NCBI RefSeq assembly: GCF_009192765.1
Contig: NZ_VOHQ01000002.1
Location: 62,001 to 126,000 of the forward strand
DNA length: 64,000 nucleotides
Reading direction: 5' to 3'
Origin: Agriterribacter humi
GTDB lineage: Bacteria; Bacteroidota; Bacteroidia; Chitinophagales; Chitinophagaceae
Made by a program: the position numbers and the translations under genes. Shown in pieces: positions 1-64,000 of the stretch. A model generated the notes under the pieces. It had not been told where the DNA came from. It saw only the letters and a program-made list of their open reading frames with translations, and did not search any database. Position 1 is the stretch's first letter. Each line of letters starts with the position of its first letter.

Positions 1-758
1 ATGAAGTATACATTGAAGCAGTAAAATCGGTCATTGAAGATGTTGATAAGGGCAGGCTGCGCACTGCATCTCCTTCCGAAAACGGGTGGATAGTGAACGA
101 ATGGGTAAAGCAGGCCATCCTTATGTATTTTGCTATTCAATCCATGCAAACATGGTCTGTTGGCCCTTTAGAATTTCACGATAAAATGTTGCTGAAAAGT
201 GGTTACAGGGAACTGGGCGTACGCGCTGTGCCGCATGCTGTAGCAAGGTATGGCGCATTCATTGCCCGTAATGTAGTGCTTATGCCTTCTTATGTAAATA
301 TCGGCGCTTATGTGGATGAAGGCACAATGGTGGATACCTGGGCTACGGTAGGCAGTTGCGCACAAATTGGCAAGGGCGTGCACCTGAGCGGGGGCGTGGG
401 TATTGGTGGTGTGCTGGAACCTTTACAGGCCAGCCCGGTAATTGTGGAAGACGGTTCTTTTATTGGCAGCCGCTGTATTGTGGTAGAAGGGGTAATTGTT
501 GAAAAGGAAGCGGTGCTGGGTGCTAACGTGGTATTAACCAAAAGCACTAAAATTATTGATGTAAGTGGCAGCGAGCCGGTTGAATACAAAGGAAGGATAC
601 CGGCACGGAGTGTGGTGATACCCGGAACTTATAATAAAAAATTTCCTGCAGGTGAATATGGAGTGAGCTGCGCCTTAATTATCGGCCAGCGCAAGGCCAG
701 CACCGATCTTAAAACCAGTTTGAACGATGCATTGAGAGATTTTAATGTAAGCGTGTAA
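1..758 (+). CDS. dapD: Tetrahydrodipicolinate N-succinyltransferase, 5' truncated by window edge
   Basis: This enzyme transfers succinyl from succinyl-CoA to tetrahydrodipicolinate in the succinylase branch of lysine/meso-diaminopimelate synthesis in the cytosol. The reading frame is open from base 3, and 251 residues are visible. A GTG at 93 is internal, because the upstream codons continue in frame with the family's N-terminal region. The hexapeptide-repeat left-handed beta-helix is clear (PSYVNIGAYVDEGTMVDTWA, then GSCAQIGKGVHLSGGVGIGG, then EDGSFIGSRCIVVEGVIV). The family is usually about 270 residues, so only a short N-terminal piece is missing. It ends 130 bp before the permease gene. 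Confidence 0.95.
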   Translation, partial: EVYIEAVKSVIEDVDKGRLRTASPSENGWIVNEWVKQAILMYFAIQSMQTWSVGPLEFHDKMLLKSGYRELGVRAVPHAVARYGAFIARNVVLMPSYVNIGAYVDEGTMVDTWATVGSCAQIGKGVHLSGGVGIGGVLEPLQASPVIVEDGSFIGSRCIVVEGVIVEKEAVLGANVVLTKSTKIIDVSGSEPVEYKGRIPARSVVIPGTYNKKFPAGEYGVSCALIIGQRKASTDLKTSLNDALRDFNVSV

Positions 759-888
759 ACAGTGACAGGAAAGAGGGGAGAGGTGAAAGAAAACTTGCAA
801 ACAAGCAGGGTTCCTCGTTTTCGCCTCTCATCTCTCTCTTCTTACCTTCATTTTTCACCTCTCACCTTTTTTCCATCTGTCTGGGCCA
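759..888. repeat. Pyrimidine-rich low-complexity spacer
   Basis: This spacer contains a degenerate CT-rich run (about 810-880) built from words such as TCTCTCTTCTTACC and TTTTCACCTCTCACC. The same words recur in spacers near 33165 and 41540. No coding signal was seen. Confidence 0.5.
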
Positions 889-1821
889 ATGAGCAATGAA
901 CAGAAATACCGGGTAACGCTGGCAGGATTTATTATTACCTTTTCGGGAGCGATATTGTTTTCCACCAAAGCGATTATTGTAAAGCTGGCATTTAAGCATA
1001 CCGATATGAATGCGTTATCGCTGCTGGCGCTGCGTATGCTTTTTTCACTTCCTTTTTATTTAGGCGCTGCATGGATGGCTGCCAGATCAAAGAATGCTGT
1101 ATCACTTACAGGCAGGCAATGGACCGCTGTTATTTTCCTGGGTTTGTTTGGATATTATCTCAGCAGTTTATTTGATTTTGTGGGATTGCAATATGTAACT
1201 GCAGGACTGGAAAGGCTTATCCTTTTTTTATATCCCACTTTTGCTGTACTGATCAACGCGCTTATTTTTAAACAACCGGTTAGCCGGCTGCAGAAAATAG
1301 CTTTGCTGCTTACCTATGCCGGCGTTGCCTTTGCTTACTGGGGAGAGCTGCGTATAGATATGAATAATCCCTATTTTTTATGGGGCAGCTTTCTCATTTT
1401 TTTATGTTCCCTCACTTTTGCCGTGTATATAGCAGGCAGCGGGAAGGTTATTCCAAAAGTAGGTGCAGCAAGATTTACCGCCTATGCCATGCTGGCTTCC
1501 ACCGGTGGTGTTTTTATTCATTTTGCACTGGCGGGCAATATATCCGCGGGAGGATTTTCGGGTATCCATTGGGGATATGGTTTATTGCTGGCCATTGTGG
1601 CAACGGTTTTACCCAGTTTTATGATATCCGGCGGCTTGAAAAGGATTGGTTCCAGTAATGTGGCCATCATATCAGCTATAGGGCCGGTTTCCACCATTGT
1701 GCAGGCCTATTTTATTTTAGATGAACCCCTGTTTGCTGAACAAATTGCAGGAACAGCACTGGTGATTGCGGGTGTACTGCTGATTGGCTGGCGGCAACCA
1801 AAAAATGCAGGTACAAAATAA
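889..1821 (+). CDS. EamA/DMT-family permease
   Basis: This 310-residue inner-membrane protein has about ten hydrophobic segments in two EamA halves (about residues 13-150 and 160-300), which is the normal size for drug/metabolite transporters. The first half begins with GAILFSTKAIIVKLAF and the second ends with the typical IAGTALVIAGVLLIG helix after the LDEPL motif. The substrate cannot be read from sequence; metabolite or amino-acid export is common in the family. It is probably monocistronic, as it is followed by a spacer and the tRNA gene. Confidence 0.88.
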   Translation: MSNEQKYRVTLAGFIITFSGAILFSTKAIIVKLAFKHTDMNALSLLALRMLFSLPFYLGAAWMAARSKNAVSLTGRQWTAVIFLGLFGYYLSSLFDFVGLQYVTAGLERLILFLYPTFAVLINALIFKQPVSRLQKIALLLTYAGVAFAYWGELRIDMNNPYFLWGSFLIFLCSLTFAVYIAGSGKVIPKVGAARFTAYAMLASTGGVFIHFALAGNISAGGFSGIHWGYGLLLAIVATVLPSFMISGGLKRIGSSNVAIISAIGPVSTIVQAYFILDEPLFAEQIAGTALVIAGVLLIGWRQPKNAGTK

Positions 1822-1940
1822 TTATTCCCCTTATATTTGCAGCCCAAAACCAATTTTGGTTTGAGGCTCGATGTTTGAAGCTATTTTCATTTTACAGGTA
1901 TCAACTTCAAACATCAAACTTTTGAACTTCAAACTTTTCA

Positions 1941-2024
1941 GCCCGGGTGGCGAAACTGGTAGACGCACTGTCTTCAGGTGGCAGCGTTCGAAAGGATGTG
2001 CTGGTTCGAATCCAGTCCCGGGCA
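1941..2024 (+). tRNA. tRNA-Leu (anticodon CAG)
   Basis: The cloverleaf can be folded by eye. The acceptor GCCCGGG pairs with CCCGGGC, and the anticodon stem CTGTC/GGCAG carries the loop TTCAGGT, giving anticodon CAG. There is a long class-II variable arm (about 1986-2000) and a T-arm with loop TTCGAAT. The discriminator is A, and CCA is not encoded. The last 16 bases form part of the att site of the downstream mobile element. The tRNA is intact, so integration restored it. Confidence 0.95.
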
Positions 2025-2026
2025 CA
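2009..2026 (+). repeat. attL: tRNA-Leu 3' end, copy 1 of 3
   Basis: The 18-bp sequence AATCCAGTCCCGGGCACA covers the 3' T-stem and acceptor strand. It recurs exactly at 20090-20107, and its last 15 bp recur at 19939-19953. An integrase gene begins 200 bp inside. This is the expected arrangement for a tyrosine recombinase that inserts into a tRNA 3' end and regenerates the gene. Confidence 0.9.
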
Positions 2027-2029
2027 CAA

Positions 2030-2054
2030 CCCCATTTTTGATGGGGTTTTTTTT
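2030..2054 (+). terminator. Rho-independent terminator after tRNA-Leu
   Basis: The stem CCCCAT/ATGGGG has a TTTTG loop and is followed by eight T. It lies just inside the left att, so it is probably supplied by the element, not the original chromosome. The other att copies are followed by different sequence. Confidence 0.85.
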
Positions 2055-2133
2055 ATGCCATAAAGCCACTACCAGCAAAGCATTACAGCCAATTTCCTTT
2101 CTTTTCATTTCTTTTATTTTGACGTTATTTTCT

Positions 2134-2168
2134 CAATTTTTGTTACTATGTTGTTACTTGAGTAACAA
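2134..2168 (+). promoter_or_regulatory. Left-end arm-type repeat and 18-bp palindrome
   Basis: Bases 2134-2159 match 19851-19876 at 23 of 26 positions in the same orientation, so both ends of the element carry the motif. Within it TTGTTACT occurs twice (2140-2147 and 2151-2158). The second copy forms a palindrome with AGTAACAA (2161-2168). Position and pairing suggest integrase or excisionase arm sites. The palindrome is also close enough to int (2226) to be an operator. Confidence 0.6.
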
Positions 2169-2225
2169 AATTTCCATTAAAATTCATACCTTAGCGAAAG
2201 AAAAGGAAAAATAAATCATACCAAT

Positions 2226-3296
2226 ATGAGTGTAAAACTTCGCAAAAGAAAGAATGCAAACGGTACCACTTCTTTAATGCTGGATATTTATAACGATGGT
2301 GAAAGAAAGTATGAATTTTTGAAGCACCTGCAATTATCGAACGGAACCACCATTGCAGACAGGGAAGATAATAAGAAGCGTTTGAGACAAGCCGAAGCCA
2401 TAGCCGTTGCCCGTGCTGCTGAACTACAGGCGAATGATTACAGCATGGTATCTGATGCAGGGAAGAAAACAATTATTACAGACTGGATGCAAAGCTATGT
2501 GGACAGGTATAATAAAAAAGATAAAAGAAATATGCAGGGTGCATTAAACCGGTTTGCTGATTTTTTGAAGGAAGATAAAAAAGCCGGGTTAACGTTCGGG
2601 CAGATTACCCCGTTAATCATTGAAGATTTTATTGAAAACCTTGAAAGCAAAAGTAAGGGTGAGGGCGCAAGCTCCTATTATAACCGGTTTAAGAAAATGA
2701 TAAAGCACGCATACCGTAAACGCCTGATGAAAGAAAATGTATTGGACTTGGTAGAAAAGAAGGTTAATGGCAAGGCTGCAAAGAAAGATATTTTAACCCT
2801 GGATGAGTTAAAAGTACTGGCAGCCACACCAACAGAAAGCGGAGAAGTTAGGAGAGCGTTTTTATTTAGTTGTGTTACTGGTTTAAGATGGATTGATATA
2901 AAACCTTTGAAATGGGCAGGTATTAATCTGAAGGCAAAGAGTATGGTTGTAGGGCAAAGCAAGACTGGCGAACCCGTTTATGTACCCCTTAACGATACCG
3001 CTATAAAGCTATTGGGTAGCCCGGGCAGGCCCGAAGATATTGTATTTGCATTGCCTACAGCAAACGGCGCAAATAAGACGGTGAAGGCATGGGTAAAGCG
3101 TGCAAACATTGCAAAAAAAATAACATGGCATAATGCCCGCCATTCGTTCGGAACAAACCTCATATACAATGATGTTGATGTATTAACAGCATCCAAACTA
3201 TTGGGGCATACGAGTATGAAGCATACACAACGGTATGTTAATGCAGCAAGAGAAATGAAATTAAAGGCTACTGATAAAGTAAATATTGAAATGTAA
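2226..3296 (+). CDS. int: Tyrosine recombinase (phage-type integrase)
   Basis: This 356-residue site-specific recombinase has a SAM-like core-binding domain (about residues 85-165) and a C-terminal catalytic domain. Visible catalytic residues are Arg in TGLRW, the HNARH box, His in LLGHTS and the nucleophile Tyr in TQRYVNA. Length and layout match Bacteroidetes integrases. It is the first gene inside attL, reads into the element, and is separated from the next gene by only 6 bp. It is the likely enzyme for insertion at tRNA-Leu. Confidence 0.93.
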   Translation: MSVKLRKRKNANGTTSLMLDIYNDGERKYEFLKHLQLSNGTTIADREDNKKRLRQAEAIAVARAAELQANDYSMVSDAGKKTIITDWMQSYVDRYNKKDKRNMQGALNRFADFLKEDKKAGLTFGQITPLIIEDFIENLESKSKGEGASSYYNRFKKMIKHAYRKRLMKENVLDLVEKKVNGKAAKKDILTLDELKVLAATPTESGEVRRAFLFSCVTGLRWIDIKPLKWAGINLKAKSMVVGQSKTGEPVYVPLNDTAIKLLGSPGRPEDIVFALPTANGANKTVKAWVKRANIAKKITWHNARHSFGTNLIYNDVDVLTASKLLGHTSMKHTQRYVNAAREMKLKATDKVNIEM

Positions 3297-3302
3297 AAAG
3301 AA

Positions 3303-4388
3303 ATGGATAGCTACAAGGAATTTATAAAAGAAGTACATGCCTTAGATGTAAGAACAATTGAACTGCAGGCCCAAAAAATAATAGTAGATGGAGTAACTTA
3401 TACCGAGATACTCCCTTTATGGGAACTTGATCCCACAGAATATAAACCCGCAGACCGGAAGAGATTAAATGAAGAGGGAATCTTTTTTGTTCAATGTTGG
3501 GATCTATCACACTATTACGATGTACCTAATCAGAATATTTGGGAAAGCGGGTACCGTCAAAAGCTGAAGGGAATGCAACAAGCTGCCATTGTGGATGTTC
3601 CCAATAAGCAGCATGCGGAAGTGCTTTTGAATCAAGTTAACCAGTGGCTAATAGGGTTTAAAGCCTTTGACAAATTATGGAGTGTTGAAAAGATGCACAA
3701 CTACTATGGACGAGATTTTTATAAAAGCACTCTTTATTATCAGGACGATTTGAAGATTAAGTTTCTTGCTTATTTCCACACAAAGGGCGTAGCTGAAAAG
3801 AAAGAAGGTTACAGCCCTTCATTTTTGTACATGCTTCACGATATTTATAATGTTAAGATGGCGCTGCTTGAAGGGTTAAAAACCCAACTTACTGCTATCA
3901 CCGGTACCGAATTAAAGCGGGGAAGTACTAAATTTATTTTCGATGATGAAATGGGATGGCTGCAATACAACAATAATAGAGCTACGGAAAATAAAAACAT
4001 TCTCCCAAAGCCATTTGAATTGGTTGATAAAAGAAATGTAGAGCCAATTAAAAGATTGCATAAAGCCTTAAAACATAAAAATTTCATTAATGCCTCACTT
4101 CCGGAATTTAAGGCATTATTTGGATTGAGTGAATTTACAAACCCTATTGTTTGGGTAAGCGCCGAGGCTACAGCTACGGAGTTGTTGTATTTCTATTATA
4201 AGCTGAAAGAAAGTAATAAACTAAAAAAACATATTCATCCTTATGTAACGCTAAAGAATTTTTTCATTAAACAAAATGGAGAACAAATTACAGAAAATTT
4301 AAAGCAAATAAATCAAACGATAAATACCGCCACACCGAAAAGAGCCAAAGAAATAGATACTTGTTTCAATTCTTGGTTTACCTCTTGA
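3303..4388 (+). CDS. Hypothetical protein cotranscribed with integrase
   Basis: This 361-residue soluble protein has no signal peptide or membrane segment, and I do not recognise the family. The first half has many aromatic residues (YYDVPNQNIWESGY; HNYYGRDFYKSTLYYQDD). The last 120 residues are helical and charged, with LLYFYYKLKESNKLKKHIHP. The C-terminal part vaguely recalls RteC-type regulators of Bacteroides conjugative elements, but this is too weak to assign. The ATG lies 6 bp after the integrase stop, implying an operon. Confidence 0.75.
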   Translation: MDSYKEFIKEVHALDVRTIELQAQKIIVDGVTYTEILPLWELDPTEYKPADRKRLNEEGIFFVQCWDLSHYYDVPNQNIWESGYRQKLKGMQQAAIVDVPNKQHAEVLLNQVNQWLIGFKAFDKLWSVEKMHNYYGRDFYKSTLYYQDDLKIKFLAYFHTKGVAEKKEGYSPSFLYMLHDIYNVKMALLEGLKTQLTAITGTELKRGSTKFIFDDEMGWLQYNNNRATENKNILPKPFELVDKRNVEPIKRLHKALKHKNFINASLPEFKALFGLSEFTNPIVWVSAEATATELLYFYYKLKESNKLKKHIHPYVTLKNFFIKQNGEQITENLKQINQTINTATPKRAKEIDTCFNSWFTS

Positions 4389-4457
4389 AAATATTTATAA
4401 AATAAATTCCTCCTTGCTTCCTGCTACAATGCAGTAAATAAGCGTATTCCAGCAGAC

Positions 4458-4497
4458 TTTACCTTTACCCCATACCTTACCTTATCCCAAAGGTAAA
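4458..4497. promoter_or_regulatory. Inverted repeat upstream of HTH gene
   Basis: A perfect 9-bp inverted repeat (TTTACCTTT at 4458-4466, AAAGGTAAA at 4489-4497) flanks a 22-base loop with further TACCTTA-like words. It sits in the 197-bp gap before the HTH gene at 4586. It could be an operator or an RNA hairpin. It lacks the GC stem and T tract of a terminator. Confidence 0.45.
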
Positions 4498-4585
4498 CCC
4501 GTTATTGTTCCTTTTCTTTCCAATTTCACACTGTCAAACACAGATAGCGCTATTTGTTTTTTCAATCATTTTTCAACATAAAAAA

Positions 4586-4810
4586 ATGGATAAGAAGATA
4601 TTAACCTTTCAGGAAGGATGCCAATATATTGGTTACAAGCCGTCCTATGTCTACAAGCTCACAATGTCGGGTATAATTCCTTTCAGTAAACCGAATGGTA
4701 AGAAAATATTCTTTGAACGGGAAAAGCTGGAAGCATGGATGCTAAGTAATGCCACACCCGGAAGCAATGAGCGGGAAAAGCAGGCAGCCACTTATATTTC
4801 TTCACATTAA
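4586..4810 (+). CDS. Excisionase-like helix-turn-helix protein
   Basis: This is a small DNA-binding protein of the MerR-like/HTH_17 excisionase type. The ATG at 4586 (MDKKILTFQEG) gives 74 residues. The longer upstream frame adds a poor hydrophobic leader and is not preferred. The helix-turn-helix and wing are visible in LTFQEGCQYIGYKPSYVYKL and IPFSKPNGKKIFFEREKLEAW. It lies 14 bp before the RepA-like gene. In Bacteroidetes elements such genes often sit beside replication genes and may regulate replication or excision. A paralogue is at 14427. Confidence 0.8.
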   Translation: MDKKILTFQEGCQYIGYKPSYVYKLTMSGIIPFSKPNGKKIFFEREKLEAWMLSNATPGSNEREKQAATYISSH

Positions 4811-4824
4811 AAAACCCCGTAATC

Positions 4825-5907
4825 ATGCAGCAACATAACAACGGGGCAAGTGACTTAAACCAACAGCTCAAAGATACTCCAAATCCCGTATTTGAGGCGG
4901 AATTATTTTCAGGAATTAAAGCGGAAATAGAAACGATTTCCGGAGTTAATAAAGGATTGTTCACAGTTAAACCCGCCAGTGAATGGATAGAACAGGCGAA
5001 AACCCGGCCCATTCCACAAATGCTTTTTGGTGAATTTTGGTTTGAGGGTGAACTATGTATTTTGTTCGCAGATACCAACCTGGGCAAGTCTATTTTAGCC
5101 GTGCAAATTGGTAACAGCATAAGCAGGGGTGAACAGATACGGGGCTTTATATTAGAAGCATTAAAGCAACCAATTTTATACTTTGATTTTGAGCTTTCGG
5201 ATAAACAATTTGAAAACCGATATTCTATAAAGTTTGAACAACATTACAGTTTTGATAACAACTTTATAAGGGTTGAAATAAACCCTGATGCTTCAATACC
5301 CGAAAACCAAACCTTTGAGGATTACCTCAACTATTCATTAGAACGAAGTATTACCGAAACCGGCGCAAAGATTTTAATTATAGATAATCTTACCTACCTA
5401 AAGAATGAAACGGAAAAAGCTAAAGATGCTTTGCCTCTTATGAAGCATTTGAAAGCGTTAAAAAGCAAATATGGCCTTTCAATCCTTGCATTGGCCCACA
5501 CTCCGAAAAGGGATTTATCAAAACCCATTACCCGAAACGATTTACAAGGTAGTAAGATGCTCATAAACTTTTGTGATAGTTCCTTTTCAATTGGTGAAAG
5601 CCATAGCGACAAAAATTTACGATACCTCAAACAGATTAAGCAACGGAACACAGAGCAAATTTACGATGCAGATAATGTTTGTGTTTGCCAAATTGATAAG
5701 CCGTTTAATTTCCTGCAATTTGAGTTTGTCAATTTCGGTAAGGAATGGGAACACCTGAAACAGCATACAGAAAAGGACAAAGAAAGCCTGAACGAAAAGG
5801 TAAATGAACTAAAGCAGCAGGGGCGAAGCCTCCGGGAAATAGGTCAGGAATTGGGTATATCGCACATGAAAGTAAGCAGGATTTTAAAAGACTGTAACAC
5901 CCTGTAA
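4825..5907 (+). CDS. RepA-like replicative ATPase (AAA_25/RecA fold) with C-terminal HTH
   Basis: This 360-residue protein is a RecA-fold ATPase related to plasmid RepA/DnaB-type helicases. A Walker-A-like loop is seen in FADTNLGKSILAVQ (about residues 80-93) and a Walker B in ILIIDNLTYL (about 185). A sensor-like stretch SILALAHTPKRD and a DLQGS motif follow. The C-terminus carries a separate helix-turn-helix (SLREIGQELGISHMKVSRIL). The gene's last codons enter a repeat array (5892-5947), a typical place for a replication origin. It probably drives replication of the excised element. Confidence 0.85.
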   Translation: MQQHNNGASDLNQQLKDTPNPVFEAELFSGIKAEIETISGVNKGLFTVKPASEWIEQAKTRPIPQMLFGEFWFEGELCILFADTNLGKSILAVQIGNSISRGEQIRGFILEALKQPILYFDFELSDKQFENRYSIKFEQHYSFDNNFIRVEINPDASIPENQTFEDYLNYSLERSITETGAKILIIDNLTYLKNETEKAKDALPLMKHLKALKSKYGLSILALAHTPKRDLSKPITRNDLQGSKMLINFCDSSFSIGESHSDKNLRYLKQIKQRNTEQIYDADNVCVCQIDKPFNFLQFEFVNFGKEWEHLKQHTEKDKESLNEKVNELKQQGRSLREIGQELGISHMKVSRILKDCNTL

Positions 5908-5947
5908 CACCTGTAACACCCTGTTACAAGTGTTACACCTGTTACAC
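5892..5947. repeat. Iteron-like array, candidate replication origin
   Basis: Three direct copies of CTGTAACAC (5892-5900, 5902-5910, 5911-5919) are followed by three inverted-orientation copies of TGTTACA/GTTACAC (about 5922-5928, 5930-5938, 5941-5947). The array starts in the last codons of the RepA-like gene and fills the gap before the primase gene. Direct plus inverted iterons next to a RepA-like gene suggest an origin or autoregulatory operator. Confidence 0.65.
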
Positions 5948-5961
5948 TAAACTTCAGAGCA

Positions 5962-7167
5962 ATGAGTAATGAACACAAATACATATTAGAACCATACAAG
6001 GGAATGAGCACCCGCCACCGTTGCCCCGTTTGCAATAAGGACAGGGTATTTAGTCTTTATATTGACACAGAAAAAGGCGAACACATAGCCGGGAATGTAG
6101 GCAGGTGCAACCGTGAAAGCAATTGCGGTTATCATTATACGCCAAAACAATACTTTCAGGATAATAATATTTCTTTTGATACTCCAAAAACTTTCATTAA
6201 AAAGAAAGCTGTTGCCTTGAAGCCGCTACCAGTATCCTATACCCCAAAGGGAACCTTATTGGAAACGCTGAAGGGGTACCATAACAATAGTTTCACGGAA
6301 TTCCTGTATAGCCGGTTTGGGATCAATGCCGCAAATGAGTTAATAGGCAAATATTTCGTGGGCAGCTCAAACCACTGGCGGGGTGCAACGGTATTTTGGC
6401 AGATAGATGTATTAGGGAGGATAAGAGCCGGAAAGATCATGCTGTATAACCCTGGAACGGGCAAAAGAGTTAAGGAACCGTACAATCACATTACATGGGC
6501 GCACAAAGCGCTCAATACACCTGAATACAATCTTTCACAATGTTTATTTGGGGAACACCTATTGAGGAAGGATCCCGGCAAACCCGTTGCAGTGGTTGAG
6601 AGTGAAAAAACCGCAATAATATCATCCCTGTATCTGCCCCAATTCATCTGGCTTGCATGTGGAAGCATTGGTAACCTGAATGCAGAGAGATGCAGGGTAT
6701 TAGCGGGAAGAAAAGTTATTCTTTACCCTGACCTTAACGGGTTTGAGAAATGGAGCGCAAAAGCAAAAGAATTAGCGCACATAACCACAGTAACAGTATC
6801 AACAGTATTGGAAAAGATCGTAACCAATGAAGCCGAAAGAAAAGCGGGTTTAGATATTGCGGATTATTTACTACGGTATAAACCCGAAGCGTTCAAGGAG
6901 CCGAAGGAAGAGCCACTACAGCCGGTAAACATTCTTATCAGTAACATTCTTTCATCTACAGAAACCATAACCGGGCAAGAGTTTAACAACATGCGGATTA
7001 TGTATGTAAAAACCGATGACGGCAAAGCATACGACCTGTTATTTGATAACGGCGGCAACGCCATTGGACAGCATACCCAGGCAGTAGGTAAGCTGGCAGT
7101 ATTCTTTTGCAAGGATTTTAAGCAAGGGACCATTGACGGTGAGCGGGTACTAATAAATGTTAACTGA
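5962..7167 (+). CDS. Primase-like protein with zinc finger and Toprim domain (DUF6371-like)
   Basis: This 401-residue protein probably primes replication with the upstream RepA-like ATPase. The N-terminus has a zinc-binding motif (HRCPVCNKDRVF, then GRCNRESNCGYH). The middle has a Toprim-type core: the acidic strand VAVVESEKTAIISSL (about residue 213), then FIWLACGSIGNLN, then VILYPDLNGFEKW. This matches the Bacteroidetes zinc-ribbon/Toprim family known as DUF6371. Its TGA overlaps the next ATG (TGATG), implying translational coupling to the nuclease gene. Confidence 0.8.
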   Translation: MSNEHKYILEPYKGMSTRHRCPVCNKDRVFSLYIDTEKGEHIAGNVGRCNRESNCGYHYTPKQYFQDNNISFDTPKTFIKKKAVALKPLPVSYTPKGTLLETLKGYHNNSFTEFLYSRFGINAANELIGKYFVGSSNHWRGATVFWQIDVLGRIRAGKIMLYNPGTGKRVKEPYNHITWAHKALNTPEYNLSQCLFGEHLLRKDPGKPVAVVESEKTAIISSLYLPQFIWLACGSIGNLNAERCRVLAGRKVILYPDLNGFEKWSAKAKELAHITTVTVSTVLEKIVTNEAERKAGLDIADYLLRYKPEAFKEPKEEPLQPVNILISNILSSTETITGQEFNNMRIMYVKTDDGKAYDLLFDNGGNAIGQHTQAVGKLAVFFCKDFKQGTIDGERVLINVN

Positions 7168-7676
7168 TGAACTGGAAACAAGAATTAAAAGAATTAAAGT
7201 ATAGCCACATGGAAAGGACAGCGCCGGCATTCTTTGCGGCCAGTGGTGGAAGATCAATGAAATTGAAGCCGTACAAGGATACTACGGCAAACGGATTGAC
7301 CAGATGCATAATTGATTTCATCACATTCTCCGGATGGCAGGCGGAGCGGATTAGTAACACAGGACGGATGATAGACCGCAGGCGCACGTATACGGACGTA
7401 TTGGGACGTAAAAAGCAGATTGGCGGCATGGAGTGGGCAAAGGGAACCGGAACCGCAGGAACGGCAGATTTGAGTGCTACAATAGCCGGACGGTCCGTAA
7501 AGATTGAAGTGAAGACAGGTAGGGACCGGCAGAGCGAAGCGCAAAGCAGTTATCAAAAGAAAATTGAAGCATCCGGGGGCATATATTTCATTGCCACCAA
7601 CATGCGGGACTTTATAAAATGGTATTATTTAAACTTTAAAATTGAAATATATGAACGAGAAACCGTTACCGAATGA
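7167..7676 (+). CDS. VRR-NUC-like nuclease
   Basis: This 169-residue protein looks like a PD-(D/E)XK nuclease of the VRR-NUC type found in phage replication modules. The core reads GTAGTADLSATIAGRSVKIE followed by VKTGRDRQSEAQSSYQKKIE. It therefore has the Asp of GTADLSA, the E-V-K triad strand and the conserved Gln of the following helix. The N-terminal region is basic and aromatic. VRR-NUC proteins cleave branched DNA. It overlaps the primase gene by one base and the next gene by 26 bases. Confidence 0.75.
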   Translation: MNWKQELKELKYSHMERTAPAFFAASGGRSMKLKPYKDTTANGLTRCIIDFITFSGWQAERISNTGRMIDRRRTYTDVLGRKKQIGGMEWAKGTGTAGTADLSATIAGRSVKIEVKTGRDRQSEAQSSYQKKIEASGGIYFIATNMRDFIKWYYLNFKIEIYERETVTE

Positions 7677-8220
7677 TTTGTTTAATGCTGGCTTTTTGCA
7701 CGCTACGCAAAGGACGAGCTATGATTATCCATTATCCCATTCAGCAAAAATAACCGCTGTGGCAAAGTGGATAAGTTGTAATCTAAACAGGGGGGATGCT
7801 ATCAACCCTGAATGGAATAGCTATTCCCTGAAATGTTTGTATCGAGATGCTACCGGGCAAGAATTATCTAATGGAGAATTTATTGCGGCGATGTTAGTTG
7901 CCGGCTTCACATACACCAGATCAGGGATGAATGCCCTTTTTGATGTATCCGGGGAATCGGTGAAACAGATAGAGGAAAAATCTTACATCACTCTAACGGT
8001 TAAGATGGCTAAAGGTGGAACTTTCCTGCCATCGGCAAATAAGTTTAACCAATGGTCCCTGGTATCCAGGCAAAGTATTATTGAACCCTTCGCAAAAGGA
8101 AAGGTAGCCGGCAAACCCTTCACCTATACATACCTGAAGGCTGATAATTTAACAATCCGGTTTATGATGGATGAAAAAGGAAAGGTTTTAGAAGCTGAAG
8201 CATCTACAAACAATATGTAA
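7651..8220 (+). CDS. Hypothetical element protein
   Basis: This 189-residue soluble protein is not recognised. The ATG at 7651 is preferred over a TTG at 7642; either way it overlaps the nuclease gene. The first half (to about residue 100) is mixed, with WNSYSLKCLYRDATGQELSN resembling a small globular domain. The second half has a basic beta-rich stretch (YITLTVKMAKGGTFLPSANK). Its place in the replication operon suggests a DNA-metabolism or phage-related role, but no function can be assigned. Confidence 0.7.
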   Translation: MNEKPLPNDLFNAGFLHATQRTSYDYPLSHSAKITAVAKWISCNLNRGDAINPEWNSYSLKCLYRDATGQELSNGEFIAAMLVAGFTYTRSGMNALFDVSGESVKQIEEKSYITLTVKMAKGGTFLPSANKFNQWSLVSRQSIIEPFAKGKVAGKPFTYTYLKADNLTIRFMMDEKGKVLEAEASTNNM

Positions 8221-8242
8221 AGAACATTGTAAAACATATCCT

Positions 8243-8536
8243 ATGGCACAAAAAAAAGGACAGACCGGTAACCCCAATGGCAGACCAAAGGGCAGCCCGA
8301 ATAAAGCAACAAAAGATTTGAGGCAGTGGGTGAATGGATTCATACAAAGCCAAACCGAACAGATACAAAAGGACTGGAAGCAACTGGAACCCAAGGACAG
8401 GATTATTTTGTTTGAAAAGCTACTTAAATATTCCCTGCCTACACTACAGGCCACTTCCCTAACGACAGACTTGGAAAAATTATCTGATGAAGACCTGGAT
8501 CGTATCGTAAATGAAATCTTAAATAAGCAGCAATGA
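8243..8536 (+). CDS. DUF5681-like small protein
   Basis: This 97-residue protein starts with QTGNPNGRPKGSPNKATKD, the signature of DUF5681. That short basic family is often found next to phage terminase genes. A charged helical tail follows (WKQLEPKDRIILFEKLLKYS; LEKLSDEDLDRIVNEIL). No large terminase is visible in this element, so the protein is either a leftover of a packaging module or an element-specific DNA-binding protein. Its stop overlaps the next start by 4 bp (ATGA type). Confidence 0.75.
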   Translation: MAQKKGQTGNPNGRPKGSPNKATKDLRQWVNGFIQSQTEQIQKDWKQLEPKDRIILFEKLLKYSLPTLQATSLTTDLEKLSDEDLDRIVNEILNKQQ

Positions 8537-8763
8537 AAACCCGGATTGAAAAATTAACCTTCCTATCTAAGATGAGAGAGGGAACGATCACAAAAAATGA
8601 ATTGTTCTTTGCCTCTATGGAATTGGATAAATGCACGGCTGATGAATTAAACTGGCTACTGGAAATGAAAATCAAGTTGAACAGGGGAGAAGCACCGGCA
8701 CAGGAGGATAAAGAACATTTTGAACAGTTTAAACGCAACTACAATGCACGTAACAAAAAGTAG
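8533..8763 (+). CDS. Small helical protein, tandem paralogue 1
   Basis: This 76-residue protein of unknown function resembles the next one. Shared features are an initial FLSKMREGTI-type segment, a CTADELNWLLEMK-type helix and a terminal FEQFKRNYNAR segment. It overlaps its upstream neighbour by 4 bp and the next gene by 20 bp. The compact overlaps are typical of phage-type operons. Confidence 0.7.
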   Translation: MKTRIEKLTFLSKMREGTITKNELFFASMELDKCTADELNWLLEMKIKLNRGEAPAQEDKEHFEQFKRNYNARNKK

Positions 8764-9019
8764 GCAGCAAAAAATTGAATTTATACGCCGTATAAAACTG
8801 GGTGAAATATCAGCCGATCAGCTTTTTATTTCTACTCTTGACATGGACAGGTGTACTGTCGCAGAGTTGAATTTCCTGCATGATATGCTGGTAAAGTGTG
8901 AAACCGAAAAAATAGTTATTCCCGATGAGAACAGGAGCCAATTTGATCAATTAAAAAAAGATTATGCAACAAGACAAAATACCCAAAACACGGTGGGGGA
9001 AAATAAAGTTTCTCAATGA
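8744..9019 (+). CDS. Small helical protein, tandem paralogue 2
   Basis: This 91-residue protein is related to the preceding one. FIRRIKLGEISADQLF aligns with FLSKMREGTITKNELF, CTVAELNFLHDML with CTADELNWLLEMK, and FDQLKKDYATR with FEQFKRNYNAR. The ATG at 8744 is chosen over an upstream TTG. It overlaps the neighbours by 20 and 56 bp. Function unknown. Confidence 0.7.
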   Translation: MHVTKSRQQKIEFIRRIKLGEISADQLFISTLDMDRCTVAELNFLHDMLVKCETEKIVIPDENRSQFDQLKKDYATRQNTQNTVGENKVSQ

Positions 9020-9221
9020 CCTGAAGGCTGGAAAAATCACTATTGCGGATATTGCCGGCGATAGCTTCACCATCTGGGATAACGAGGGCGATAATTACAC
9101 CAATACCGGAACAGGAGAAACGATAACCCGGAATGAGTTTGAGGCGCTAACGCTAAAAGGAACACATATTATACTGGTTTTTGCAGATGGGTGTGATCCC
9201 ATAGAAGAAGATTTTGAATAA
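8964..9221 (+). CDS. Small acidic protein sharing the N-terminal motif of its neighbours
   Basis: This 85-residue protein begins KIKFLNDLKAGKITIADI, resembling the start of the two upstream paralogues. It then diverges into an acidic beta-rich domain (FTIWDNEGDNYTNTGTGETI, then THIILVFADGCDPIEEDFE). This looks like a shared N-terminal module fused to a different C-terminus. It is the last gene of the tightly overlapped run; 145 bp of gene-free DNA follows before the tape-measure gene. Confidence 0.65.
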   Translation: MQQDKIPKTRWGKIKFLNDLKAGKITIADIAGDSFTIWDNEGDNYTNTGTGETITRNEFEALTLKGTHIILVFADGCDPIEEDFE

Positions 9222-9366
9222 AAACTAACGATAAAGAAGTAGCTTTATACTATCTACGCTATAAGCGACAACACACACTCCAATCTTTTTTTACACTTCT
9301 CATTCAGACACTCCCACGCACTACACATCGTTGTATTCTCAATTGTTTAATTATTAAATAGGAAAT

Positions 9367-11325
9367 ATGGAAGAAGGTTTAAAAATCCGTGTTGGTGCGG
9401 ATTTATCTGAAGTTGATAAAGGGTTCGATACACTCATTAGTAAGGCTAAAGAGTTGGGCAAGTCTGTTGGCTCGTCAATCAGCACATCCGGAATAGATAA
9501 GTTAAGCGAATCTCTTGAAACGGCAAGCGAAAATGCACAGGACATTGCAGCTGATCTATCTAAAATTGGCGGCAAGAGTGTTAAGCCTATTATTGTAGAC
9601 GTAGACACACACGCGGCAGAAAAAGCAGTAGACGATTTAGAAAAAGATATTGACAAACTTGGCAGAAAGGCTCCAAGGAGCACCGGTGTCGGTGGTTTTG
9701 ATGACTTTACGCAGAAGATAAAGGGTATAAAAAAACCTACCAACGATGCCACCCGTTCCCTTGTTGACCTATCCCGAATAGCACAAGATGCCCCTTTTGG
9801 ATTTATAGGTATCGCTAACAATATTAACCCTGCATTAGAATCATTTCAACGTTTAAAAACAGAATCCGGAAGTACAGGCAAAGCGTTAAAATCACTTGTA
9901 CTCGGTCTTGCCGGCCCCGCTGGTATAGGCGTTGCATTTAGTGTTATATCATCTGCATTAGTTGTTGCGGTGCAAAAATACGGATCAGTAAGCAACGCTA
10001 TCAAAGCATTAACCGGTGATTTATCAGCAGCGCAACGGGTTCTTAATGATTTTAATAAGGCGTTTGCAACTTCTGGCGGTAATGCATTAGCTGAAAAATC
10101 AAATCTTGAAAGCCTTGTATCTATTGCCAGGAATGCAGCGCTATCAACTGAAGCAAGAAAAAACGCAATTGAAGAAATTAACAATAAATACCCGCTCTAT
10201 TTAAAGAATCTCAATCTTGAAACATTAAACACAAATGAAACTTCGATTGCCATAGGTAAGCAAATAAAACTACTTGATCTACGGGCAAAGCAGGAGGCAA
10301 TATCAACTGTACTTAAAAAGAAATATGTTGAATTAATTGAGAATGAAACAAAAAGCGTAGACGAGCAGCTTGGAGTGTGGGATCAGATTGTTGTAACGGC
10401 AAAAAAGCAATTTAATATTTCTGACGGATTAGTGGATGCGGCGGTACGTGGAACTAAAAACTATAAAAAACAGAACGATGAATTAAATAGAGGGGTAGGT
10501 ATCTTGAAAAAACAGCAAGATGCTGTTAATACTGCAATAGCTGAAATAGGCGGCTTTACTGTTCAGCCAGATAAAACGAAAAGGGCTGCAAGTGAGGCAG
10601 CAAAACAGATTGAAAAAGCATTCAAACTTATTGCCCCAGAAATCGAAATCCCCGTTTCATTCGGCGGCAAACAAATCTTTAGCGAATCTGTTAAAGAGAT
10701 GTACGATGCCTTTAAGAATTTCAAGACATACTTTGAGCAAAAGGATGATTTAAAAATTGAGGTGCCGCTTACTATTGACAAATCAAAACCCATTATCCCG
10801 CCCGAACATATACAGCAGGCAATAACACAGATGCAAGCCATGCAGTCAGAACTTGATGCAATGGCGCTCTTTGTAGGCGGTCCGCTTTCAGAGACTTTTG
10901 CCGGCTTATTTAGAACGATTGCCACAGACGGTAAATTATCCATGAAACAGGTGGGGCAGGCTGCAAAACAATTGGTGACCGATCTTATTGCCGCCGCCGT
11001 TAAAGCCGCTGTGCTGGCTGTGATATTTAAAGCATTTGGCGGGAAAGCGGGCGCAGTTGGATCATTTGGCAGCTTGTTCAAAGGCTTATTAACAGGGGGC
11101 AGCAAAATGGCAACAGGCGGCATAGTTCCCCCTGGCTTTGAGAACGACACCTTCCCGGCGAGATTATCATCCAGAGAAGCAGTTATTCCACTTGACAGAT
11201 TAGAAAGCATGATAGGCGGCAGGCGTGAGGGTAGCGGTGAGATGGTTGCCCGGCTCCGGGGTGCCGGTCCCGATCTTATATTATTCCTTGAACGACAGAA
11301 ACGCTCACAAAACAGGTCATTTTAA
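9367..11325 (+). CDS. Phage tail tape-measure-like protein
   Basis: This 652-residue protein resembles tape-measure proteins, which set tail length in long-tailed phages. It starts LKIRVGADLSEVDKGFDTLI, has long coiled-coil-prone regions and a hydrophobic central segment (SLVLGLAGPAGIGVAFSVIS). A second hydrophobic stretch (VKAAVLAVIFKAFGGKAG) precedes the characteristic C-terminus (ATGGIVPPGFENDTFPARLS, then REAVIPLDRLE). It is short, consistent with a short tail. No other tail gene lies nearby; upstream are small overlapping genes and downstream a terminator. A gene normally buried in a tail operon is isolated here. Confidence 0.85.
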   Translation: MEEGLKIRVGADLSEVDKGFDTLISKAKELGKSVGSSISTSGIDKLSESLETASENAQDIAADLSKIGGKSVKPIIVDVDTHAAEKAVDDLEKDIDKLGRKAPRSTGVGGFDDFTQKIKGIKKPTNDATRSLVDLSRIAQDAPFGFIGIANNINPALESFQRLKTESGSTGKALKSLVLGLAGPAGIGVAFSVISSALVVAVQKYGSVSNAIKALTGDLSAAQRVLNDFNKAFATSGGNALAEKSNLESLVSIARNAALSTEARKNAIEEINNKYPLYLKNLNLETLNTNETSIAIGKQIKLLDLRAKQEAISTVLKKKYVELIENETKSVDEQLGVWDQIVVTAKKQFNISDGLVDAAVRGTKNYKKQNDELNRGVGILKKQQDAVNTAIAEIGGFTVQPDKTKRAASEAAKQIEKAFKLIAPEIEIPVSFGGKQIFSESVKEMYDAFKNFKTYFEQKDDLKIEVPLTIDKSKPIIPPEHIQQAITQMQAMQSELDAMALFVGGPLSETFAGLFRTIATDGKLSMKQVGQAAKQLVTDLIAAAVKAAVLAVIFKAFGGKAGAVGSFGSLFKGLLTGGSKMATGGIVPPGFENDTFPARLSSREAVIPLDRLESMIGGRREGSGEMVARLRGAGPDLILFLERQKRSQNRSF

Positions 11326-11355
11326 CCACTCCGTATATTTCAGATTTAAAACTTA

Positions 11356-11383
11356 CCCCTGGCTATTCTTAGCCGGGGTTTAT
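11356..11383 (+). terminator. Terminator after tape-measure gene
   Basis: CCCC plus GGCTA pairs with TAGCC plus GGGG around a TTCT loop with one bulged T, and a TT-rich tail follows. It ends the rightward early block of the element. It touches the 3' end of the leftward membrane-protein gene, so the two blocks converge here. Confidence 0.7.
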
Positions 11384-12060
11384 TGATTCAGTTGTTTGTT
11401 ATTCTTGATTTGATTTTCAACTGGCCTTATATAAAAAAACAGGGTCAATAATAAAAGCCATATTGATATTGCTAAAACTACATTCACGAGCAAATCAGAG
11501 GGATATTGTCCCTTTATGTTATATAGCATCCAACCTCCGTAACTGATTGGCAGAATAATACTTCCTAATAATGGGAGCCATAGAATAAATAAAAATATCG
11601 TGGTTAATATTGATCCTTTCATTGTAACAAGCCGGGAAAACTGGGTTATTATTGAAAATGGCAGTATTGCACTAAGAAATGAATTTATGTGGTTTAGATT
11701 GTAATATTTTTCTTCCGGTTGCTGGTTATACACTTCAAAAGCTAACGTTTTTGTTATTTGAAGTAATTCAGACTGATTTTTGGAAAGTAGTGCATATTCC
11801 ATTAGCAGATAAGCAAATGCCAGCGGCATTAACTTCGCAATCAATGAAAAGTCTTTAAGCCCAAATGGACCCATACTTATTGACAGCAATCCATCGCTTG
11901 AAGAAATAAAATAAGTTAGTCCAACGATTAGCATGTACAGGGTAAGAGTATTAAGCCTCTTGTTGGTGGTGGTGAGCTTGGTGTACATTCTGCTATAAAA
12001 ATCAAAAACCCTTTCTTCAGAATTTTCGTTTATGAAATCTTCTATTTCTGCCTTAGTCAT
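11380..12060 (-). CDS. Multi-pass membrane protein beside HEPN-motif gene
   Basis: This 226-residue protein has a charged N-terminus (TKAEIEDFINENSEERVFDF) and about five hydrophobic segments. They are LNTLTLYMLIVGLTYFISS, LIAKLMPLAFAYLLMEYALL, a weaker INSFLSAILPFSIITQF, a long helix pair around LFILWLPLLGSIILPISYGG, and LLVNVVLAISIWLLLLTLFF. The family is not recognised. It begins 46 bp downstream of the HEPN-motif gene on the same strand, suggesting a two-gene module. Membrane effectors paired with a nuclease-like sensor occur in anti-phage systems, but that role here is inference. Confidence 0.7.
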   Translation of the reverse strand: MTKAEIEDFINENSEERVFDFYSRMYTKLTTTNKRLNTLTLYMLIVGLTYFISSSDGLLSISMGPFGLKDFSLIAKLMPLAFAYLLMEYALLSKNQSELLQITKTLAFEVYNQQPEEKYYNLNHINSFLSAILPFSIITQFSRLVTMKGSILTTIFLFILWLPLLGSIILPISYGGWMLYNIKGQYPSDLLVNVVLAISIWLLLLTLFFYIRPVENQIKNNKQLNQ

Positions 12061-12106
12061 TGAATATCGATTTGCAAAAAATTAATTATATCCTATGGAA
12101 GTTGAG

Positions 12107-12643
12107 TTAATCTACGTCAGGTGACCCGCTTGCGGGCGGAACTATAAATTCTTTATTTAAAGAATCTTTGCTTATTGGAGGAACAGACAATATAAATCTC
12201 TCGAATTTATTACGATTGTCGTACTCCTTATTGATAATAAAGTCACATGCTTCTTTGAAATCAAAATACATATCTTCTGCCTTCAAATTAAGCCTATTGC
12301 CATTCTCTACTAAATGAGGTAATTCATTCTTACTTGATAGCGTTATTTCATACTTAGGAACCGCAGCATGTAGTAACCCGCATCTAAATGAATGATAGAG
12401 GTCATACTTTTCTAAGTATTGGCTGTATTTCTGCAAGCTTGGTATGGATTTAATTGCGTGTTCGAAATCTGTTTTGGAAGCACCATTCGTATTCCATTGC
12501 TCAGATTTATTTAGGCATTTTCCCAAGAACTCAATCCCTACTGCCATTACCATAAAGGATATGTATGGATTGGTATTTACAATAACTCCCAATTCATCAA
12601 TGAAAATCTGTTGGATAAACTGCTTAGTATTCAGGGTTGCCAT
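12107..12643 (-). CDS. HEPN-motif protein, possible RNase or defence factor
   Basis: This 178-residue alpha-helical protein contains FRCGLLHAAVPKY (about residues 87-99). Here Arg and His stand in an R-x4-H arrangement, the catalytic signature of HEPN ribonucleases. The preceding helices (YISFMVMAVGIEFLGKCL; LQKYSQYLEKYDLYHSF) fit a helical bundle. HEPN proteins commonly act in toxin-antitoxin and abortive-infection systems. Whether this member cuts RNA is unknown. It is upstream of the membrane-protein gene and opposite to the replication operon, as accessory genes often are. Confidence 0.65.
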   Translation of the reverse strand: MATLNTKQFIQQIFIDELGVIVNTNPYISFMVMAVGIEFLGKCLNKSEQWNTNGASKTDFEHAIKSIPSLQKYSQYLEKYDLYHSFRCGLLHAAVPKYEITLSSKNELPHLVENGNRLNLKAEDMYFDFKEACDFIINKEYDNRNKFERFILSVPPISKDSLNKEFIVPPASGSPDVD

Positions 12644-12699
12644 GAAACTAATTTACTTATAATATTTCAAGAAGATATATTTCTGATTCAAACGGGCAT

Positions 12700-12725
12700 A
12701 AAAAGCCCGGAATTAATCCCGGGCT
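12700..12725 (-). terminator. Leftward terminator after the regulatory-region genes
   Basis: The stem AGCCCGG/CCGGGCT (12704-12710 and 12719-12725) has an 8-base loop. Read on the minus strand it is followed by five T. It follows the gene ending at 12742 and separates the leftward gene group 13673-12742 from the HEPN gene. Confidence 0.85.
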
Positions 12726-12741
12726 ATAAAAACATTAGCAT

Positions 12742-12942
12742 CTAATTTAGGCGCTCCTTGCGCTGCGCATCTTTCAATGCAACATCGATTAGTGGCTGCT
12801 GGTGCGGGGAGTAAGAAGAAAGAAGCCGCTCTAATGATAAAGTGGGGCAAACGTGCCGCTTCAATGGGTAAGGAAAAGCATCGTAAGGACAATGCGACAG
12901 GCGATCACATTTTAAGCAGGTTGGGTTAATTTCACTTTTCAT
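12742..12942 (-). CDS. Small cysteine-rich protein
   Basis: This 66-residue protein has cysteines in CLKCDRLSHCPYD and a fourth in KRHVCPTLSLERL, suggesting a small zinc-binding fold. The rest is basic and helical. It starts 24 bp after the preceding leftward gene and is followed by a good terminator, so it is the last gene of the leftward group. Function unknown. Confidence 0.6.
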   Translation of the reverse strand: MKSEINPTCLKCDRLSHCPYDAFPYPLKRHVCPTLSLERLLSSYSPHQQPLIDVALKDAQRKERLN

Positions 12943-12966
12943 TGTAATTGATTGTAAGGTTAATAA

Positions 12967-13443
12967 TTAAGCAGCTTTCTTTTGTTCCCGTTCCGCTTCT
13001 TCTTCCATTTCTTCTATTTCGGCAAATAGAAAAGCAACCTCAAACAATGCCGTGAAGTTTGCCATAAATTCGTTGTGATAGCGTTTGGAGATACCATATT
13101 CCGCGTTACCTAATGTATGAACTGAACATGCTCTTAACATTTGATGGTAATATTCTTCTACTCCGCCGTGTCTATGAATTTTTCTCATAGCCTCCCTCAT
13201 TCCAGATTTGTCACAGCGCATCCACGGCCCGGTTATCTCTTTAAGTATAAGTCCCGTTGAGAAATGTAGTGAGCCGACGTCTACAAACCCATTTACCGGT
13301 TGGGGAGGTGCTTCCAATACGCGTATAGAGTATAGCACGTCAACTATAAAATCTACCAGATTGTCGGGTGTTTCAAAGCGGTTTACTAAAACATCTACAG
13401 CCTTTTCATACAGGCATGCAATTGAGTCTTTTACCTTTTTCAT
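12967..13443 (-). CDS. Hypothetical protein of the leftward regulatory group
   Basis: The ATG at 13443 gives 158 residues (MKKVKDSIACLYEKAVDVLV...). A start at 13497 would add 18 hydrophobic residues and is less likely. The protein is helical, with a basic-aromatic middle (MREAMRKIHRHGGVEEYYHQ) and an acidic coiled C-terminus (EIEEMEEEAEREQKKAA). No family recognised. Confidence 0.65.
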   Translation of the reverse strand: MKKVKDSIACLYEKAVDVLVNRFETPDNLVDFIVDVLYSIRVLEAPPQPVNGFVDVGSLHFSTGLILKEITGPWMRCDKSGMREAMRKIHRHGGVEEYYHQMLRACSVHTLGNAEYGISKRYHNEFMANFTALFEVAFLFAEIEEMEEEAEREQKKAA

Positions 13444-13502
13444 GATGATAGTTTTAAAAGTAAAGTAATGTGGTAGGGTTAAAATTGGCAGAGCCACGGT
13501 TA

Positions 13503-13673
13503 CTACCGGGACCGCTTTTTACTTTTGGGTGTAGGCTTGTACTTAGCCACTTTTACGAACGGGGGGCGGTCCTGCTGCCCTGTCCAGGGCTTATAGCTTT
13601 TTTCAATTGGGTTGCTCATGGCAAACACCAGTTCTACGTAGCGGAGTCTTTGTTGAAGGTTTGAATGTGTCAT
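13503..13673 (-). CDS. Small basic protein next to divergent operators
   Basis: This 56-residue frame on the minus strand starts MTHSNLQQRLRYVELVFAMS and ends in a very basic tail (KYKPTPKSKKRSR). It begins 34 bp from the nearest of three operator-like repeats and is divergent from the gene at 13810. The position and basic tail suggest a regulatory or nucleic-acid-binding protein, but the ORF is short and unproven. Confidence 0.45.
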   Translation of the reverse strand: MTHSNLQQRLRYVELVFAMSNPIEKSYKPWTGQQDRPPFVKVAKYKPTPKSKKRSR

Positions 13674-13706
13674 GTCAACTGTTTTAATGTTTCATAAAGA
13701 TAACCC

Positions 13707-13775
13707 GGTTAACTGAGATAACCAATGATGTTTGGTAAAAAGTTATCCACATTAACCAAGTTATTTCAGTTAACC
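13707..13775. promoter_or_regulatory. Divergent operator array, three copies
   Basis: GGTTAACTGAGATAACC at 13707-13723 recurs inverted at 13760-13775 (GTTATTTCAGTTAACC, one mismatch). A third, more degenerate inverted copy is at 13742-13757 (GTTATCCACATTAACC). The repeats fill the gap between the leftward 13673 and rightward 13810 genes. Three repressor-type sites in a divergent intergenic region resemble a temperate-phage switch. Confidence 0.65.
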
Positions 13776-13809
13776 ACTTTTAATATTATCTTTGTTATAA
13801 ATATTTAAT

Positions 13810-14040
13810 ATGGCTCCGGTAAAAAAATCAGTTACACCAGGACAGACAACCATACCCCAGGTGGGGGTTAAGAGAGTACCTGTTGCAGTATTAGACAAAT
13901 TGCAGGCTATTGCTACGCTTGAAGGTGTACAATACAATGAAATATATAACTTGGCTTTTGTTAAGCTTATTGAAGCCTATGAAGTAAAGAACGGAAAAGT
14001 AAAGGTCCGCCCTAAGGGGAAAGGATTAGAGGGAATTTAA
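13810..14040 (+). CDS. Small putative DNA-binding regulator (RHH-like)
   Basis: This 76-residue protein has a disordered basic N-terminus. It then has VKRVPVAVLDKLQAIATLEG and VQYNEIYNLAFVKLIEAYE, a strand-helix-helix pattern like ribbon-helix-helix repressors. It lies immediately right of the operator array and is the best candidate for its ligand. The assignment rests on pattern only. Confidence 0.6.
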   Translation: MAPVKKSVTPGQTTIPQVGVKRVPVAVLDKLQAIATLEGVQYNEIYNLAFVKLIEAYEVKNGKVKVRPKGKGLEGI

Positions 14041-14161
14041 TTGTTTAAATTAATGCCTCGTGGACAGAGGAACATCAGATGACTTCAAGCCATTAGGGGT
14101 GATGGTTTAAAAAAGCCATGCCGCCTGCCCAGGAAAGATACAATAACGAAAAAAAGCCAAA

Positions 14162-14365
14162 ATGGATAATGCAAAAATATTAAAAGCAGTAAAAACCTCG
14201 ATTGAGAACGAAAACAGGATAGATGATGAAGCAGCAGCTGAACTACTTGGTATAACTAAAAAGACGCTACAAAACAGAATACATCGTATACCGGCGCACC
14301 TGTATACAATAAGCCCGGTAAATGGGAAAAGATTTTGGTATAAAGATAAACTAATGGGTACATAA
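14162..14365 (+). CDS. Small HTH protein
   Basis: This 67-residue protein contains RIDDEAAAELLGITKKTLQN, a helix-turn-helix of the excisionase/MerR-like kind. The wing region is YTISPVNGKRFWYKDKL. It lies between the regulator at 13810 and the excisionase-like gene at 14427. It is probably a DNA-binding accessory protein; its target is unknown. Confidence 0.65.
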   Translation: MDNAKILKAVKTSIENENRIDDEAAAELLGITKKTLQNRIHRIPAHLYTISPVNGKRFWYKDKLMGT

Positions 14366-14426
14366 CCGGTGGCCACATGGACAAACTAAAGGTTGTGAAG
14401 AAAGCAAGAAAATAGTATATTTAAAT

Positions 14427-14681
14427 ATGCTCACACCTGAAAAGGAGAGATTATTAAAAGAGCTTAACAAAAATTTGAGCCTGCAGAAAAAGATACTTAC
14501 GCTACAAGAGGCGGCAGGCCTTCTAAATATATCAAAAAGCTATCTGTATAAAATGGTGCATTGGGGTATAGTGCCATATTCAAAGCCGAACGGTAAGCTG
14601 TTATATTTTGACAGGAAGCAGCTTGAAGAGTGGGCGCTATCAAGCCCCGACATGAAGAAGGGGTGCCGCAATCTACCATAG
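14427..14681 (+). CDS. Excisionase-like HTH protein, paralogue of 4586 gene
   Basis: This 84-residue winged helix-turn-helix protein has ILTLQEAAGLLNISKSYLYK and VPYSKPNGKLLYFDRKQLEE, closely matching ILTFQEGCQYIGYKPSYVYK and IPFSKPNGKKIFFEREKLEA of the gene at 4586. After SSPDM it ends quickly (KKGCRNLP). In the -1 frame an acidic, protein-like reading continues for about 50 codons to about 14806, so a frameshift may have shortened it. Confidence 0.75.
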   Translation: MLTPEKERLLKELNKNLSLQKKILTLQEAAGLLNISKSYLYKMVHWGIVPYSKPNGKLLYFDRKQLEEWALSSPDMKKGCRNLP

Positions 14682-14765
14682 AAATTACGGGAGATGCAAA
14701 TAAAGCCGCAGTACCTCTTTTAGATGTTTCGGCAGAACCAATAAAATTAATAAATCCAACAGACA

Positions 14766-15137
14766 ATGGCAAAAGCAGCAAAGAAAGCCCCAAAGAAGAG
14801 GGCAGATAAATACGAAGAAAAGGAAGCTATCAAAGGCAGCTTCGAAGATGTTATTGGGGTGTCTGTTAAAAACTCAAATAAAAGCACAAAAAATATGTTA
14901 GTAGAATTTACAGATAACATTAGAGGAATCGATTATTCTTTTCAAAGGGTATTTTATGCAGATAAACTTAAGTATCATGTCACATATAACGATGCAGACA
15001 ATACGCCTGTTACATTTAGAATGTCAAGAGAGGACGAGGGATATTTTAAAATTGAAGCACAATCCCTTCCAATTCAAGTATTAGACTCAGAGGGAGAACT
15101 GAGTAATAGAATCTTAGAAAATGAAGAGCAGTTTTAA
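14766..15137 (+). CDS. Hypothetical protein
   Basis: This 123-residue protein has a very basic N-terminal tail (AKAAKKAPKKRADKYEEK) and a beta-rich body (MLVEFTDNIRGIDYSFQRVF; YHVTYNDADNTPVTFRM). Not recognised. It lies downstream of the excisionase-like gene and is probably cotranscribed. The basic tail hints at nucleic-acid binding, but no motif supports it. Confidence 0.6.
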   Translation: MAKAAKKAPKKRADKYEEKEAIKGSFEDVIGVSVKNSNKSTKNMLVEFTDNIRGIDYSFQRVFYADKLKYHVTYNDADNTPVTFRMSREDEGYFKIEAQSLPIQVLDSEGELSNRILENEEQF

Positions 15138-15243
15138 AATAGTTAATAGGTAGCCTTTGAGCAACAGCCGCTCCGGTAGCAATGCCGGGCATTTTTTACG
15201 TTACTTGTCCCAACACGTATATAGTTGTCCGTTAGAATATATT

Positions 15244-15256
15244 GTACTTTTAGTAC
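15244..15256. promoter_or_regulatory. Small palindrome in promoter of 15303 gene
   Basis: GTACT-TTT-AGTAC forms a perfect 5-bp inverted repeat 47 bp before the ATG at 15303, in an AT-rich promoter-like spacer. It may be an operator; evidence is limited to position and symmetry. Confidence 0.35.
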
Positions 15257-15302
15257 TCGGGTCTGTGGCAAATAAAAAGGAGTCATATAAAAAAACGAAC
15301 CT

Positions 15303-15542
15303 ATGATAGAATTTTATCCCCAATGCTTTAAAACTTCAAAATACAAGGTCGAAGTCCGAAGCCAACACCACGGAAATTATCACTTCATAGTGAAGGCTGA
15401 TAATTCAGAAATTTACAGCTTCAACTGGTATGATAGCTCGTATACGGGCGAAAGAATTAAGTCAGCATTTATGCATAGTAATGTTGATCAAATAGAAAAT
15501 GAGGTGCTAACCTATTTCACCGTTTACAAAATTTCAAACTGA
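15303..15542 (+). CDS. Small hypothetical protein
   Basis: This 79-residue protein is beta-rich and aromatic (YKVEVRSQHHGNYHFIVKAD; IYSFNWYDSSYTGERI), with no signal peptide or cysteines beyond one near the start. Not recognised. It has its own upstream spacer of about 165 bp and is probably transcribed separately. Confidence 0.5.
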   Translation: MIEFYPQCFKTSKYKVEVRSQHHGNYHFIVKADNSEIYSFNWYDSSYTGERIKSAFMHSNVDQIENEVLTYFTVYKISN

Positions 15543-15647
15543 AGCACTACCCGTTTTTTATTTTCTGATTACTACATTTGCGAGCTATTGAAGTCATGAT
15601 ACGCAGCGAGTGTTTTTGCTTTGTATATTGAGAAAAAAGCAAGTACA

Positions 15648-16058
15648 ATGAATATTATACCTACTCATGAAGAGCTGCAGGAAGTAAAAAAGTTTAACCG
15701 CCATATTGAATGGCTGAAGCGAAAGGAGCTTAAAGAAGGTTACACCGCCTCGGCGGGCGAAATAATGAAAATTACCGGGTGGACAAAAGACCGGCTAAAA
15801 GGTGAGAGGGAACGCGGCACAATTAGATCAAAGAAGTACGGGACTCAATTTCGATACGATTTAAGCAGCCTTCCGGAAGTGTATAAGCAGAAGATTATCT
15901 ATGCCCCAAATGAGAAAGAACAACAAATAAACTCCCCAATTTCTAATCCACACCATATGGAAGAACAATTTTCATCCGGGAATAAAAAGGGAACACTAAA
16001 CCTTATCAATCCTGAATTCTTTAATATTTATTTTAAAACTGCATCTATCTCGTTTTAA
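15648..16058 (+). CDS. Putative DNA-binding protein, paralogue pair member 1
   Basis: The ATG at 15648 gives 136 residues; a TTG at 15621 is not needed. The core is HIEWLKRKELKEGYTASAGE, then IMKITGWTKDRLKGERERGT and IRSKKYGTQFRYDLSSLPEV, a helix-turn-helix-like arrangement with a small wing. The C-terminal 45 residues look disordered. The next gene has the same core. Confidence 0.6.
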   Translation: MNIIPTHEELQEVKKFNRHIEWLKRKELKEGYTASAGEIMKITGWTKDRLKGERERGTIRSKKYGTQFRYDLSSLPEVYKQKIIYAPNEKEQQINSPISNPHHMEEQFSSGNKKGTLNLINPEFFNIYFKTASISF

Positions 16059-16103
16059 TAATAGCAAACCAAGCACCTCAAATATCTAAATATCTACAAG
16101 GTT

Positions 16104-16379
16104 ATGACCCCGGAGCAAGAAAAAATATTGAAAGATTTCAACAATAACGCGCATTTGTTACGCGACTTCATCCGAAGTGTTGAGTGGTTGAAAAGAAAAG
16201 AGTTGAGCACTTCAACAAAATGGGTACGGGCATCCGTTATATTGGAGAAAACGGGATGGACCCGGGCAGAATTACAAACCGCCCGGCGTAACCGGTATAT
16301 CATGTACAATGAAAAAACGCACCTGTACGACCCGGGCAGTATTAATCAGGATTATCTGGCAGTGACAAAGAAAGGGTAA
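16104..16379 (+). CDS. Putative DNA-binding protein, paralogue pair member 2
   Basis: This 91-residue protein has VEWLKRKELSTSTKWVRASV, then ILEKTGWTRAELQTARRNRY and YNEKTHLYDPGSI, matching the core of the preceding protein. The conserved GWT-(K/R)-x-(R/E)-L segment is likely the recognition helix region. It lacks the longer tail. It is the last rightward gene before leftward cargo genes. Confidence 0.6.
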   Translation: MTPEQEKILKDFNNNAHLLRDFIRSVEWLKRKELSTSTKWVRASVILEKTGWTRAELQTARRNRYIMYNEKTHLYDPGSINQDYLAVTKKG

Positions 16380-16415
16380 TGGTTCCATACTGCTAATGCG
16401 GTCTCGTGAATTCCT

Positions 16416-16916
16416 TTAATGGTCTGATATGACTTGCATATAATAAATCCTCGGGTGTATTTCGGTTGGGGCCCTGAATAAGGATTTGTTTTTACTGATA
16501 TAGTCCATTAGTTTTTTTATTCTTTTAGCGCTCTTCTTGTTCGGTTCTTCTTGATTTGAAAGCCTCATTTGCGCCTCGACTTCAGCAATCTTTGTTTTTG
16601 CCAGAATATTATACCGGTCCCCGTATGCCATCGGGACCCTATCTGTTATTATAATGGAATTGCCGGCATGTAGTTCAAATGATTCCATTTTTACCCGCTG
16701 CCTGGTACTTAGCATGTCATGTAAGTATTTAAGGTTTGCATAGAATGTATCAACATTATTAACCTGTAGCGGAAAGTACCCTGTTCTTATCTGCTCAACT
16801 GTGATACTGTCTGTGTAAACGATAGGCTGTTTAAAACTGCGATGCAGTAGGGCGACCTTTTGCGCCGATGCTGGCAGGAAAAAAGCTATACATATTAAGG
16901 GTAAGATGATTTTCAT
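16416..16916 (-). CDS. Secreted hypothetical protein
   Basis: This 166-residue protein starts with a clear signal peptide (MKIILPLICIAFFLPASAQ) and is probably periplasmic. The mature part is mixed alpha/beta with a basic helical region (NKKSAKRIKKLMDYISKNKS). Not recognised. It is one of several exported proteins encoded leftward in this arm of the element and may be host-modifying cargo. Confidence 0.6.
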   Translation of the reverse strand: MKIILPLICIAFFLPASAQKVALLHRSFKQPIVYTDSITVEQIRTGYFPLQVNNVDTFYANLKYLHDMLSTRQRVKMESFELHAGNSIIITDRVPMAYGDRYNILAKTKIAEVEAQMRLSNQEEPNKKSAKRIKKLMDYISKNKSLFRAPTEIHPRIYYMQVISDH

Positions 16917-17033
16917 TGAAAACAGGCATTAGGGTATAGTAATAAATATAATAAAATCTCCTACAGCGGCCTACTCCAAGTTTACTGATTATCAACAACG
17001 GCCTATAGCTTTTAAAGTGTTTGAATTCCAACC

Positions 17034-17291
17034 TTATCCCGGAATTTTGAATCCCCGTTCTAACAGTAACTCCCTGGCTGCGGCACAGGTTTCATAATCC
17101 TCTTTTTTCAGTGCTTGCAGGTAGAGATTCATTAAAGATAGATCAGTAGGGTTCAGATCTCTCAAGACAGGCACCCGGTCTTTCTCCGGTAGTTCACGTA
17201 ATTTTTCCGACATGAACCGGGAAAGGTAGTTGTACTTTTCTTCCATCCGTCTTTCCTCCGAGGTATTTGATTGAAAGTTTTCGGTATCCAT
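17034..17291 (-). CDS. Small charged helical protein
   Basis: This 85-residue protein is almost fully helical and charged (EERRMEEKYNYLSRFMSEKL; LMNLYLQALKKEDYETCAAA). It lacks signal or membrane segments. Unknown function. It lies divergent from the short lipoprotein-like gene at 17357 with 65 bp between them. Confidence 0.55.
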   Translation of the reverse strand: MDTENFQSNTSEERRMEEKYNYLSRFMSEKLRELPEKDRVPVLRDLNPTDLSLMNLYLQALKKEDYETCAAARELLLERGFKIPG

Positions 17292-17356
17292 TTGCTTAAT
17301 TTTTTATAACTTAGCTTAGTCTAACATTTTTATTTTATCAATAAAAATATTTTTTC

Positions 17357-17575
17357 ATGAGGATACTGATTTTGATATTGGTGCTGGCTTCTGTAGGATG
17401 CGAGGGTCAGAATAAAGTCAAATTCGTTCCCGGAGCTATCATATCATACACATGTAATTTCAATTTCATTAACGATACGGCTACACAATTCAATACTAAT
17501 TTTACTTTTGAAGATTTACAACCTAAGGGTAAACCAGACGATCCCCTAATCCCGTTGCTATCGGCACAGCGTTAA
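17357..17575 (+). CDS. Short putative lipoprotein
   Basis: This 72-residue protein has a signal and lipobox (LILVLASVGCEG), then a short beta-rich segment. The 3' end overlaps the convergent gene at 17523 by 53 bp. It may be a genuine small lipoprotein or the truncated start of a longer one. Confidence 0.4.
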   Translation: MRILILILVLASVGCEGQNKVKFVPGAIISYTCNFNFINDTATQFNTNFTFEDLQPKGKPDDPLIPLLSAQR

Positions 17576-18212
17576 TAAGCGCTTCCATTTTCGCTCTTTT
17601 GCTTTCACTTTGCGAAAGTATTTCTGATAATCCTTTCGGATTTCCTATTTCACACAGAAAGTATCCTTGAACTGCGAATGCCTCAAACTCCGTGTCCTGG
17701 GCTAAGTATTTTTTGTCGTATATACTCCCTCCCCTATAGAGTTTACTCTCTTCTACAAAAGAAGTCTGAAGATAATGCACACATTCGTGAATCAATACAG
17801 ATTTTACTACAGCTTCGTCATATGCACTAAACACTCTTTTCCTACCCAGTACCGAATCAATTAGCGGCCCCACAGTTATTGTTGGATCTCCACACACCCT
17901 GTTGGCATCTATACTTCCGGATTTTTGATTGGAAGTCCCGAAAAAGGTTGCCTTTTTTCTTTCAAAACTACTATCAAGCTTGAAAACAAGCTTTGCGTCT
18001 TTCTTGAAATACTTCCTCATTGGAATATCAAGCGCATGCATTATTTGGATAGCTTTTGTAATGTACTCATCAGGGCTGTACGGTAAGGCTCCATCTTGAT
18101 AGGATAGGTCATATATATATGTAATCGAATCCATTGAAGATACTGCAGCTTTTTGGTCACCCTCTGAACAAGCGACTAAAAACAAAAGTAATACAACTGC
18201 AATCTTTCTCAT
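17523..18212 (-). CDS. Lipoprotein with HExxH metalloprotease-like motif
   Basis: This 229-residue protein begins with a lipoprotein signal (VVLLLFLVACSEG) and contains LIHECVHYLQT, an HExxH zinc motif. Downstream is DTEFEAFAVQGYF, where an acidic residue could be the third ligand. This resembles small surface metallopeptidases. Catalysis is inferred only from the motif. It is cargo of the element with no obvious link to replication or packaging. Confidence 0.7.
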   Translation of the reverse strand: MRKIAVVLLLFLVACSEGDQKAAVSSMDSITYIYDLSYQDGALPYSPDEYITKAIQIMHALDIPMRKYFKKDAKLVFKLDSSFERKKATFFGTSNQKSGSIDANRVCGDPTITVGPLIDSVLGRKRVFSAYDEAVVKSVLIHECVHYLQTSFVEESKLYRGGSIYDKKYLAQDTEFEAFAVQGYFLCEIGNPKGLSEILSQSESKRAKMEALINAVPIATGLGDRLVYP

Positions 18213-18603
18213 TTTTGTGCAAGATTTTTAAAGGTTTTAGGGGTCTCTGGTAGGATGTTGATTATCTAAAGTATATAATTTTATTTTAAAATATGAAAGT
18301 TTATACATAAATCAAATAAAAAAAGCCCGGAGTAAAAACCCCGGGCGGTTGCTAACCTATGAAAAACACCGTTACTAATTTAGTGTCTTATTTTTACAAT
18401 TACAATGCCTTTATACAAATTCACCATCACGCTGCTATCAGGTAAGGTGCAGCCATAGGTGATTATGGGCAATTACATATGGGTCATGTTACCGAAATGA
18501 GCTTTATTAAATAATTTGAAAGTAACAAGGAAAGAAAATGCTAAGCAATGGGCGGGCTAATGAAAAGTGATTGATCCGTAAGGATGTTGAGGCGCTGGGA
18601 TAA
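18213..18603. other. 391-bp gene-free spacer
   Basis: Apart from the leftward terminator at 18321-18346 I see no convincing gene here. The only frames are very short. It contains the promoter region of the HExxH lipoprotein gene. Confidence 0.5.
18321..18346 (-). terminator. Leftward terminator
   Basis: The stem GCCCGG/CCGGGC (18325-18330 and 18341-18346) has a 10-base loop. Read on the minus strand it runs into a T tract (18318-18324). It likely ends the transcript of the 18925/18604 gene pair. Confidence 0.75.
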
Positions 18604-18921
18604 TTACTCATATTTTGAACTACTATCTTTTGGGACGACATAGTCTCCCTCCTTCCAGTTTCTTTCCTCATGTAGCCACTCCAAAAGTGCTCCCATAAAT
18701 GAAAATCTTATAGCCAATCCTGTTGCTTGTTCAAAGCACACTTGTCCAGGGGTTAGTTCCCTAATATATATTGACCTTTTGTAAATTGCTTGATTACCCT
18801 GTATTACATAGGTGGTTGTGCTGCCAATTTTTACAATTCCGCCTGGCGCCAAGCGCCCGCTATTTATTAATTGCTTTTCAATAAAATCTAAATCCACTGA
18901 CGGATGGTAATTCTCTGGCAT
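18604..18921 (-). CDS. Hypothetical protein, second gene of pair
   Basis: This 105-residue protein has no signal or membrane segment. Its start (MPENYHPSVDLDFIEKQLIN) and body (IVKIGSTTTYVIQGNQAIYK) are beta-rich. Its ATG lies 3 bp after the stop of the 18925 gene, so the two are cotranscribed and probably act together. No family recognised. Confidence 0.6.
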   Translation of the reverse strand: MPENYHPSVDLDFIEKQLINSGRLAPGGIVKIGSTTTYVIQGNQAIYKRSIYIRELTPGQVCFEQATGLAIRFSFMGALLEWLHEERNWKEGDYVVPKDSSSKYE

Positions 18922-18924
18922 TTA

Positions 18925-19323
18925 CTACGCTAATTGGGGGTCAAGGTTTACTTCTATATTCGGATTCGCGTAGTTGCTTCCGGTCTGAATAAGTCTTTCA
19001 AGGAAAGCATCAGTGTCTGAAATATTGTAACCAAGAATTGGCTCGCCGCTTTTTCCGTCAACGTTGATCCAACCTAATGACTGTAGTTCTTTAACTATCC
19101 CTTGCCCAAATTTATCAGCAACAACGCAAAATGCGGCTATTGCCTCCTCAATTGCTTTATCTGTATCCTCTTCGTTCTTTGCAACTGTTTCGATTCCAAG
19201 CATAGGTAAAGAAATCCCAATACTACAATGATCGGTTTGCTTAGTCCAGATCGGCATTGACACCGATACGGACATTAGTTTTCCGCCTTTTTGGAATAAT
19301 CGGATATTTGCTTCCGCATGCAT
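18925..19323 (-). CDS. Hypothetical protein, first gene of pair (weak HicB-like resemblance)
   Basis: The ATG at 19323 gives 132 residues; an upstream start would add 43 residues of unlikely sequence. GISLPMLGIETVAKNEEDTD followed by KAIEEAIAAFCVVADKFGQG recalls the strand-then-helix layout of HicB-like proteins, but the match is weak. It could belong to a toxin-antitoxin or immunity-type pair with the next gene. That idea rests on size and tight spacing only. Confidence 0.55.
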   Translation of the reverse strand: MHAEANIRLFQKGGKLMSVSVSMPIWTKQTDHCSIGISLPMLGIETVAKNEEDTDKAIEEAIAAFCVVADKFGQGIVKELQSLGWINVDGKSGEPILGYNISDTDAFLERLIQTGSNYANPNIEVNLDPQLA

Positions 19324-19586
19324 ATTCTGTGTTTTTAGAAAATTGTTATAGGACTTTAACGTTTTTAAGCGAATTCTGTTGTATGAGCATTGGTACTCGT
19401 CATGGTATCTACATGCAATATATGTACTAATTATATACAAAAAACCACTCAATGTTACCGGCGGTTTTTAACGATATGCAAAACATTGATTATCAGGTAA
19501 TTATTTTTAACCTTTTTTAAAATCACAAAAACGATCTTGTTAAAAAATGCAAATTTGTCAAAACAAATAAATTCCCAACCGTTATA

Positions 19587-19683
19587 GGAGGTCCCGAGCG
19601 GATTTGAACCGGTGTTATCCGGATTGGATCCGAACCAATGACCTGAACACAATGAACCAGGGTTCGACTCCCTGCAGCTCCAC
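19587..19683. pseudogene. tRNA/tmRNA 3'-half-like fragments
   Basis: On the plus strand a perfect T-arm (CAGGG TTCGACT CCCTG, 19658-19674) is followed by acceptor strand CAGCTCC and A (19675-19682). This resembles the 3' end of tmRNA or an Ala-type tRNA, but no matching 5' half precedes it. On the minus strand a second T-loop-like TTCAAAT segment runs into CGGGACC (19591-19597), and a third T-arm-like word lies at 19623-19638. These look like scars of tRNA-targeted integrations, not functional tRNAs. Confidence 0.5.
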
Positions 19684-19703
19684 AAACTACCTGCATGCGA
19701 GAT

Positions 19704-19828
19704 AAGGGTACGATTTCAAAACCGACCCTTCGCCATGATGGTAAGCAGCGGCTATTGCCTGGGTGTTAAAACTTCACACCCGTTCGTATTAAGTACGAAC
19801 CCCGGTTTTTATTGACCGGGGGTTTTTA
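19704..19828 (+). ncRNA. Candidate structured RNA with terminator
   Basis: Four hairpins follow each other: AAGGGT/ACCCTT (19704-19730), GGGTGT/ACACCC (19761-19781), GTTCGTA/TACGAAC (19782-19800) and CCCCGGT/ACCGGGG (19800-19821) with a T-rich tail. The last is a good terminator, yet no protein gene precedes it. A small RNA of the element is the simplest reading. Family unknown. Confidence 0.45.
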
Positions 19829-19850
19829 TGGGCAAAAGCGAGTGTTATTA

Positions 19851-19876
19851 CAATTTTTGTTACCCTGCTGTTACTT
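19851..19876 (+). promoter_or_regulatory. Right-end arm-type repeat
   Basis: This 26-base stretch matches 2134-2159 at 23 of 26 positions in the same orientation and lies 62 bp inside the att copy at 19939. The pair supports 19939-19953 as the element's right boundary and suggests integrase/excisionase binding. Confidence 0.6.
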
Positions 19877-19938
19877 CATACCTAACAATATAATAAGAAT
19901 ATATTGATAATTAATTAGTTACAATCATAGGTATTGAA

Positions 19939-19953
19939 CCAGTCCCGGGCACA
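19939..19953 (+). repeat. attR, tRNA-Leu 3'-end copy 2 of 3
   Basis: CCAGTCCCGGGCACA equals the last part of tRNA-Leu plus two bases. It is preceded by the right arm-type repeat and followed at once by a strong hairpin terminator. It is the most likely right junction of the element. Confidence 0.8.
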
Positions 19954-19984
19954 AATTCCCCGCACGAAGTGCAGGGAATTTTTG
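19953..19984 (+). terminator. Hairpin terminator right of att copy 2
   Basis: AAATTCCC plus GCAC pairs with GTGC plus GGGAATTT around a GAA loop, and TT-rich sequence follows. A terminator directly behind a tRNA 3' end is what the original tRNA-Leu locus would need. This may therefore be the native downstream flank. Confidence 0.7.
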
Positions 19985-20089
19985 TTTGGACGTGTTGCCA
20001 ACTTGTTGGCATAAGCGTACAAATAAAAATTCCAATGACGCGAAGCAGCAGAGAATTTGGATAAGACCACCATTTTGATCAACACAGTT

Positions 20090-20107
20090 AATCCAGTCCC
20101 GGGCACA
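20090..20107 (+). repeat. att-like site, tRNA-Leu 3'-end copy 3 of 3
   Basis: All 18 bases match 2009-2026, a longer match than copy 2. The 136 bp between copies 2 and 3 hold a terminator, a TGCCAAC/GTTGGCA hairpin and no gene. Copy 3 suggests an earlier or tandem insertion whose interior was lost. Confidence 0.75.
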
Positions 20108-20183
20108 AAGTATTGTAAATCATTTATTTACAGTTCTTTTTTTGTTTCTGGTTGCTAACAACTTAAAATTCCCAAATATTGTA

Positions 20184-20205
20184 CTTATTTTTGTACTTAA
20201 ATAAG
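20184..20205. promoter_or_regulatory. Operator-like palindrome before antitoxin gene
   Basis: CTTATTT and AAATAAG flank TTGTACTT, and a TTGTACTTA word also precedes it. The site ends 6 bp before the antitoxin ATG, fitting autoregulation by the YefM/YoeB-type complex, as known for this family. Confidence 0.6.
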
Positions 20206-20211
20206 AACAAT

Positions 20212-20466
20212 ATGAGAATTGTAAATTATTCTGAGTTCCGTAATAACCTGTCTCAAAATTTGAATTCAGTAAATGACGATCGGGAAATTGTTATAGTGTC
20301 CAGAACACAAGGGAAAAATGTAGTTGTAATGGATTTGGATGAATACAACGCTATTCAGGAAACACTTCATTTAACAAGTACAAAGTCTAATCGCAAAAGG
20401 CTGGAAGAAGCCATCACAGAGATGAACAACAATAAATTTCTCAGGAATAAACTCATAGAGAAATAG
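20212..20466 (+). CDS. yefM: YefM/Phd-family antitoxin
   Basis: The ATG at 20212 gives 84 residues (MRIVNYSEFRNNLSQNLNSV). The N-terminal DNA-binding domain has the family's IVSRTQGKNVVVMDLDEYNA strand-helix segment, and the charged C-terminus would wrap the toxin. The upstream start at 20179 lies inside the palindrome and is rejected. It precedes the toxin gene by one base. Confidence 0.9.
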   Translation: MRIVNYSEFRNNLSQNLNSVNDDREIVIVSRTQGKNVVVMDLDEYNAIQETLHLTSTKSNRKRLEEAITEMNNNKFLRNKLIEK

Positions 20467-20467
20467 A

Positions 20468-20725
20468 ATGGAATTGGTGTGGCAAACAAATGCCTGGGAG
20501 GATTACCTCTATTGGCAGGAGCAGGATAAAAAAATGCTGCGGCGTATTAACGACTTAATTAAAGATACATTACGTTCTCCATTTAAGGGTATTGGCAAAC
20601 CAGAACCGCTTAAGGGAGACTTGTCAGGTTATTGGAGCCGTCGTATCACAGATGAACACAGACTGGTATATGCAGTAAAGGAAAAAAGGGTGCACATCAT
20701 CCAATGCCGGTTTCATTATCATTAA
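20468..20725 (+). CDS. yoeB: YoeB-family mRNA interferase toxin
   Basis: This 85-residue RelE-superfamily toxin cleaves mRNA at the ribosome. Family hallmarks are WEDYLYWQEQDKKMLRRIND, GIGKPEPLKGDLSGYWSRRI and DEHRLVYAV, ending in QCRFHYH with the C-terminal His/Tyr residues used in catalysis. It appears intact and forms a complete pair with the antitoxin. It lies just right of the last att copy, so it may be chromosomal or a leftover of a lost element. Confidence 0.95.
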   Translation: MELVWQTNAWEDYLYWQEQDKKMLRRINDLIKDTLRSPFKGIGKPEPLKGDLSGYWSRRITDEHRLVYAVKEKRVHIIQCRFHYH

Positions 20726-20919
20726 GTGATTAATCCATATACAACAGCATAACGATACAGTTCTCGTTTTGTGACAAAAAAGCTAGTTAATTCTACATTT
20801 CCTTTTATGTCTCCTATTTCACCATCAACGCATTTTGTGTCGAAATTAATTTGTATTCCCGACATCAAATTTAACTCATGTCGAAATAAGTGCCCTGATT
20901 GCAGGTTTGACATTGACAT
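20722..20919 (-). CDS. Possible small protein downstream of antiporter
   Basis: This 65-residue frame starts 2 bp after the antiporter stop and overlaps the 3' end of yoeB by 4 bp. Composition is protein-like (MSGIQINFDTKCVDGEIGDI) but no family is recognised. It could be translated by coupling, or be a chance frame. Confidence 0.35.
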   Translation of the reverse strand: MSMSNLQSGHLFRHELNLMSGIQINFDTKCVDGEIGDIKGNVELTSFFVTKRELYRYAVVYGLIT

Positions 20920-20921
20920 TG

Positions 20922-22496
20922 CTATACAAATCGCAGCTTCTCCTCTTCCAGGTCAAGGTACTGCAAATGCCGGCGGATGATGTCTTCATCCAGCGTTATT
21001 TCTGACTTGTTTTTGAGCAGCAGCCATTGTCTTTGCTGGTTCAGAATATCGAGATAAACAATCTTGCACTCTTCCGCCATCAATGCATGCTCAGTTGTGC
21101 TACTGTTTGTTTCCCACTTTTGAGCCATTTGTTGCAATACGGGATGTTTACTCAATTGTTCCTGGTGGTTTATTCTTAAATGTTGAAGGGCGTGTTCAGC
21201 CAGCTGTTTTCGTATCAGGCTGTCCACTTCTTCCTCTGCCGGTTCTGCGCTCATGCCCGGAGTAATTAATTTTTTTATTAAATACGGCAGTGTCAGTCCC
21301 TGTATCAATAGCGTTAAAAGGATAACAATAAATGTAATAAACAAAATAAGATTGCGTTGAGGGAATGCAGCGCCATCGCTAAGCTGCACGGGTATAGACA
21401 AGGCTGCTGCTAATGATACTACACCGCGCATTCCGGTCCAGCCCAGTACAAACGGAACTTTATAACCCGGATTCCGGGAGTCAGCCACGGTAATGAAATT
21501 GCGGGCGATCAGCGTAACAACTACCGCGCCATAAGCCGATAAAATTCTCCCCACAATCAATACCGCAGTAATCAGTATACCATAACCTATAGCTGAAGAA
21601 AGACTTACTCCACCGAGCCCTGCCGTAATTTCCGGCAGATCAAGTCCAATTAGCAAAAACACTACCCCGTTCAGTACAAAACAAAGACTCTCCCATACGT
21701 TATAACCACGCAAACGGGAACCACTCCTTAGAAAAACATACCGTTTATTCGATAACAATAAGCCACCGCTTACCACCGCCAGCACGCCGGAACTGTGCAC
21801 CTGCTCAGCAGCAAGGTACATGATGTATGGCGCAAGAAAGGTCAAAACAATATCCATATTTGCATCTGTAGGGAGGTATTTATGTATTTTCATAAAAATG
21901 AATGCAACAAGCAAACCAATGCCTACCCCTCCTGTCAGCATCCAGCCAAAGCTTAATGCCGCTTCGTACCAGATAAACTGACCTGTGGCAACCGCAATCA
22001 CAGCAAACCGGAAAATAAGCAATGAAGATGCATCATTTAACAAACTTTCCCCTTCTAATATAGACGACATTCGCTTAGGCACTTTTACAAATTTCAAAAT
22101 GGCACCTGCACTAACCGCATCCGGTGGCGATACAATGCCGCCCAGCAAAAAGCCCAACGCCAGCGAAAATCCGGGTATGAAATAATTTGATACAAAGGCA
22201 ACCGTCATGGCAGTAAGAAACACTACCACAAAAGCAAAACTACTGATGATGCGACGCCAGCGCCACAACTCTTTCCAGGAAATAGACCAGGCCGCCTCAT
22301 ACAACAATGGTGGCAGGAAGATAAAAAAAATAAGTTCAGGATCTATACGCATCACAGGAATGCCAGGTATAAAACTGATAACCAGACCTGCCAATACCAA
22401 CAGCACAGGGTATGCTACTTTAATTTTATTGGCCAGCATTATTAGCAGTACAATGGCCATAACGAGGCCCAGGTAAAACGGAAGATTTTCAAGCAT
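20922..22496 (-). CDS. Na+/H+ antiporter (CPA1/NhaP type)
   Basis: The ATG at 22496 gives 524 residues; a TTG at 22523 is not needed. About twelve membrane segments are followed by a cytoplasmic tail of roughly 120 residues. The CPA1 signatures FFIFLPPLLYEAAW, GGIVSPPDAVSAGAI and EGESLLNDASSLLIF are present, the last holding the ion-binding Asn-Asp pair. The family exchanges Na+ or K+ for H+ in pH and salt homeostasis. Confidence 0.92.
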   Translation of the reverse strand: MLENLPFYLGLVMAIVLLIMLANKIKVAYPVLLVLAGLVISFIPGIPVMRIDPELIFFIFLPPLLYEAAWSISWKELWRWRRIISSFAFVVVFLTAMTVAFVSNYFIPGFSLALGFLLGGIVSPPDAVSAGAILKFVKVPKRMSSILEGESLLNDASSLLIFRFAVIAVATGQFIWYEAALSFGWMLTGGVGIGLLVAFIFMKIHKYLPTDANMDIVLTFLAPYIMYLAAEQVHSSGVLAVVSGGLLLSNKRYVFLRSGSRLRGYNVWESLCFVLNGVVFLLIGLDLPEITAGLGGVSLSSAIGYGILITAVLIVGRILSAYGAVVVTLIARNFITVADSRNPGYKVPFVLGWTGMRGVVSLAAALSIPVQLSDGAAFPQRNLILFITFIVILLTLLIQGLTLPYLIKKLITPGMSAEPAEEEVDSLIRKQLAEHALQHLRINHQEQLSKHPVLQQMAQKWETNSSTTEHALMAEECKIVYLDILNQQRQWLLLKNKSEITLDEDIIRRHLQYLDLEEEKLRFV

Positions 22497-22592
22497 GTAT
22501 TGTTTGCATTTAACGGTACTCAAAGATAGGAGTTGAAATACCCTGAAGTAACGCTACTGCAATAGTTTTTTGGCGGGGGAAGCTGCCTTTTG

Positions 22593-23306
22593 TTAGTTCT
22601 CCGCATCATGAAAAATTATACCGAGGCTATGCCTGTTGCCACTATGTACCGGGCTTACACCATGCTTCATATTAACCTTGTAATAACCTTTGCTTCCTTT
22701 AGCTGAACGGAAATTGGTGGCGAATACCACCATATCCCCCAGGTTGGGTTGCAATACATTGGCTTTTGATTGCGCCCTGGGAACCTGCTCTGTTATTACA
22801 AATTCTCCCCCGGTATAATCTTCACCTGCCTGGTCAAGCATAAAAACAACCTGTAAAGGAAAGTAGATTTCTCCATATAAATCCTGGTGGAGGGTATTGA
22901 ATCCCTCTTCCCCATATTTTAGTATCAGCACAGTGGGTTTGGTTTGCCCATTCTGGTGGCAGATTTTTTTCATTTCCTGGTGAATCAGGGGAAAGCGTTT
23001 ATCTGATTTCAGCTCTTCCATCCACTGATTGGCAACAGGGGCGATGTTTGGATAAACATTTTCACGCAACTCGGTAATGATACCTGGCAACGGATATTGA
23101 AAATATTTGTATTCACCTATGCCAAAACGGTAACGTTGCATGTTGATTATTTTGCGATACCTATTGTGTGCATTGTAATCTGCAATGAGTGTATCACATT
23201 CTTTTTTATTAAGCATATTTTTTACAATAACAAAACCTTGGTCATGTAACTGAGTATTGATGGTATTCCAGTTTTTATCTGCTATGCGCTCTTTGATCGT
23301 TTTCAT
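22593..23306 (-). CDS. 2-oxoglutarate/Fe(II) oxygenase
   Basis: This 237-residue protein has a double-stranded beta-helix oxygenase core. Iron ligands appear as HQD in NTLHQDLYGEIYFPLQVV and the later His in NMKHGVSPV. The 2OG-binding Arg is in SGNRHSLG. It is the last gene of the alkylation-repair operon, 18 bp after the methyltransferase gene. Its substrate is unknown; its position suggests repair or modification of alkylated molecules. Confidence 0.85.
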   Translation of the reverse strand: MKTIKERIADKNWNTINTQLHDQGFVIVKNMLNKKECDTLIADYNAHNRYRKIINMQRYRFGIGEYKYFQYPLPGIITELRENVYPNIAPVANQWMEELKSDKRFPLIHQEMKKICHQNGQTKPTVLILKYGEEGFNTLHQDLYGEIYFPLQVVFMLDQAGEDYTGGEFVITEQVPRAQSKANVLQPNLGDMVVFATNFRSAKGSKGYYKVNMKHGVSPVHSGNRHSLGIIFHDAEN

Positions 23307-23324
23307 TTACTGTATTTTGTAATA

Positions 23325-24173
23325 TCAGATTGCGTGATGTGCTTTTGAAGCCTCCCATCCGATGATGGCGTTTTTACGGATGCTGCCCCAATGGTATTGG
23401 CCGATTTCGCCGGTAGATTTAATGACCCGGTGACAGGGGATAAGAAATGCTACCGGGTTATTTGCTACTGCAGTACCTACCGCCCGGGAAGCCCCTTCAT
23501 AACCGGCTTTCGCAGCCAGATTACTGTAGGTGGTAAGACCGCCGGCCGGTATTTTCAACAATGTTTCCCAAACCTTAATCTGGAAATCAGTTCCCTTTAA
23601 ATGTAATTTAATTTCATCCAGCTTACTCCAATCCTGGCTAAACACAAACAAGGCATTTTGCTGAATCAAGTCCACAACAGGATGATACTGTGCATTGGGA
23701 AAAACAGCTTTCAATTGAGCAAATGCTTTTTCCGGGCCCTCATCGGCAAAAGCCAAATAACATATTCCTTTTGCTGTTGAGGCTATAATCACGGAGCCAA
23801 AAGGCGTATCTGCAAATGCATAATTAATATGAAGTAAAGTGCCCCCATTTTTATATTCTCCCGGAGTCATACCTTCTACTTTAACAAACAGGTCATGTAA
23901 TCTACCTGTGCCTGAAAGCCCTGTCTCAAAAGCGGCATCAAGCAGGGTAGCGCCTGTATTTAATATATTTTTGGCATGGGTGGCACTCAGGTATTGTAAA
24001 AACTGCTTGGGGCTTACGCCTGCCCATTCCCGGAACATCCGCTGAAAGTGAAACGGGCTGAGGTGAACATGTGCTGCTGCTTCCTCCAGGTTCGGTTGCG
24101 ATTTGAAATTTTCTTTCAAGAAGGAAATTGCTTCTGCAATTCTTTTATAATCCAATGCTTGTTGTGTTTCCAT
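23325..24173 (-). CDS. AraC-HTH plus O6-methylguanine methyltransferase (Ada-like)
   Basis: This 282-residue protein joins an AraC-type DNA-binding domain (residues about 10-110, SPFHFQRMFREWAGVSPKQF) to a methyltransferase domain. The domain has the acceptor motif NPVAFLIPCHRVIKSTGEIG, in which Cys takes the methyl group from O6-methylguanine. It corresponds to E. coli Ada without the N-terminal metal-binding domain, which is encoded separately at 24784. It probably repairs DNA and activates this operon. Confidence 0.93.
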   Translation of the reverse strand: METQQALDYKRIAEAISFLKENFKSQPNLEEAAAHVHLSPFHFQRMFREWAGVSPKQFLQYLSATHAKNILNTGATLLDAAFETGLSGTGRLHDLFVKVEGMTPGEYKNGGTLLHINYAFADTPFGSVIIASTAKGICYLAFADEGPEKAFAQLKAVFPNAQYHPVVDLIQQNALFVFSQDWSKLDEIKLHLKGTDFQIKVWETLLKIPAGGLTTYSNLAAKAGYEGASRAVGTAVANNPVAFLIPCHRVIKSTGEIGQYHWGSIRKNAIIGWEASKAHHAI

Positions 24174-24185
24174 GATGTTTCATTT

Positions 24186-24797
24186 TTAAATTATTGTTCT
24201 GAAAGTAATATTGATCCTTCCGCCGGTAATATGCGGTTCCTTCTGAATACTGTGAAACCATTTGTGTTGCGTTTCGCCTTTCATCAGCAAAAAACTACCA
24301 GGTGTGAGGAGTATTTTTTCCTTTATATGCTTTTGTTGATAGTGGCGGAAATGGAAGTAACGGGCGGCGCCAAAACTAACTGAGCCAATTACCGGGTTAA
24401 TACCCAATGATTTTTCATTATCGCGGTGCCAGCCTATGCTATCATTTCCGTTGCGGTAACAATTAAGGAGTGCAGTGTTAAATACCTGCCCAGACAATTC
24501 TTCGATACGTTCTTTGATCAATAACAATTCCTTTGTCCACGGGTGCGGATGCATGGTGATGCCGGTATAACGATAAGATTTTCCTTCATCTCCATACCAT
24601 GCTGTAAGCCTCGGTTGCATCACTTTTTTACTCATTATAACAACCGGTTCCTGTTTCCAGTGAATATTTTTCTGTAAGGCTTCCCACAACTGTTCGCTTT
24701 CTTCTTTTGAAAAGAATTCGGGAAAAAGATACGCTTCACCGTCAATGGGTAATATATTTTGACTTATTGCCACAATCAATATATTATAGATCATCAT
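24186..24797 (-). CDS. alkB: AlkB-type DNA dioxygenase
   Basis: This 203-residue 2OG/Fe(II) enzyme oxidatively removes N-alkyl lesions such as 1-methyladenine. Iron and 2OG motifs are visible: NGNDSIGWHRDNEKSLGINP (H-x-D), the distal His in GETQHKWFHSI and RINITFR for 2OG. It overlaps the upstream Ada-domain gene by 14 bp and lies 12 bp before the methyltransferase gene. Confidence 0.93.
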   Translation of the reverse strand: MMIYNILIVAISQNILPIDGEAYLFPEFFSKEESEQLWEALQKNIHWKQEPVVIMSKKVMQPRLTAWYGDEGKSYRYTGITMHPHPWTKELLLIKERIEELSGQVFNTALLNCYRNGNDSIGWHRDNEKSLGINPVIGSVSFGAARYFHFRHYQQKHIKEKILLTPGSFLLMKGETQHKWFHSIQKEPHITGGRINITFRTII

Positions 24798-25062
24798 TAA
24801 AATTTACACCAGCTTTCCATCTTTTGTACTTATCCGGCAGGCAGGCCCCGCATGGACGATAACCTGCGCCAATAGCCTGTTGTTCATCTTTAAAAAATAC
24901 CCTGTTCGCTGTTTTCATCCGCTTGCCGGATTTACAGGATAATAAACCATAAATTTTTGCTTTTTTATAGCCTCCCCAGTTAATTGTTTTACTGCGTATG
25001 AGGCTTGCCAATTTCTTTTTCCGTTCTTCATTATTTTTACCCAGCGCTATGTGCTCAATCAT
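24784..25062 (-). CDS. Stand-alone Ada metal-binding domain protein
   Basis: This 92-residue protein matches the N-terminal zinc domain of Ada. KIYGLLSCKSGKRMKTANRV and FFKDEQQAIGAGYRPCGACL supply a single Cys, then C-x-x-C. In Ada such cysteines bind Zn, and one accepts methyl from phosphotriesters. It is the first gene of the repair operon. It may sense methyl damage in trans, or may only be a structural relative; only three cysteines are seen. Confidence 0.8.
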   Translation of the reverse strand: MIEHIALGKNNEERKKKLASLIRSKTINWGGYKKAKIYGLLSCKSGKRMKTANRVFFKDEQQAIGAGYRPCGACLPDKYKRWKAGVNFNDDL

Positions 25063-25227
25063 TGCTTTTGCTTTTTGATATACAAAACTACAGTTCAGTT
25101 GATATTGTTACAACCCGGTATTTGCTATGCTTCCCGGATTAATAAAAAATTGTGATGTTGTACTTTTTATTAAGTGAAGGAAAATGATTTTATGGCAGGA
25201 TTGATGTATTTTTTTGTAAGAAACTTT

Positions 25228-25242
25228 ATATACAACGTATAT
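25228..25242. promoter_or_regulatory. Palindrome in promoter of aminotransferase-fold gene
   Basis: ATATAC-AAC-GTATAT is a perfect 6-bp inverted repeat 33 bp before the ATG at 25275. Its place suggests an operator or part of the promoter. Confidence 0.4.
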
Positions 25243-25274
25243 TAGCTCATCAACACAAGATTAATTTTTTTCTT

Positions 25275-26630
25275 ATGGATCAGACCGTTTCAAAAGAACA
25301 AGGCGATATCAATACAGGTAGCTTAAGAGCTCAATATGTTGACAGCCTGAATGAAGAGACACGGCATTGGCTGGAAGAAGATGAAAAATATTTTTTGTAT
25401 CAGGCATTGTCTACACCGGTGATGAATGTACTGGCAAAAACCGAAGGCGCATGGATTGAAGATATGCAGGGCAGACGTTATCTAGACCTCCACGGCAATG
25501 GGGTGCACAATGCCGGCTTCTCCAACCCGGAAGTGATAGCTGCGGTACAAAAGCAGTTAGAGGAAAAGCTGGCGTTTACCCCGCGCCGTTATACCAATAT
25601 CCCGGCTATTGAGCTTGCAAAAAAACTGGTTGCCATAACCCCGCTGGAACTTACCCGTGTATTGTTTTGCCCCGGTGGTTCTGAAGCTATTGAAATGGCT
25701 GTTGCTTTAGCCAAACATGTAACCGGAAGGTGGAAAACAATTTCTTACTGGGATTCCTATCATGGCAATGGATTTCAGTCGTCCAGCATTGGTGGTGAAG
25801 AGCATTTCTCTACTGGTATGGGACCCATGATGCCCGGGGCATTTCATATTGAATTTCCAAACTATTACCGTAACCCGTGGGAACTGAAGGATGAGGAGGC
25901 TATTGACGAACAATACCTGCGTCAACTGAAGATCATCCTGCAAAGAAATCCTGACATAGCCGCTATTGTTGCCGAACCCATCTCTTCCACGCCGGTAATA
26001 CCATCGCAAAGGTACTGGCAGCAGATCAGGGAAATTTGCGATGCGAATGGTATCTTCCTCATTTTCGATGAAATTATTGAAGGGCTGGGAAGAACGGGCA
26101 AATGGTTTGCCTGTGAGCATTATGTAACACCCGATGTGCTGGTGCTGGGCAAATCGCTTGGCGGAGGATTGCTGCCCCTTGCAGGTATTGTAACCGAAGA
26201 AAAGTATAATGTTTTGCAACACCGTTCCATCGGTCATTTTACGCACGAAAAGAATCCTTTGTCGGCCACGGCAGGGCTTGCAGCTATTCACTATATCGAA
26301 TCGCATGAGCTGGTAAAAAATGCAGCAACGCTTGGCGATTATTTACTGGAACAGCTTCTTGAACTCAAAAAGCGCTTCCCTGTTATGGGCAATGTGGCCG
26401 GTAAAGGGATGCATCTCGGTATTGATCTTGTTAAAGACCCGGTTACCAAAGAGCGTGCAACTTTGTATGCAGAACAGATCATGTACGATTGTTTGGAACA
26501 GGGTGTTGCATTTAAAGTAATTGAGGGTAATATCTTAACCCTGCGCCCTTCGCTGATTATTACAAAAGATGATTGCGACTTCATCGTTCGCTCACTTGAA
26601 ATTGCATTTGGGCGGAATAAAGTGTACTAA
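25275..26630 (+). CDS. Class-III aminotransferase-fold PLP enzyme
   Basis: This 451-residue fold-type I PLP enzyme has the class-III signatures CPGGSEAIEMAVALAKHVTG, IFLIFDEIIEGLGRTGKWFA and the PLP lysine in VLVLGKSLGGGLLPLAGIV. Members act as omega-aminotransferases, and some relatives are lyases of aminophosphonates. The sequence does not decide between these. It has its own promoter and is convergent with the GNAT gene. Confidence 0.88.
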   Translation: MDQTVSKEQGDINTGSLRAQYVDSLNEETRHWLEEDEKYFLYQALSTPVMNVLAKTEGAWIEDMQGRRYLDLHGNGVHNAGFSNPEVIAAVQKQLEEKLAFTPRRYTNIPAIELAKKLVAITPLELTRVLFCPGGSEAIEMAVALAKHVTGRWKTISYWDSYHGNGFQSSSIGGEEHFSTGMGPMMPGAFHIEFPNYYRNPWELKDEEAIDEQYLRQLKIILQRNPDIAAIVAEPISSTPVIPSQRYWQQIREICDANGIFLIFDEIIEGLGRTGKWFACEHYVTPDVLVLGKSLGGGLLPLAGIVTEEKYNVLQHRSIGHFTHEKNPLSATAGLAAIHYIESHELVKNAATLGDYLLEQLLELKKRFPVMGNVAGKGMHLGIDLVKDPVTKERATLYAEQIMYDCLEQGVAFKVIEGNILTLRPSLIITKDDCDFIVRSLEIAFGRNKVY

Positions 26631-26697
26631 CGTTAAATTAACCTAATATGCTGTATGTTCTTTGTGAGAGGGGAAAGGACAAAGGTGAGCATTTCTT

Positions 26698-27561
26698 TTA
26701 TCCAAACTCAGGTCCGCATATAGCATACAGCTTACTGCTCGTTCCGCGAAAAGGATTTTCCGCTTTGTACATTCTTGTAAAATAACGTTGCGTGCTGAAT
26801 CCAATAGCAGTTAATGAATGCATCAGTTCTTCTTTATCACACAACACATCCACAACAACCGGTTTGCCCGTAAGTTGGTTCAGCGCATGCAACATAAGTA
26901 CATTCGCATCCGATTGCGTTTGTGCTATTACGGGTCCTATGTGATGGTATTTGCTTCCGTCTCTTCCCAGTGCAAACCCTGTAACATGATTATTTTGTAA
27001 CAGTACCCATGCTTTATGAGGGTGGGTTCTTACCAGCATTTCAATTAGCGGCGTTCTGTTAACGCCAAAAACAATTTCATCCAGGACAATGATTTCCGGA
27101 ATATGTTCTAACGGGATTGGTTCCGGCAATGCACCACTACCGGGAATGGCTATTTTTTGGGAGGCTGTATTCATCATTCTTGCAATGCGGTATTCGTCTT
27201 TAAATCCAAATTTTTTATACACCTGCTGCCCCTGGGCTGTGGCATCGAGCTTAACCGAAGGGAAGTGTTTCAATTTTCCAAAAACATGGTCAAGCAGTAA
27301 TTTGCTTATTCCTCTTCCCCTGTACGCTTTATTTACCAGCACCATTCCAATCCAGGCAAGCCGGCCGGAATAATTAATGGCCATGGTTGTTGCAATGATT
27401 TCTTTTTCACATACAGCCGCAATACAAATATTCCGGGGATCTGCTATAAAAAAATTCCAGTCGTTTGCCGTTTGGTTCCAGCCTTCAGCAGCAGATAGTT
27501 TCATTGCAGCCGGGGTATCACCTGCCTGCATAGGTCTTACTATGATGGAGTTGGCTTCCAT
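26698..27561 (-). CDS. Two-domain GNAT N-acetyltransferase
   Basis: This 287-residue protein has an N-terminal GNAT domain with the acetyl-CoA loop in VNKAYRGRGISKLLLDHVFG. The second domain (about residue 150 on) is of the kind that follows GNAT in some amine acetyltransferases. The substrate is unknown. It lies 17 bp downstream of the MFS transporter gene, so the two form an operon. Confidence 0.85.
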   Translation of the reverse strand: MEANSIIVRPMQAGDTPAAMKLSAAEGWNQTANDWNFFIADPRNICIAAVCEKEIIATTMAINYSGRLAWIGMVLVNKAYRGRGISKLLLDHVFGKLKHFPSVKLDATAQGQQVYKKFGFKDEYRIARMMNTASQKIAIPGSGALPEPIPLEHIPEIIVLDEIVFGVNRTPLIEMLVRTHPHKAWVLLQNNHVTGFALGRDGSKYHHIGPVIAQTQSDANVLMLHALNQLTGKPVVVDVLCDKEELMHSLTAIGFSTQRYFTRMYKAENPFRGTSSKLYAICGPEFG

Positions 27562-27578
27562 TGAGTGATGCTTTTAGC

Positions 27579-28847
27579 TTATCCTTCTTCTGTATAATTC
27601 ATATCTTTTTTAAACGTTTCTTCAAGATAAAAAAGTGCAACTATCGCCAAAGCATAAGCGATCAATCCTACGATTAATGCACCGTAAATGATTCCTGCAT
27701 AACTTTTCATCAATATAAAAAGAGCCGTTAGCGGTATAACGGTAGCCCTTACAAAATTGGGTATGGTGGTGGCAACTGTTGCCCTGAGATTGGATCCGAA
27801 AAGCTCCGCTGCAACGGTTATAAAAAGTGTCCAGTAACCACTTGAAAAACCCAGGCAGGCGCAGATCACATAGAACCATGTAGCAGTATGGAAAGGAGCC
27901 AGCAGGTAAATGATCACCAATGAAACGGAGATCAGTATAAACAGCAGGATGGCTTTTTTCCTGCTCTGCAAATACTGGCTTAAAAATCCGCTGACGAGGT
28001 TTCCTGCTACCTGTCCCGAAAAAGCAAGCATTACCGCTTTGCCGGCGTTGATGGGCTGATCGAGCCCGAGCGCCTGTCCGAATTCGGGAGAAAAGGTAAT
28101 TAATATGCCCACCACAAACCATATAGGCATTCCAATAACAATTCCATTGATATATTTTAATAGCCTCTTTTTGTTGTTCAGCAGCATGAACACATTGCCC
28201 CGCTTGATTTTTTGCGCTTTCAGTTTTATAAAGATGCCCGACTCAAACACCCTGATGCGTAAAACCATCAGCAGCAGCCCTAATCCGCCTCCAATAAAAT
28301 AGGATATCCGCCAATCGAAAAAATACGATACAAGATAGGCGAGCAATGCACCCATTACCCCCATAGTGGCTACTAACGTAGCGCCATAACCGCGGATTTT
28401 ATTCGGTAAAATTTCCGACACTAATGTAATGCCTGCACCCAGTTCACCTGCAAGTCCGAAGCCGGCAATAAACCGCAATACTGCATAAGCACCCACAGAA
28501 GTCACAAATCCGTTGCCGATATTGGCTAAAGAATAAATTAAAATGGAACCGAACAATACAGACAACCTGCCTTTTCTGTCGCCCATAATGCCCCATACAA
28601 TTCCGCCAATCAGCATGCCCGCCATTTGCAGGTTCAGTAACATGAGCCCGTCTTTCATGATACTTTCGCCGGAAAGGTTTAATGATTTTAAACTGGGCAC
28701 ACGAACAATGCTGAACAGAAATAAATCGTACATGTCTACCATATACCCAAGTGCCGCCACCAGCACAGGAAGCCGTAACAGGTGCTGAACAGTGGTTCTG
28801 GAATCTGCAGGTATGGCCGCAGTTGCCAAAGAATCCTTTATCATCAT
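27579..28847 (-). CDS. MFS transporter (metabolite:H+ symporter type)
   Basis: This 422-residue inner-membrane protein has twelve predicted segments. The MFS loop motif is GIMGDRKGRLSVLFG after helix 2, with a typical RFIAGFGLAGELGAGITLVS helix 4. It is probably an importer for a sugar or organic acid. First gene of a pair with the GNAT gene. Confidence 0.88.
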   Translation of the reverse strand: MMIKDSLATAAIPADSRTTVQHLLRLPVLVAALGYMVDMYDLFLFSIVRVPSLKSLNLSGESIMKDGLMLLNLQMAGMLIGGIVWGIMGDRKGRLSVLFGSILIYSLANIGNGFVTSVGAYAVLRFIAGFGLAGELGAGITLVSEILPNKIRGYGATLVATMGVMGALLAYLVSYFFDWRISYFIGGGLGLLLMVLRIRVFESGIFIKLKAQKIKRGNVFMLLNNKKRLLKYINGIVIGMPIWFVVGILITFSPEFGQALGLDQPINAGKAVMLAFSGQVAGNLVSGFLSQYLQSRKKAILLFILISVSLVIIYLLAPFHTATWFYVICACLGFSSGYWTLFITVAAELFGSNLRATVATTIPNFVRATVIPLTALFILMKSYAGIIYGALIVGLIAYALAIVALFYLEETFKKDMNYTEEG

Positions 28848-28868
28848 ATTTAATGGTTGCTTTTAGAG

Positions 28869-28925
28869 AGGCTTCAGGTTTCAGGTTACAGGTCTCGGGT
28901 TACAGGTTTCAGCTCCTGAAACTTG
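28869..28925. repeat. Degenerate GGTTTCAGG/GGTTACAGG repeat
   Basis: A short tandem run of variants of AGGTTTCAGGTTACAGG lies in the spacer upstream of the MFS gene, followed by a partly inverted continuation (CTTGCAACTTGTAACCTGC). Similar words occur at 33015-33060. No coding signal. Confidence 0.5.
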
Positions 28926-28984
28926 CAACTTGTAACCTGCACTTCTCTAACTTATAAACCCAAAACTTCCAAACTATAAACTTC

Positions 28985-30718
28985 TCATCCCTTTGTTTGT
29001 TTTGCACTTGTCAGCTTATACAATTTTCCGTCTGCTTTGGTTAATATATACAATTCACCTTGCGCATCCCTGCCAAAATGCAGGTCAACCCGCTTGCTTC
29101 CGCAAGCTTCAACAAGTGTTGTGGAAGCTCCGTCAATCGCAATGCTCCATTCTTTAATGGAAGCTTGTTCTCCCTGTTTTATATCGGCGGCGTTGATGTA
29201 GAATAATCTTCCCGACGGGATATCACCAAAGAAATATTTTCCTTTCAACTGTGGAATCTCATGACCCCAATATTCCAGCCCTCCTGAAATAGCAGCACCC
29301 TCGTCATGATCAAATTCAGCAACGGGATAAGTGATCTTATACACACTATCGTTTGCAGGCAGCGGGTATACATCATTGATATCTCCGTTGAGGTCTATAA
29401 CAAAACGGCCTTCCCTGGCAGGCCAGCCATAATTCTTACCGGGAACAATAAGATTTACGGATTCAATATGATGCTGACCGATATTACAGGCCAGCATTTT
29501 ACCATCCGCGCTCCAGCTAATCCGGTGCGGGTTCCTGAAGCCATAAGCATAAATTTCTCCGGACGTTTTATTTTTAGAATTTTGAAACAATGGATTGCTT
29601 TTGGGAATACCGTAGTGACCGTTAGCGCTGTTCCTGCCCAGCGGATCTATGCGAAGAATGGTGCCCCATATTTTGTCTTTGTCTGCTGCTAAAAAAGGAT
29701 AGCCATTTTCAACACTGCCGCCATCTCCTACACCAATATACAGGAGTCCATAATCTTCATTGCCGGGTTTCGCAAGCGGGTTAAAAGTAATTTCCTGTAT
29801 GCCGTGAATGCCACCCACCATATCCGCTCTGAACAACTCGCGGCTGGTTCCTGCAAAGATATCAGCAGCAGGATCTTTTGCTTTCCATTCTGTTACTACC
29901 CATTGTACTGTTGATTTAATAGAATCGTTGTAGCTAAATTCGGCTTTTATTGTACGGGGCGGTTCGGTATGCGTGGTATAAAAGAGACCATTTTTTGCAA
30001 AGTTGGGATGAAAGGCGAAACTGCCCAGTCCTGTAGCCAATCCCGGCTGATGAATAAACGCAGGCTTCAGTTTGATGATATCCATATACAGCACAGGCTT
30101 TCCATCCTTTATTTTATATAGTTTTCCGTTAAGGTCATTTACAAATAAATTGCCGGTAGCGGGCTCAAAGTCGAGCTTGGTAATTCGCGCCAGCGGTTTT
30201 TTGCCCTCAGCCGAGGTGGCAGGGAATGTTGTAACCTCTTCAAGATTCACTACCAGTCCGCTAAATTTTATTCTTTCAGGAATAGGATCAGCCAGTCCTT
30301 TATCGCTTCCTTTCTTTTTCTTTCCCGATGAGTGCTCTACATTCATAAAAGCGATGAGTGCATTTACATCATTATCCTTGAGGCTGGCAAATGAGGGCAT
30401 CATGGTTTTGTATTCCTTAAATAATTGGGTTGCCCGTTCATCGCCCGATGCAATGGTTTGTTCGGGATTAAGGATGAAGTGACGTAACCATTCTACAGAG
30501 ACTTCAGTGGTTATACCTGCCAGCTTTGGTCCAATACCATTTTGCTGCATATTGTGGCAACTGGCGCAATATTGATTAAACAGGGTTTTGCCGGATGCAA
30601 TGACCGTAGAATCTGCCGGGATCGTATCCTGGTGCGATGATGAACCCGAATGGCAGGAACAGAAAAAAAACAGCAAAGGAAGGAGCGCAATTTGAATGAT
30701 CGGTATTCTTTTTTGCAT
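28985..30718 (-). CDS. Cytochrome c / PQQ-type sugar dehydrogenase fusion lipoprotein
   Basis: This 577-residue exported protein has a lipobox-like FFFCSCHSG. A cytochrome c domain follows with heme motif CASCHNM (about residue 51) and distal Met region. Residues from about 150 on form a beta-propeller of the glucose/sorbosone dehydrogenase kind (LARITKLDFEPATGNLFVND; IHGIQEITFNPLAKPGNEDY). Relatives oxidize sugars with PQQ and pass electrons to heme. It begins the long minus-strand sugar region. Confidence 0.88.
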   Translation of the reverse strand: MQKRIPIIQIALLPLLFFFCSCHSGSSSHQDTIPADSTVIASGKTLFNQYCASCHNMQQNGIGPKLAGITTEVSVEWLRHFILNPEQTIASGDERATQLFKEYKTMMPSFASLKDNDVNALIAFMNVEHSSGKKKKGSDKGLADPIPERIKFSGLVVNLEEVTTFPATSAEGKKPLARITKLDFEPATGNLFVNDLNGKLYKIKDGKPVLYMDIIKLKPAFIHQPGLATGLGSFAFHPNFAKNGLFYTTHTEPPRTIKAEFSYNDSIKSTVQWVVTEWKAKDPAADIFAGTSRELFRADMVGGIHGIQEITFNPLAKPGNEDYGLLYIGVGDGGSVENGYPFLAADKDKIWGTILRIDPLGRNSANGHYGIPKSNPLFQNSKNKTSGEIYAYGFRNPHRISWSADGKMLACNIGQHHIESVNLIVPGKNYGWPAREGRFVIDLNGDINDVYPLPANDSVYKITYPVAEFDHDEGAAISGGLEYWGHEIPQLKGKYFFGDIPSGRLFYINAADIKQGEQASIKEWSIAIDGASTTLVEACGSKRVDLHFGRDAQGELYILTKADGKLYKLTSAKQTKG

Positions 30719-30764
30719 TGTAGATAAATGTAGTAGTATATGATAGTTTGTATGTTTTCATAGG

Positions 30765-31012
30765 AGGATCATAAGGCACATAGGTTCACATAGGGTTTGG
30801 TATTCTAATGTTCTTTAAGTAAATCGTTTTTTCTCTTCTATTGTGTTCCTATGTTCCTACTGTGTCTATGTGTTAGTGTATTTTTTCAACACGTAGAAGG
30901 ATCATAGACACATAGGCTTGGATTTCTGATATTTTTTAAATAAATGGTTTTTCTTTCTATTGTGTTTCTATGTTTCTACTGTGCCTATATGTTTGATGTT
31001 CTTTTTCCCACA
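30765..31012. repeat. Tandem pair of intergenic stem-loop repeats
   Basis: Two degenerate copies of a unit of about 120-133 bp lie at 30765-30897 and 30898-31012. Each begins with AGGATCATA and CACATAGG words and ends with CTATTGTGTTCCTATG-like and CTATGTG words, so the ends of a unit can pair. It is a non-coding repeat element of unknown role. Confidence 0.6.
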
Positions 31013-31042
31013 TAAGATCATAATTGGTTTTTCTATTCTCAA

Positions 31043-31813
31043 TTATAATCTCGGGATGGTTAGTCCTCCGTCTACCATAATTACCTGCCCGGTTGAATAC
31101 ATGAAATCGCCTTTTGCAAGTACTGCCACCACCTTGCCCACATCTTCCGGCTGGCCCCAGCGCTGTTGTACGCATAATCCTTCCTCAATCATTTTGTCGT
31201 ATTTTTCTTTCACACCTGCTGTCATATCGGTACGGATGATACCAGGTCTTACTTCAAAAACAGGGATATTAAATACTCCCAGTCTTACGGCAAACAACTG
31301 TGTTGCCATGCTAAGCCCGGCTTTTGACAGACAATATTCTCCCCGGTTTACAGATGCCACTGTGGCCGACATGGAAGAAATGTTGACGATGCATCCATTG
31401 AAAGTGCCATCTTTTTTCTTTTGCTCAATCATCCAGTTGGCGGCTTTCTGCATAAGAAAATAGCTGCCTTTTAAATTGGTGTTCATCACTTCATCATAAC
31501 TTTCTTCCGTTGCTTCCAGTATATCGTTGCGCTGCCTTGGCGCCATCCCGGCATTGTTTACGAGTACGTCAAGTCTTTGATAGTATTTTTTTACTTCATT
31601 GATCATATTTTCCCTGTCTGCAGATGAAGCTATACTCCCGCGGCAATAGATTACATCGTTGCCATAGCTTTTTAATTGCTTTATCGCGTCTTCCACATCC
31701 TCCGCCGGGCGCATGCCATTAATAGCCAAATCAAAACCATTTTCCGCCAACTGTGTGGCAATGCCAAAACCAATGCCCCTGCTGCCACCTGTTACTAATG
31801 CTACCTTTTTCAT
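31043..31813 (-). CDS. SDR-family oxidoreductase
   Basis: This 256-residue NAD(P)-dependent short-chain dehydrogenase has the TGGSRGIGFGIA nucleotide-binding loop, the NNAG motif, the catalytic Ser in NISSMSATVA and YCLSK with Tyr and Lys. It resembles 3-ketoacyl reductases, but the context (Gfo/Idh, isomerase, GH88) points to sugar alcohol or keto-sugar reduction. It follows the Gfo/Idh gene by 13 bp. Confidence 0.9.
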   Translation of the reverse strand: MKKVALVTGGSRGIGFGIATQLAENGFDLAINGMRPAEDVEDAIKQLKSYGNDVIYCRGSIASSADRENMINEVKKYYQRLDVLVNNAGMAPRQRNDILEATEESYDEVMNTNLKGSYFLMQKAANWMIEQKKKDGTFNGCIVNISSMSATVASVNRGEYCLSKAGLSMATQLFAVRLGVFNIPVFEVRPGIIRTDMTAGVKEKYDKMIEEGLCVQQRWGQPEDVGKVVAVLAKGDFMYSTGQVIMVDGGLTIPRL

Positions 31814-31826
31814 TATAGTGGATAAT

Positions 31827-32972
31827 TTAAAGTTCCGGGATAGTTACCCAGCATCTTTTGCTCCAGCTTTCCAATCCTTTTTCTGCGAGCTGCACGCCTT
31901 TCACACCTTCACGCAAATCCCAGGGAAAAGGTTCATCCTTTACAACATGTTTTAAAAACAGTTCCCACTGCACTTTAAAGGCATTATCGTAAACCTCCTG
32001 TTCGGGTACTTTCGACCAACCTTCAAAAAAATTAATCGGTTGTGCTATGTCCGGGTTCCATACCGGTTTGGGTGTATTGCCATAATGCTGGATATAACAT
32101 TCGCGTAAACCCGCCACAGCAGAACCTTTTGTGCCATCTACCTGCAGCGTCAGCAGGTCATCACGTCTAACCCTAACCGCCCAGGAAGAATTGAATTGCG
32201 CAATAATGCCGTTTTCCAGTTCAAATGTAGCATAGGCGGCATCGTCTGCTGTGCATTTGTAGGTGTTACCCTGCTCATCAACTCTTTCGGGAATATGCGT
32301 GGCGCCCAGGCAGGATACCGCTTTCACTTTTCCAAACACATTGTCGAGCACATAACGCCAGTGACAAAGCATGTCAACAATAATACCACCGTCATCTTCT
32401 TTTCTGTAATTCCATGATGGTCTTTGTGCAGGAATAGAGTCGCCTTCAAATACCCAGTAACCAAATTCGCCGCGTACTGAAAGTATTTTACCAAAGAAGC
32501 CCTGCTGGATGAGACGCTTAAGCTTTACAATACCGGGCAGCCACAGTTTATCCTGCACTACACCATTTTTTACACCGGCATGTTTACACAACTCATATAA
32601 TTCCATCGCTTCTTTTGTGTTCACCGCTATGGGCTTTTCGCAATAAATATGTTTCCCTTTTTTTACTGCTTTACGAACCGCGTCTGCACGACGTCCGGTA
32701 GTTTGAGCATCAAAGTAGATGATATTATGCGGATCTTCCAGCACCTCATCAAGATTGGTACTGCTTTTACTGATGCCGGTTAAAGCACAAAGTTTTTGTA
32801 ATTTATTTTCATCACGGCCAACCAGCACAGGGTCGGGCGTAATGACCTCGCCGGCGCCAATTTTTACGCCGCCTTGTTTTATGATTTCGGCAATGGAGCG
32901 CAGCAAATGCTGGTTGGTGCCCATGCGCCCGGTAACGCCGTTCATGATGATGCCTATATTATGCGCTTTCAT
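31827..32972 (-). CDS. Gfo/Idh/MocA-family oxidoreductase
   Basis: The ATG at 32972 gives 381 residues (MKAHNIGIIMNGVTGRMGTN). It has an N-terminal Rossmann domain, the EKPIAVN motif with the family's Lys in HIYCEKPIAVNTKEAME, and a C-terminal domain with WNYRKEDDGGIIVDMLCHWR. Such enzymes oxidize or reduce sugars with NAD(P). It sits in a sugar-catabolic run. Confidence 0.9.
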   Translation of the reverse strand: MKAHNIGIIMNGVTGRMGTNQHLLRSIAEIIKQGGVKIGAGEVITPDPVLVGRDENKLQKLCALTGISKSSTNLDEVLEDPHNIIYFDAQTTGRRADAVRKAVKKGKHIYCEKPIAVNTKEAMELYELCKHAGVKNGVVQDKLWLPGIVKLKRLIQQGFFGKILSVRGEFGYWVFEGDSIPAQRPSWNYRKEDDGGIIVDMLCHWRYVLDNVFGKVKAVSCLGATHIPERVDEQGNTYKCTADDAAYATFELENGIIAQFNSSWAVRVRRDDLLTLQVDGTKGSAVAGLRECYIQHYGNTPKPVWNPDIAQPINFFEGWSKVPEQEVYDNAFKVQWELFLKHVVKDEPFPWDLREGVKGVQLAEKGLESWSKRCWVTIPEL

Positions 32973-33014
32973 ATTGTAATTTGTTATCGTTTTGTTTTCA
33001 TCTTTCAGCTCACG

Positions 33015-33219
33015 TTTGCAGGTCACAAGTTTCAGGTTGCAGGGCAGAGCTTGCAGGTTTAAGGAGTTGGTTCAACTTTTTACCTTTCATCTTCTGAGCT
33101 ATAAGCTTTCAGCCGTCAGCTATGAGGTAAATATTACCTAATGATCGGCTTGATACTCCTTTTCTTCACTTTTCACCTCTCACGTCTCTCTTCTCACTAT
33201 TCACTACTCACTACTCACT
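33015..33219. repeat. Low-complexity spacer with ACTCACT-type repeats
   Basis: This spacer has GGTTTCAGG-like words near 33030, then a run of TCACTATTCACTACTCACTA type (33190-33220). The same words recur at 41560-41590. No gene seen. Confidence 0.5.
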
Positions 33220-34053
33220 TTAAGAGCGTTCCCTGTACGCTTTAATGATCTTCTTTAAAAATTCCGCCTGGTCTTCTTTCCAGAAAGTATTGGAAAAAAT
33301 TTCCACTTCATTAAATCCGTTAAAACCCGCGGCTTCCACCCACGACCTGATTTGTTTAACAGGAATGCAGCCTTCGCCCATCAGGCCCCTGTCGAACAAT
33401 AAATCCCTTGTTGGTGTTTTCCAGTCGCAAATATGAAAAGCCAGCAGGTGTTCATTGTTTCCGCAGCGTTTTATTTCCTGCTCAAGTTGCGGATCCCACC
33501 ACAGGTGATACACATCAACCGCTACACCCACCCAGGCAGAATGCAACGCTTCCGCCATATCATTCGCCTGCGCCAATGTATTAATGGCCGAACGGGTATC
33601 TGCATACATGGGATGCAGCGGTTCTATGGCCAGCTTTACGCCGGCGGCTGATGCATCAGGAATTATTGCAGCAATGCCATCGTGGATCTGTTTTCTTGAT
33701 TCTTCCAACGGCTGAGAAGGATCAGCGCCACAAACCAGCACGATCATGGGTGTTCCCAAGTCGGCGGCTTCTTCAATCGCTTTCCTGTTATCATCCATTG
33801 CCAGCTTTCTTTTGCCTGCATCTTTATCAGCAAAAAATCCTCCGCGGCAAAGAGATACGATGGTTAAATCATGCTCACGCAGCAGGTTGCCGGTTTGTTT
33901 TATATTTCTTCCTTCCAGTGCATCGCGCCAAACGGTAATACCTTTAACCCCGGCAGCAGCATAGTTTTTCGCAGCTTCTTCTATATTCCATGGTTTGGTA
34001 GTAATGGTGTGTATACACAACCGGGAAAGATCGGTATGTTCTTTTATCTTCAT
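33220..34053 (-). CDS. Sugar phosphate isomerase/epimerase family protein
   Basis: This 277-residue TIM-barrel (xylose isomerase-like) protein has metal-ligand-type segments VKLAIEPLHPMY, GVAVDVYHLWW, FHICDW and FNEVEIFS. The family isomerises or epimerises sugars and inositols. Its ATG overlaps the stop of the GH88-like gene by 4 bp. Confidence 0.85.
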   Translation of the reverse strand: MKIKEHTDLSRLCIHTITTKPWNIEEAAKNYAAAGVKGITVWRDALEGRNIKQTGNLLREHDLTIVSLCRGGFFADKDAGKRKLAMDDNRKAIEEAADLGTPMIVLVCGADPSQPLEESRKQIHDGIAAIIPDASAAGVKLAIEPLHPMYADTRSAINTLAQANDMAEALHSAWVGVAVDVYHLWWDPQLEQEIKRCGNNEHLLAFHICDWKTPTRDLLFDRGLMGEGCIPVKQIRSWVEAAGFNGFNEVEIFSNTFWKEDQAEFLKKIIKAYRERS

Positions 34054-35429
34054 TGAATATTAAAAAAGGTATAGTACGGTTCATTATTGATTACCCTTTG
34101 TAAATAAAGAGCTGCCTCACGGGCATGATAATCGCCCCACATACTCGATTCTCCATAAGGAATTTTACTTCCGGGTGGTATATGATCCCAGCCGTTGGGA
34201 CGGTGATAAATGGAATGCAGGATCAATCCCTGGTGATTTGGATTTGTGCTCAGGTAGGGCTCATCAAGCAGGGTATCCAGCACCGTTAGCCCTGCCTGCC
34301 AGTAGCGAATACCGTTTGCTGCATCTCCCTTGTCCTGCAGGTATTTGCCGAGCCTTAGCAATCCCTGTGCTGCAATGGCAGCGGCCGAGCTATCCACGGG
34401 TTCAAAATCATTAAAGGGATCGGCGGGTTTGTTTAAATAATCTCCTATTTTATTCAAACCAGGAGCCCCTGTATCCCAATACGGAATTCCATCAGAGGGA
34501 GTATGATCAATATAAAAATCGCAGGTTGCTTTCGCACCTTTAAGCAGGAGCGAAATAATATTTCCTTTTTTGGCATATAGGGCAATGTCATTTTCACTTA
34601 TCGTGTCGAACCATTCGAGTTCTTCCGCAAATCCGCACATTGCCCATGCCAGCCCTCTTGTCCAGGTACTGAAACCGGTATAACCCTGCTGTGAATTGGG
34701 GCAGCGGAAATTGCCGTCTTTTACATTAAAGATGCTTTCATGCGCAGTGCGCCCCCAAACATCGTATATATCACGCCCTTCATTATAGAATATGGAATAT
34801 TTGCCCGTGGCTGCCAGATGTTGAATGGCACGATCCAGCAGGCTGATCTTTTGATCGCCTTCAGCCTGCAAAAAATGACCGAGAGAATGACTTACTATTA
34901 GCGCCCGAACAGAACGGATGGTATCTACAAAAAGAGAGTGCGGACCATTGAACGAATAAATGTAGCCACCCTCTTTTATGCTTGTCCAGCGGCTTGCCTG
35001 CACGGCGCCGGAAATTTTCAGGGCCAGCGTATAAAAACTCTTTTCCCATTCACTATAAGGAATTTTGCCTTCGTGCATCAGGCGCAGTAAGTTGCCATAA
35101 GTGCTTACATTATTAAATCCATGATCGTGCACGCCTGTATGACTGATATGGGGCGCCATGGCAGCAACCGTTTTATTGCGGGCAAGTTCCAGTAACGGTT
35201 TTTCCCCGGTAGCATCATATTGTAAAATAGCGGAGCCATATTGAAAGCCCTGCGTCCATTCCGTCCATCCCCTTGTGGTATAATGGCCATTTATGGTAAA
35301 AACCGGAGAGCCTTTAGATGAATCATAATCTTTTTCAATAAGGGCAATTTTCTTTTCCGAGATATCCCAGAATTTTTTCAGTTTATTGTTGCAGCCGGAT
35401 GCCTGTAAGTTTGTTTTTATTTTTATCAT
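34050..35429 (-). CDS. GH88-like unsaturated glucuronyl hydrolase
   Basis: This 459-residue (alpha/alpha)6-barrel-type protein has GH88/105-like motifs HTGVHDHGFNNVSTYGNLL and TGFSTWTRGLAWAMCGF. Such enzymes remove unsaturated uronic acids left by polysaccharide lyases. No clear signal peptide is seen from this start, so the cellular location is uncertain. Confidence 0.8.
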   Translation of the reverse strand: MIKIKTNLQASGCNNKLKKFWDISEKKIALIEKDYDSSKGSPVFTINGHYTTRGWTEWTQGFQYGSAILQYDATGEKPLLELARNKTVAAMAPHISHTGVHDHGFNNVSTYGNLLRLMHEGKIPYSEWEKSFYTLALKISGAVQASRWTSIKEGGYIYSFNGPHSLFVDTIRSVRALIVSHSLGHFLQAEGDQKISLLDRAIQHLAATGKYSIFYNEGRDIYDVWGRTAHESIFNVKDGNFRCPNSQQGYTGFSTWTRGLAWAMCGFAEELEWFDTISENDIALYAKKGNIISLLLKGAKATCDFYIDHTPSDGIPYWDTGAPGLNKIGDYLNKPADPFNDFEPVDSSAAAIAAQGLLRLGKYLQDKGDAANGIRYWQAGLTVLDTLLDEPYLSTNPNHQGLILHSIYHRPNGWDHIPPGSKIPYGESSMWGDYHAREAALYLQRVINNEPYYTFFNIQ

Positions 35430-35596
35430 TAATGCCTGCTTAAAAAAATTATTTAATCCTTGTCATATTGGCGGGAGCATTTCACCTGCATACGTATTTT
35501 GGATGCAAAAGATATAATTTTTATGCCGTATAGAATAGAACTAATTCATTTTTTTAGAGCAATAATGAAAGTTGGGAAGGGAGCGATAACGGAATA

Positions 35597-36478
35597 TTAA
35601 CGCTCTGTTGCAGTATGGGTTGTTGTTTTTTGGGAATAGAATACAACGAAGATGCCTGACAATGATAAGATTGCGGAAATAAAGTAAAAGCAAAGGCTTA
35701 CTGAAACAGCCATATCATTATTTAGCTGAAGTATGGAAGCCGCCCAAACGATGGCAATTTCACGGGCGCCTAACCCGCCTATACTGAAAGGAAAAAGCGT
35801 GGATAGTGATGATAAAAGAAATATGGTAAAATAAGCGAAATAAAATTCGTGGCAGCCCAAGGCTTTTAATATAAATGCAACGGAAACAAGCTGGCAGCTT
35901 TGTACCAGTAAAGCTAAAAAATGTGTTTTGAAGAACCGGGCACTATGTGTGTGGAAAAAGAAACGGATAACAAAGTAATATATAATGCTGCCTGCCACAA
36001 AACCGCCTGCTATCAGCCAGGTATAATTATTGAACAGCGGAACAAATAAAGATAATGATACAATAAGAAAGCACAGGGCCCATAATCCGCTCAGGCGGTC
36101 AAAAAAAACAGCACTGAAAATTTGTTTGGACGCTGTGTTGTATTGTTTGCGAAGGGTTAGTATTTTATACCCATCGCCTCCAATGCCCCCCGGTAAAAAA
36201 ATATTATAAAACATTCCCTGTATGTACAATATAATATTGTGCTTAACAGATATGGGGAGCCGGATGTTTTTAAAAAAATTCAGCAGGCGAAAGGAAGAGA
36301 TGAATTGCGAAAGCGCAAAGAAAAGCAATGCCGGTGCAAAAAGCCATACTATTGCATTGTTCCATATGCGGGATAAGGCATTAAGATCAACTTTAGTATA
36401 AACAATCCATAAAGTAAGGCCTGTAACAGCCAGCTTTAAAAATACTTTAATGATATTCCAGGCTCTTTTCCTGTCCAT
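35597..36478 (-). CDS. UPF0104/lysylphosphatidylglycerol synthase-type membrane protein
   Basis: The ATG at 36478 gives 293 residues; a start at 36523 would overlap the GT2 gene more. About eight membrane helices and FLPGGIGGDGYKILTL and FSIGGLGAREIAIVW motifs mark the family often linked to glycosyltransferases. It probably flips or handles lipid-linked sugars with the two following-in-position GT genes. Confidence 0.82.
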   Translation of the reverse strand: MDRKRAWNIIKVFLKLAVTGLTLWIVYTKVDLNALSRIWNNAIVWLFAPALLFFALSQFISSFRLLNFFKNIRLPISVKHNIILYIQGMFYNIFLPGGIGGDGYKILTLRKQYNTASKQIFSAVFFDRLSGLWALCFLIVSLSLFVPLFNNYTWLIAGGFVAGSIIYYFVIRFFFHTHSARFFKTHFLALLVQSCQLVSVAFILKALGCHEFYFAYFTIFLLSSLSTLFPFSIGGLGAREIAIVWAASILQLNNDMAVSVSLCFYFISAILSLSGIFVVFYSQKTTTHTATER

Positions 36479-37406
36479 GTACAATACGTCTGATCTGGTA
36501 TGTTTTTTTATTCCCGGCTTCAAAGTAAATGCGGATGCTGATCTCTGCCAAAAATCCCAGGGTAATTAATTGTATACCACCCAGCAAAAGCAACAATCCC
36601 AGAATCAGTAAAGGCTTTCCCCATATATCATGTCCCATCATTTTTAAAACAAGGAGGTATATATTCGTGATCAACCCTATACTGAACATAATAAAGCCAA
36701 GCGTGCCAAACAGGTGCATGGGCTTTTGTATATATTTTCTGAAGAATATCATGGTAATGAGATCCGACATTACCCTGAACGTTCGGCCGAGCCCGTATTT
36801 TGATTGTCCGTATTTGCGTGGATGATGTTTTACATCTACCTGCACAATACTGGCGCCCTGTAGTTTGGCCAGCACCGGGATAAAGCGGTGCATTTCGCCA
36901 TATAATCCAAGGTCATCCGCAATTTCTTTTTTGAAGATCTTCAAAGTACAGCCATAGTCTTTAATATGCACACCTGTAAATTTCCTTATAAAGTAGTTCG
37001 CCACCCTGCTGGGTATTTTGCGTAAAATAAACCCATCCTGCCTGTCTTTACGGTTGCCTGCCACTACATCCCAGTCTTCCGACTTTAATTTATCAAGCAT
37101 AAACGGGATATCGCTGCTGTCGTTCTGAAGGTCGCCATCCAGTAATGCCACATACCTGCCTGTTGCATGATGAATACCGGCTGTCATGGCCGTGCTTTGC
37201 CCGTAATTTTTTCTCAGCTCAATCAGGGTGATCCTTTCATCAGCTATTTTCCGGATTGCTCTTGGCGTGCCATCTGTTGATCCGTCGTCTACAAAAATTA
37301 CTTCGTAGTCAATGCCCGACAGATCATATTTTAATTTTCTTACGAGGGGGCTGATGTTTTCCCGTTCATTTAAAACAGTTATTATAATAGATAGTTCCGG
37401 AGTCAT
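36447..37406 (-). CDS. Glycosyltransferase family 2 (dolichol-P-mannose synthase/ArnC type)
   Basis: This 319-residue protein has a GT-A domain with VIFVDDGSTDGT, the DxD-like DGDLQND and the ArnC-like QDGFILRK region. Two C-terminal membrane helices follow (FGTLGFIMFSIGLITNIYLL). It transfers a sugar to a polyprenyl phosphate. It is upstream of the UPF0104 gene with a 32-bp overlap. Confidence 0.88.
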   Translation of the reverse strand: MTPELSIIITVLNERENISPLVRKLKYDLSGIDYEVIFVDDGSTDGTPRAIRKIADERITLIELRKNYGQSTAMTAGIHHATGRYVALLDGDLQNDSSDIPFMLDKLKSEDWDVVAGNRKDRQDGFILRKIPSRVANYFIRKFTGVHIKDYGCTLKIFKKEIADDLGLYGEMHRFIPVLAKLQGASIVQVDVKHHPRKYGQSKYGLGRTFRVMSDLITMIFFRKYIQKPMHLFGTLGFIMFSIGLITNIYLLVLKMMGHDIWGKPLLILGLLLLLGGIQLITLGFLAEISIRIYFEAGNKKTYQIRRIVHGQEKSLEYH

Positions 37407-37417
37407 AAAAAATGTTT

Positions 37418-39094
37418 TTAAGGTGAAATTTTCAGAAGGTACAATCTGTCGAGCGTTTTCGGCCGGGTAGCCGGATTTAAGAAGGCAAGTTTCAACCGGG
37501 TAATATGAAAATGTTCGCTTTCGATCGTTTCCGCAACCGGTACCTGGCTCTGTTTTAAGGAGTCCAGTCCTGGTGCATCGGTAAGAAGCCAGTATGCCCT
37601 ACCGGACTTGTTTATAATTTCCTCAAGAGAGAACGTTGGTGCAAGATGTTCGGTATCGAAATCAAATGCAAAATTATAGGTATTATAATAATAAACATCG
37701 GCCGGGTCAATTTGTTTTTCCCGCGAAAGCTTAGCCAGGTTCAAACCACCCTCATAACGCAGTAATTGAGGGTAAAAAAAGCCATTCAGTATAATATTTA
37801 CCAATGCAATACCGGTAACGCTTACAGCAGTGATCTTAGAGAGTGGCTTTTGCCTGCTAAAGGTGCACCAGCATATAAACAAAAGTGCTGCTAATGCGAG
37901 TGTGCAGACCAAAGCAATATGAACAGGGAAAAACCATATATACAATACCGCAATAAGTATTACCATTAGCAGGGAAATACTTATCTGGAGCCTTGAAATT
38001 ACATTTAGTATTTTCCTGTAACCATGTTGATCATCCAGCTCTACCAATTTTGCAGCGGTTAAAACAGCAAGAAAAGGGAAAATAATATTGAGGTAATGCG
38101 GAAGCTGAAACCGGGAAGCTGAAATTAAAATGAAAACAAATACAATGGTACCGATAGTAAACGCTTCTGCGTTTTTTGCAAAAGCAAATTTCGTTACCCA
38201 CAAATTTTTTATGCGGCTCGCCGCTGCATAATAAGCCAGCAGTGCCCAGGGCAGAAATGCCCATAGCAGCGTATGGAAATAAAAAAAATAATCCTTTTTA
38301 CCTCCGCCCCAGTTTTCCCCTTCCAGCCTTTCTATGTTCTGTCCCCATAAAATGAATTGTATACCCGAAATATGGTTCATTCCCCTGATCTCTTTTTCAG
38401 GATGAAGATCAAACTGGAGGTAATAACAGTATAATACCGGAAGCATAAAAACAATGGTGCACAATGCAACGATTACCCATTTGATATGGAAAAGCTGCGA
38501 AAAATCGCGTTTATACAGCAGGTAGAAGAACAAGGCTCCACAGGGAATAGCGATGCCTGCCATGCCTTTGGTAGAAAAGCCTAACGCCATAAACAAGGCT
38601 GCTGCTATTGCGTTATACCATTTTTTTGCGATGGTGGCTTCAAGCAATTGCCAGGAGGCTAAAATAATGCAGGCTGTAAGAATGGCGTCCATACGTACAT
38701 CCATGCAGGCGAGTATGAAGGCCTGGGAAGAGACCAATATTAATGCGGCCAGCTTGCCTGTTTCTGCATTATACAGCCGTTTCCCTGTTTTATACGTTGC
38801 CCATGCGCCGGCGATGCTAAAAAGCAATGAAGGCAATTTATACGCAAAGGGAGTAACTCCAAATATGTGGTAGCTTGCTGCGGCCAGCCAAAATAATAAA
38901 TGAGGCTTGTCTAAATAATCTTTTCCACGATCAATTAAATCTACATAATTATGGTGTTGATACATGTGAAGGGCGATGTTGGCATGATGAGAAGCATCGC
39001 CATTCATCAGGGGCAGAAATAATCCCAGCAGGTAACATATGCTAACAATAAAAAGTAAAAGGATGTACTGCCTTTTACCTGAGAAAGGAAACAT
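37418..39094 (-). CDS. ArnT-like glycosyltransferase (GT39/PMT_2)
   Basis: This 558-residue multi-pass protein has the first-loop acidic pattern LMNGDASHHANIALHMYQ and DYLDKPHLLFWLAAASY, typical of GT39/83 enzymes that use polyprenyl-phosphate sugars. It likely modifies lipid A or proteins in the periplasm. It lies 11 bp before the GT2 gene. Confidence 0.87.
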   Translation of the reverse strand: MFPFSGKRQYILLLFIVSICYLLGLFLPLMNGDASHHANIALHMYQHHNYVDLIDRGKDYLDKPHLLFWLAAASYHIFGVTPFAYKLPSLLFSIAGAWATYKTGKRLYNAETGKLAALILVSSQAFILACMDVRMDAILTACIILASWQLLEATIAKKWYNAIAAALFMALGFSTKGMAGIAIPCGALFFYLLYKRDFSQLFHIKWVIVALCTIVFMLPVLYCYYLQFDLHPEKEIRGMNHISGIQFILWGQNIERLEGENWGGGKKDYFFYFHTLLWAFLPWALLAYYAAASRIKNLWVTKFAFAKNAEAFTIGTIVFVFILISASRFQLPHYLNIIFPFLAVLTAAKLVELDDQHGYRKILNVISRLQISISLLMVILIAVLYIWFFPVHIALVCTLALAALLFICWCTFSRQKPLSKITAVSVTGIALVNIILNGFFYPQLLRYEGGLNLAKLSREKQIDPADVYYYNTYNFAFDFDTEHLAPTFSLEEIINKSGRAYWLLTDAPGLDSLKQSQVPVAETIESEHFHITRLKLAFLNPATRPKTLDRLYLLKISP

Positions 39095-39266
39095 AACAGT
39101 AATGTATAAGGTTTAATGCCCAATCTTTGCTGATGCGGCCGAACAGTTGCTTTTTGACTGGCAAAATTACCTTATTTATAGAACAGCAATACAAATGCAA
39201 AACGTAATCCGACCGTTTATCACAAACTATACCGGAAGTAGTTGAATAGGTGCGCCAGGGAGCCCT

Positions 39267-41414
39267 TTAATTTACTACGAGTTCACTTAAAAACACCCAG
39301 CCTGGTTTTCCTTTATTATTATGCCATGCGGGAAGCGCAGAAATGGGTTTTATTATAATCTTCAGGCACAACACTTCTGCCGTTGTTAAGCTAACGCTTT
39401 CCTGTAAAGATGCGGCAGGCTTGTTTTTTTCGGGTATGACAGGGGTTAGTTTACCCAGTAGTTTTAATTGTGCTTTATCTATTCCTCCCCATACTTCTAT
39501 TTTCGCGGGCGGGAAAATGTGTCCGCCTGTATTTTGCAGCATTTGGAACAGAACATTTTTCGGACTTACCGCTTTATTGAAAAATAAATAATATGCGGCT
39601 TCATTTTTTTGGTAGCCCAGCCATTCTCCATTAGAAAAATTGGCAAAATCGCCCAATGTTCCATCGGTAAGCAGGGCAGGGGTTTCCGCACTGTATTTTG
39701 GATCGGGCCTGGTAATGAAGGATATAGAATCGGGCACAAATCCCTGCTTAATAAAAGCAGCCTGCACCGGTGTGCTTCCATACCATCCTTTTTTGTAAGC
39801 CTTCGCTATTAGCGTAACGCTTTGGTCAACAGCAATAGGTTCGGTATACAGCTTTCCACTCAGACTGTCGGGTTGTGTTCCATCTAAAGTATACCGTATA
39901 TCCACACCTTTAAAGGGATGCTTGATTTCCAGCGTGGTAGTCTTATTAAAAATGCCCTGTGGTGTTTTTATAATAGGAGGGCTCAGCGCTATGATCACAT
40001 CTCCCTTATCAATATAACCTGTTTCGATATAAACATTTGAAAATTTTTTCTTAAGCGGTTGTAATTGCAGACTGTCTATTTTGGTATCCCATACAAATAC
40101 AGATTCCAGTTCGGGCAGGGGTAGAATTTTTGCTAATGCAGCAGCGGTAACTGCAGTACCGGAAAGCGTTATTTCGCGCAGCTTTTGCAATGTATTTAAC
40201 TGTTCTACTCCTTTAGCTGTAACGTCGGTATAATTGAGGTTCAGCTTTTGCAGGTTAACCAATTGCTGAATCACTTTCATATCTTCATCCTTAACAGGCA
40301 GGCGCGACAGGTTCAATTCTACGATCTGTTGTTTTACGGGCAGAAGCTCTTCCAGCGCTTTGGTGGAAAATATATTGCGGCCATATAAATTAACCGAAAG
40401 CGCCGGTGAATTTTTCCCCAGCGGTACTACCATGCGGTAATTATTATTTAAAGCGAGCACTTTCTTTTCATCGGCCGCTTCAAAATCATACACGGGCTCA
40501 GCGGTATTTTCATCAGCCTGTAAATAATTGGTAGCCAGCAAGCGGAATGAATCCTGCTCCGGCAGGCTGAATAATTTACTTTCTGTTACCGCGCCTGATT
40601 TAATCCATGCGTACAACAATGCAGATTCAGCTTCTGTTAATTGCGGCTTGGCGGCAGGTGGCATATGCTTTTTGTCGTCTACCGGTAAGTGCAGGCGCCG
40701 GATCATTAAACTCGTATCTGGCTGCCCGGGAATAAATAAAGGCCCGGATTTACCACCTGCCAGAACACCCTTGAGGTTTTCGAGCAGCAGTTCCCCTTTC
40801 AGTTTCGACGCACTGTGGCAGCCGGTGCATTTGCTTTCAAGAATGGGTTGTATTACATCGGCAAATACAACTGCTTTTTCAGGAGGCACAAATTCTTTCT
40901 GTTGATTTAAAACAGGGGCCAGCACATAATCTACTCCATGGGTTAAATTGGCGCCCCAATGCCCTGTTATTATAATGGCAAACGTGGCGGCGACAGTAAA
41001 AAATTTCGTGAATACAATATGTTTAACCAAAAAGTCGTGATAAGAATAGAAGAGAAATCCCAGTATGGCAATGCTAACTCCGCCCCATTTATGCCAGAGC
41101 AATAAATCGCCTCCGCTCACATCTTCCAGGGATAACAGCATGCCCAGGATAGCGGTAATTACTGCCGATAAAGCCGCTGTAAGCCGCAACAAGGACAGCC
41201 ATTCATTTTCTGCGCCTTTACTAACGGGGATCCACATTGTAAAAAAAGAGATCAGCAGTAATACGATAGGAAAATGAAGAAACATAGGGTGCAGCCTGCC
41301 TGCCACGGCAAGCCAACTGGGTATGTGCAGGAAGCTTTCAAATACAACCAAAAAAAGAAGAAAGACCATGCTGCCGAATAATACCCCGCCACCGATTCTT
41401 TTAACTGTTTGCAT
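39267..41414 (-). CDS. Membrane cytochrome-domain protein with LRR and chitobiase-like C-terminus
   Basis: This 715-residue protein has N-terminal membrane helices (to about residue 165). A planctomycete-type cytochrome domain follows with CTGCHSASKLKGELLL and KHMPPAAKPQLTEAES, then leucine-rich segments (VNLQKLNLNYTDVTAKGVEQ) and a repeat like chitobiase C-terminal domains (VDIRYTLDGTQPDSLSGKLY). It is probably surface-exposed and redox-active. Confidence 0.8.
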   Translation of the reverse strand: MQTVKRIGGGVLFGSMVFLLFLVVFESFLHIPSWLAVAGRLHPMFLHFPIVLLLISFFTMWIPVSKGAENEWLSLLRLTAALSAVITAILGMLLSLEDVSGGDLLLWHKWGGVSIAILGFLFYSYHDFLVKHIVFTKFFTVAATFAIIITGHWGANLTHGVDYVLAPVLNQQKEFVPPEKAVVFADVIQPILESKCTGCHSASKLKGELLLENLKGVLAGGKSGPLFIPGQPDTSLMIRRLHLPVDDKKHMPPAAKPQLTEAESALLYAWIKSGAVTESKLFSLPEQDSFRLLATNYLQADENTAEPVYDFEAADEKKVLALNNNYRMVVPLGKNSPALSVNLYGRNIFSTKALEELLPVKQQIVELNLSRLPVKDEDMKVIQQLVNLQKLNLNYTDVTAKGVEQLNTLQKLREITLSGTAVTAAALAKILPLPELESVFVWDTKIDSLQLQPLKKKFSNVYIETGYIDKGDVIIALSPPIIKTPQGIFNKTTTLEIKHPFKGVDIRYTLDGTQPDSLSGKLYTEPIAVDQSVTLIAKAYKKGWYGSTPVQAAFIKQGFVPDSISFITRPDPKYSAETPALLTDGTLGDFANFSNGEWLGYQKNEAAYYLFFNKAVSPKNVLFQMLQNTGGHIFPPAKIEVWGGIDKAQLKLLGKLTPVIPEKNKPAASLQESVSLTTAEVLCLKIIIKPISALPAWHNNKGKPGWVFLSELVVN

Positions 41415-41536
41415 GTATATCGCTATAATTTTAAAATCGTTGTATATATCTGTTTGCTTAGCCCGTTTAAATTATCAGTACTGTGTTTGTACTAAAATAT
41501 CGCCGGTATCCGGTAATGTCATGAAAAGCAACCTGC

Positions 41537-41590
41537 TTCTCTCACCTCTCCCTTCTCACCTCTCTCATCACACTATTCACTACTCACCTC
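41537..41590. repeat. CT-rich TCACCTCT/TCACTA repeat run
   Basis: Degenerate words TCTCACCTCTCCC and CACTATTCACTACTCACC lie between two minus-strand genes and resemble those near 840 and 33200. No gene seen. Confidence 0.5.
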
Positions 41591-42616
41591 TTACACCCTG
41601 CTAAACTTATAGGGGTATACTTTGTTTGATGCCCATTGTGCCACATAAATACTTCCTTCGTCATCTATGCACACATCGTGCGGATGAACAAATATCTTTT
41701 CCGTTTGCGACATCGGCTGAAGTTTGCCGTCTTTATAAACCGGTTCTGATCCGCCGATATTGGAAACCACTTTATTGTTTTTATCTAATATGGTTACAAA
41801 ACCTGTTCCCGGGGAGTTTAAATCAGGTGAACGCAACACCGCTGCATACAGGTGATCGCCATGTATAACCGGCCGGCAAACGCAGGCTCCCGGTAATTCA
41901 ATTACCTCTATCAGCTTTCCATCCATTGAAAATCTTTTGAAACAATTGCGTGTACGGTCGGTGATCAGCAAAGAAGGCGTTCCCTGTCTCCTGTCAACTG
42001 TTATACCATGCGCATTGTCAAGATTGGCTGTAGTATCTCCTTTGCCTCCAAAAAAATGTTTCAATTTTCCTTTTTCATCGTAATGCATAATGTATTGCGA
42101 ACCATAGCCATCGGCAATATAAAAATCGCCGTTGTCTAAAACCGTTGTTTCTGTAGGAACGAATGCCTCCTTCTTTTCATACACACCTGTTTCCTTTGGA
42201 TAATCTATCGTTAGTAAAATCTTGCCGTCCATCGTGGTTTTATATACCTGGTGCTTGTTGGTATCGGTAATAAATAGATATTCTTCTCCCCCGGCACGAT
42301 GCAATGTAAGCCCGTGTGCACCCGGGAATTCATGACCCCAGCTTCCTTTTAGCTTACCCGATTTATTGTAAATAAGAATATTGTTTTTAGTTTCATTTGT
42401 TAGCAAAATGATGCGTCCTTTTTTATCCTGTATCATTTCGTGGCAATCCTTTACAGGATATTTTTCCGGGTTTAAGGCGCCCCATTTTACATTCATGCGG
42501 TAACGCATATCATTGTGCCCGTATATGGGGTCATTTTTTCCGGCAAACATATCTTTTGTAATGGCTACAGCACCTGCTGCTAATCCTGCGTTTTTTAAAA
42601 ATTTCCTTCTGTTCAT
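41591..42616 (-). CDS. NHL/6-bladed propeller protein with Tat-type signal
   Basis: This 341-residue protein starts MNRRKFLKNAGLAAGAVAIT, a Tat-like signal, and continues with repeated propeller strands (GKIILLTN, GDFYIADGYGSQYIMHY, SLLITDRTRNCFKRF, GSIYVAQWASNKVY). It may be a periplasmic lyase or binding protein. It is last in the DUF1501/DUF1549 run. Confidence 0.8.
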   Translation of the reverse strand: MNRRKFLKNAGLAAGAVAITKDMFAGKNDPIYGHNDMRYRMNVKWGALNPEKYPVKDCHEMIQDKKGRIILLTNETKNNILIYNKSGKLKGSWGHEFPGAHGLTLHRAGGEEYLFITDTNKHQVYKTTMDGKILLTIDYPKETGVYEKKEAFVPTETTVLDNGDFYIADGYGSQYIMHYDEKGKLKHFFGGKGDTTANLDNAHGITVDRRQGTPSLLITDRTRNCFKRFSMDGKLIEVIELPGACVCRPVIHGDHLYAAVLRSPDLNSPGTGFVTILDKNNKVVSNIGGSEPVYKDGKLQPMSQTEKIFVHPHDVCIDDEGSIYVAQWASNKVYPYKFSRV

Positions 42617-42658
42617 AAAGAATCGTTGTAGTAAGATTAATTGTAGAGAAATAAATTA

Positions 42659-44116
42659 TTATGTAATGATATCTTTTACTACCGTGCCTGAAACATCTGT
42701 TAGCCTGTACCTTCTTCCCTGGAAGCGATAGGTAAGCCTTTCATGATCAAAGCCCAGTTGATTTAATATAGTAGCATGAAAATCGTTTATATGTACAGGG
42801 TTTTTAACGATATTATATCCGAATTCATCCGTTTCACCATACACCATTCCGGGTTTTATGCCACCGCCTGCCATCCAAATGGTAAAGCAGCGCGGATGGT
42901 GATCCCTGCCGTAATTATCCTCACTCATAGCGCCCTGGCAATAATTGGTTCTTCCAAATTCGCCGCCCCATATAACTAAAGTTTCATCTAATAATCCTCT
43001 TTGCTTAAGATCTGTGATCAATGCGGCGGATGGCTGGTCAACATCCCTCCCCTGTCCTCTCATTTCATTAGGCAGGTTGCCATGCTGATCCCATCCCTGG
43101 TGATACAGTTGTATAAAACGAACACCATTTTCCGACAGTTTGCGCGCCAGCAGGCAATTAGCGGCATAAGTGCCTGGCACCAGGCATTCCGATCCGTAGA
43201 GTTTCACTATATCATCCGACTCCTTTGATACATCCATGATTTCCGGTACGGCGGTTTGCATCCTGTACGCCATCTCATACTGTTGAATCTTGGTAGCAAT
43301 TTCGGGGTCGCCAAAATTTTTGAGCTGTATTTCATTGAGCGCCGCAACCTTGTCTAACATTTTACGACGGGCTTCCCTGTCCATTCCATCGGGATCCTGT
43401 AAATATAAAATGGGGTTTTCACCACTGCTGAACTGTACGCCCTGGTGAATGGAATCCAAAAATCCGTTCGACCATAATTTTGAGTATACACCCTGCCCGT
43501 TTCCTTTACCGCGGGATAGTAATACGCAAAATGCAGGCAGGTTCTTATTTTCCGTACCCAATCCATAGCTCACCCACGAACCCATGCTGGGGCGGTTCCC
43601 CTGCTGGGCGCCTGTTTGAAAAAAGGTTAAGGCCGGATCGTGGTTAATGGCTTCAGTATGCATTGATCTTACAATGCAAAGATCATCTACGATCTTCGCC
43701 ATATGCGGGAATATTTCGCTTACCCACGCACCGGATTGCCCATGCTGGTTAAATTTATAGTAAGACCCCACCAGCGGAAATGATTTCTGTCCCGAAGTCA
43801 TGCCTGTTAAGCGCTGACCCTGCCGTATGGATTCAGGAAGATCCTGTCCCATCATTTTATTGAGCGTAGGCTTATAATCAAATGTTTCTAATTGCGATGG
43901 TGCGCCATTTTGAAACAGGTAAATGACTCTTTTTGCCTTCGGGGCAAAATGAGGGATACCAGGTATAAATCCCGCCTCCTCTTCCGCGGATCCTTCAAAG
44001 AGCCCAGGAATAAGCAACGAACCTAAGGCTGCACTGCCCAGCCCGATGCTCATGCGCGATAAAAATTTGCGGCGGTTAATATTTAACCCGTGTTGTAATA
44101 ATTCTTTATCCATCAC
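42659..44116 (-). CDS. DUF1501-family protein with Tat-type signal
   Basis: This 485-residue protein starts with an RRKFLSRMSIGLGSAALGSL Tat-like signal and has the alkaline-phosphatase-superfamily-like features of DUF1501 (FLFQNGAPSQLETFDYKP pattern, HDPALTFFQTG, WGGEFGRTNYCQGAMSEDNY, GRDHHPRCFTIWMAG). In planctomycetes it is paired with DUF1549/DUF1553 proteins, as here (3-bp gap). Biochemical role not established. Confidence 0.85.
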   Translation of the reverse strand: MMDKELLQHGLNINRRKFLSRMSIGLGSAALGSLLIPGLFEGSAEEEAGFIPGIPHFAPKAKRVIYLFQNGAPSQLETFDYKPTLNKMMGQDLPESIRQGQRLTGMTSGQKSFPLVGSYYKFNQHGQSGAWVSEIFPHMAKIVDDLCIVRSMHTEAINHDPALTFFQTGAQQGNRPSMGSWVSYGLGTENKNLPAFCVLLSRGKGNGQGVYSKLWSNGFLDSIHQGVQFSSGENPILYLQDPDGMDREARRKMLDKVAALNEIQLKNFGDPEIATKIQQYEMAYRMQTAVPEIMDVSKESDDIVKLYGSECLVPGTYAANCLLARKLSENGVRFIQLYHQGWDQHGNLPNEMRGQGRDVDQPSAALITDLKQRGLLDETLVIWGGEFGRTNYCQGAMSEDNYGRDHHPRCFTIWMAGGGIKPGMVYGETDEFGYNIVKNPVHINDFHATILNQLGFDHERLTYRFQGRRYRLTDVSGTVVKDIIT

Positions 44117-44119
44117 ATC

Positions 44120-46441
44120 CTATGTTTTTGTAATTGCTTCTTCCATATTGTATATTACCTGCACCAGCCGTGCAAGAGCGGCTACTTCAGGGCCAGGAGC
44201 ACTCTTCATTTTGTATTCTCCCACTTTTGTAACCTTTGCTATATTTTCCGGGTTGGCTTTAAACCAGGCATCCTGCTCATTGAAATATTGTATTAAAATA
44301 TCCTGCTCCTGTTTATCCGGATGCCGGTTAATGATGCGTAAAAAAGCCTCAGTAACGGCCGCTTCAGTTTTTTCTTTCCTTTGCGTTAAGTGATCGGCCA
44401 GCGCCACCGATGCTTCTAATATAGTGGGATCATTCATCATGATCAGCGCCTGCAAAGGAGTATTGGTCCTTGATCTTTTTACTTCGCACTGATCGCGGTT
44501 GCTGGCATCAAAGATCATCATGGAAGGCGGTGGAACAGTGCGTTTAATAAAAGTATATAAGCCTCTCCTGTATAGTTTATCGCCGTGATCCTGCTTATAG
44601 GTTGCCAGTGAGCCCCTGCCCGATGTTGCCAGTTCCCACAAACCCGGTGGTTGATAAGGTTTAACACTGGGCCCGCCTATAACAGGTTGTAATAATCCAC
44701 TGCTTGCCAGTGCCATATCCCGTATCATTTCGGCATTCATACGAATGCGCGGCGCGTAGGATAAATAAATATTCTGGGGGTCGGCTTTTAATTTTTCGGG
44801 TGAGATGACCGATGATTGCCGGTAAGTAGCCGACATATATATTTGCTTTACCAGTCTTTTAATATTCCACCCGTTTTCCCGGAAATCTACTGCCAGCCAG
44901 TCTAATAATTTAGGATTGGTAGGTAAGTCACCCTGCATGCCAAAATCGTTGGCAGATTTTACAATGCCTCTTCCAAAAATCTCCTGCCATACCCTGTTTA
45001 CAAAAACCCTGGCGGTAAGCGGGTGTTTGGCATCAAAAAGCCATTCCGACAAACCCAGACGATTTTTAGGAAGATCGTCAGGGAAAGCCATAATAGATTT
45101 GGGTGTACCGGGTTGTACTTCCTCCGCATGCTGATCGTATACTCCACGCGAAAGGATATACGTTTTTCTTGCCGTATCCATGTCCTTCATTACCGATACC
45201 TGCAGTCCTGCAGTATCTGTACTGGTAATAAAGTTCAATACGCCCTGTAAATCTTCCCGTGTAATATCCATCCGTGGATTTTTGGCGTAAGTATCGCTTC
45301 CGCCAACTGTAGATTCTAATCCTACTTCTTTAATACTGTTGAAGAAAGCGGAAAGCTGGTAAAAATTTTTTTGTGAAATGGGGTCATATTTATGATCGTG
45401 ACATTTGGCGCATTCAATGGTCATGCCCAGTATTGCCGTGCCCAGCGTATTGGTTCTGTCTACCACGTATTCCACGCGGTATTCTTCATCAATAACACCA
45501 CCTTCTTCCGTAATTTTATGATTACGGTTAAAGCCGGTTGCCAGTATCTGCTCTTTTGTAGCGTCCGGAATTAAATCACCTGCCAACTGCCAGGTAATGA
45601 ACTTATCGTATGATAGATTTTCATTAAAAGCATGAATCACCCAGTCGCGCCAGGGCCATTGCGACCTGTAATTATCATCCTGGTAACCATGCGAATCGGC
45701 ATACCTTGCTGCATCTAACCACGGGATAGCCATTCTTTCTCCATAGGCAGGTTGCTGTAATAAGGCATCAATCATTTTTTCATATGCGTTGGGATCCGTG
45801 CTTTTTGCGAAGCTGTCTATCATGCCGGGAGTTGGCGGAAGCCCTGTAATATCTAATGCAATACGTCTCAGCAATCTTTCTTTGTCTGCTTCTTCATTGG
45901 GTGTAAGCCCATGCTCCTCCATCTTGCTTAAAACGAAATGATCAATTTCATTTTTCGGCCACGTTTTATTCTTTACTTTAGGAAGTGGTGCTTTTTGCGG
46001 AGGTACAAAGGCCCAGTGGGGTTCATATTTTGCGCCTTCTTCAATCCATTTTTTTATAATAACAACTTCGGCTTCGGTAAGGGTGGGCAAATTGCTTGAA
46101 GCAGGCGGCATCATAATAGCGGTATCGGTAGTTGATACGCGGATATAAAGCTCAGATAAGCCGGGCTTTCCGGGTACAATAGCATGTGCTTTGGGATTAT
46201 CTTTTAATGCCTTGTAAGCTTCTTTCTCAATATCCAGCCGCAGGCCGGCTTCGCGTTTATTGGCATCCGGTCCATGGCAGGCGTAGCATTTGTCGGAAAG
46301 GATAGGGCGTACCTGGAAATTATAACTGATGGTTTCTGCACCAGCATCTTTATTTGTCTTTTCGCCTGAAAAGTAGACGAAAGTGAATATCACTGCTGCC
46401 CCAATCAAACAAATTAAAGCAACTATATAAAACTTCTTCAT
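44120..46441 (-). CDS. PSCyt1/DUF1549/DUF1553 protein, copy A
   Basis: This 773-residue exported protein has an N-terminal signal anchor, a cytochrome domain with heme motif CYACHGPDANKREAGLRLD, then DUF1549 (LRRIALDITGLPPTPGMID) and DUF1553 (CEVKRSRTNTPLQALIMMND). A second C-x-x-C-H motif (IECAKCHDHKYDPI) suggests another heme. Proteins of this type are probable redox or cell-surface polysaccharide-related enzymes. It is nearly identical to its neighbour at 46661. Confidence 0.85.
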   Translation of the reverse strand: MKKFYIVALICLIGAAVIFTFVYFSGEKTNKDAGAETISYNFQVRPILSDKCYACHGPDANKREAGLRLDIEKEAYKALKDNPKAHAIVPGKPGLSELYIRVSTTDTAIMMPPASSNLPTLTEAEVVIIKKWIEEGAKYEPHWAFVPPQKAPLPKVKNKTWPKNEIDHFVLSKMEEHGLTPNEEADKERLLRRIALDITGLPPTPGMIDSFAKSTDPNAYEKMIDALLQQPAYGERMAIPWLDAARYADSHGYQDDNYRSQWPWRDWVIHAFNENLSYDKFITWQLAGDLIPDATKEQILATGFNRNHKITEEGGVIDEEYRVEYVVDRTNTLGTAILGMTIECAKCHDHKYDPISQKNFYQLSAFFNSIKEVGLESTVGGSDTYAKNPRMDITREDLQGVLNFITSTDTAGLQVSVMKDMDTARKTYILSRGVYDQHAEEVQPGTPKSIMAFPDDLPKNRLGLSEWLFDAKHPLTARVFVNRVWQEIFGRGIVKSANDFGMQGDLPTNPKLLDWLAVDFRENGWNIKRLVKQIYMSATYRQSSVISPEKLKADPQNIYLSYAPRIRMNAEMIRDMALASSGLLQPVIGGPSVKPYQPPGLWELATSGRGSLATYKQDHGDKLYRRGLYTFIKRTVPPPSMMIFDASNRDQCEVKRSRTNTPLQALIMMNDPTILEASVALADHLTQRKEKTEAAVTEAFLRIINRHPDKQEQDILIQYFNEQDAWFKANPENIAKVTKVGEYKMKSAPGPEVAALARLVQVIYNMEEAITKT

Positions 46442-46660
46442 AATGCAAGTTTAACAACCGGGTTTTCCAAAGTTGTTTAAAGGATTACCTTAATTACCTG
46501 GTATTCCTTATAAGATTGTTTAAGGATGAAAATTATTATGGTAACAATAGTGCTTTACTAAGTGTGCCCTAAAGTTAAAGAATCTTTACAGTATCATTGC
46601 GATTTTTAAATAACTTATGATTATTTGGCGATTGCATTGTAATAATTAGTTATGTATCAC

Positions 46661-48970
46661 TCATGTTTTTGTAATAGCTTCTGCCATATTGTATATTACC
46701 TGCACCAGCCGTGTTAATGCGGCTGTTTCCGGGCCTGCTTTGTTCTTCATTTTATATTCTCCGGCTTTTGTAACTTTTTCTATATTGGCGGGGTTGGTCT
46801 TAAAGTAAACTTCCTGTTCTTTATAATATTGCATTAAAATATCAAGTTCCTGCTTGCCGGGCTCCCGGTTAATGATGCGTTTAAAAGCATTGGTAACAGC
46901 CGCCTGCGCAGCGATTTTCTTTCCTGCCAGGCCATCGGCAAGGGCAACAGATGCTTCCAGTACTGTGGGGTCATTCATCATAATTAAAGCCTGTAAAGGT
47001 GTATTGGTTCTGGATCGTTTAACCTCACACTGATCGCGGTTGCTGGCGTCAAAAATCAGCATAGCGGGTGGAGGCACTGTTCGCTTAATAAAAGTATACA
47101 TTCCTCTCCGGTATAGCTGCTCGCCATGATCCTGTTTGTATATCGTTAACGTTCCCCTGCCTGCCGTAGCCAGTTCCCACAAACCCGGTGGCTGGTAAGG
47201 TTTAACGCTGGGTCCGCCTATTATGGGTTGTAATAATCCGCTGCTCGCCAGTACCAGGTCGCGGATCATTTCTGCATTCATGCGAATACGAGGAGCGTAG
47301 GATAAATAAATATTCTGGGGGTCGGCTTTTAACTTTTCTGGTGGTATGGCTGAAGATTGCCGGTAAGTAGCCGACATATATATTTGCTTTACCAGTCTTT
47401 TAATATTCCACCTGTTTTCCCGGAAATCTACTGCCAGCCAGTCTAATAATTTAGGATTGGTAGGCAATTCGCCCTGCATGCCAAAATCGTTGGCAGATTT
47501 TACAATGCCTCTTCCAAAAATCTCCTGCCATATTCTGTTTACAAAAACCCTGGCGGTAAGCGGGTGTTTGGCATCAAAAAGCCATTCCGACAAACCCAGA
47601 CGGTTTTTAGGAAGATCGTCAGGAAAAGCCATAATGGATTTGGGTGTACCGGGTTGTACTTCCTCCGCATGCTGATCATATGCGCCTCTTGAAAGGATGT
47701 AGGTTTTTCTTGCCGTATCCAGATCCTTCATTACAGACACCTGTAATCCTGCCGTATCTCTTGAAGTGGTAATAAAGCTCAGCACGCCATTCAGATCCTC
47801 CCGGGTAATATCCATGCGAGGGTTTTTGGCAGGGGCAATAGCATCCAATCCCACCTCTTTAATACTGTTGAAGAAAGCGGAAAGCTGGTAAAAATTTTTT
47901 TGTGAAATGGGGTCATATTTATGATCGTGGCATCTGGCGCATTCAATGGTCATGCCCAGTATTGCCGTGCCCAGTGTATTGGTTCTGTCTACCACGTATT
48001 CCACACGGTATTCTTCATCAATAACACCACCTTCATCGGTAATTTTATGATTACGGTTAAAGCCGGTTGCCAGTATCTGCTCTTTTGTAGCGTCCGGAAT
48101 TAAATCACCTGCCAACTGCCAGGTAATGAACTTATCATATGGTAAGTTTTCATTAAAAGCATGAATCACCCAGTCGCGCCAGGGCCATTGCGACCTGTAA
48201 AAATCATCTGTGTAGCCACCCGAATCGGCAAACCTTGCTGCATCTAACCACGGGATAGCCATTCTTTCTCCATAGGCAGGTTGCTGTAATAAGGCATCAA
48301 TCATTTTTTCATATGCGTTGGGATCCGTGCTTTTTGCGAAGCTGTCTATCATGCCGGGAGTTGGCGGAAGCCCTGTAATATCTAATGCAATGCGTCTCAG
48401 CAATCTTTCTTTGTCTGCTTCTTCATTGGGTGTAAGCCCATGCTCCTCCATCTTGCTTAAAACGAAATGATCAATTTCATTTTTCGGCCACGTTTTATTC
48501 TTTACTTTAGGAAGTGGTGCTTTTTGCGGAGGTACAAAGGCCCAGTGGGGTTCATATTTTGCGCCTTCTTCAATCCATTTTTTTATAATAACAACTTCGG
48601 CTTCGGTAAGGGTGGGCAAATTGCTTGAAGCAGGTGGCATCATAATAGCGGTATCGGTAGTTGACACGCGGATATAAAGCTCAGATAAGCCGGGCTTTCC
48701 GGGTACAATAGCATGTGCTTTGGGATTATCTTTTAATGCCTTGTAAGCCTCTTTCTCAATATCCAGCCTCAGGCCGGCTTCGCGTTTATTGGCATCCGGT
48801 CCATGGCAGGCGTAGCATTTGTCGGAAAGGATAGGGCGTACCTGGAAATTATAACTGATGGCATCCGGCTTATTGATGTTACTGGATTTTTTACCGGAAA
48901 AGCATATGAAAGTAAACAAAGCTATCCCACCAATTAAACAAAATAGTATTACTATATATTTTTTTTTCAT
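46661..48970 (-). CDS. PSCyt1/DUF1549/DUF1553 protein, copy B
   Basis: The ATG at 48970 gives 769 residues. It has the same domains as copy A: heme motif CYACH, DUF1549, CARCHDHKYDPI and DUF1553. Long stretches of the two genes are identical at DNA level. The copies differ at the signal peptide, around DAIAPAKNPRMD versus TVGGSDTYAKNPRMD, and near the C-terminus. Copy A lies 219 bp downstream. Confidence 0.85.
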   Translation of the reverse strand: MKKKYIVILFCLIGGIALFTFICFSGKKSSNINKPDAISYNFQVRPILSDKCYACHGPDANKREAGLRLDIEKEAYKALKDNPKAHAIVPGKPGLSELYIRVSTTDTAIMMPPASSNLPTLTEAEVVIIKKWIEEGAKYEPHWAFVPPQKAPLPKVKNKTWPKNEIDHFVLSKMEEHGLTPNEEADKERLLRRIALDITGLPPTPGMIDSFAKSTDPNAYEKMIDALLQQPAYGERMAIPWLDAARFADSGGYTDDFYRSQWPWRDWVIHAFNENLPYDKFITWQLAGDLIPDATKEQILATGFNRNHKITDEGGVIDEEYRVEYVVDRTNTLGTAILGMTIECARCHDHKYDPISQKNFYQLSAFFNSIKEVGLDAIAPAKNPRMDITREDLNGVLSFITTSRDTAGLQVSVMKDLDTARKTYILSRGAYDQHAEEVQPGTPKSIMAFPDDLPKNRLGLSEWLFDAKHPLTARVFVNRIWQEIFGRGIVKSANDFGMQGELPTNPKLLDWLAVDFRENRWNIKRLVKQIYMSATYRQSSAIPPEKLKADPQNIYLSYAPRIRMNAEMIRDLVLASSGLLQPIIGGPSVKPYQPPGLWELATAGRGTLTIYKQDHGEQLYRRGMYTFIKRTVPPPAMLIFDASNRDQCEVKRSRTNTPLQALIMMNDPTVLEASVALADGLAGKKIAAQAAVTNAFKRIINREPGKQELDILMQYYKEQEVYFKTNPANIEKVTKAGEYKMKNKAGPETAALTRLVQVIYNMAEAITKT

Positions 48971-49433
48971 AATGCAGTTTAACAACCGTTAACAGAGTTG
49001 TTTAAGAATATTATATGTTGATTGTTGGTGTGAGGTGAAATATTCTGTACTTATTGGCTTTGAAACTGAATTTAAAGTTAAAGAAATCTTTGCACTATGC
49101 TCCGGCGTTTTAAAGCGTTATATAATGATTGTGACAAATAATAAAAATGTAATCTTTTGCTTTTGATGCAACACTCTCTTATTGCAGGCTGTCAGGAAGA
49201 ATGCAATACTATTTTTCAGCATATAAATAAAAAGCAAAAATTTATACCATGATAGTCACACCGGCACCATGGAACAGTAATTGATACGAAAAAAATTAAG
49301 CAAGCCCTGTTTACACTGCCATAGGGTTGTCACCAGCCCGTTTTAAGTTTGCATAGTATAATTTCATAATGCAAATTAACTGTATAACAAACCCCGGGAA
49401 TGTTTTTGCCTGATTTAAAAAAATACTAAAACA
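48971..49433. other. 463-bp spacer between divergent gene sets
   Basis: No gene or clear RNA seen. The spacer holds promoters for the leftward copy B gene and the rightward gene at 49434. Confidence 0.4.
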
Positions 49434-49661
49434 ATGGAACAGTTGGTAGAAGTATTCAAGACAAATGTTGAACAGGAAACACAGGCGGCCAAACTACTGG
49501 CCGCATTGGTTGATTATTTTCCGGCGTATAAGATTAATTTCGATCTGCAGGATTGCGATAAGATTTTGCGTGTAGAAAGTCGTAATGGCGCTATAGACAA
49601 TAACCGGATAATAGAAGCAATTGGTGATTTCGGATATGCCATCGAAGAATTGCCGGATTAG
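49434..49661 (+). CDS. Small ferredoxin-like (HMA-like) protein
   Basis: This 75-residue protein has a beta-alpha-beta pattern like heavy-metal-associated domains (VEVFKTNVEQETQAAKLLAA; INFDLQDCDKILRVES; IIEAIGDFGYAIEELPD), but lacks the C-x-x-C metal motif. It is common in Bacteroidetes; function unknown. Confidence 0.7.
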   Translation: MEQLVEVFKTNVEQETQAAKLLAALVDYFPAYKINFDLQDCDKILRVESRNGAIDNNRIIEAIGDFGYAIEELPD

Positions 49662-49671
49662 AAGAATTTGA

Positions 49672-49730
49672 GATTTATGATTTAGGATTTGAGATTGAAT
49701 TCCGCTTCGGATTTGAAATTTGACTCTGCC
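49672..49730. repeat. GATTTGAGATTT-type degenerate repeat
   Basis: A run of TTTGAGATTTATGATTTAGG-type words, of the sort seen scattered in Bacteroidetes spacers, follows the small HMA-like gene. No gene seen. Confidence 0.5.
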
Positions 49731-49819
49731 CCGGCGGGCAGGTTTTATTTGGTTTTTGTTTTTTGGTTCTTATTTTTTCTTCGAATTTAAAAATTAGGTT
49801 TCGGAATTCATTTTACTAT

Positions 49820-50350
49820 ATGTCTTACAGAAAGGTAATCTTATATATCGCTATGAGCCTCGATGGCTATATTGCAAAAGATGAGGATAATATTGATTTC
49901 CTTTCGGTTGTGGAGACGCCCGGGGAAGATTATGGTTATGCTGCTTTTCAGCAAACAGTTGATACGCTGATCTGGGGCAGAAAAACATATGATAAGGTTT
50001 TGTCTTTCGGTATTGATTTCCCGCACAAAAACAAAAAATGTTATGTGTTGTCCAGGTCTAAAACCGGTCATGATGAAAATGTAGAATATTACAACGGGGA
50101 TATTAAGAATTTGATAGAGCAAATAAGAAAGAAAGACGGGAAGAATATTTATTGCGATGGGGGAGGAGAGCTGCTGTATGAACTGCTGAAGCATTCGCTG
50201 ATTGACCAGATGATTATTTCTGTAATACCGCATTTAGTGGGTAATGGCATAAGGCTGTTCAAAGATAAACTACCAGAGCAGGCGTTGAAATTAACCCAAA
50301 GTGTAACATTTCCATCAGGGCTGGTGCAGCTTTGGTATGAGAAAGACTGA
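49820..50350 (+). CDS. Dihydrofolate reductase/RibD C-domain family protein
   Basis: The ATG at 49820 gives 176 residues. VILYIAMSLDGYIAKDEDNI, DTLIWGRKTYDKVL and IYCDGGGELLYELLKHSLID match the RibD C-terminal/DHFR-like fold. The substrate is unknown; the family includes NADPH reductases of small molecules. Confidence 0.88.
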   Translation: MSYRKVILYIAMSLDGYIAKDEDNIDFLSVVETPGEDYGYAAFQQTVDTLIWGRKTYDKVLSFGIDFPHKNKKCYVLSRSKTGHDENVEYYNGDIKNLIEQIRKKDGKNIYCDGGGELLYELLKHSLIDQMIISVIPHLVGNGIRLFKDKLPEQALKLTQSVTFPSGLVQLWYEKD

Positions 50351-50640
50351 ATTGACACGAAGCCCTTTTTTATTTATTATAAGGCGAATCCTGATCGTAC
50401 CTCCGCATTTTATAATCAAATCCAAATTCACTCCTCATACTGCTGCAATGCACTATGGTACCGGTTTTAAATGCAATTAACCGCAAGGCGCTGTAGCCTG
50501 GGTAAATGATCAGCATGACCATGTCGATAGTCCAATGCCTGTTGTGGTTCATTATGCTTATTAATATTTAACAATAGAAATTTATTCTTAATCAATTATT
50601 ATTGTTTGATTATTTTTAATTCTAAAACTCAGGGGAAAGA

Positions 50641-51246
50641 ATGTATAACCCATCACCATATGATGAGAAAGCCGTTCTTTTAGCGGTGGCAAAAGGCGAT
50701 GAGGAAGCTTTTACAAAAATTTATCACCATTATCGCAACAAAATCTTTACTGTTGCCTTTAAACTTATAGAATCGGAACAGGCGGCAGAAGAAATCGTTC
50801 AGGATGTATTTCTGAAAGTATGGCTTAAACGCAGCCATCTAAAGGAGGTAGAGCGGTTTGACTCCTGGCTTTTTATCATTGCACGCAATATGGTGTATTC
50901 TTTTCTCAGAAGTGGCGCCAATAATGTGAAAACGCTAACGCCGGAAAATGTTGATCCGGGATTTAGGGATTTATCCCAGGCAGATGCAGACCGGCTGGAT
51001 GAAAAGGAGTTACGGCAGGTATTGGAACAGGCCGTTTGCAGGTTGCCTCCTCAACAAAGACTGGTATACCTGCTCAGCAAAGAAGAAGGATTAAAGCAAA
51101 AGGATATCTCAGAAAAAATGCAGATCGCCCCTGAAACTGTGAAGAAGCACCTCCAATATGCTATGCGAAGCATCCGGGCCTATATTCTTTCCAGGACGGA
51201 TATCAGCCTTGCTATCTTTATTTTATGGGGATTTTGCAATATTTAA
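50641..51246 (+). CDS. ECF sigma factor of PUL
   Basis: This 201-residue sigma-70-family factor has region 2 (FTKIYHHYRNKIFTVAFKLI; EEIVQDVFLKVW) and region 4 (LPPQQRLVYLLSKEEGLKQK, ETVKKHLQYAMRSI). It is followed by the FecR gene and the SusC/SusD pair, the usual cell-surface signalling layout. It probably directs transcription of the locus when the anti-sigma is released. Confidence 0.93.
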   Translation: MYNPSPYDEKAVLLAVAKGDEEAFTKIYHHYRNKIFTVAFKLIESEQAAEEIVQDVFLKVWLKRSHLKEVERFDSWLFIIARNMVYSFLRSGANNVKTLTPENVDPGFRDLSQADADRLDEKELRQVLEQAVCRLPPQQRLVYLLSKEEGLKQKDISEKMQIAPETVKKHLQYAMRSIRAYILSRTDISLAIFILWGFCNI

Positions 51247-51324
51247 AATTCTCTTACCCCCTCCATAGTTTTTACGCGTCTTTAAGTACAGCGCCCTTTG
51301 CACTTAAGGACTAATTCGATCGTT

Positions 51325-52512
51325 ATGGCTGTATCAGCACTGGCATATCTATTCAAAAAAAAACTGGCAAAAACAGCATCTGCTGAGGAAAAAGCTGCCC
51401 TGAAGCAATTGCTTCAGGATCCGCGGAATGAACCGGAGTTTAAAAGGTTACTGGATGAGGCATTTCGGGAAACAGGAGAAGAGCTTAAGATGAATGAAGT
51501 AGCTGCTGACCAGGTATTGGAAATAATTTTCAATGCTGAAAATAAGACCGATGGCAGCGGAAAGGTTGTGCGGATGGCTTCCCGGAAACGCAGAAACATC
51601 GTTGCCGCTGCAATAGCATGCATTCTCATCGTTAGCAGTCTTTGGATTATGCGGGAAATCAGGCAAGGCCGGAATACGGAACTGGTGCAAAATACAATAC
51701 AGCATGATCTTGCTCCACCCGCATCACCAAAGGCGGTGCTTACGCTTTCTTCAGGAGCTAAAATCTTCCTGGATAGTGCCGGTTCGGGATCAATCGCAAA
51801 AGAAGGGAATGTAAACGTGGTGAAAATGCCCGATGGCCAGATCGTGTATAAAGGACAGGGAAAAGAAATCAGCTACCATACCATCAGTCTCCCAAGAGGT
51901 AGCAGACCAATGCAGCTTACGCTCTCTGATGGCAGTCATATCTGGCTTAATGCGGCATCTTCCATAACCTATCCTGCAGCATTTTCCGGAGCGAAAAGAA
52001 ATGTAACCATTCAGGGAGAAGTTTATTTTGAAGTTGCTAAAAACCCTTCAGCCCCTTTCACGGTGCAAACCGGTCAAACAACCGTGGAGGTACTCGGCAC
52101 TCACTTTAATGTTAATAGCTATGAAGATGAGTCGGGTGTAAGCATAACCTTGCTGGAAGGAAGTGTAAAGGTAGAAAAAACAGGTGCCGGTAAGGTATCA
52201 CGTATGCTCACACCTGGTCAGCAGGCAATTGTTACACAATCAATAACCCTGGTAGATAAAGCCGATACAGAAGCTGTAATGGCCTGGAAAAACGGTTATT
52301 TTTCTTTAAAAGGAGCAGACCTTACCTCCATTATGCGGCAGGTTTCGAGGTGGTATGATGTAGAAGTAAGCTATAAAGGGGAAATAACCGATAAAAGGTT
52401 TGTAGGTATTATAAGCAGGGACGTCAGTTTGTCTGATCTGCTTAAATCGCTGCATGAATTTGGTATCAGGGGACAACTGGATAATCAAAAGCTGACTATA
52501 GAGAGCAAATGA
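51325..52512 (+). CDS. FecR-family anti-sigma regulator
   Basis: The ATG at 51325 gives 395 residues; a TTG at 51298 is not needed. The cytoplasmic N-terminus contacts sigma, one membrane helix lies about residues 90-110 (IVAAAIACILIVSSLWIM), and the periplasmic FecR domain has GSRPMQLTLSDGSHIWLNAA and VQGEVYFEV-type strands. It receives a signal from the SusC N-terminal domain. Confidence 0.92.
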   Translation: MAVSALAYLFKKKLAKTASAEEKAALKQLLQDPRNEPEFKRLLDEAFRETGEELKMNEVAADQVLEIIFNAENKTDGSGKVVRMASRKRRNIVAAAIACILIVSSLWIMREIRQGRNTELVQNTIQHDLAPPASPKAVLTLSSGAKIFLDSAGSGSIAKEGNVNVVKMPDGQIVYKGQGKEISYHTISLPRGSRPMQLTLSDGSHIWLNAASSITYPAAFSGAKRNVTIQGEVYFEVAKNPSAPFTVQTGQTTVEVLGTHFNVNSYEDESGVSITLLEGSVKVEKTGAGKVSRMLTPGQQAIVTQSITLVDKADTEAVMAWKNGYFSLKGADLTSIMRQVSRWYDVEVSYKGEITDKRFVGIISRDVSLSDLLKSLHEFGIRGQLDNQKLTIESK

Positions 52513-52637
52513 TTTTCGGGTTGCTGAAAGAAAACAGGGAAGTGTTTGCATCACTCCCCTGCGCTTGATTCGGTTAACCTTCTAAATACAGGTCGTGGAC
52601 GACTGCTTTATTTATTAACCAAAACCATAACAAAGTT

Positions 52638-55600
52638 ATGTTAAATGCTCTTTGTTCCTGCACCCATATTCACTGGGGCGCCGGATTTACCAAAACACTG
52701 CGAATTATGAGAATTACGGTGCTGCTATTATTTGTCGCCTGTATGCAGGTGAGTGCCACTGGATTTACGCAGAGCATTACACTTTCGCTGAAAAACGTCT
52801 CACTGGAAAAAGTATTCAATGAGATCAAAAATCAAACAGGTTATTCTTTCCTGATTGATCAAAAAGACATCAGGAAAACCAATGCCGTTGATATAGACAT
52901 CAAAGATGCTTCGCTGCCTGAAGTATTAGATGCCTGTTTAAAAAACCAGCATTTAAACTATAAGATAATAGGCAAACTTATCGTTATCACCCCCTTGCGG
53001 GGTGGTCCGGAACCTCCGCCGGTAATGGAGCCGCCGGTTGAAGTAAACGGCAGGATAACGAATGAGAAAAATGAACCGCTTGAAGGAGCGAGTATCATTG
53101 TTAAAGGCACAGGCACAGGAGCCAATACCGATGATAAAGGCATGTTCATGCTGAAAAATATTGACGGGAATGCCGTATTGGTGATCAGTATGGTGGATTA
53201 CCAGTCGCAGGAAATAGCGCTTAATAACAGAACTACCATCAATATCAGTTTGAAACCTTCACTGAAAGGGCTGGATGAAGTGGTTGTAGTTGGATATGGT
53301 ACACAAAAAAAGGTGAATCTCACCGGAGCAGTTGAAACAATAGATGTGGAAGGGATAGGCACAAGGCCGTTAAGTAACGCCAGTATTGCCCTGCAGGGTA
53401 AGGTGGCTGGTGCATTTATATCTCAGAATTCCGGTCAGCCTGGTCATGATAATGCGAGCATACTCATTAGAGGTGTGGGAACATTTAATAATACTTCTCC
53501 GCTCGTTATGATAGACGGAATGGAAGGCAGCTTAAGTGATGTTAATCCAAAGGATATTGCTTCCGTCTCAATTCTTAAAGATGCTTCTTCTTCCGCCATT
53601 TACGGCAACAGGGCAGCCAACGGGGTAATCCTGATCACTACCAAACGTGGCCGCCAGGATAAAATGAACGTAGAGTACACAGGCTATTATGGCGTTCAGA
53701 AAGTAACCTCCATGCCCGAAGTACTGAAGGGGCTGGATTATCTTGACCTGAGTGCAAAAGCCTATTACAATATCAATGGGAGAAACCCTTCCTGGTATAC
53801 AGACGAATACATGGATAATTTCCGCAACAATGTAGATCCGGTTGTATATCCTTTGGATTTTGATTGGGGAGATTTCCTGCTCCGTCCCGCACGTATGCAT
53901 GATCATTATGTATCGGTATCCGGCGGATCAAAAGCCTTTCAGTATTCCGCATCCGTTGGTTACCTGGATCAGGATGGGGTAGCGATCGGTAACAATAGTA
54001 AGAAGCTGACCTTCCGGTCAAATTTATCTTCGCATTTTCTCAACGACAAACTGCATATTAATATCCTCGCATCCGGTCATGAGCAATCTATCAACGACCT
54101 GGTTGACGGGATGACTTCGGCATTTTATTTTGCCTATGTTGCTCCTCCCACGGTAAGAATGGTGATACCCGGTGTTGGTTACAGCAATTATGCATATGGC
54201 TATGGCGCTAAGGAAGCCGGTGGTATCAATACCATTAAAGCCGGGCCGCTTAATCTGAGGGGTGTCATCACACTGAATCCTTTCAAAGGACTTGAGCTGA
54301 ATGCTTCTTACGGCATCTATAAAAATTTTTATGAGCAGAAAATATTCCGGCCTTCCGTACAATTGCAATCACTGAACCCGGATGGAACCGTGGTGTTGCC
54401 TACACCAAGTGTCTCTAATTTATCTTATGTGCGTTCAGAATCTCTCACCACCATATTCAACGCCTATGCTACGTATGCATTCAACCTGCAGGGTGTGCAT
54501 AATTTTTCCGTCATGGCAGGAATGGAAGCCAGGGAATATGATAACCAGGGCTATGAAATGTCAAGGGCCAATTTATCGGTCAATATTCCACAGTTCGGAT
54601 TCGGCGACCCTGTTACGCAAAAAAACAACAGTGACGCTTCCGGGTTATCCTGGCTTTCACAGTTTGGAAGGTTTAATTACAATTATAAAGGAAAATATCT
54701 TTTTGAAACAAACCTCCGCAATGACGGCAGTTCAAGATTCCAGGATAAATGGGGGCTTTTCCCCTCCGTTTCCGCAGGATGGCGGTTGTCTGAAGAAACC
54801 TTTCTCCGGGATCGTGTGAACTGGTTGTCTGATCTGAAGATCCGCGCTTCCTGGGGCAGGCTCGGTAATGAAAGTATCGGTCAGTCCTATGCTGCTTCCG
54901 ATGAACTCAGCCTTAACCTCCTGTATAATTTCAATAATACGCTCTACCCCGCAGGCGCTGTTACCAAGCTCGCTAACAGGAGTACTTCCTGGGAAACCGC
55001 TGAAATGACAAACCTCGGTATAGACTTCAGCCTCTTTGATAAAAAGCTGGGGGGTAGTGTTGACTATTTTATAAAGAAAACCTACGATATCCTGATGCAG
55101 ATTCCCGTGTCCAGTACGCTGGGGCTTACCACTATTCCTTACCAGAATGCCGGTAAAATGAAAAACCATGGGATAGAGATGTCATTAAAATATAATGACC
55201 GGATTGGAAAAGTTGGCATTGGGGTAAATGTAATGGGTTCACGTGTTACCAACCGGGTTACAGATCTGGCCGGCAGAAGTCCCATCATTAATGGTAGCCT
55301 GGTATGGAAAGAAGGAAGTTCCTATAATTCATTGTATGCGTATGAAACAGAAGGCATCTACCAGTCGCAGGACGAGATCAACAAACACCTGATCCTTACT
55401 GATAAAGATGGCAATTCAACCAATCCCTATGTAGGACTGGTTCCTGCACCGGGAGATATAAGATTCAAAGATCAGATTACGGTGGATCGCGACCACGATG
55501 GTATTGCGGAGTCAAGAGACGGTGTGATTAACGAAGATGATAAAGTAATCATCGGCAGATCCTATCCTGACTGGACCTTTTCGTCCACCATTTCAGGCGA

Positions 55601-56057
55601 CTGGAAGGGAATTGATCTGACAATATTTTTCCAGGGTGTATATGGGGTTAACTCACTGAACCAGGGATTTGTTACTTCACCCTTCCACGGGGGGGCTGCC
55701 AATACCGGCGCCTGGTATAAAGATTCCTGGACGGAAGAAAATCCAAGTAAAACCATACAGCGTGTGTATTCAGATCCATCCCGCTATGATATTGTCTCTG
55801 CTTACTATATGGAAGATGCCTCCTATATCCGGTTAAAGAATGTAGAAATAGGGTATACGTTGGCCGGCAATATTATACGACGTACGGGGCTCAATCCCGC
55901 CAATACAAAACTGAGAATTTTTGCCAATGTGCAAAACGCTTTTACCTGGACAAAAATGCGTTTCGGTTACGATCCTGAAAAACCTTCAACGATCATTAAT
56001 TCTCTTCAATACCCCCAGGTTAGAATATATTCCTGCGGAGTGAATGTTAAATTTTAA
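52638..56057 (+). CDS. susC: SusC-family TonB-dependent transporter with STN domain
   Basis: This 1139-residue outer-membrane transporter has an N-terminal signal (ITVLLLFVACMQVSATGFTQ), an STN signalling domain (LEKVFNEIKNQTGYSFLIDQ), a carboxypeptidase-like domain (VNGRITNEKNEPLEGASIIV), a TonB box region (GLDEVVVVGYGTQKKVNLTG), plug and beta-barrel. The STN domain links it to FecR/sigma signalling. With SusD it imports a glycan fragment. Confidence 0.95.
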   Translation: MLNALCSCTHIHWGAGFTKTLRIMRITVLLLFVACMQVSATGFTQSITLSLKNVSLEKVFNEIKNQTGYSFLIDQKDIRKTNAVDIDIKDASLPEVLDACLKNQHLNYKIIGKLIVITPLRGGPEPPPVMEPPVEVNGRITNEKNEPLEGASIIVKGTGTGANTDDKGMFMLKNIDGNAVLVISMVDYQSQEIALNNRTTINISLKPSLKGLDEVVVVGYGTQKKVNLTGAVETIDVEGIGTRPLSNASIALQGKVAGAFISQNSGQPGHDNASILIRGVGTFNNTSPLVMIDGMEGSLSDVNPKDIASVSILKDASSSAIYGNRAANGVILITTKRGRQDKMNVEYTGYYGVQKVTSMPEVLKGLDYLDLSAKAYYNINGRNPSWYTDEYMDNFRNNVDPVVYPLDFDWGDFLLRPARMHDHYVSVSGGSKAFQYSASVGYLDQDGVAIGNNSKKLTFRSNLSSHFLNDKLHINILASGHEQSINDLVDGMTSAFYFAYVAPPTVRMVIPGVGYSNYAYGYGAKEAGGINTIKAGPLNLRGVITLNPFKGLELNASYGIYKNFYEQKIFRPSVQLQSLNPDGTVVLPTPSVSNLSYVRSESLTTIFNAYATYAFNLQGVHNFSVMAGMEAREYDNQGYEMSRANLSVNIPQFGFGDPVTQKNNSDASGLSWLSQFGRFNYNYKGKYLFETNLRNDGSSRFQDKWGLFPSVSAGWRLSEETFLRDRVNWLSDLKIRASWGRLGNESIGQSYAASDELSLNLLYNFNNTLYPAGAVTKLANRSTSWETAEMTNLGIDFSLFDKKLGGSVDYFIKKTYDILMQIPVSSTLGLTTIPYQNAGKMKNHGIEMSLKYNDRIGKVGIGVNVMGSRVTNRVTDLAGRSPIINGSLVWKEGSSYNSLYAYETEGIYQSQDEINKHLILTDKDGNSTNPYVGLVPAPGDIRFKDQITVDRDHDGIAESRDGVINEDDKVIIGRSYPDWTFSSTISGDWKGIDLTIFFQGVYGVNSLNQGFVTSPFHGGAANTGAWYKDSWTEENPSKTIQRVYSDPSRYDIVSAYYMEDASYIRLKNVEIGYTLAGNIIRRTGLNPANTKLRIFANVQNAFTWTKMRFGYDPEKPSTIINSLQYPQVRIYSCGVNVKF

Positions 56058-56070
56058 AGCGCTTCTTTTT

Positions 56071-57690
56071 ATGAAATATACGTTTCACCTCATTATAGCT
56101 TTCCAGTTGCTGTTCGGTTTATCCTGCAGTAAAAGTTTCCTGGAAAAAAAGCCACTGGATTTTATTTCACCGGATAATTACCTCACCAATGATGCGCAGG
56201 CTAAGATATTATTGAATGGTGTGTATACCAGTCTTGACTTTATCGGAACCAGCAATGAAAATCAAAAAATGTTTCCTTTTCAACTGGAGACCACGACCGA
56301 TGATGTGTATGATTCCCAGCCCTGGCACAATACTACAGAATGGGCAAGAGGCCAGGGAAACAGCAACAGTCCCTGGGCAAGGTGGAAATGGGACCTGGAT
56401 TTCCAGGGTATTTCCCGGGCCAATGTTTTTCTGGCTGGCATGACAGCAGCAACGTTTGAATCGGCTGACAGGAAAAGGTATATCGCAGAAGCTAAATTTC
56501 TCCGGGCCTGGTTTTACCATGACCTGGTTGTGTATTACGGAGGGGTGCCACTGATCCTTACACCCGGCGACCTGAGCAACAGCTTTCCTACCCGTAACAG
56601 CAAGGAAGAAGTAATCGGACAGATCCTAAAAGACCTGGAAGAGGCGATCCCTGATCTGCCCAGGCAATATGCTGCAGATGAAGACCGCGGAAGGATAGCC
56701 AAAGGAACAGCCATGGGATTGAAAGCGCGGGTATTGCTTTATAATGAGCAATGGGAAGCTGCTGCTGCTGCTGCCAAAGCCGTGATTGACCTGGGCGTAT
56801 ACAGCCTGTTTCCCGACTACCAGGGATTGTTCCTTGAGAAGAATGAAAACAGTACAGGACAGGAAATTATGCTGCAGGTATATTATACGCCTGATATCAT
56901 GCCTTCTTTCATATATTATCCTATAGGTGTGTATCCTGCTTTTGCACCAACGCTCCAGTTTGTGAATGCCTACTATATGAAAAACGGGTTACCCATTGAC
57001 CGGGCTGGTTCAGGGTATGATCCCGAAAATCCATATATGAACAGGGATCCAAGATTAAATGCTTCCATCTTTTATCCCGGTTCTAAATACGTAAATTATA
57101 TTATAAAAACGCCGGATCCTGCCATTTCCAAGGACTCCGTAACCATCCCTTCCTGGTTACTTAATGAGAGCGGTTTCCGGGCAAAGAAACACTTTGACGG
57201 AACCCTGATGAATATCGAAAAAGAAGGCCATAACAAATGCTTTATGCGGTATGGAGAAATTTTACTTACGTATGCTGAAGCGCAGAATGAAGCCCAGGGT
57301 CCACAGGATTGTTATGATGTGATTGACCAGTTGAGAAGAAGGGTTGGAATGACGACTTTGTCGGATGCTATGCCGGGATTATCTAAAGACGATATGCGAA
57401 AGGTGATCCGCAACGAACGCAGGGTTGAACTGGCTTTTGAAGGTACGCGGTGGGCAGATATCCGTCGTTGGAAAATAGCAGAACAGGTAATGGTGGATGC
57501 AATGGGATACGATAATACAAAACTGGTGGCTTATCCCGGAGATGGATTAGGCACTTCGCCCGACTGGAAATATGAGCCGATGGTCATTGATCACCGTTCT
57601 TTTAATGCCAACAGAGATTATCTGTGGCCCATACCGCAGAAAGAAATCAATGCGAACCATAACATGGTGCAGAACCCCGGGTATAATTAA
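56071..57690 (+). CDS. susD: SusD/RagB-family glycan-binding lipoprotein
   Basis: The ATG at 56071 gives 539 residues, with lipobox LLFGLSCSKS. A start at 56044 would overlap the SusC stop and add no signal. SusD features are AEAKFLRAWFYHDLVVYYGG, VPLIL and the C-terminal IRNERRVELAFEGTRWADIR and RDYLWPIPQKEI. It partners with the upstream SusC. Confidence 0.94.
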   Translation: MKYTFHLIIAFQLLFGLSCSKSFLEKKPLDFISPDNYLTNDAQAKILLNGVYTSLDFIGTSNENQKMFPFQLETTTDDVYDSQPWHNTTEWARGQGNSNSPWARWKWDLDFQGISRANVFLAGMTAATFESADRKRYIAEAKFLRAWFYHDLVVYYGGVPLILTPGDLSNSFPTRNSKEEVIGQILKDLEEAIPDLPRQYAADEDRGRIAKGTAMGLKARVLLYNEQWEAAAAAAKAVIDLGVYSLFPDYQGLFLEKNENSTGQEIMLQVYYTPDIMPSFIYYPIGVYPAFAPTLQFVNAYYMKNGLPIDRAGSGYDPENPYMNRDPRLNASIFYPGSKYVNYIIKTPDPAISKDSVTIPSWLLNESGFRAKKHFDGTLMNIEKEGHNKCFMRYGEILLTYAEAQNEAQGPQDCYDVIDQLRRRVGMTTLSDAMPGLSKDDMRKVIRNERRVELAFEGTRWADIRRWKIAEQVMVDAMGYDNTKLVAYPGDGLGTSPDWKYEPMVIDHRSFNANRDYLWPIPQKEINANHNMVQNPGYN

Positions 57691-57766
57691 GGGTGTTATT
57701 ACCTGCAGTCAGCTTAAAACCATTTACCATCCGGTCTGTTAACAGGATCATTAAACGTTTACAATA

Positions 57767-58915
57767 ATGCGCAAACCAAATAGTTTATTATATTTTATAC
57801 TGGCAGTCGTGCTGCCGCTGATGCACGGGGCGTGCAAAAAAGACACAGCCCTTCCCCAGCTTTCGAAAACAACACTCAAAGCAGTGGGGCCCACCTTCGC
57901 TGATATCCAGGGCCGCGTGTATGTGGAAGGTAGTTCCGCCATTATTCAAAGAGGCGCCTGCTGGGAAATGAAAACCAGTGCAGGTGATTCCAAAGTAGTG
58001 CAGTTCCCTACTATTCAGGCTGATACCATGCACGCAGAAGGAGGTACTGGTCTGATCAATTTACGCGTTACGGGATTACAGCCAGACACTGCTTATTATG
58101 TACGCTTTTTTGCTATTAACGGCGATGGCGTTCAATACAGTTACCCGGTACTGGCCCGAACTCCCCCCATACCAGCCGGTGGTGTTTTTGTAGAGGGTTT
58201 CCTCATCGGGCAAACATTCAGCATGGGAAGTCTTGTTGGAGCGCCGGACGAAACACCGGTTCATGAAGTAACACTTCCCAATTATTTTATTGCTACACAT
58301 GAGGTTACCAACACCCAATATTGCAAATTCCTGAACAAGTTGGATAGCGCAGGACAAATTTCCCCGGAAGGCGCCGTAGGAAACCTCGAATATATTGATA
58401 TGGATGATGAGGATGTGCTGATCGTGTATGATAACAATGCGTTTCGTCCTAAAACAGGATTTGAAGATTATCCCGCAGTAGAAGTATCGTGGTATGGTGC
58501 AAAAGCATATTGTAACCTGTTTGGTTATACGCTGCCAAGTGAAGCGAGCTGGGAATTTGCGGCAAGGGGTGGATTATTAACCAACAAATATATCTATGCA
58601 GGCAGCGATAATGCTGCTGACGTTGCATGGTACAACAGCAATGCAGGCGATCAGTTACACCCTGTTGGTCAAAAACAGGCGAATGAACTGGGTGTGTATG
58701 ATATGACCGGCAACGTATGGGAGTGGTGCGAAGACTGGTACGGCGCCGATTATTATGCAAACAGTGGCATTGATAACCCTACCGGTCCTTCTTCAGGAGA
58801 GCATAAAGTACTGAGAGGAGGTTCCTTTGCCGAGGAAGCTTTTAGCAGCACCAAACGGTATTCCGTTTCTCCCGATGCCACGGAAGCTAATATTGGTTTC
58901 CGGGTAAGGTACTGA
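57767..58915 (+). CDS. SUMF1-domain lipoprotein lacking catalytic cysteine
   Basis: This 382-residue protein has lipobox LMHGACKKD, then an Fn3-like domain (to about residue 125). A SUMF1/formylglycine-generating-enzyme-like domain follows (FSMGSLVGAPDETPVHEVTL, YDMTGNVWEWCEDWYG, KVLRGGSF). True sulfatase activators keep a GFRC cysteine near the end; here it reads GFRVRY. It is thus more likely a surface glycan-binding protein than an FGE. It follows susD. Confidence 0.85.
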   Translation: MRKPNSLLYFILAVVLPLMHGACKKDTALPQLSKTTLKAVGPTFADIQGRVYVEGSSAIIQRGACWEMKTSAGDSKVVQFPTIQADTMHAEGGTGLINLRVTGLQPDTAYYVRFFAINGDGVQYSYPVLARTPPIPAGGVFVEGFLIGQTFSMGSLVGAPDETPVHEVTLPNYFIATHEVTNTQYCKFLNKLDSAGQISPEGAVGNLEYIDMDDEDVLIVYDNNAFRPKTGFEDYPAVEVSWYGAKAYCNLFGYTLPSEASWEFAARGGLLTNKYIYAGSDNAADVAWYNSNAGDQLHPVGQKQANELGVYDMTGNVWEWCEDWYGADYYANSGIDNPTGPSSGEHKVLRGGSFAEEAFSSTKRYSVSPDATEANIGFRVRY

Positions 58916-58962
58916 CAACATCGTAATTGAACATTCAGCATCACAAATCATTCTACATTGTT

Positions 58963-60276
58963 ATGAAAAAAATATTCCTTCTTCTGATACATGTCATGCT
59001 GTTCGCAGCCTGCACAAAAAAAATGGATTACAATCCGGCAGTAACGCCTGCCGTTGAAACCAAATATCCTGTGAATGTAACGGCTTCCACTGCGGAACTC
59101 GTAGCAGATGCACCTGATGGCGGCGGGGAGGTCCTTTCTCGCGGATTCTACTGGATATATCAAAGCCCGGAGATGTTAAATACAGATGGCTCTGTAAATA
59201 TGTCTCTGGCAGATAGTCTTATTATTAAACAGGGTACAAAAACGGAATCGGATCCCAAAGGAGACTTTAAAAAGAAAATAGAAAACCTCGTAAAGGATAC
59301 GGCGCTGTTTGTAAAAGCCTATGCCATTAATGCAGCAGGAACCACGTATGGAGAAGTTGTTGCTTTCCGTTCCTCCAAACTGGTGGCTCCAACCGTTACC
59401 ATCAACCAGGAATATGAAAGCATCGGCGATACTGCCGTAATAGCTGTAGGCGAAGTAACGGCTGTGGGTGGAGACCTGGTTACCGAACGGGGGTTAATAT
59501 GGGGAACACATGAAGACCCGCTGCTCAATACAAACAAAATGTTGTTGGGTGAAGCACAGGGTAGCTTTACATATACCATTCCATCGCTCGAATTATTTGT
59601 GAAATATTACATCACTGCCTATGCCGTGAATTCATTGGGTACTTCTTATAGCGAACCGTTGATCATTGTATTTATTCCGCCAACCTTTACCGATGCAAGA
59701 GACGGTGAGGTATATACGGTAAAACAATATGGTGGTGTGATCTGGATGACACAGAACTTCCGGCATCTTCCTGATATAGGCAATGCCGCAGGGATATGGG
59801 TACAGGAATATATGGGATCCAGCATCCCGGAAGCGAAAGCCACGCAGGAGTATAAAACCTACGGCGCATTATATAATCTTCAGCAGGCTACTGACCTGGC
59901 GCCGGAAGGGTGGCATTTGGCCACCGATGAGGAATGGAAAAAACTGGAAATCATCTCCTCAAACGGAGCATTAACTCCGGAAGCGGCTAACGCATTGGAA
60001 TGGAGAGCCGCCGGTGGTGGCAGGCTGAAGGGATGGGATGGAGCAAACAATGATATGGCGTTCAATTTAATGCCCGGCGGTAAACAATGGTGTGGTGGGG
60101 CTTTCCAGGAGCTGGGCGTATGGGCGCACTACTGGGCGGCTAAAGAGGGTCATCCTTATGACTCCTTTTTCCGCAGGATGCTGGCAGGCTGGGATAATAA
60201 TATTTTCCGGCAGGATTCTAACGTTGATGGATACCCTGTGTGTGCCGGTATGTCGGCCAGGTATGTAAAAGATTAA
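58963..60276 (+). CDS. FISUMP-domain lipoprotein
   Basis: The ATG at 58963 gives 437 residues with lipobox MLFAACTKK. Two Fn3-like repeats (NVTASTAELVADAPDGGGEV; ITAYAVNSLGTSYSEPLIIV) precede a FISUMP domain (VIWMTQNFRHLPDI, YGALYNLQQATDLAPEGWHL, ATDEEWKKLE). It is probably a second surface glycan-binding protein of this locus. Confidence 0.85.
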   Translation: MKKIFLLLIHVMLFAACTKKMDYNPAVTPAVETKYPVNVTASTAELVADAPDGGGEVLSRGFYWIYQSPEMLNTDGSVNMSLADSLIIKQGTKTESDPKGDFKKKIENLVKDTALFVKAYAINAAGTTYGEVVAFRSSKLVAPTVTINQEYESIGDTAVIAVGEVTAVGGDLVTERGLIWGTHEDPLLNTNKMLLGEAQGSFTYTIPSLELFVKYYITAYAVNSLGTSYSEPLIIVFIPPTFTDARDGEVYTVKQYGGVIWMTQNFRHLPDIGNAAGIWVQEYMGSSIPEAKATQEYKTYGALYNLQQATDLAPEGWHLATDEEWKKLEIISSNGALTPEAANALEWRAAGGGRLKGWDGANNDMAFNLMPGGKQWCGGAFQELGVWAHYWAAKEGHPYDSFFRRMLAGWDNNIFRQDSNVDGYPVCAGMSARYVKD

Positions 60277-60413
60277 GGTTTCCATAAACAACTAGCATGT
60301 ATTAATGTATTACCTGTTAACCGGATGCCTGTATTATGGCAGGTATCCGGTTACATTTCATCCGGAGAACCTGGTAGAAACTTCAATTGATTCAAACAAC
60401 ACTTTTATCCTGT

Positions 60414-62864
60414 ATGCGCCTTATCATCATTTGCGTTTGTTTATTATCTATTTCTTTGCCTGCATCTGCACGCCACCCCGTTGAAAAAGCACAAAAAAAT
60501 ATTCAACTGGAAAACAGGCAACTGGCATTGGCATTTGATCCAGCAACCGGGGCGTTGACTAAACTGATCAATAAAAAAACCGGCGATAATTATATCAAAA
60601 ATCCCGCAGGCGGAAACCTGTTCAGGTTATACCTCAACGCAGGTAAAATGCCGGATCTTTCAGCAGGACCGCATAATGGAAGCGACGGAGGTGTGCTTGT
60701 GGATCCTTCCGGTTGTATCCTGGAGCACTTTTCCCTGAACAAAAAAAAGGATGTTACTGAGCTCATTTTACAGATCCGCCCGAAAACATTTGCTGTTAAG
60801 GTAAAGGTTACCATCACGCTCTCCAATGCCGCGGATTATTTTGATTGCTCGCTGGCCGTTACCAATGGTTCAGATGCGTCCTGCCGCATATATTCAGCTT
60901 TACCTTATTTCTCAGGCATCAGTCTTGGAAATACAGCCGCGACAAATCTCGCCGTGAATATGTGGGACAGGGGTTATCCCGGCATTAAAGCATGGGAAAA
61001 AAACAGTGGGGGGGTATACGGCAGGGATGTTTCCATGCAATGGCAATGTGTATATGAGCCTGCGTTGGATGAGGGATTGGCATTTATAACCATGGATACT
61101 GCTTTCAGCAATAAAATCCTTACCTGTTTCCCGGGTGGGGGGATGCAGTCCTTATACTTTGATACCAAAGAGATACAACCTGGTCTTTCCTTTCAATGGC
61201 CAACCGCCCGCGTGGTTGTTTTTAATGGCAACTGGCGCACTGCTGCGAAAGTATACCAGGGTTGGGCCAATGAATATCTCAAACCGAGACCCGTGCCCCG
61301 GTGGTATACCAATGAAGTTGCCATACGGGGAAGTAGCTGGATTCCTACGCGGGAAGCTGTAGAAAAGAACAAATCAACTCAACAGCCCCATAGTTTTACT
61401 TCTTTCCGTAATCTGTTGCATTTATATCAGGGTGGTTATTCGGATTGCCTGGAAATGGCCATGTGGAATGAAGGGGTGAATCTTTGGCCGGAAACCTATG
61501 GGCCCTGGATGTCTTCAGGATTTCTTGACTTCCGCTCAGACCTTGGTGGAAAATCAGCTTTTGAAGAAGGTGTAAAAAATGTGCATCGCTTTGGCCGAAA
61601 AGTAGCCATGTACGTTGCCGGATATGGCATCAGAACAACCAGCCCGTTGTTTAAGGATGGTGACTGGAAAAAGTGGGCGATCGTTAATAATAAGGAAGGC
61701 GAAATCAATTTTGGTTACCGCGGTGAAAAGGAAACGGAGATCTTCGGCATTTTTAACTGCCTGGGATATAAACCCTGGCAGGATAACATCATACGGGTCT
61801 GTACCATGCTTGCCAGGGCAGGCGTTGATGAAATACGACTTGATGAAATCGGCTTTCCGTTCAAGCCCTGCTTCAACCAGGAGCACCATCATGCCAGCCC
61901 GTATGATAGCCAGGTATGGACGCGGGAATACCTGAGAAGAATCCGGGAAGCGGTAGATCAAATCAATCCACAAATGGTGATCTCCACCGAATTTTTCATG
62001 GACTATTTCCATACTTATACCAACGGCGCCCTGGTAATGGACTGCAGCGGTAAGGAAATTGATGCGATGAAAGTGGCCCTGCCGCAGTACATGGCCATGT
62101 CTTACCATGCAGGCGCTGCAGAAGCTGCTATCACAGGTGCCATCATGGGTAAGCCCGAAGCATACCGGCTCAACTGGGCCTGGACCGATAAAGGAACAGA
62201 ACGGCCCGATGATTATCCTTCCGGACCCGGCATCCGTTTACCCTTTTACGAATTGTATCCAACATTTGCAGAAACGCTGGTGAAAGCGGATATCACCGAC
62301 CAGGATCCGACCGCCGCGCAGGACCCCGCATGGATGGGACATCTTTGGAAGAACAAAGATTACTGGCTTTTAATAGGAGGGCATGATGATATCAGTGCGC
62401 TGTCCGCGGGCGAAATAGATGTGATGCTTCCGGAACTGCCTGAGAAATTTAAGTATGCTTTTGAATTTAATGTGCAGACCCTTGAGATGAAACCAATACC
62501 CATAACGCGCAGTAAAAAAGGTATATCCGTAAAACTGCATCACCCATTGTCGTTGGTATTTTTCCCTGCTGTTTCCTGCCCGCCACTGCCGGTCATAGAA
62601 CAACTGAACCGGAAGCTAAGTGCCGGATCAGGGATGCAGGTGGCTGTAAAACTTTTCGCTCCCTGGAATCCGCTATCTGAAAAAAGAAATATTTCATCGC
62701 TTGTATTAAAAGCACCTGGCTTTGAGGTGAGCAAAGGAAAAGTAAAAGGAGATACTGTTTATTTTGATATTCAAAGTCCTGTTGGTATTGAACCCAATAA
62801 TTATTTTTTACAGGTACAAAACAATCATTGCATGCCACGCAGGCAATGGTTCCAGGTAGAATAA
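60414..62864 (+). CDS. Exported glycoside-hydrolase-like protein (DUF6259-like)
   Basis: The ATG at 60414 gives 816 residues with signal peptide (LIIICVCLLSISLPASA). A beta-rich N-terminal domain (about residues 20-290) precedes a TIM-barrel-like region with ARAGVDEIRLDEIGFPFKP and MVISTEFFMDYFHTYTNGAL, whose acidic residues could be catalytic. A C-terminal beta domain follows. It resembles DUF6259 proteins; substrate unknown. Confidence 0.75.
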   Translation: MRLIIICVCLLSISLPASARHPVEKAQKNIQLENRQLALAFDPATGALTKLINKKTGDNYIKNPAGGNLFRLYLNAGKMPDLSAGPHNGSDGGVLVDPSGCILEHFSLNKKKDVTELILQIRPKTFAVKVKVTITLSNAADYFDCSLAVTNGSDASCRIYSALPYFSGISLGNTAATNLAVNMWDRGYPGIKAWEKNSGGVYGRDVSMQWQCVYEPALDEGLAFITMDTAFSNKILTCFPGGGMQSLYFDTKEIQPGLSFQWPTARVVVFNGNWRTAAKVYQGWANEYLKPRPVPRWYTNEVAIRGSSWIPTREAVEKNKSTQQPHSFTSFRNLLHLYQGGYSDCLEMAMWNEGVNLWPETYGPWMSSGFLDFRSDLGGKSAFEEGVKNVHRFGRKVAMYVAGYGIRTTSPLFKDGDWKKWAIVNNKEGEINFGYRGEKETEIFGIFNCLGYKPWQDNIIRVCTMLARAGVDEIRLDEIGFPFKPCFNQEHHHASPYDSQVWTREYLRRIREAVDQINPQMVISTEFFMDYFHTYTNGALVMDCSGKEIDAMKVALPQYMAMSYHAGAAEAAITGAIMGKPEAYRLNWAWTDKGTERPDDYPSGPGIRLPFYELYPTFAETLVKADITDQDPTAAQDPAWMGHLWKNKDYWLLIGGHDDISALSAGEIDVMLPELPEKFKYAFEFNVQTLEMKPIPITRSKKGISVKLHHPLSLVFFPAVSCPPLPVIEQLNRKLSAGSGMQVAVKLFAPWNPLSEKRNISSLVLKAPGFEVSKGKVKGDTVYFDIQSPVGIEPNNYFLQVQNNHCMPRRQWFQVE

Positions 62865-62932
62865 ATCAGTGATCTTTAATTATACTTATAAAACAATATA
62901 AATGCTTTGGTTCGGGGCTATTTATAATAAGG

Positions 62933-62974
62933 GAGAGGATTTCCTCTTCCTTTCTTTACATTTTCTTTCCATAG
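62933..62974 (+). terminator. Hairpins after DUF6259-like gene
   Basis: GAGAGGA/TCCTCTT (62933-62948) with a pyrimidine-rich tail is followed by CATTTTCT/AGAAAATG. The first looks like a weak terminator or attenuator between the two hydrolase-like genes. Confidence 0.4.
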
Positions 62975-63027
62975 AGAAAATGTTCATCCATTCAACCCGG
63001 AGTATTCCATATGCATCAATTACTATC

Positions 63028-64000
63028 ATGAAAAAAATTACCTGCTTCGTTTGTGCCTTATTTGTAATGTGGAGTACACAAGCCCAGAACAAGGATATTA
63101 CCTATACTGTGCCTGCCGCTTCCTGGCCGGAACAATTCGGAAATCACCGGGCGGTTATCAACATCAAAGAGCCTGCGGATGCCGTGCATATTAATTTCCT
63201 GTGGAGAAGGCATGATAAGGATCCTGAAACAAGAAAAATGCAGATCGTATCTGCTGCAACAGGAACGGAAGTGCCTAATATTCACAGGGTGTATATTGAT
63301 AAGGAAAGATGCGAGCTCGTTTTTGGTCCTGTAAAAGAGGCGGGAGAATATTACTTTTATTATCTTCCTTATACACCGGAACTTAAGCAATACAGTCCAG
63401 GATACTATCTTGATCCTGAAAAAAAACCTGCTGCTTCATGGACGCAGCAACATGCATTGGCTGACAATCCCTCCGCTTTCCATAATGTACAGGAAGCTAC
63501 CGTTAAGCAAATACAGGCGAGATCATCTTTTGATAGTTTCTACCCCATGGAAGTCACCGCCACAGCCAAGGAAGTAGATAGCTTTCTGCACAGGAACACC
63601 GCAGATTTTCTTGTTTTTGCAGAAGACAGGACTTATCCCATCCGAATGCCGGATGCCTTGCCCCTACGCTGGATTGAAAAGCAACCATCGCTAGCCTTCA
63701 CCGGGCATGCACTGAAAAATGAATATTATGCTTTTCAACTCGGCGTAATCGCAGCACGTAAAAACATTGAAAATATTAAACCGGTATTCTCCGATTTAAA
63801 AGATGCCAAAGGCAACACGATTCCTTTATCGGCAATTACCTGCTTCAATACCACCGGTGTGGATACGAAGGGGAAGCCCTTCACCAAAAAAGTACATATT
63901 ATACAGGGAAAGGTGCAGCCACTCTGGATCGGGATAGATATTCCTGCAGGGGCAGCACCGGGTAATTACCAGGGTATGATTACTTTGGCTGCTGATAACG
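63028..64000 (+). CDS. Exported glycoside-hydrolase-like protein (DUF6067/DUF4091 type), truncated by window edge
   Basis: The frame is open from ATG 63028 to the end, 324 residues visible without a stop. A signal peptide (MKKITCFVCALFVMWSTQAQ) is followed by a beta-rich domain, with LKNEYYAFQLGVIAARKNIE and PLWIGIDIPAGAAPGNYQGM as seen in DUF6067/DUF4091-type proteins. The catalytic part would lie beyond the window. Probably part of the PUL. Confidence 0.75.
   Translation, partial: MKKITCFVCALFVMWSTQAQNKDITYTVPAASWPEQFGNHRAVINIKEPADAVHINFLWRRHDKDPETRKMQIVSAATGTEVPNIHRVYIDKERCELVFGPVKEAGEYYFYYLPYTPELKQYSPGYYLDPEKKPAASWTQQHALADNPSAFHNVQEATVKQIQARSSFDSFYPMEVTATAKEVDSFLHRNTADFLVFAEDRTYPIRMPDALPLRWIEKQPSLAFTGHALKNEYYAFQLGVIAARKNIENIKPVFSDLKDAKGNTIPLSAITCFNTTGVDTKGKPFTKKVHIIQGKVQPLWIGIDIPAGAAPGNYQGMITLAADN

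Follow-up and report, generated by a model that had tools for sequence, protein, structure and literature searches.

The window, by which we mean the whole 64,000-nucleotide stretch of DNA that was analysed, carries an integrated element of about 18 kb (2027–19953) next to a tRNA-Leu gene. Its ends and flanks are made up as follows.

1941–2025, + strand: tRNA-Leu(cag), the target gene (ARAGORN), with the attL core at 2012–2026
2028–2050, + strand: terminator-like hairpin with which the left end of the element provides the tRNA (fold prediction)
2134–2159, + strand: left arm-type repeat (repeat match, shuffle control, congener G300 by eye)
19851–19876, + strand: right arm-type repeat (same evidence)
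19939–19953, + strand: attR core, the element's own right end (core matches in the genome; same right end on contig C6 of G300)
19954–20107, no strand, 154 bp: putative leftover of a second insertion, opening with a terminator-like hairpin and closing with the core 20093–20107 (site in congener G296)

The core of the tRNA-Leu 3′ end, CCAGTCCCGGGCACA, has exactly three matches in the 5,687,865-base genome, all within the window (in the tRNA, at 19939–19953 and at 20093–20107), and the reversed control pattern has none. In G296 the tRNA-Leu is unoccupied and the DNA downstream of it aligns to the window from 20090 onward, so that the inserted DNA ends at 20107 and host sequence resumes at about 20108; the G296 contig starts at the tRNA, and the unoccupied site is thus visible on the right side only. 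The element itself ends at the first distal core, since a sister element in G300 matches 19706–19952 at 92% and likewise ends with that core. An earlier note on this DNA had reported the tRNA 3′ end to be repeated at the far end, which is correct for 19939–19953, but had overlooked the additional distal core at 20093–20107. The 154 bp that follow 19953, with a predicted terminator-like hairpin at their start, look like what is left of a second insertion in tandem. In the G300 sister, the end core is followed by a terminator that by eye resembles the one 3′ of the G296 tRNA-Leu, and the flank beyond that terminator has no match to the window flank.

The matching arm-type repeats proposed inside both ends are borne out: they are identical at 23 of 26 bases, a value that none of 1000 dinucleotide shuffles of both end regions reached (maximum 21). 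By eye, two related elements in G300 carry similar repeats at either end, and the left ends of both have hairpins like that at 2028–2050.

Genes of the element

The interior contains the following genes.

2226–3296, + strand: tyrosine integrase (PF00589, 4.6e-24; SAM_5; Arm-DNA-bind_5)
3303–4388, + strand: ORF2, 361 aa, no assigned function (comparison with G300)
4505–4810, + strand: HTH_17/excisionase-like regulator (PF12728, 6.8e-10; phrog_25262, 3e-19; phrog_66, 8e-8)
4825–5907, + strand: AAA_25/DnaB-like replication ATPase (PF13481, 1.1e-17; phrog_19, 1e-13)
5962–7167, + strand: primase-like protein with Zn_ribbon_16 and DUF6371 (PF19898, 2.8e-65; PF21957, 9e-28)
7167–7676, + strand: nuclease-like protein (phrog_93 endonuclease, 1.3e-5; phrog_5702, 2.8e-4)
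7642–8220, + strand: ORF7, 192 aa, no assigned function (phrog_9576, 3e-7; 83% identical in G300)
8243–8536, + strand: DUF5681 protein, candidate small terminase (PF18932, 1.5e-7, above cut-off)
8533–8763, 8720–9019 and 8964–9221, + strand: three overlapping small paralogous ORFs (mutual alignment)
9367–11325, + strand: homologue of tail tape-measure proteins, 652 aa, the only structural gene recognised (PHROGs; relatives in tail clusters)
11380–13497, − strand: variable cargo of 226 aa (membrane-protein-like by eye), 178 aa, 66 aa and 161–176 aa (ORFs)
13810–16379, + strand: small ORFs, including HTH_17 (14427–14681) and weakly excisionase-like ones (15621–16058, 16104–16379) (Pfam/PHROGs)
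16416–19452, − strand: cargo, with secreted- or lipoprotein-like ORFs at 16416 and 17523 by eye

The integrase follows attL directly, as the earlier note had it, and its description of an interior with replication and regulatory genes plus one tail gene likewise holds, given the ATPase, the primase, the HTH_17 regulator and the tape-measure homologue. In viral contigs, a scan that reaches close relatives only returned one relative of the integrase, 25% identical, and none of ORF7; among 288 genomes of the family, ORF7 was found in its own genome only. The primase-like protein matches 25 loci in genome contigs. The nuclease-like protein, labelled VRR in this analysis, gave no Pfam VRR match; its homologues precede DUF5681 at two other loci (L144 and L159). 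In the cargo, neither 11380–13497 nor 16416–19452 gave a Pfam match above cut-off, and PADLOC returned no match for ten proteins, the three longer ORFs of 11380–13497 among them.

The sister element (G300, contig C6, 7663–24466) occupies the same tRNA. At the amino acid level the two share the integrase at 94% (77% for the integrase of another G300 element), the first HTH protein at 100%, the nuclease at 89%, ORF7 at 83%, DUF5681 at 90% and the three small ORFs, all of them kept, at 80–89%; ORF2 is 100% identical, with no difference across its 361 codons. For gene pairs with a defined non-zero value, dN/dS between G300 and the window is 0.05–0.25, and the shared non-structural backbone is under purifying selection. 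The replication genes, on the other hand, have been swapped, and the tape measure is replaced by a different tail gene. The same order from the regulator to the tail slot recurs at a third locus (L144), which belongs to a different genus of the family, with HTH, ATPase, primase, nuclease, DUF5681, one relative of the small ORFs and an 892-aa homologue (1.8e-33) of the sister's 694-aa virion protein; no large terminase, capsid or portal was recognised there by similarity to a reference set.

A candidate small terminase and a recurring tail slot

The DUF5681 gene had been missed in the earlier note. Its relatives in viral contigs are 24–33% identical and agree best in one basic N-terminal motif. 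At 6 of the 8 viral loci they lie immediately 5′ of the large terminase, which makes the protein a candidate small terminase; the same position is seen in MW202462 and at two further loci (L156, L157). Two relatives in Bacteroides phages are near an integrase and not near a terminase. The copy in a 6-kb G300 mini-element is 79% identical to ours, yet gives no PF18932 match, and the AlphaFold model (pLDDT 61, pTM 0.32) is of low confidence and too poor to use. PICIs carry a small terminase without the large one, and to judge from gene position in phages, the DUF5681 protein may represent the same arrangement here.

The tail gene follows in a slot that recurs behind DUF5681 at three loci. In our element it is occupied by the tape-measure homologue (phrog_30292, 4.4e-34; phrog_25337, tail tape measure, 5.6e-7), of which no close relative was found. 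The G300 sister likewise has a single recognised tail gene, that for the 694-aa virion protein (phrog_33803, 1e-24; phrog_23570, 1.4e-9), and it lies in the same slot together with a remnant that is 79% identical to the C-terminal 34 residues of our tape measure. Homologues of the two proteins adjoin each other at three loci (L076, L077, L080) and are 1.4–2.3 kb apart in phages phi10:1 and 11b. Since the sister has lost most of its tape measure and no tail gene was recognised in the mini-element, the tail gene must be either dispensable or turning over.

Scans of viral contigs, which reach close relatives only, gave no relative of either tail protein. No helper was found: among 12 genomes of the genus the 694-aa protein matched its own gene only, and our tape measure matched nothing else in its own genome. 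Against the PDB, the 694-aa family profile had no match; the tape-measure profile had four, at E 0.0038 or weaker, which look helical or coiled-coil and lend no support for a tail fold. No tail assembly chaperone was recognised in the Pfam and PHROGs scans, in which the three small ORFs 5′ of the tape-measure gene received no assignment.

A probable phage satellite of Bacteroidota

Among the 28 ORFs inside the element that were scanned with Pfam and PHROGs, none was recognised as a relaxase, capsid, portal or large terminase gene, in agreement with the earlier note; the other listed ORFs, mostly short or overlapping these, lay outside the scan. The 28 ORFs thus combine integration and replication genes with less than a full virion set, which is the general mark of a satellite. 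A specific att site, with the integrase at one end and regulator and replication genes next to it, is the arrangement of PICIs, and a tape measure encoded by the element itself (PHROGs; relatives in tail clusters) is a PLE-like trait. The capsid, portal and large terminase that would indicate a prophage, and the relaxase that would indicate an integrative mobilizable element, were not found in the scanned ORFs.

We thus read the locus, with a probability of about 60%, as an integrated PICI/PLE-like phage satellite of Bacteroidota, which would be packaged in helper parts and form chimeric tails, the latter by analogy with PLE11 of Vibrio cholerae. First of all, the integrase would recombine the tRNA-Leu 3′ core and the arm sites for insertion and excision, as the anatomy and the unoccupied site suggest. 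Second, to judge from their families, the HTH/excisionase-like block may control excision, and the AAA ATPase and the primase may replicate the circle. Third, DUF5681 would act as the satellite's small terminase, steering the large terminase and capsids of the helper to satellite DNA, a role suggested by gene position in phages. Finally, the tape-measure homologue would replace that of the helper, giving chimeric tails of a length set by the satellite, and in sister satellites this slot would hold another part of the tail.

Alternative explanations

Of the other explanations, the one that survives best is an integrative element that lacks a relaxase and remains unpackaged, and that uses its tape measure or neighbouring tail protein as a decoy against infecting phages, poisoning their tail assembly as tail assembly inhibition (Tai) systems do. 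The tail gene differs between the sisters in the manner of defence cargo, and related integrase/DUF5681 elements at three loci (L057, L068, L158) have, by eye, restriction-modification-like cargo. Tail assembly is a known defence target, although Tai proteins are not described as tape-measure homologues in the available text (PMC11364771). The DUF5681 gene without a large terminase points to packaging instead, and we consider a decoy unlikely.

The earlier note had left open whether the locus is a satellite or a heavily reduced prophage. The latter would have kept its integration and replication genes and a single tail gene by chance. The tape measure and the 694-aa protein are indeed neighbours in phages, and the sister's tape-measure remnant is a sign of ongoing loss. 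However, the satellite is better supported by the dN/dS of the backbone shared with the sister, by the single but different tail gene in the sister's slot, by DUF5681 without a large terminase and by the gene order at L144. Chance retention also fits poorly with the purifying selection on that backbone, with the same slot at three loci and with the two tail genes, which stand in the reverse of phage order when the sisters are superimposed. Furthermore, a set of 60 query proteins, all but two taken from four prophage stretches, had no match at E up to 1e-4 among the 381 ORFs of at least 80 aa at the primase's 25 loci. The relatives found, which are few, do not lie inside complete prophages, the setting in which a prophage origin had been expected to show. 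A reduced prophage is accordingly quite improbable.

An integrative mobilizable element, transferred by conjugation with a relaxase acting in trans, is the least probable: such elements are common in Bacteroidota and one locus with the same primase (L063) has by eye a relaxase-like ORF right after it, but no relaxase is among the 28 scanned ORFs, a start-motif filter, which can miss relaxases, pointed by eye to a relaxase-like N-terminus in just one of the 25 relatives, and conjugation has no known use for a tail gene or a terminase-like gene.

Relation to known satellites

The satellite reading places the element beside several known systems. Tycheposons and other tRNA-integrated hitchers have, as here, a tRNA-targeted tyrosine recombinase, replication genes and variable cargo; tycheposons belong to a different phylum. 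The PICI likeness is one of described gene layout, namely an integrase at one end, a transcription regulator, replication and packaging gene(s), accessory cargo and small size (PMC11364771, available text), whereas the Bacteroidota host and the tail gene set our element apart. According to PMC12987554 (2026), PLEs are the first satellites known to build chimeric tails, with a precedent there for a satellite-encoded tape measure, tail chaperone and baseplate hub; the same paper reports predicted tmp genes for PLE-like elements from other Vibrio as well as for a sampling of the cf-PICIs. The PLEs of V. cholerae (PLE11, PLE1, PLE4) resemble our element as integrated elements that encode a tape measure of their own. 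A baseplate hub protein is encoded by PLE11 as well, whereas here the sister has, in place of the tape measure, the virion gene that neighbours it in phages. Packaging and chimeric tails are demonstrated for PLEs, the tails in PLE11 (PMC12987554); here both are inferred, and no tail chaperone was recognised. The cf-PICIs share a predicted tape-measure gene but are capsid-forming (PMC12987554), and here no capsid, portal or large terminase was found. Among the papers listed by literature searches, no title or abstract opening describes a Bacteroidota phage satellite, and the available text of a study of packaged DNA in gut Bacteroides (Nat Commun 2026, PMC12946183) mentions PICIs for other bacteria only.

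More tentatively, there may be a class of Bacteroidota satellites with an integrase, HTH regulator, ATPase, primase and DUF5681 core, some with an exchangeable slot behind DUF5681 for a single tail part. Such satellites would form chimeric tails together with a helper phage, an ability evolved separately from that of the Vibrio PLEs. Within such a class, one satellite would supply the tape measure, and with it tail length, and its sisters the neighbouring tail protein. If true, a Bacteroidota element with a swappable tail slot would suggest that tail reprogramming is a general satellite strategy, and DUF5681 behind a primase without a large terminase would be a gene signature for finding satellites in this phylum.

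Non-coding stretches near the right end

Two non-coding stretches lie towards the right end.

18181–18427, no strand: conserved non-coding stretch (90% on contig C6 of G300; 78%, for 18219–18445, on contig C67)
19587–19686, no strand: composite of tRNA/tmRNA 3′ ends (tRNA-Cys antisense, tRNA-Arg(tct) antisense, tmRNA sense)

The composite had been overlooked in the earlier note. A tmRNA gene was considered for this stretch (Rfam E 6.8e-6, under the gathering score) and dismissed: the one tmRNA match of the genome that passes the cut-off is on contig C1, and the stretch consists of three separate tRNA/tmRNA 3′ ends. Among 294 genomes of the family the pattern occurs only in G000, twice, and a shorter form is present in G300, a genome from outside that sample.

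Attachment sites and borders

The tRNA-Leu(cag) at 1941-2025 is the sole tRNA that ARAGORN finds in the window. A search of the 5,687,865-base genome for the tRNA's 3' core, CCAGTCCCGGGCACA, gives three matches, every one inside the window (2012-2026, 19939-19953 and 20093-20107), and none for the reversed control pattern. The first two copies bear out the earlier note, which had the tRNA 3' end repeated at the far end. Its matching arm-type repeats at both ends also stand: the 26-base repeats at 2134-2159 and 19851-19876 are identical at 23 positions, a score reached by none of 1000 dinucleotide shuffles of both end regions (maximum 21). In the congener G296, whose contig starts at an unoccupied tRNA-Leu and thus displays the site on its right side only, the DNA directly 3' of the tRNA aligns with the window from 20090 on, so host DNA resumes at about 20108. 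This alignment includes the following feature, which is therefore assigned to the host side.

20179-20725: YefM/YoeB toxin-antitoxin pair (Pfam families), just outside the element and also adjoining the unoccupied G296 site

A sister element in the congener G300 (contig C6, 7663-24466) is 92% identical to 19706-19952 and has the same core at its end; beyond it lies, by eye, a terminator like that 3' of tRNA-Leu in G296, past which the G300 flank does not match the window's. Since host DNA resumes at about 20108 and the sister ends with the same core, the element proper is about 2027-19953. The previously proposed right end, 19953, is thus shared by the sister, but a further core lies beyond it and host DNA begins only at about 20108. 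The intervening 154 bases (19954-20107), with a terminator-like hairpin at their start, as at the element's left end, and the core at their end, match only the window's own locus among the loci compared; we infer that they are the leftover of a second tandem insertion.

Just inside the right end lies a composite of about 100 bp, in which T-arm and acceptor parts of three different genes follow in a row.

19587-19686: 3' ends of tRNA-Cys(gca) (antisense), tRNA-Arg(tct) (antisense) and tmRNA (sense)

The genome has a second copy (86%), 2.4 kb away from tRNA-Phe (G000:C29:256400-256495; L078, 9900-9995). Near the equivalent tRNA-Phe of G300, a shorter version is made up of the Cys and tmRNA parts (G300:C67:6999-7073; L104). 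A search of a 294-genome family sample found no copy in the other genomes. The composite could have been left by att sites that fell out of use when integrases were exchanged, or it could be a decoy landing-site cluster for other elements.

Gene content and the DUF5681 protein

Scanning 28 ORFs inside the element against Pfam and PHROGs identified an integrase, HTH_17 regulators, an AAA_25 ATPase, a nuclease-like protein, a primase-like protein (Zn-ribbon and DUF6371), a DUF5681 protein, a tape-measure homologue and weakly excisionase-like proteins. No relaxase, capsid, portal or large terminase was found among them, in agreement with the earlier reading, and PADLOC gave no match for ten element proteins. 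Three paralogous small ORFs, retained in the sister element, may have a tail-chaperone or capsid-modifying role.

8533-9221: three small paralogues, overlapping in successive frames, between the DUF5681 and tail genes

A profile built from three DUF5681 proteins detected eight loci in viral contigs. A large terminase directly follows in six (L114-L119), with Pfam scores above cut-off in five and below it in L119; by eye, a terminase-like ORF lies at a distance of 3.7 kb in L112, and the contig stretch of L113 stops before any terminase could appear. These viral relatives are 24-33% identical to the element's protein and agree best in a basic N-terminal motif. Four deposited phage records matched; MW202462 has the gene beside a 'phage terminase', and in two Bacteroides phages it lies near an integrase (three of the four records examined). 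Gene position thus makes the DUF5681 protein a candidate small terminase. Its predicted structure is of low confidence (pLDDT 61). PMC8954984 reports a DUF5681 protein in the virion proteome of a Salmonella phage.

Across the order, DUF5681 matches occur in 17 of 396 genomes, including our own. At 11 of the 16 other loci the extracted stretch contains an integrase, recognised by Pfam in L148 and L151 and by phmmer in the other nine; in L144 and L154 it is about 8 kb away from DUF5681. In a similarity comparison with eight terminases and the ORFs of two prophage stretches, only L156 (phmmer 3.4e-18, Pfam terminase scores just under cut-off) and L157 show a large terminase, in both as the gene next after DUF5681. 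The contig stops short of DUF5681 in L146 and L147, and L148, L152 and L159 have no more than about 1.2 kb of contig behind it.

Sister elements and the tail genes

Integrases of this kind (E up to 1e-40) occur in only two of 12 genus genomes, our own and G300, which has two. The G300:C6 sister occupies the same tRNA-Leu, with identities of 94% for the integrase, 100% for ORF2 and HTH1, 89% for the nuclease, 83% for ORF7, 90% for DUF5681 and 80-89% for the three small ORFs. A 2,937-bp alignment from the tRNA contains 77 differences, 73 of them at 2600-3199 in the integrase and a single one beyond 3140, which points to a very recent exchange between species, the ORF2-HTH1 block having probably passed between elements. 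Across 3141-4877, 1.7 kb, the two species differ at one position. In 12 comparisons, dN/dS was 0.05-0.25 for pairs with a defined non-zero value; it was undefined or zero for ORF2 (no differences) and a 76-aa protein (no amino-acid changes), and DUF5681 against the mini-element copy described below was saturated.

The single tail gene claimed earlier is confirmed: its 652-aa product hits phrog_30292 (4.4e-34) as well as phrog_25337, a tape-measure family (5.6e-7). Relatives occur in three of 294 family and seven of 396 order genomes, own genome counted in both and without a second match there; by eye, all four in L076, L077, L079 and L080 sit in apparent phage structural clusters. In the sister, a BT4734/PriCT_2 primase and a different ATPase, with AAA_25 scoring below cut-off, take the place of the replication pair, and the tail slot holds a 694-aa protein matching phrog_33803 (1e-24) and the virion structural protein phrog_23570 (1.4e-9), with no Pfam match. 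A remnant 3' of this gene corresponds to the last 34 residues of the element's tape measure (79%). Homologues of the 694-aa protein directly follow the tape measure in L076, L077 and L080, and the matches to the two proteins are separated by 1.4 and 2.3 kb in the phages phi10:1 and 11b. Superimposing the sisters puts the 694-aa gene ahead of the tape measure, opposite to the phage order, an arrangement that simple shrinking of one tail cluster would not produce. A 6-kb mini-element in G300 (contig C76) carries an integrase (77%), a regulator and a DUF5681 homologue without a PF18932 match in Pfam, and no recognised tail gene. This, together with the sister's broken tape measure, shows that some members can do without a tail part.

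A proposed satellite with chimeric tail use

In line with one of the two options in the earlier note, the anatomy is that of a satellite: site-specific integration, replication genes of its own, variable cargo, and a candidate small terminase unaccompanied by a large one. We give a satellite with chimeric tail use a probability of about 0.6, with most of the doubt on the chimeric-tail half. According to PMC12987554, V. cholerae PLE11 encodes a tape measure, tail chaperone and baseplate hub, its virions contain its own tape measure and hub, and about 99.9% of transduction is lost without that tape measure; in Extended Data Fig. 10 of that paper, the legend names PLE-like elements and cf-PICIs with predicted tmp genes. 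The same logic would hold here with one tail part per element. The main alternative is that the tail gene interferes with infecting phages; the Tai systems described in PMC11364771 show tail assembly to be a target of defence. No helper phage was found, the 694-aa protein matching only its own gene in the 12 genus genomes, and viral contigs hold no close relatives of the tape measure, ORF7 or 694-aa protein. Among the papers that literature searches on satellites listed, titles and abstract openings contained no description of a Bacteroidota satellite.

Related loci in other genera

In L144, from a different genus of the family, genes for an HTH protein, ATPase, primase, nuclease and DUF5681 come first in that order, then a relative of the third small ORF, and next an 892-aa homologue (1.8e-33) of the 694-aa tail protein; beyond this lies a tail-fibre-like S74 protein. 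Neither ORF2 nor ORF7 has a match at this locus. L144 and L161 (G227:C1, 1706001-1746000) cover a satellite-like locus with a 694-aa-type tail gene. By eye, a separate element nearby has an integrase, a primase-like ORF and, about 17 kb away, a relaxase-like ORF beside that other integrase.

The primase matched at 25 loci in genome contigs, all titled as Bacteroidota or as genera belonging to it except L049 (titled Bacillota). Their 381 ORFs of at least 80 aa gave no match at E up to 1e-4 to a query set of 60 proteins (two tail proteins, and 58 taken from four prophage stretches), the best of any kind being 0.0018; L063 has, by eye, a relaxase-like start. In L047 and L055, which come from other Bacteroidota, identity to the element's ATPase (4825-5907) is 92% and 91%, but the adjoining primase reaches only 62% and 57%, so the replication genes seem to be exchanged independently of each other. 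The primase is followed by DUF5681-like matches in L057, L068 and, weakly, L051 and L053. By eye, L057 (Fibrisoma) and L068 (Spirosoma) are integrase-primase-DUF5681 elements with large restriction-modification-like cargo.
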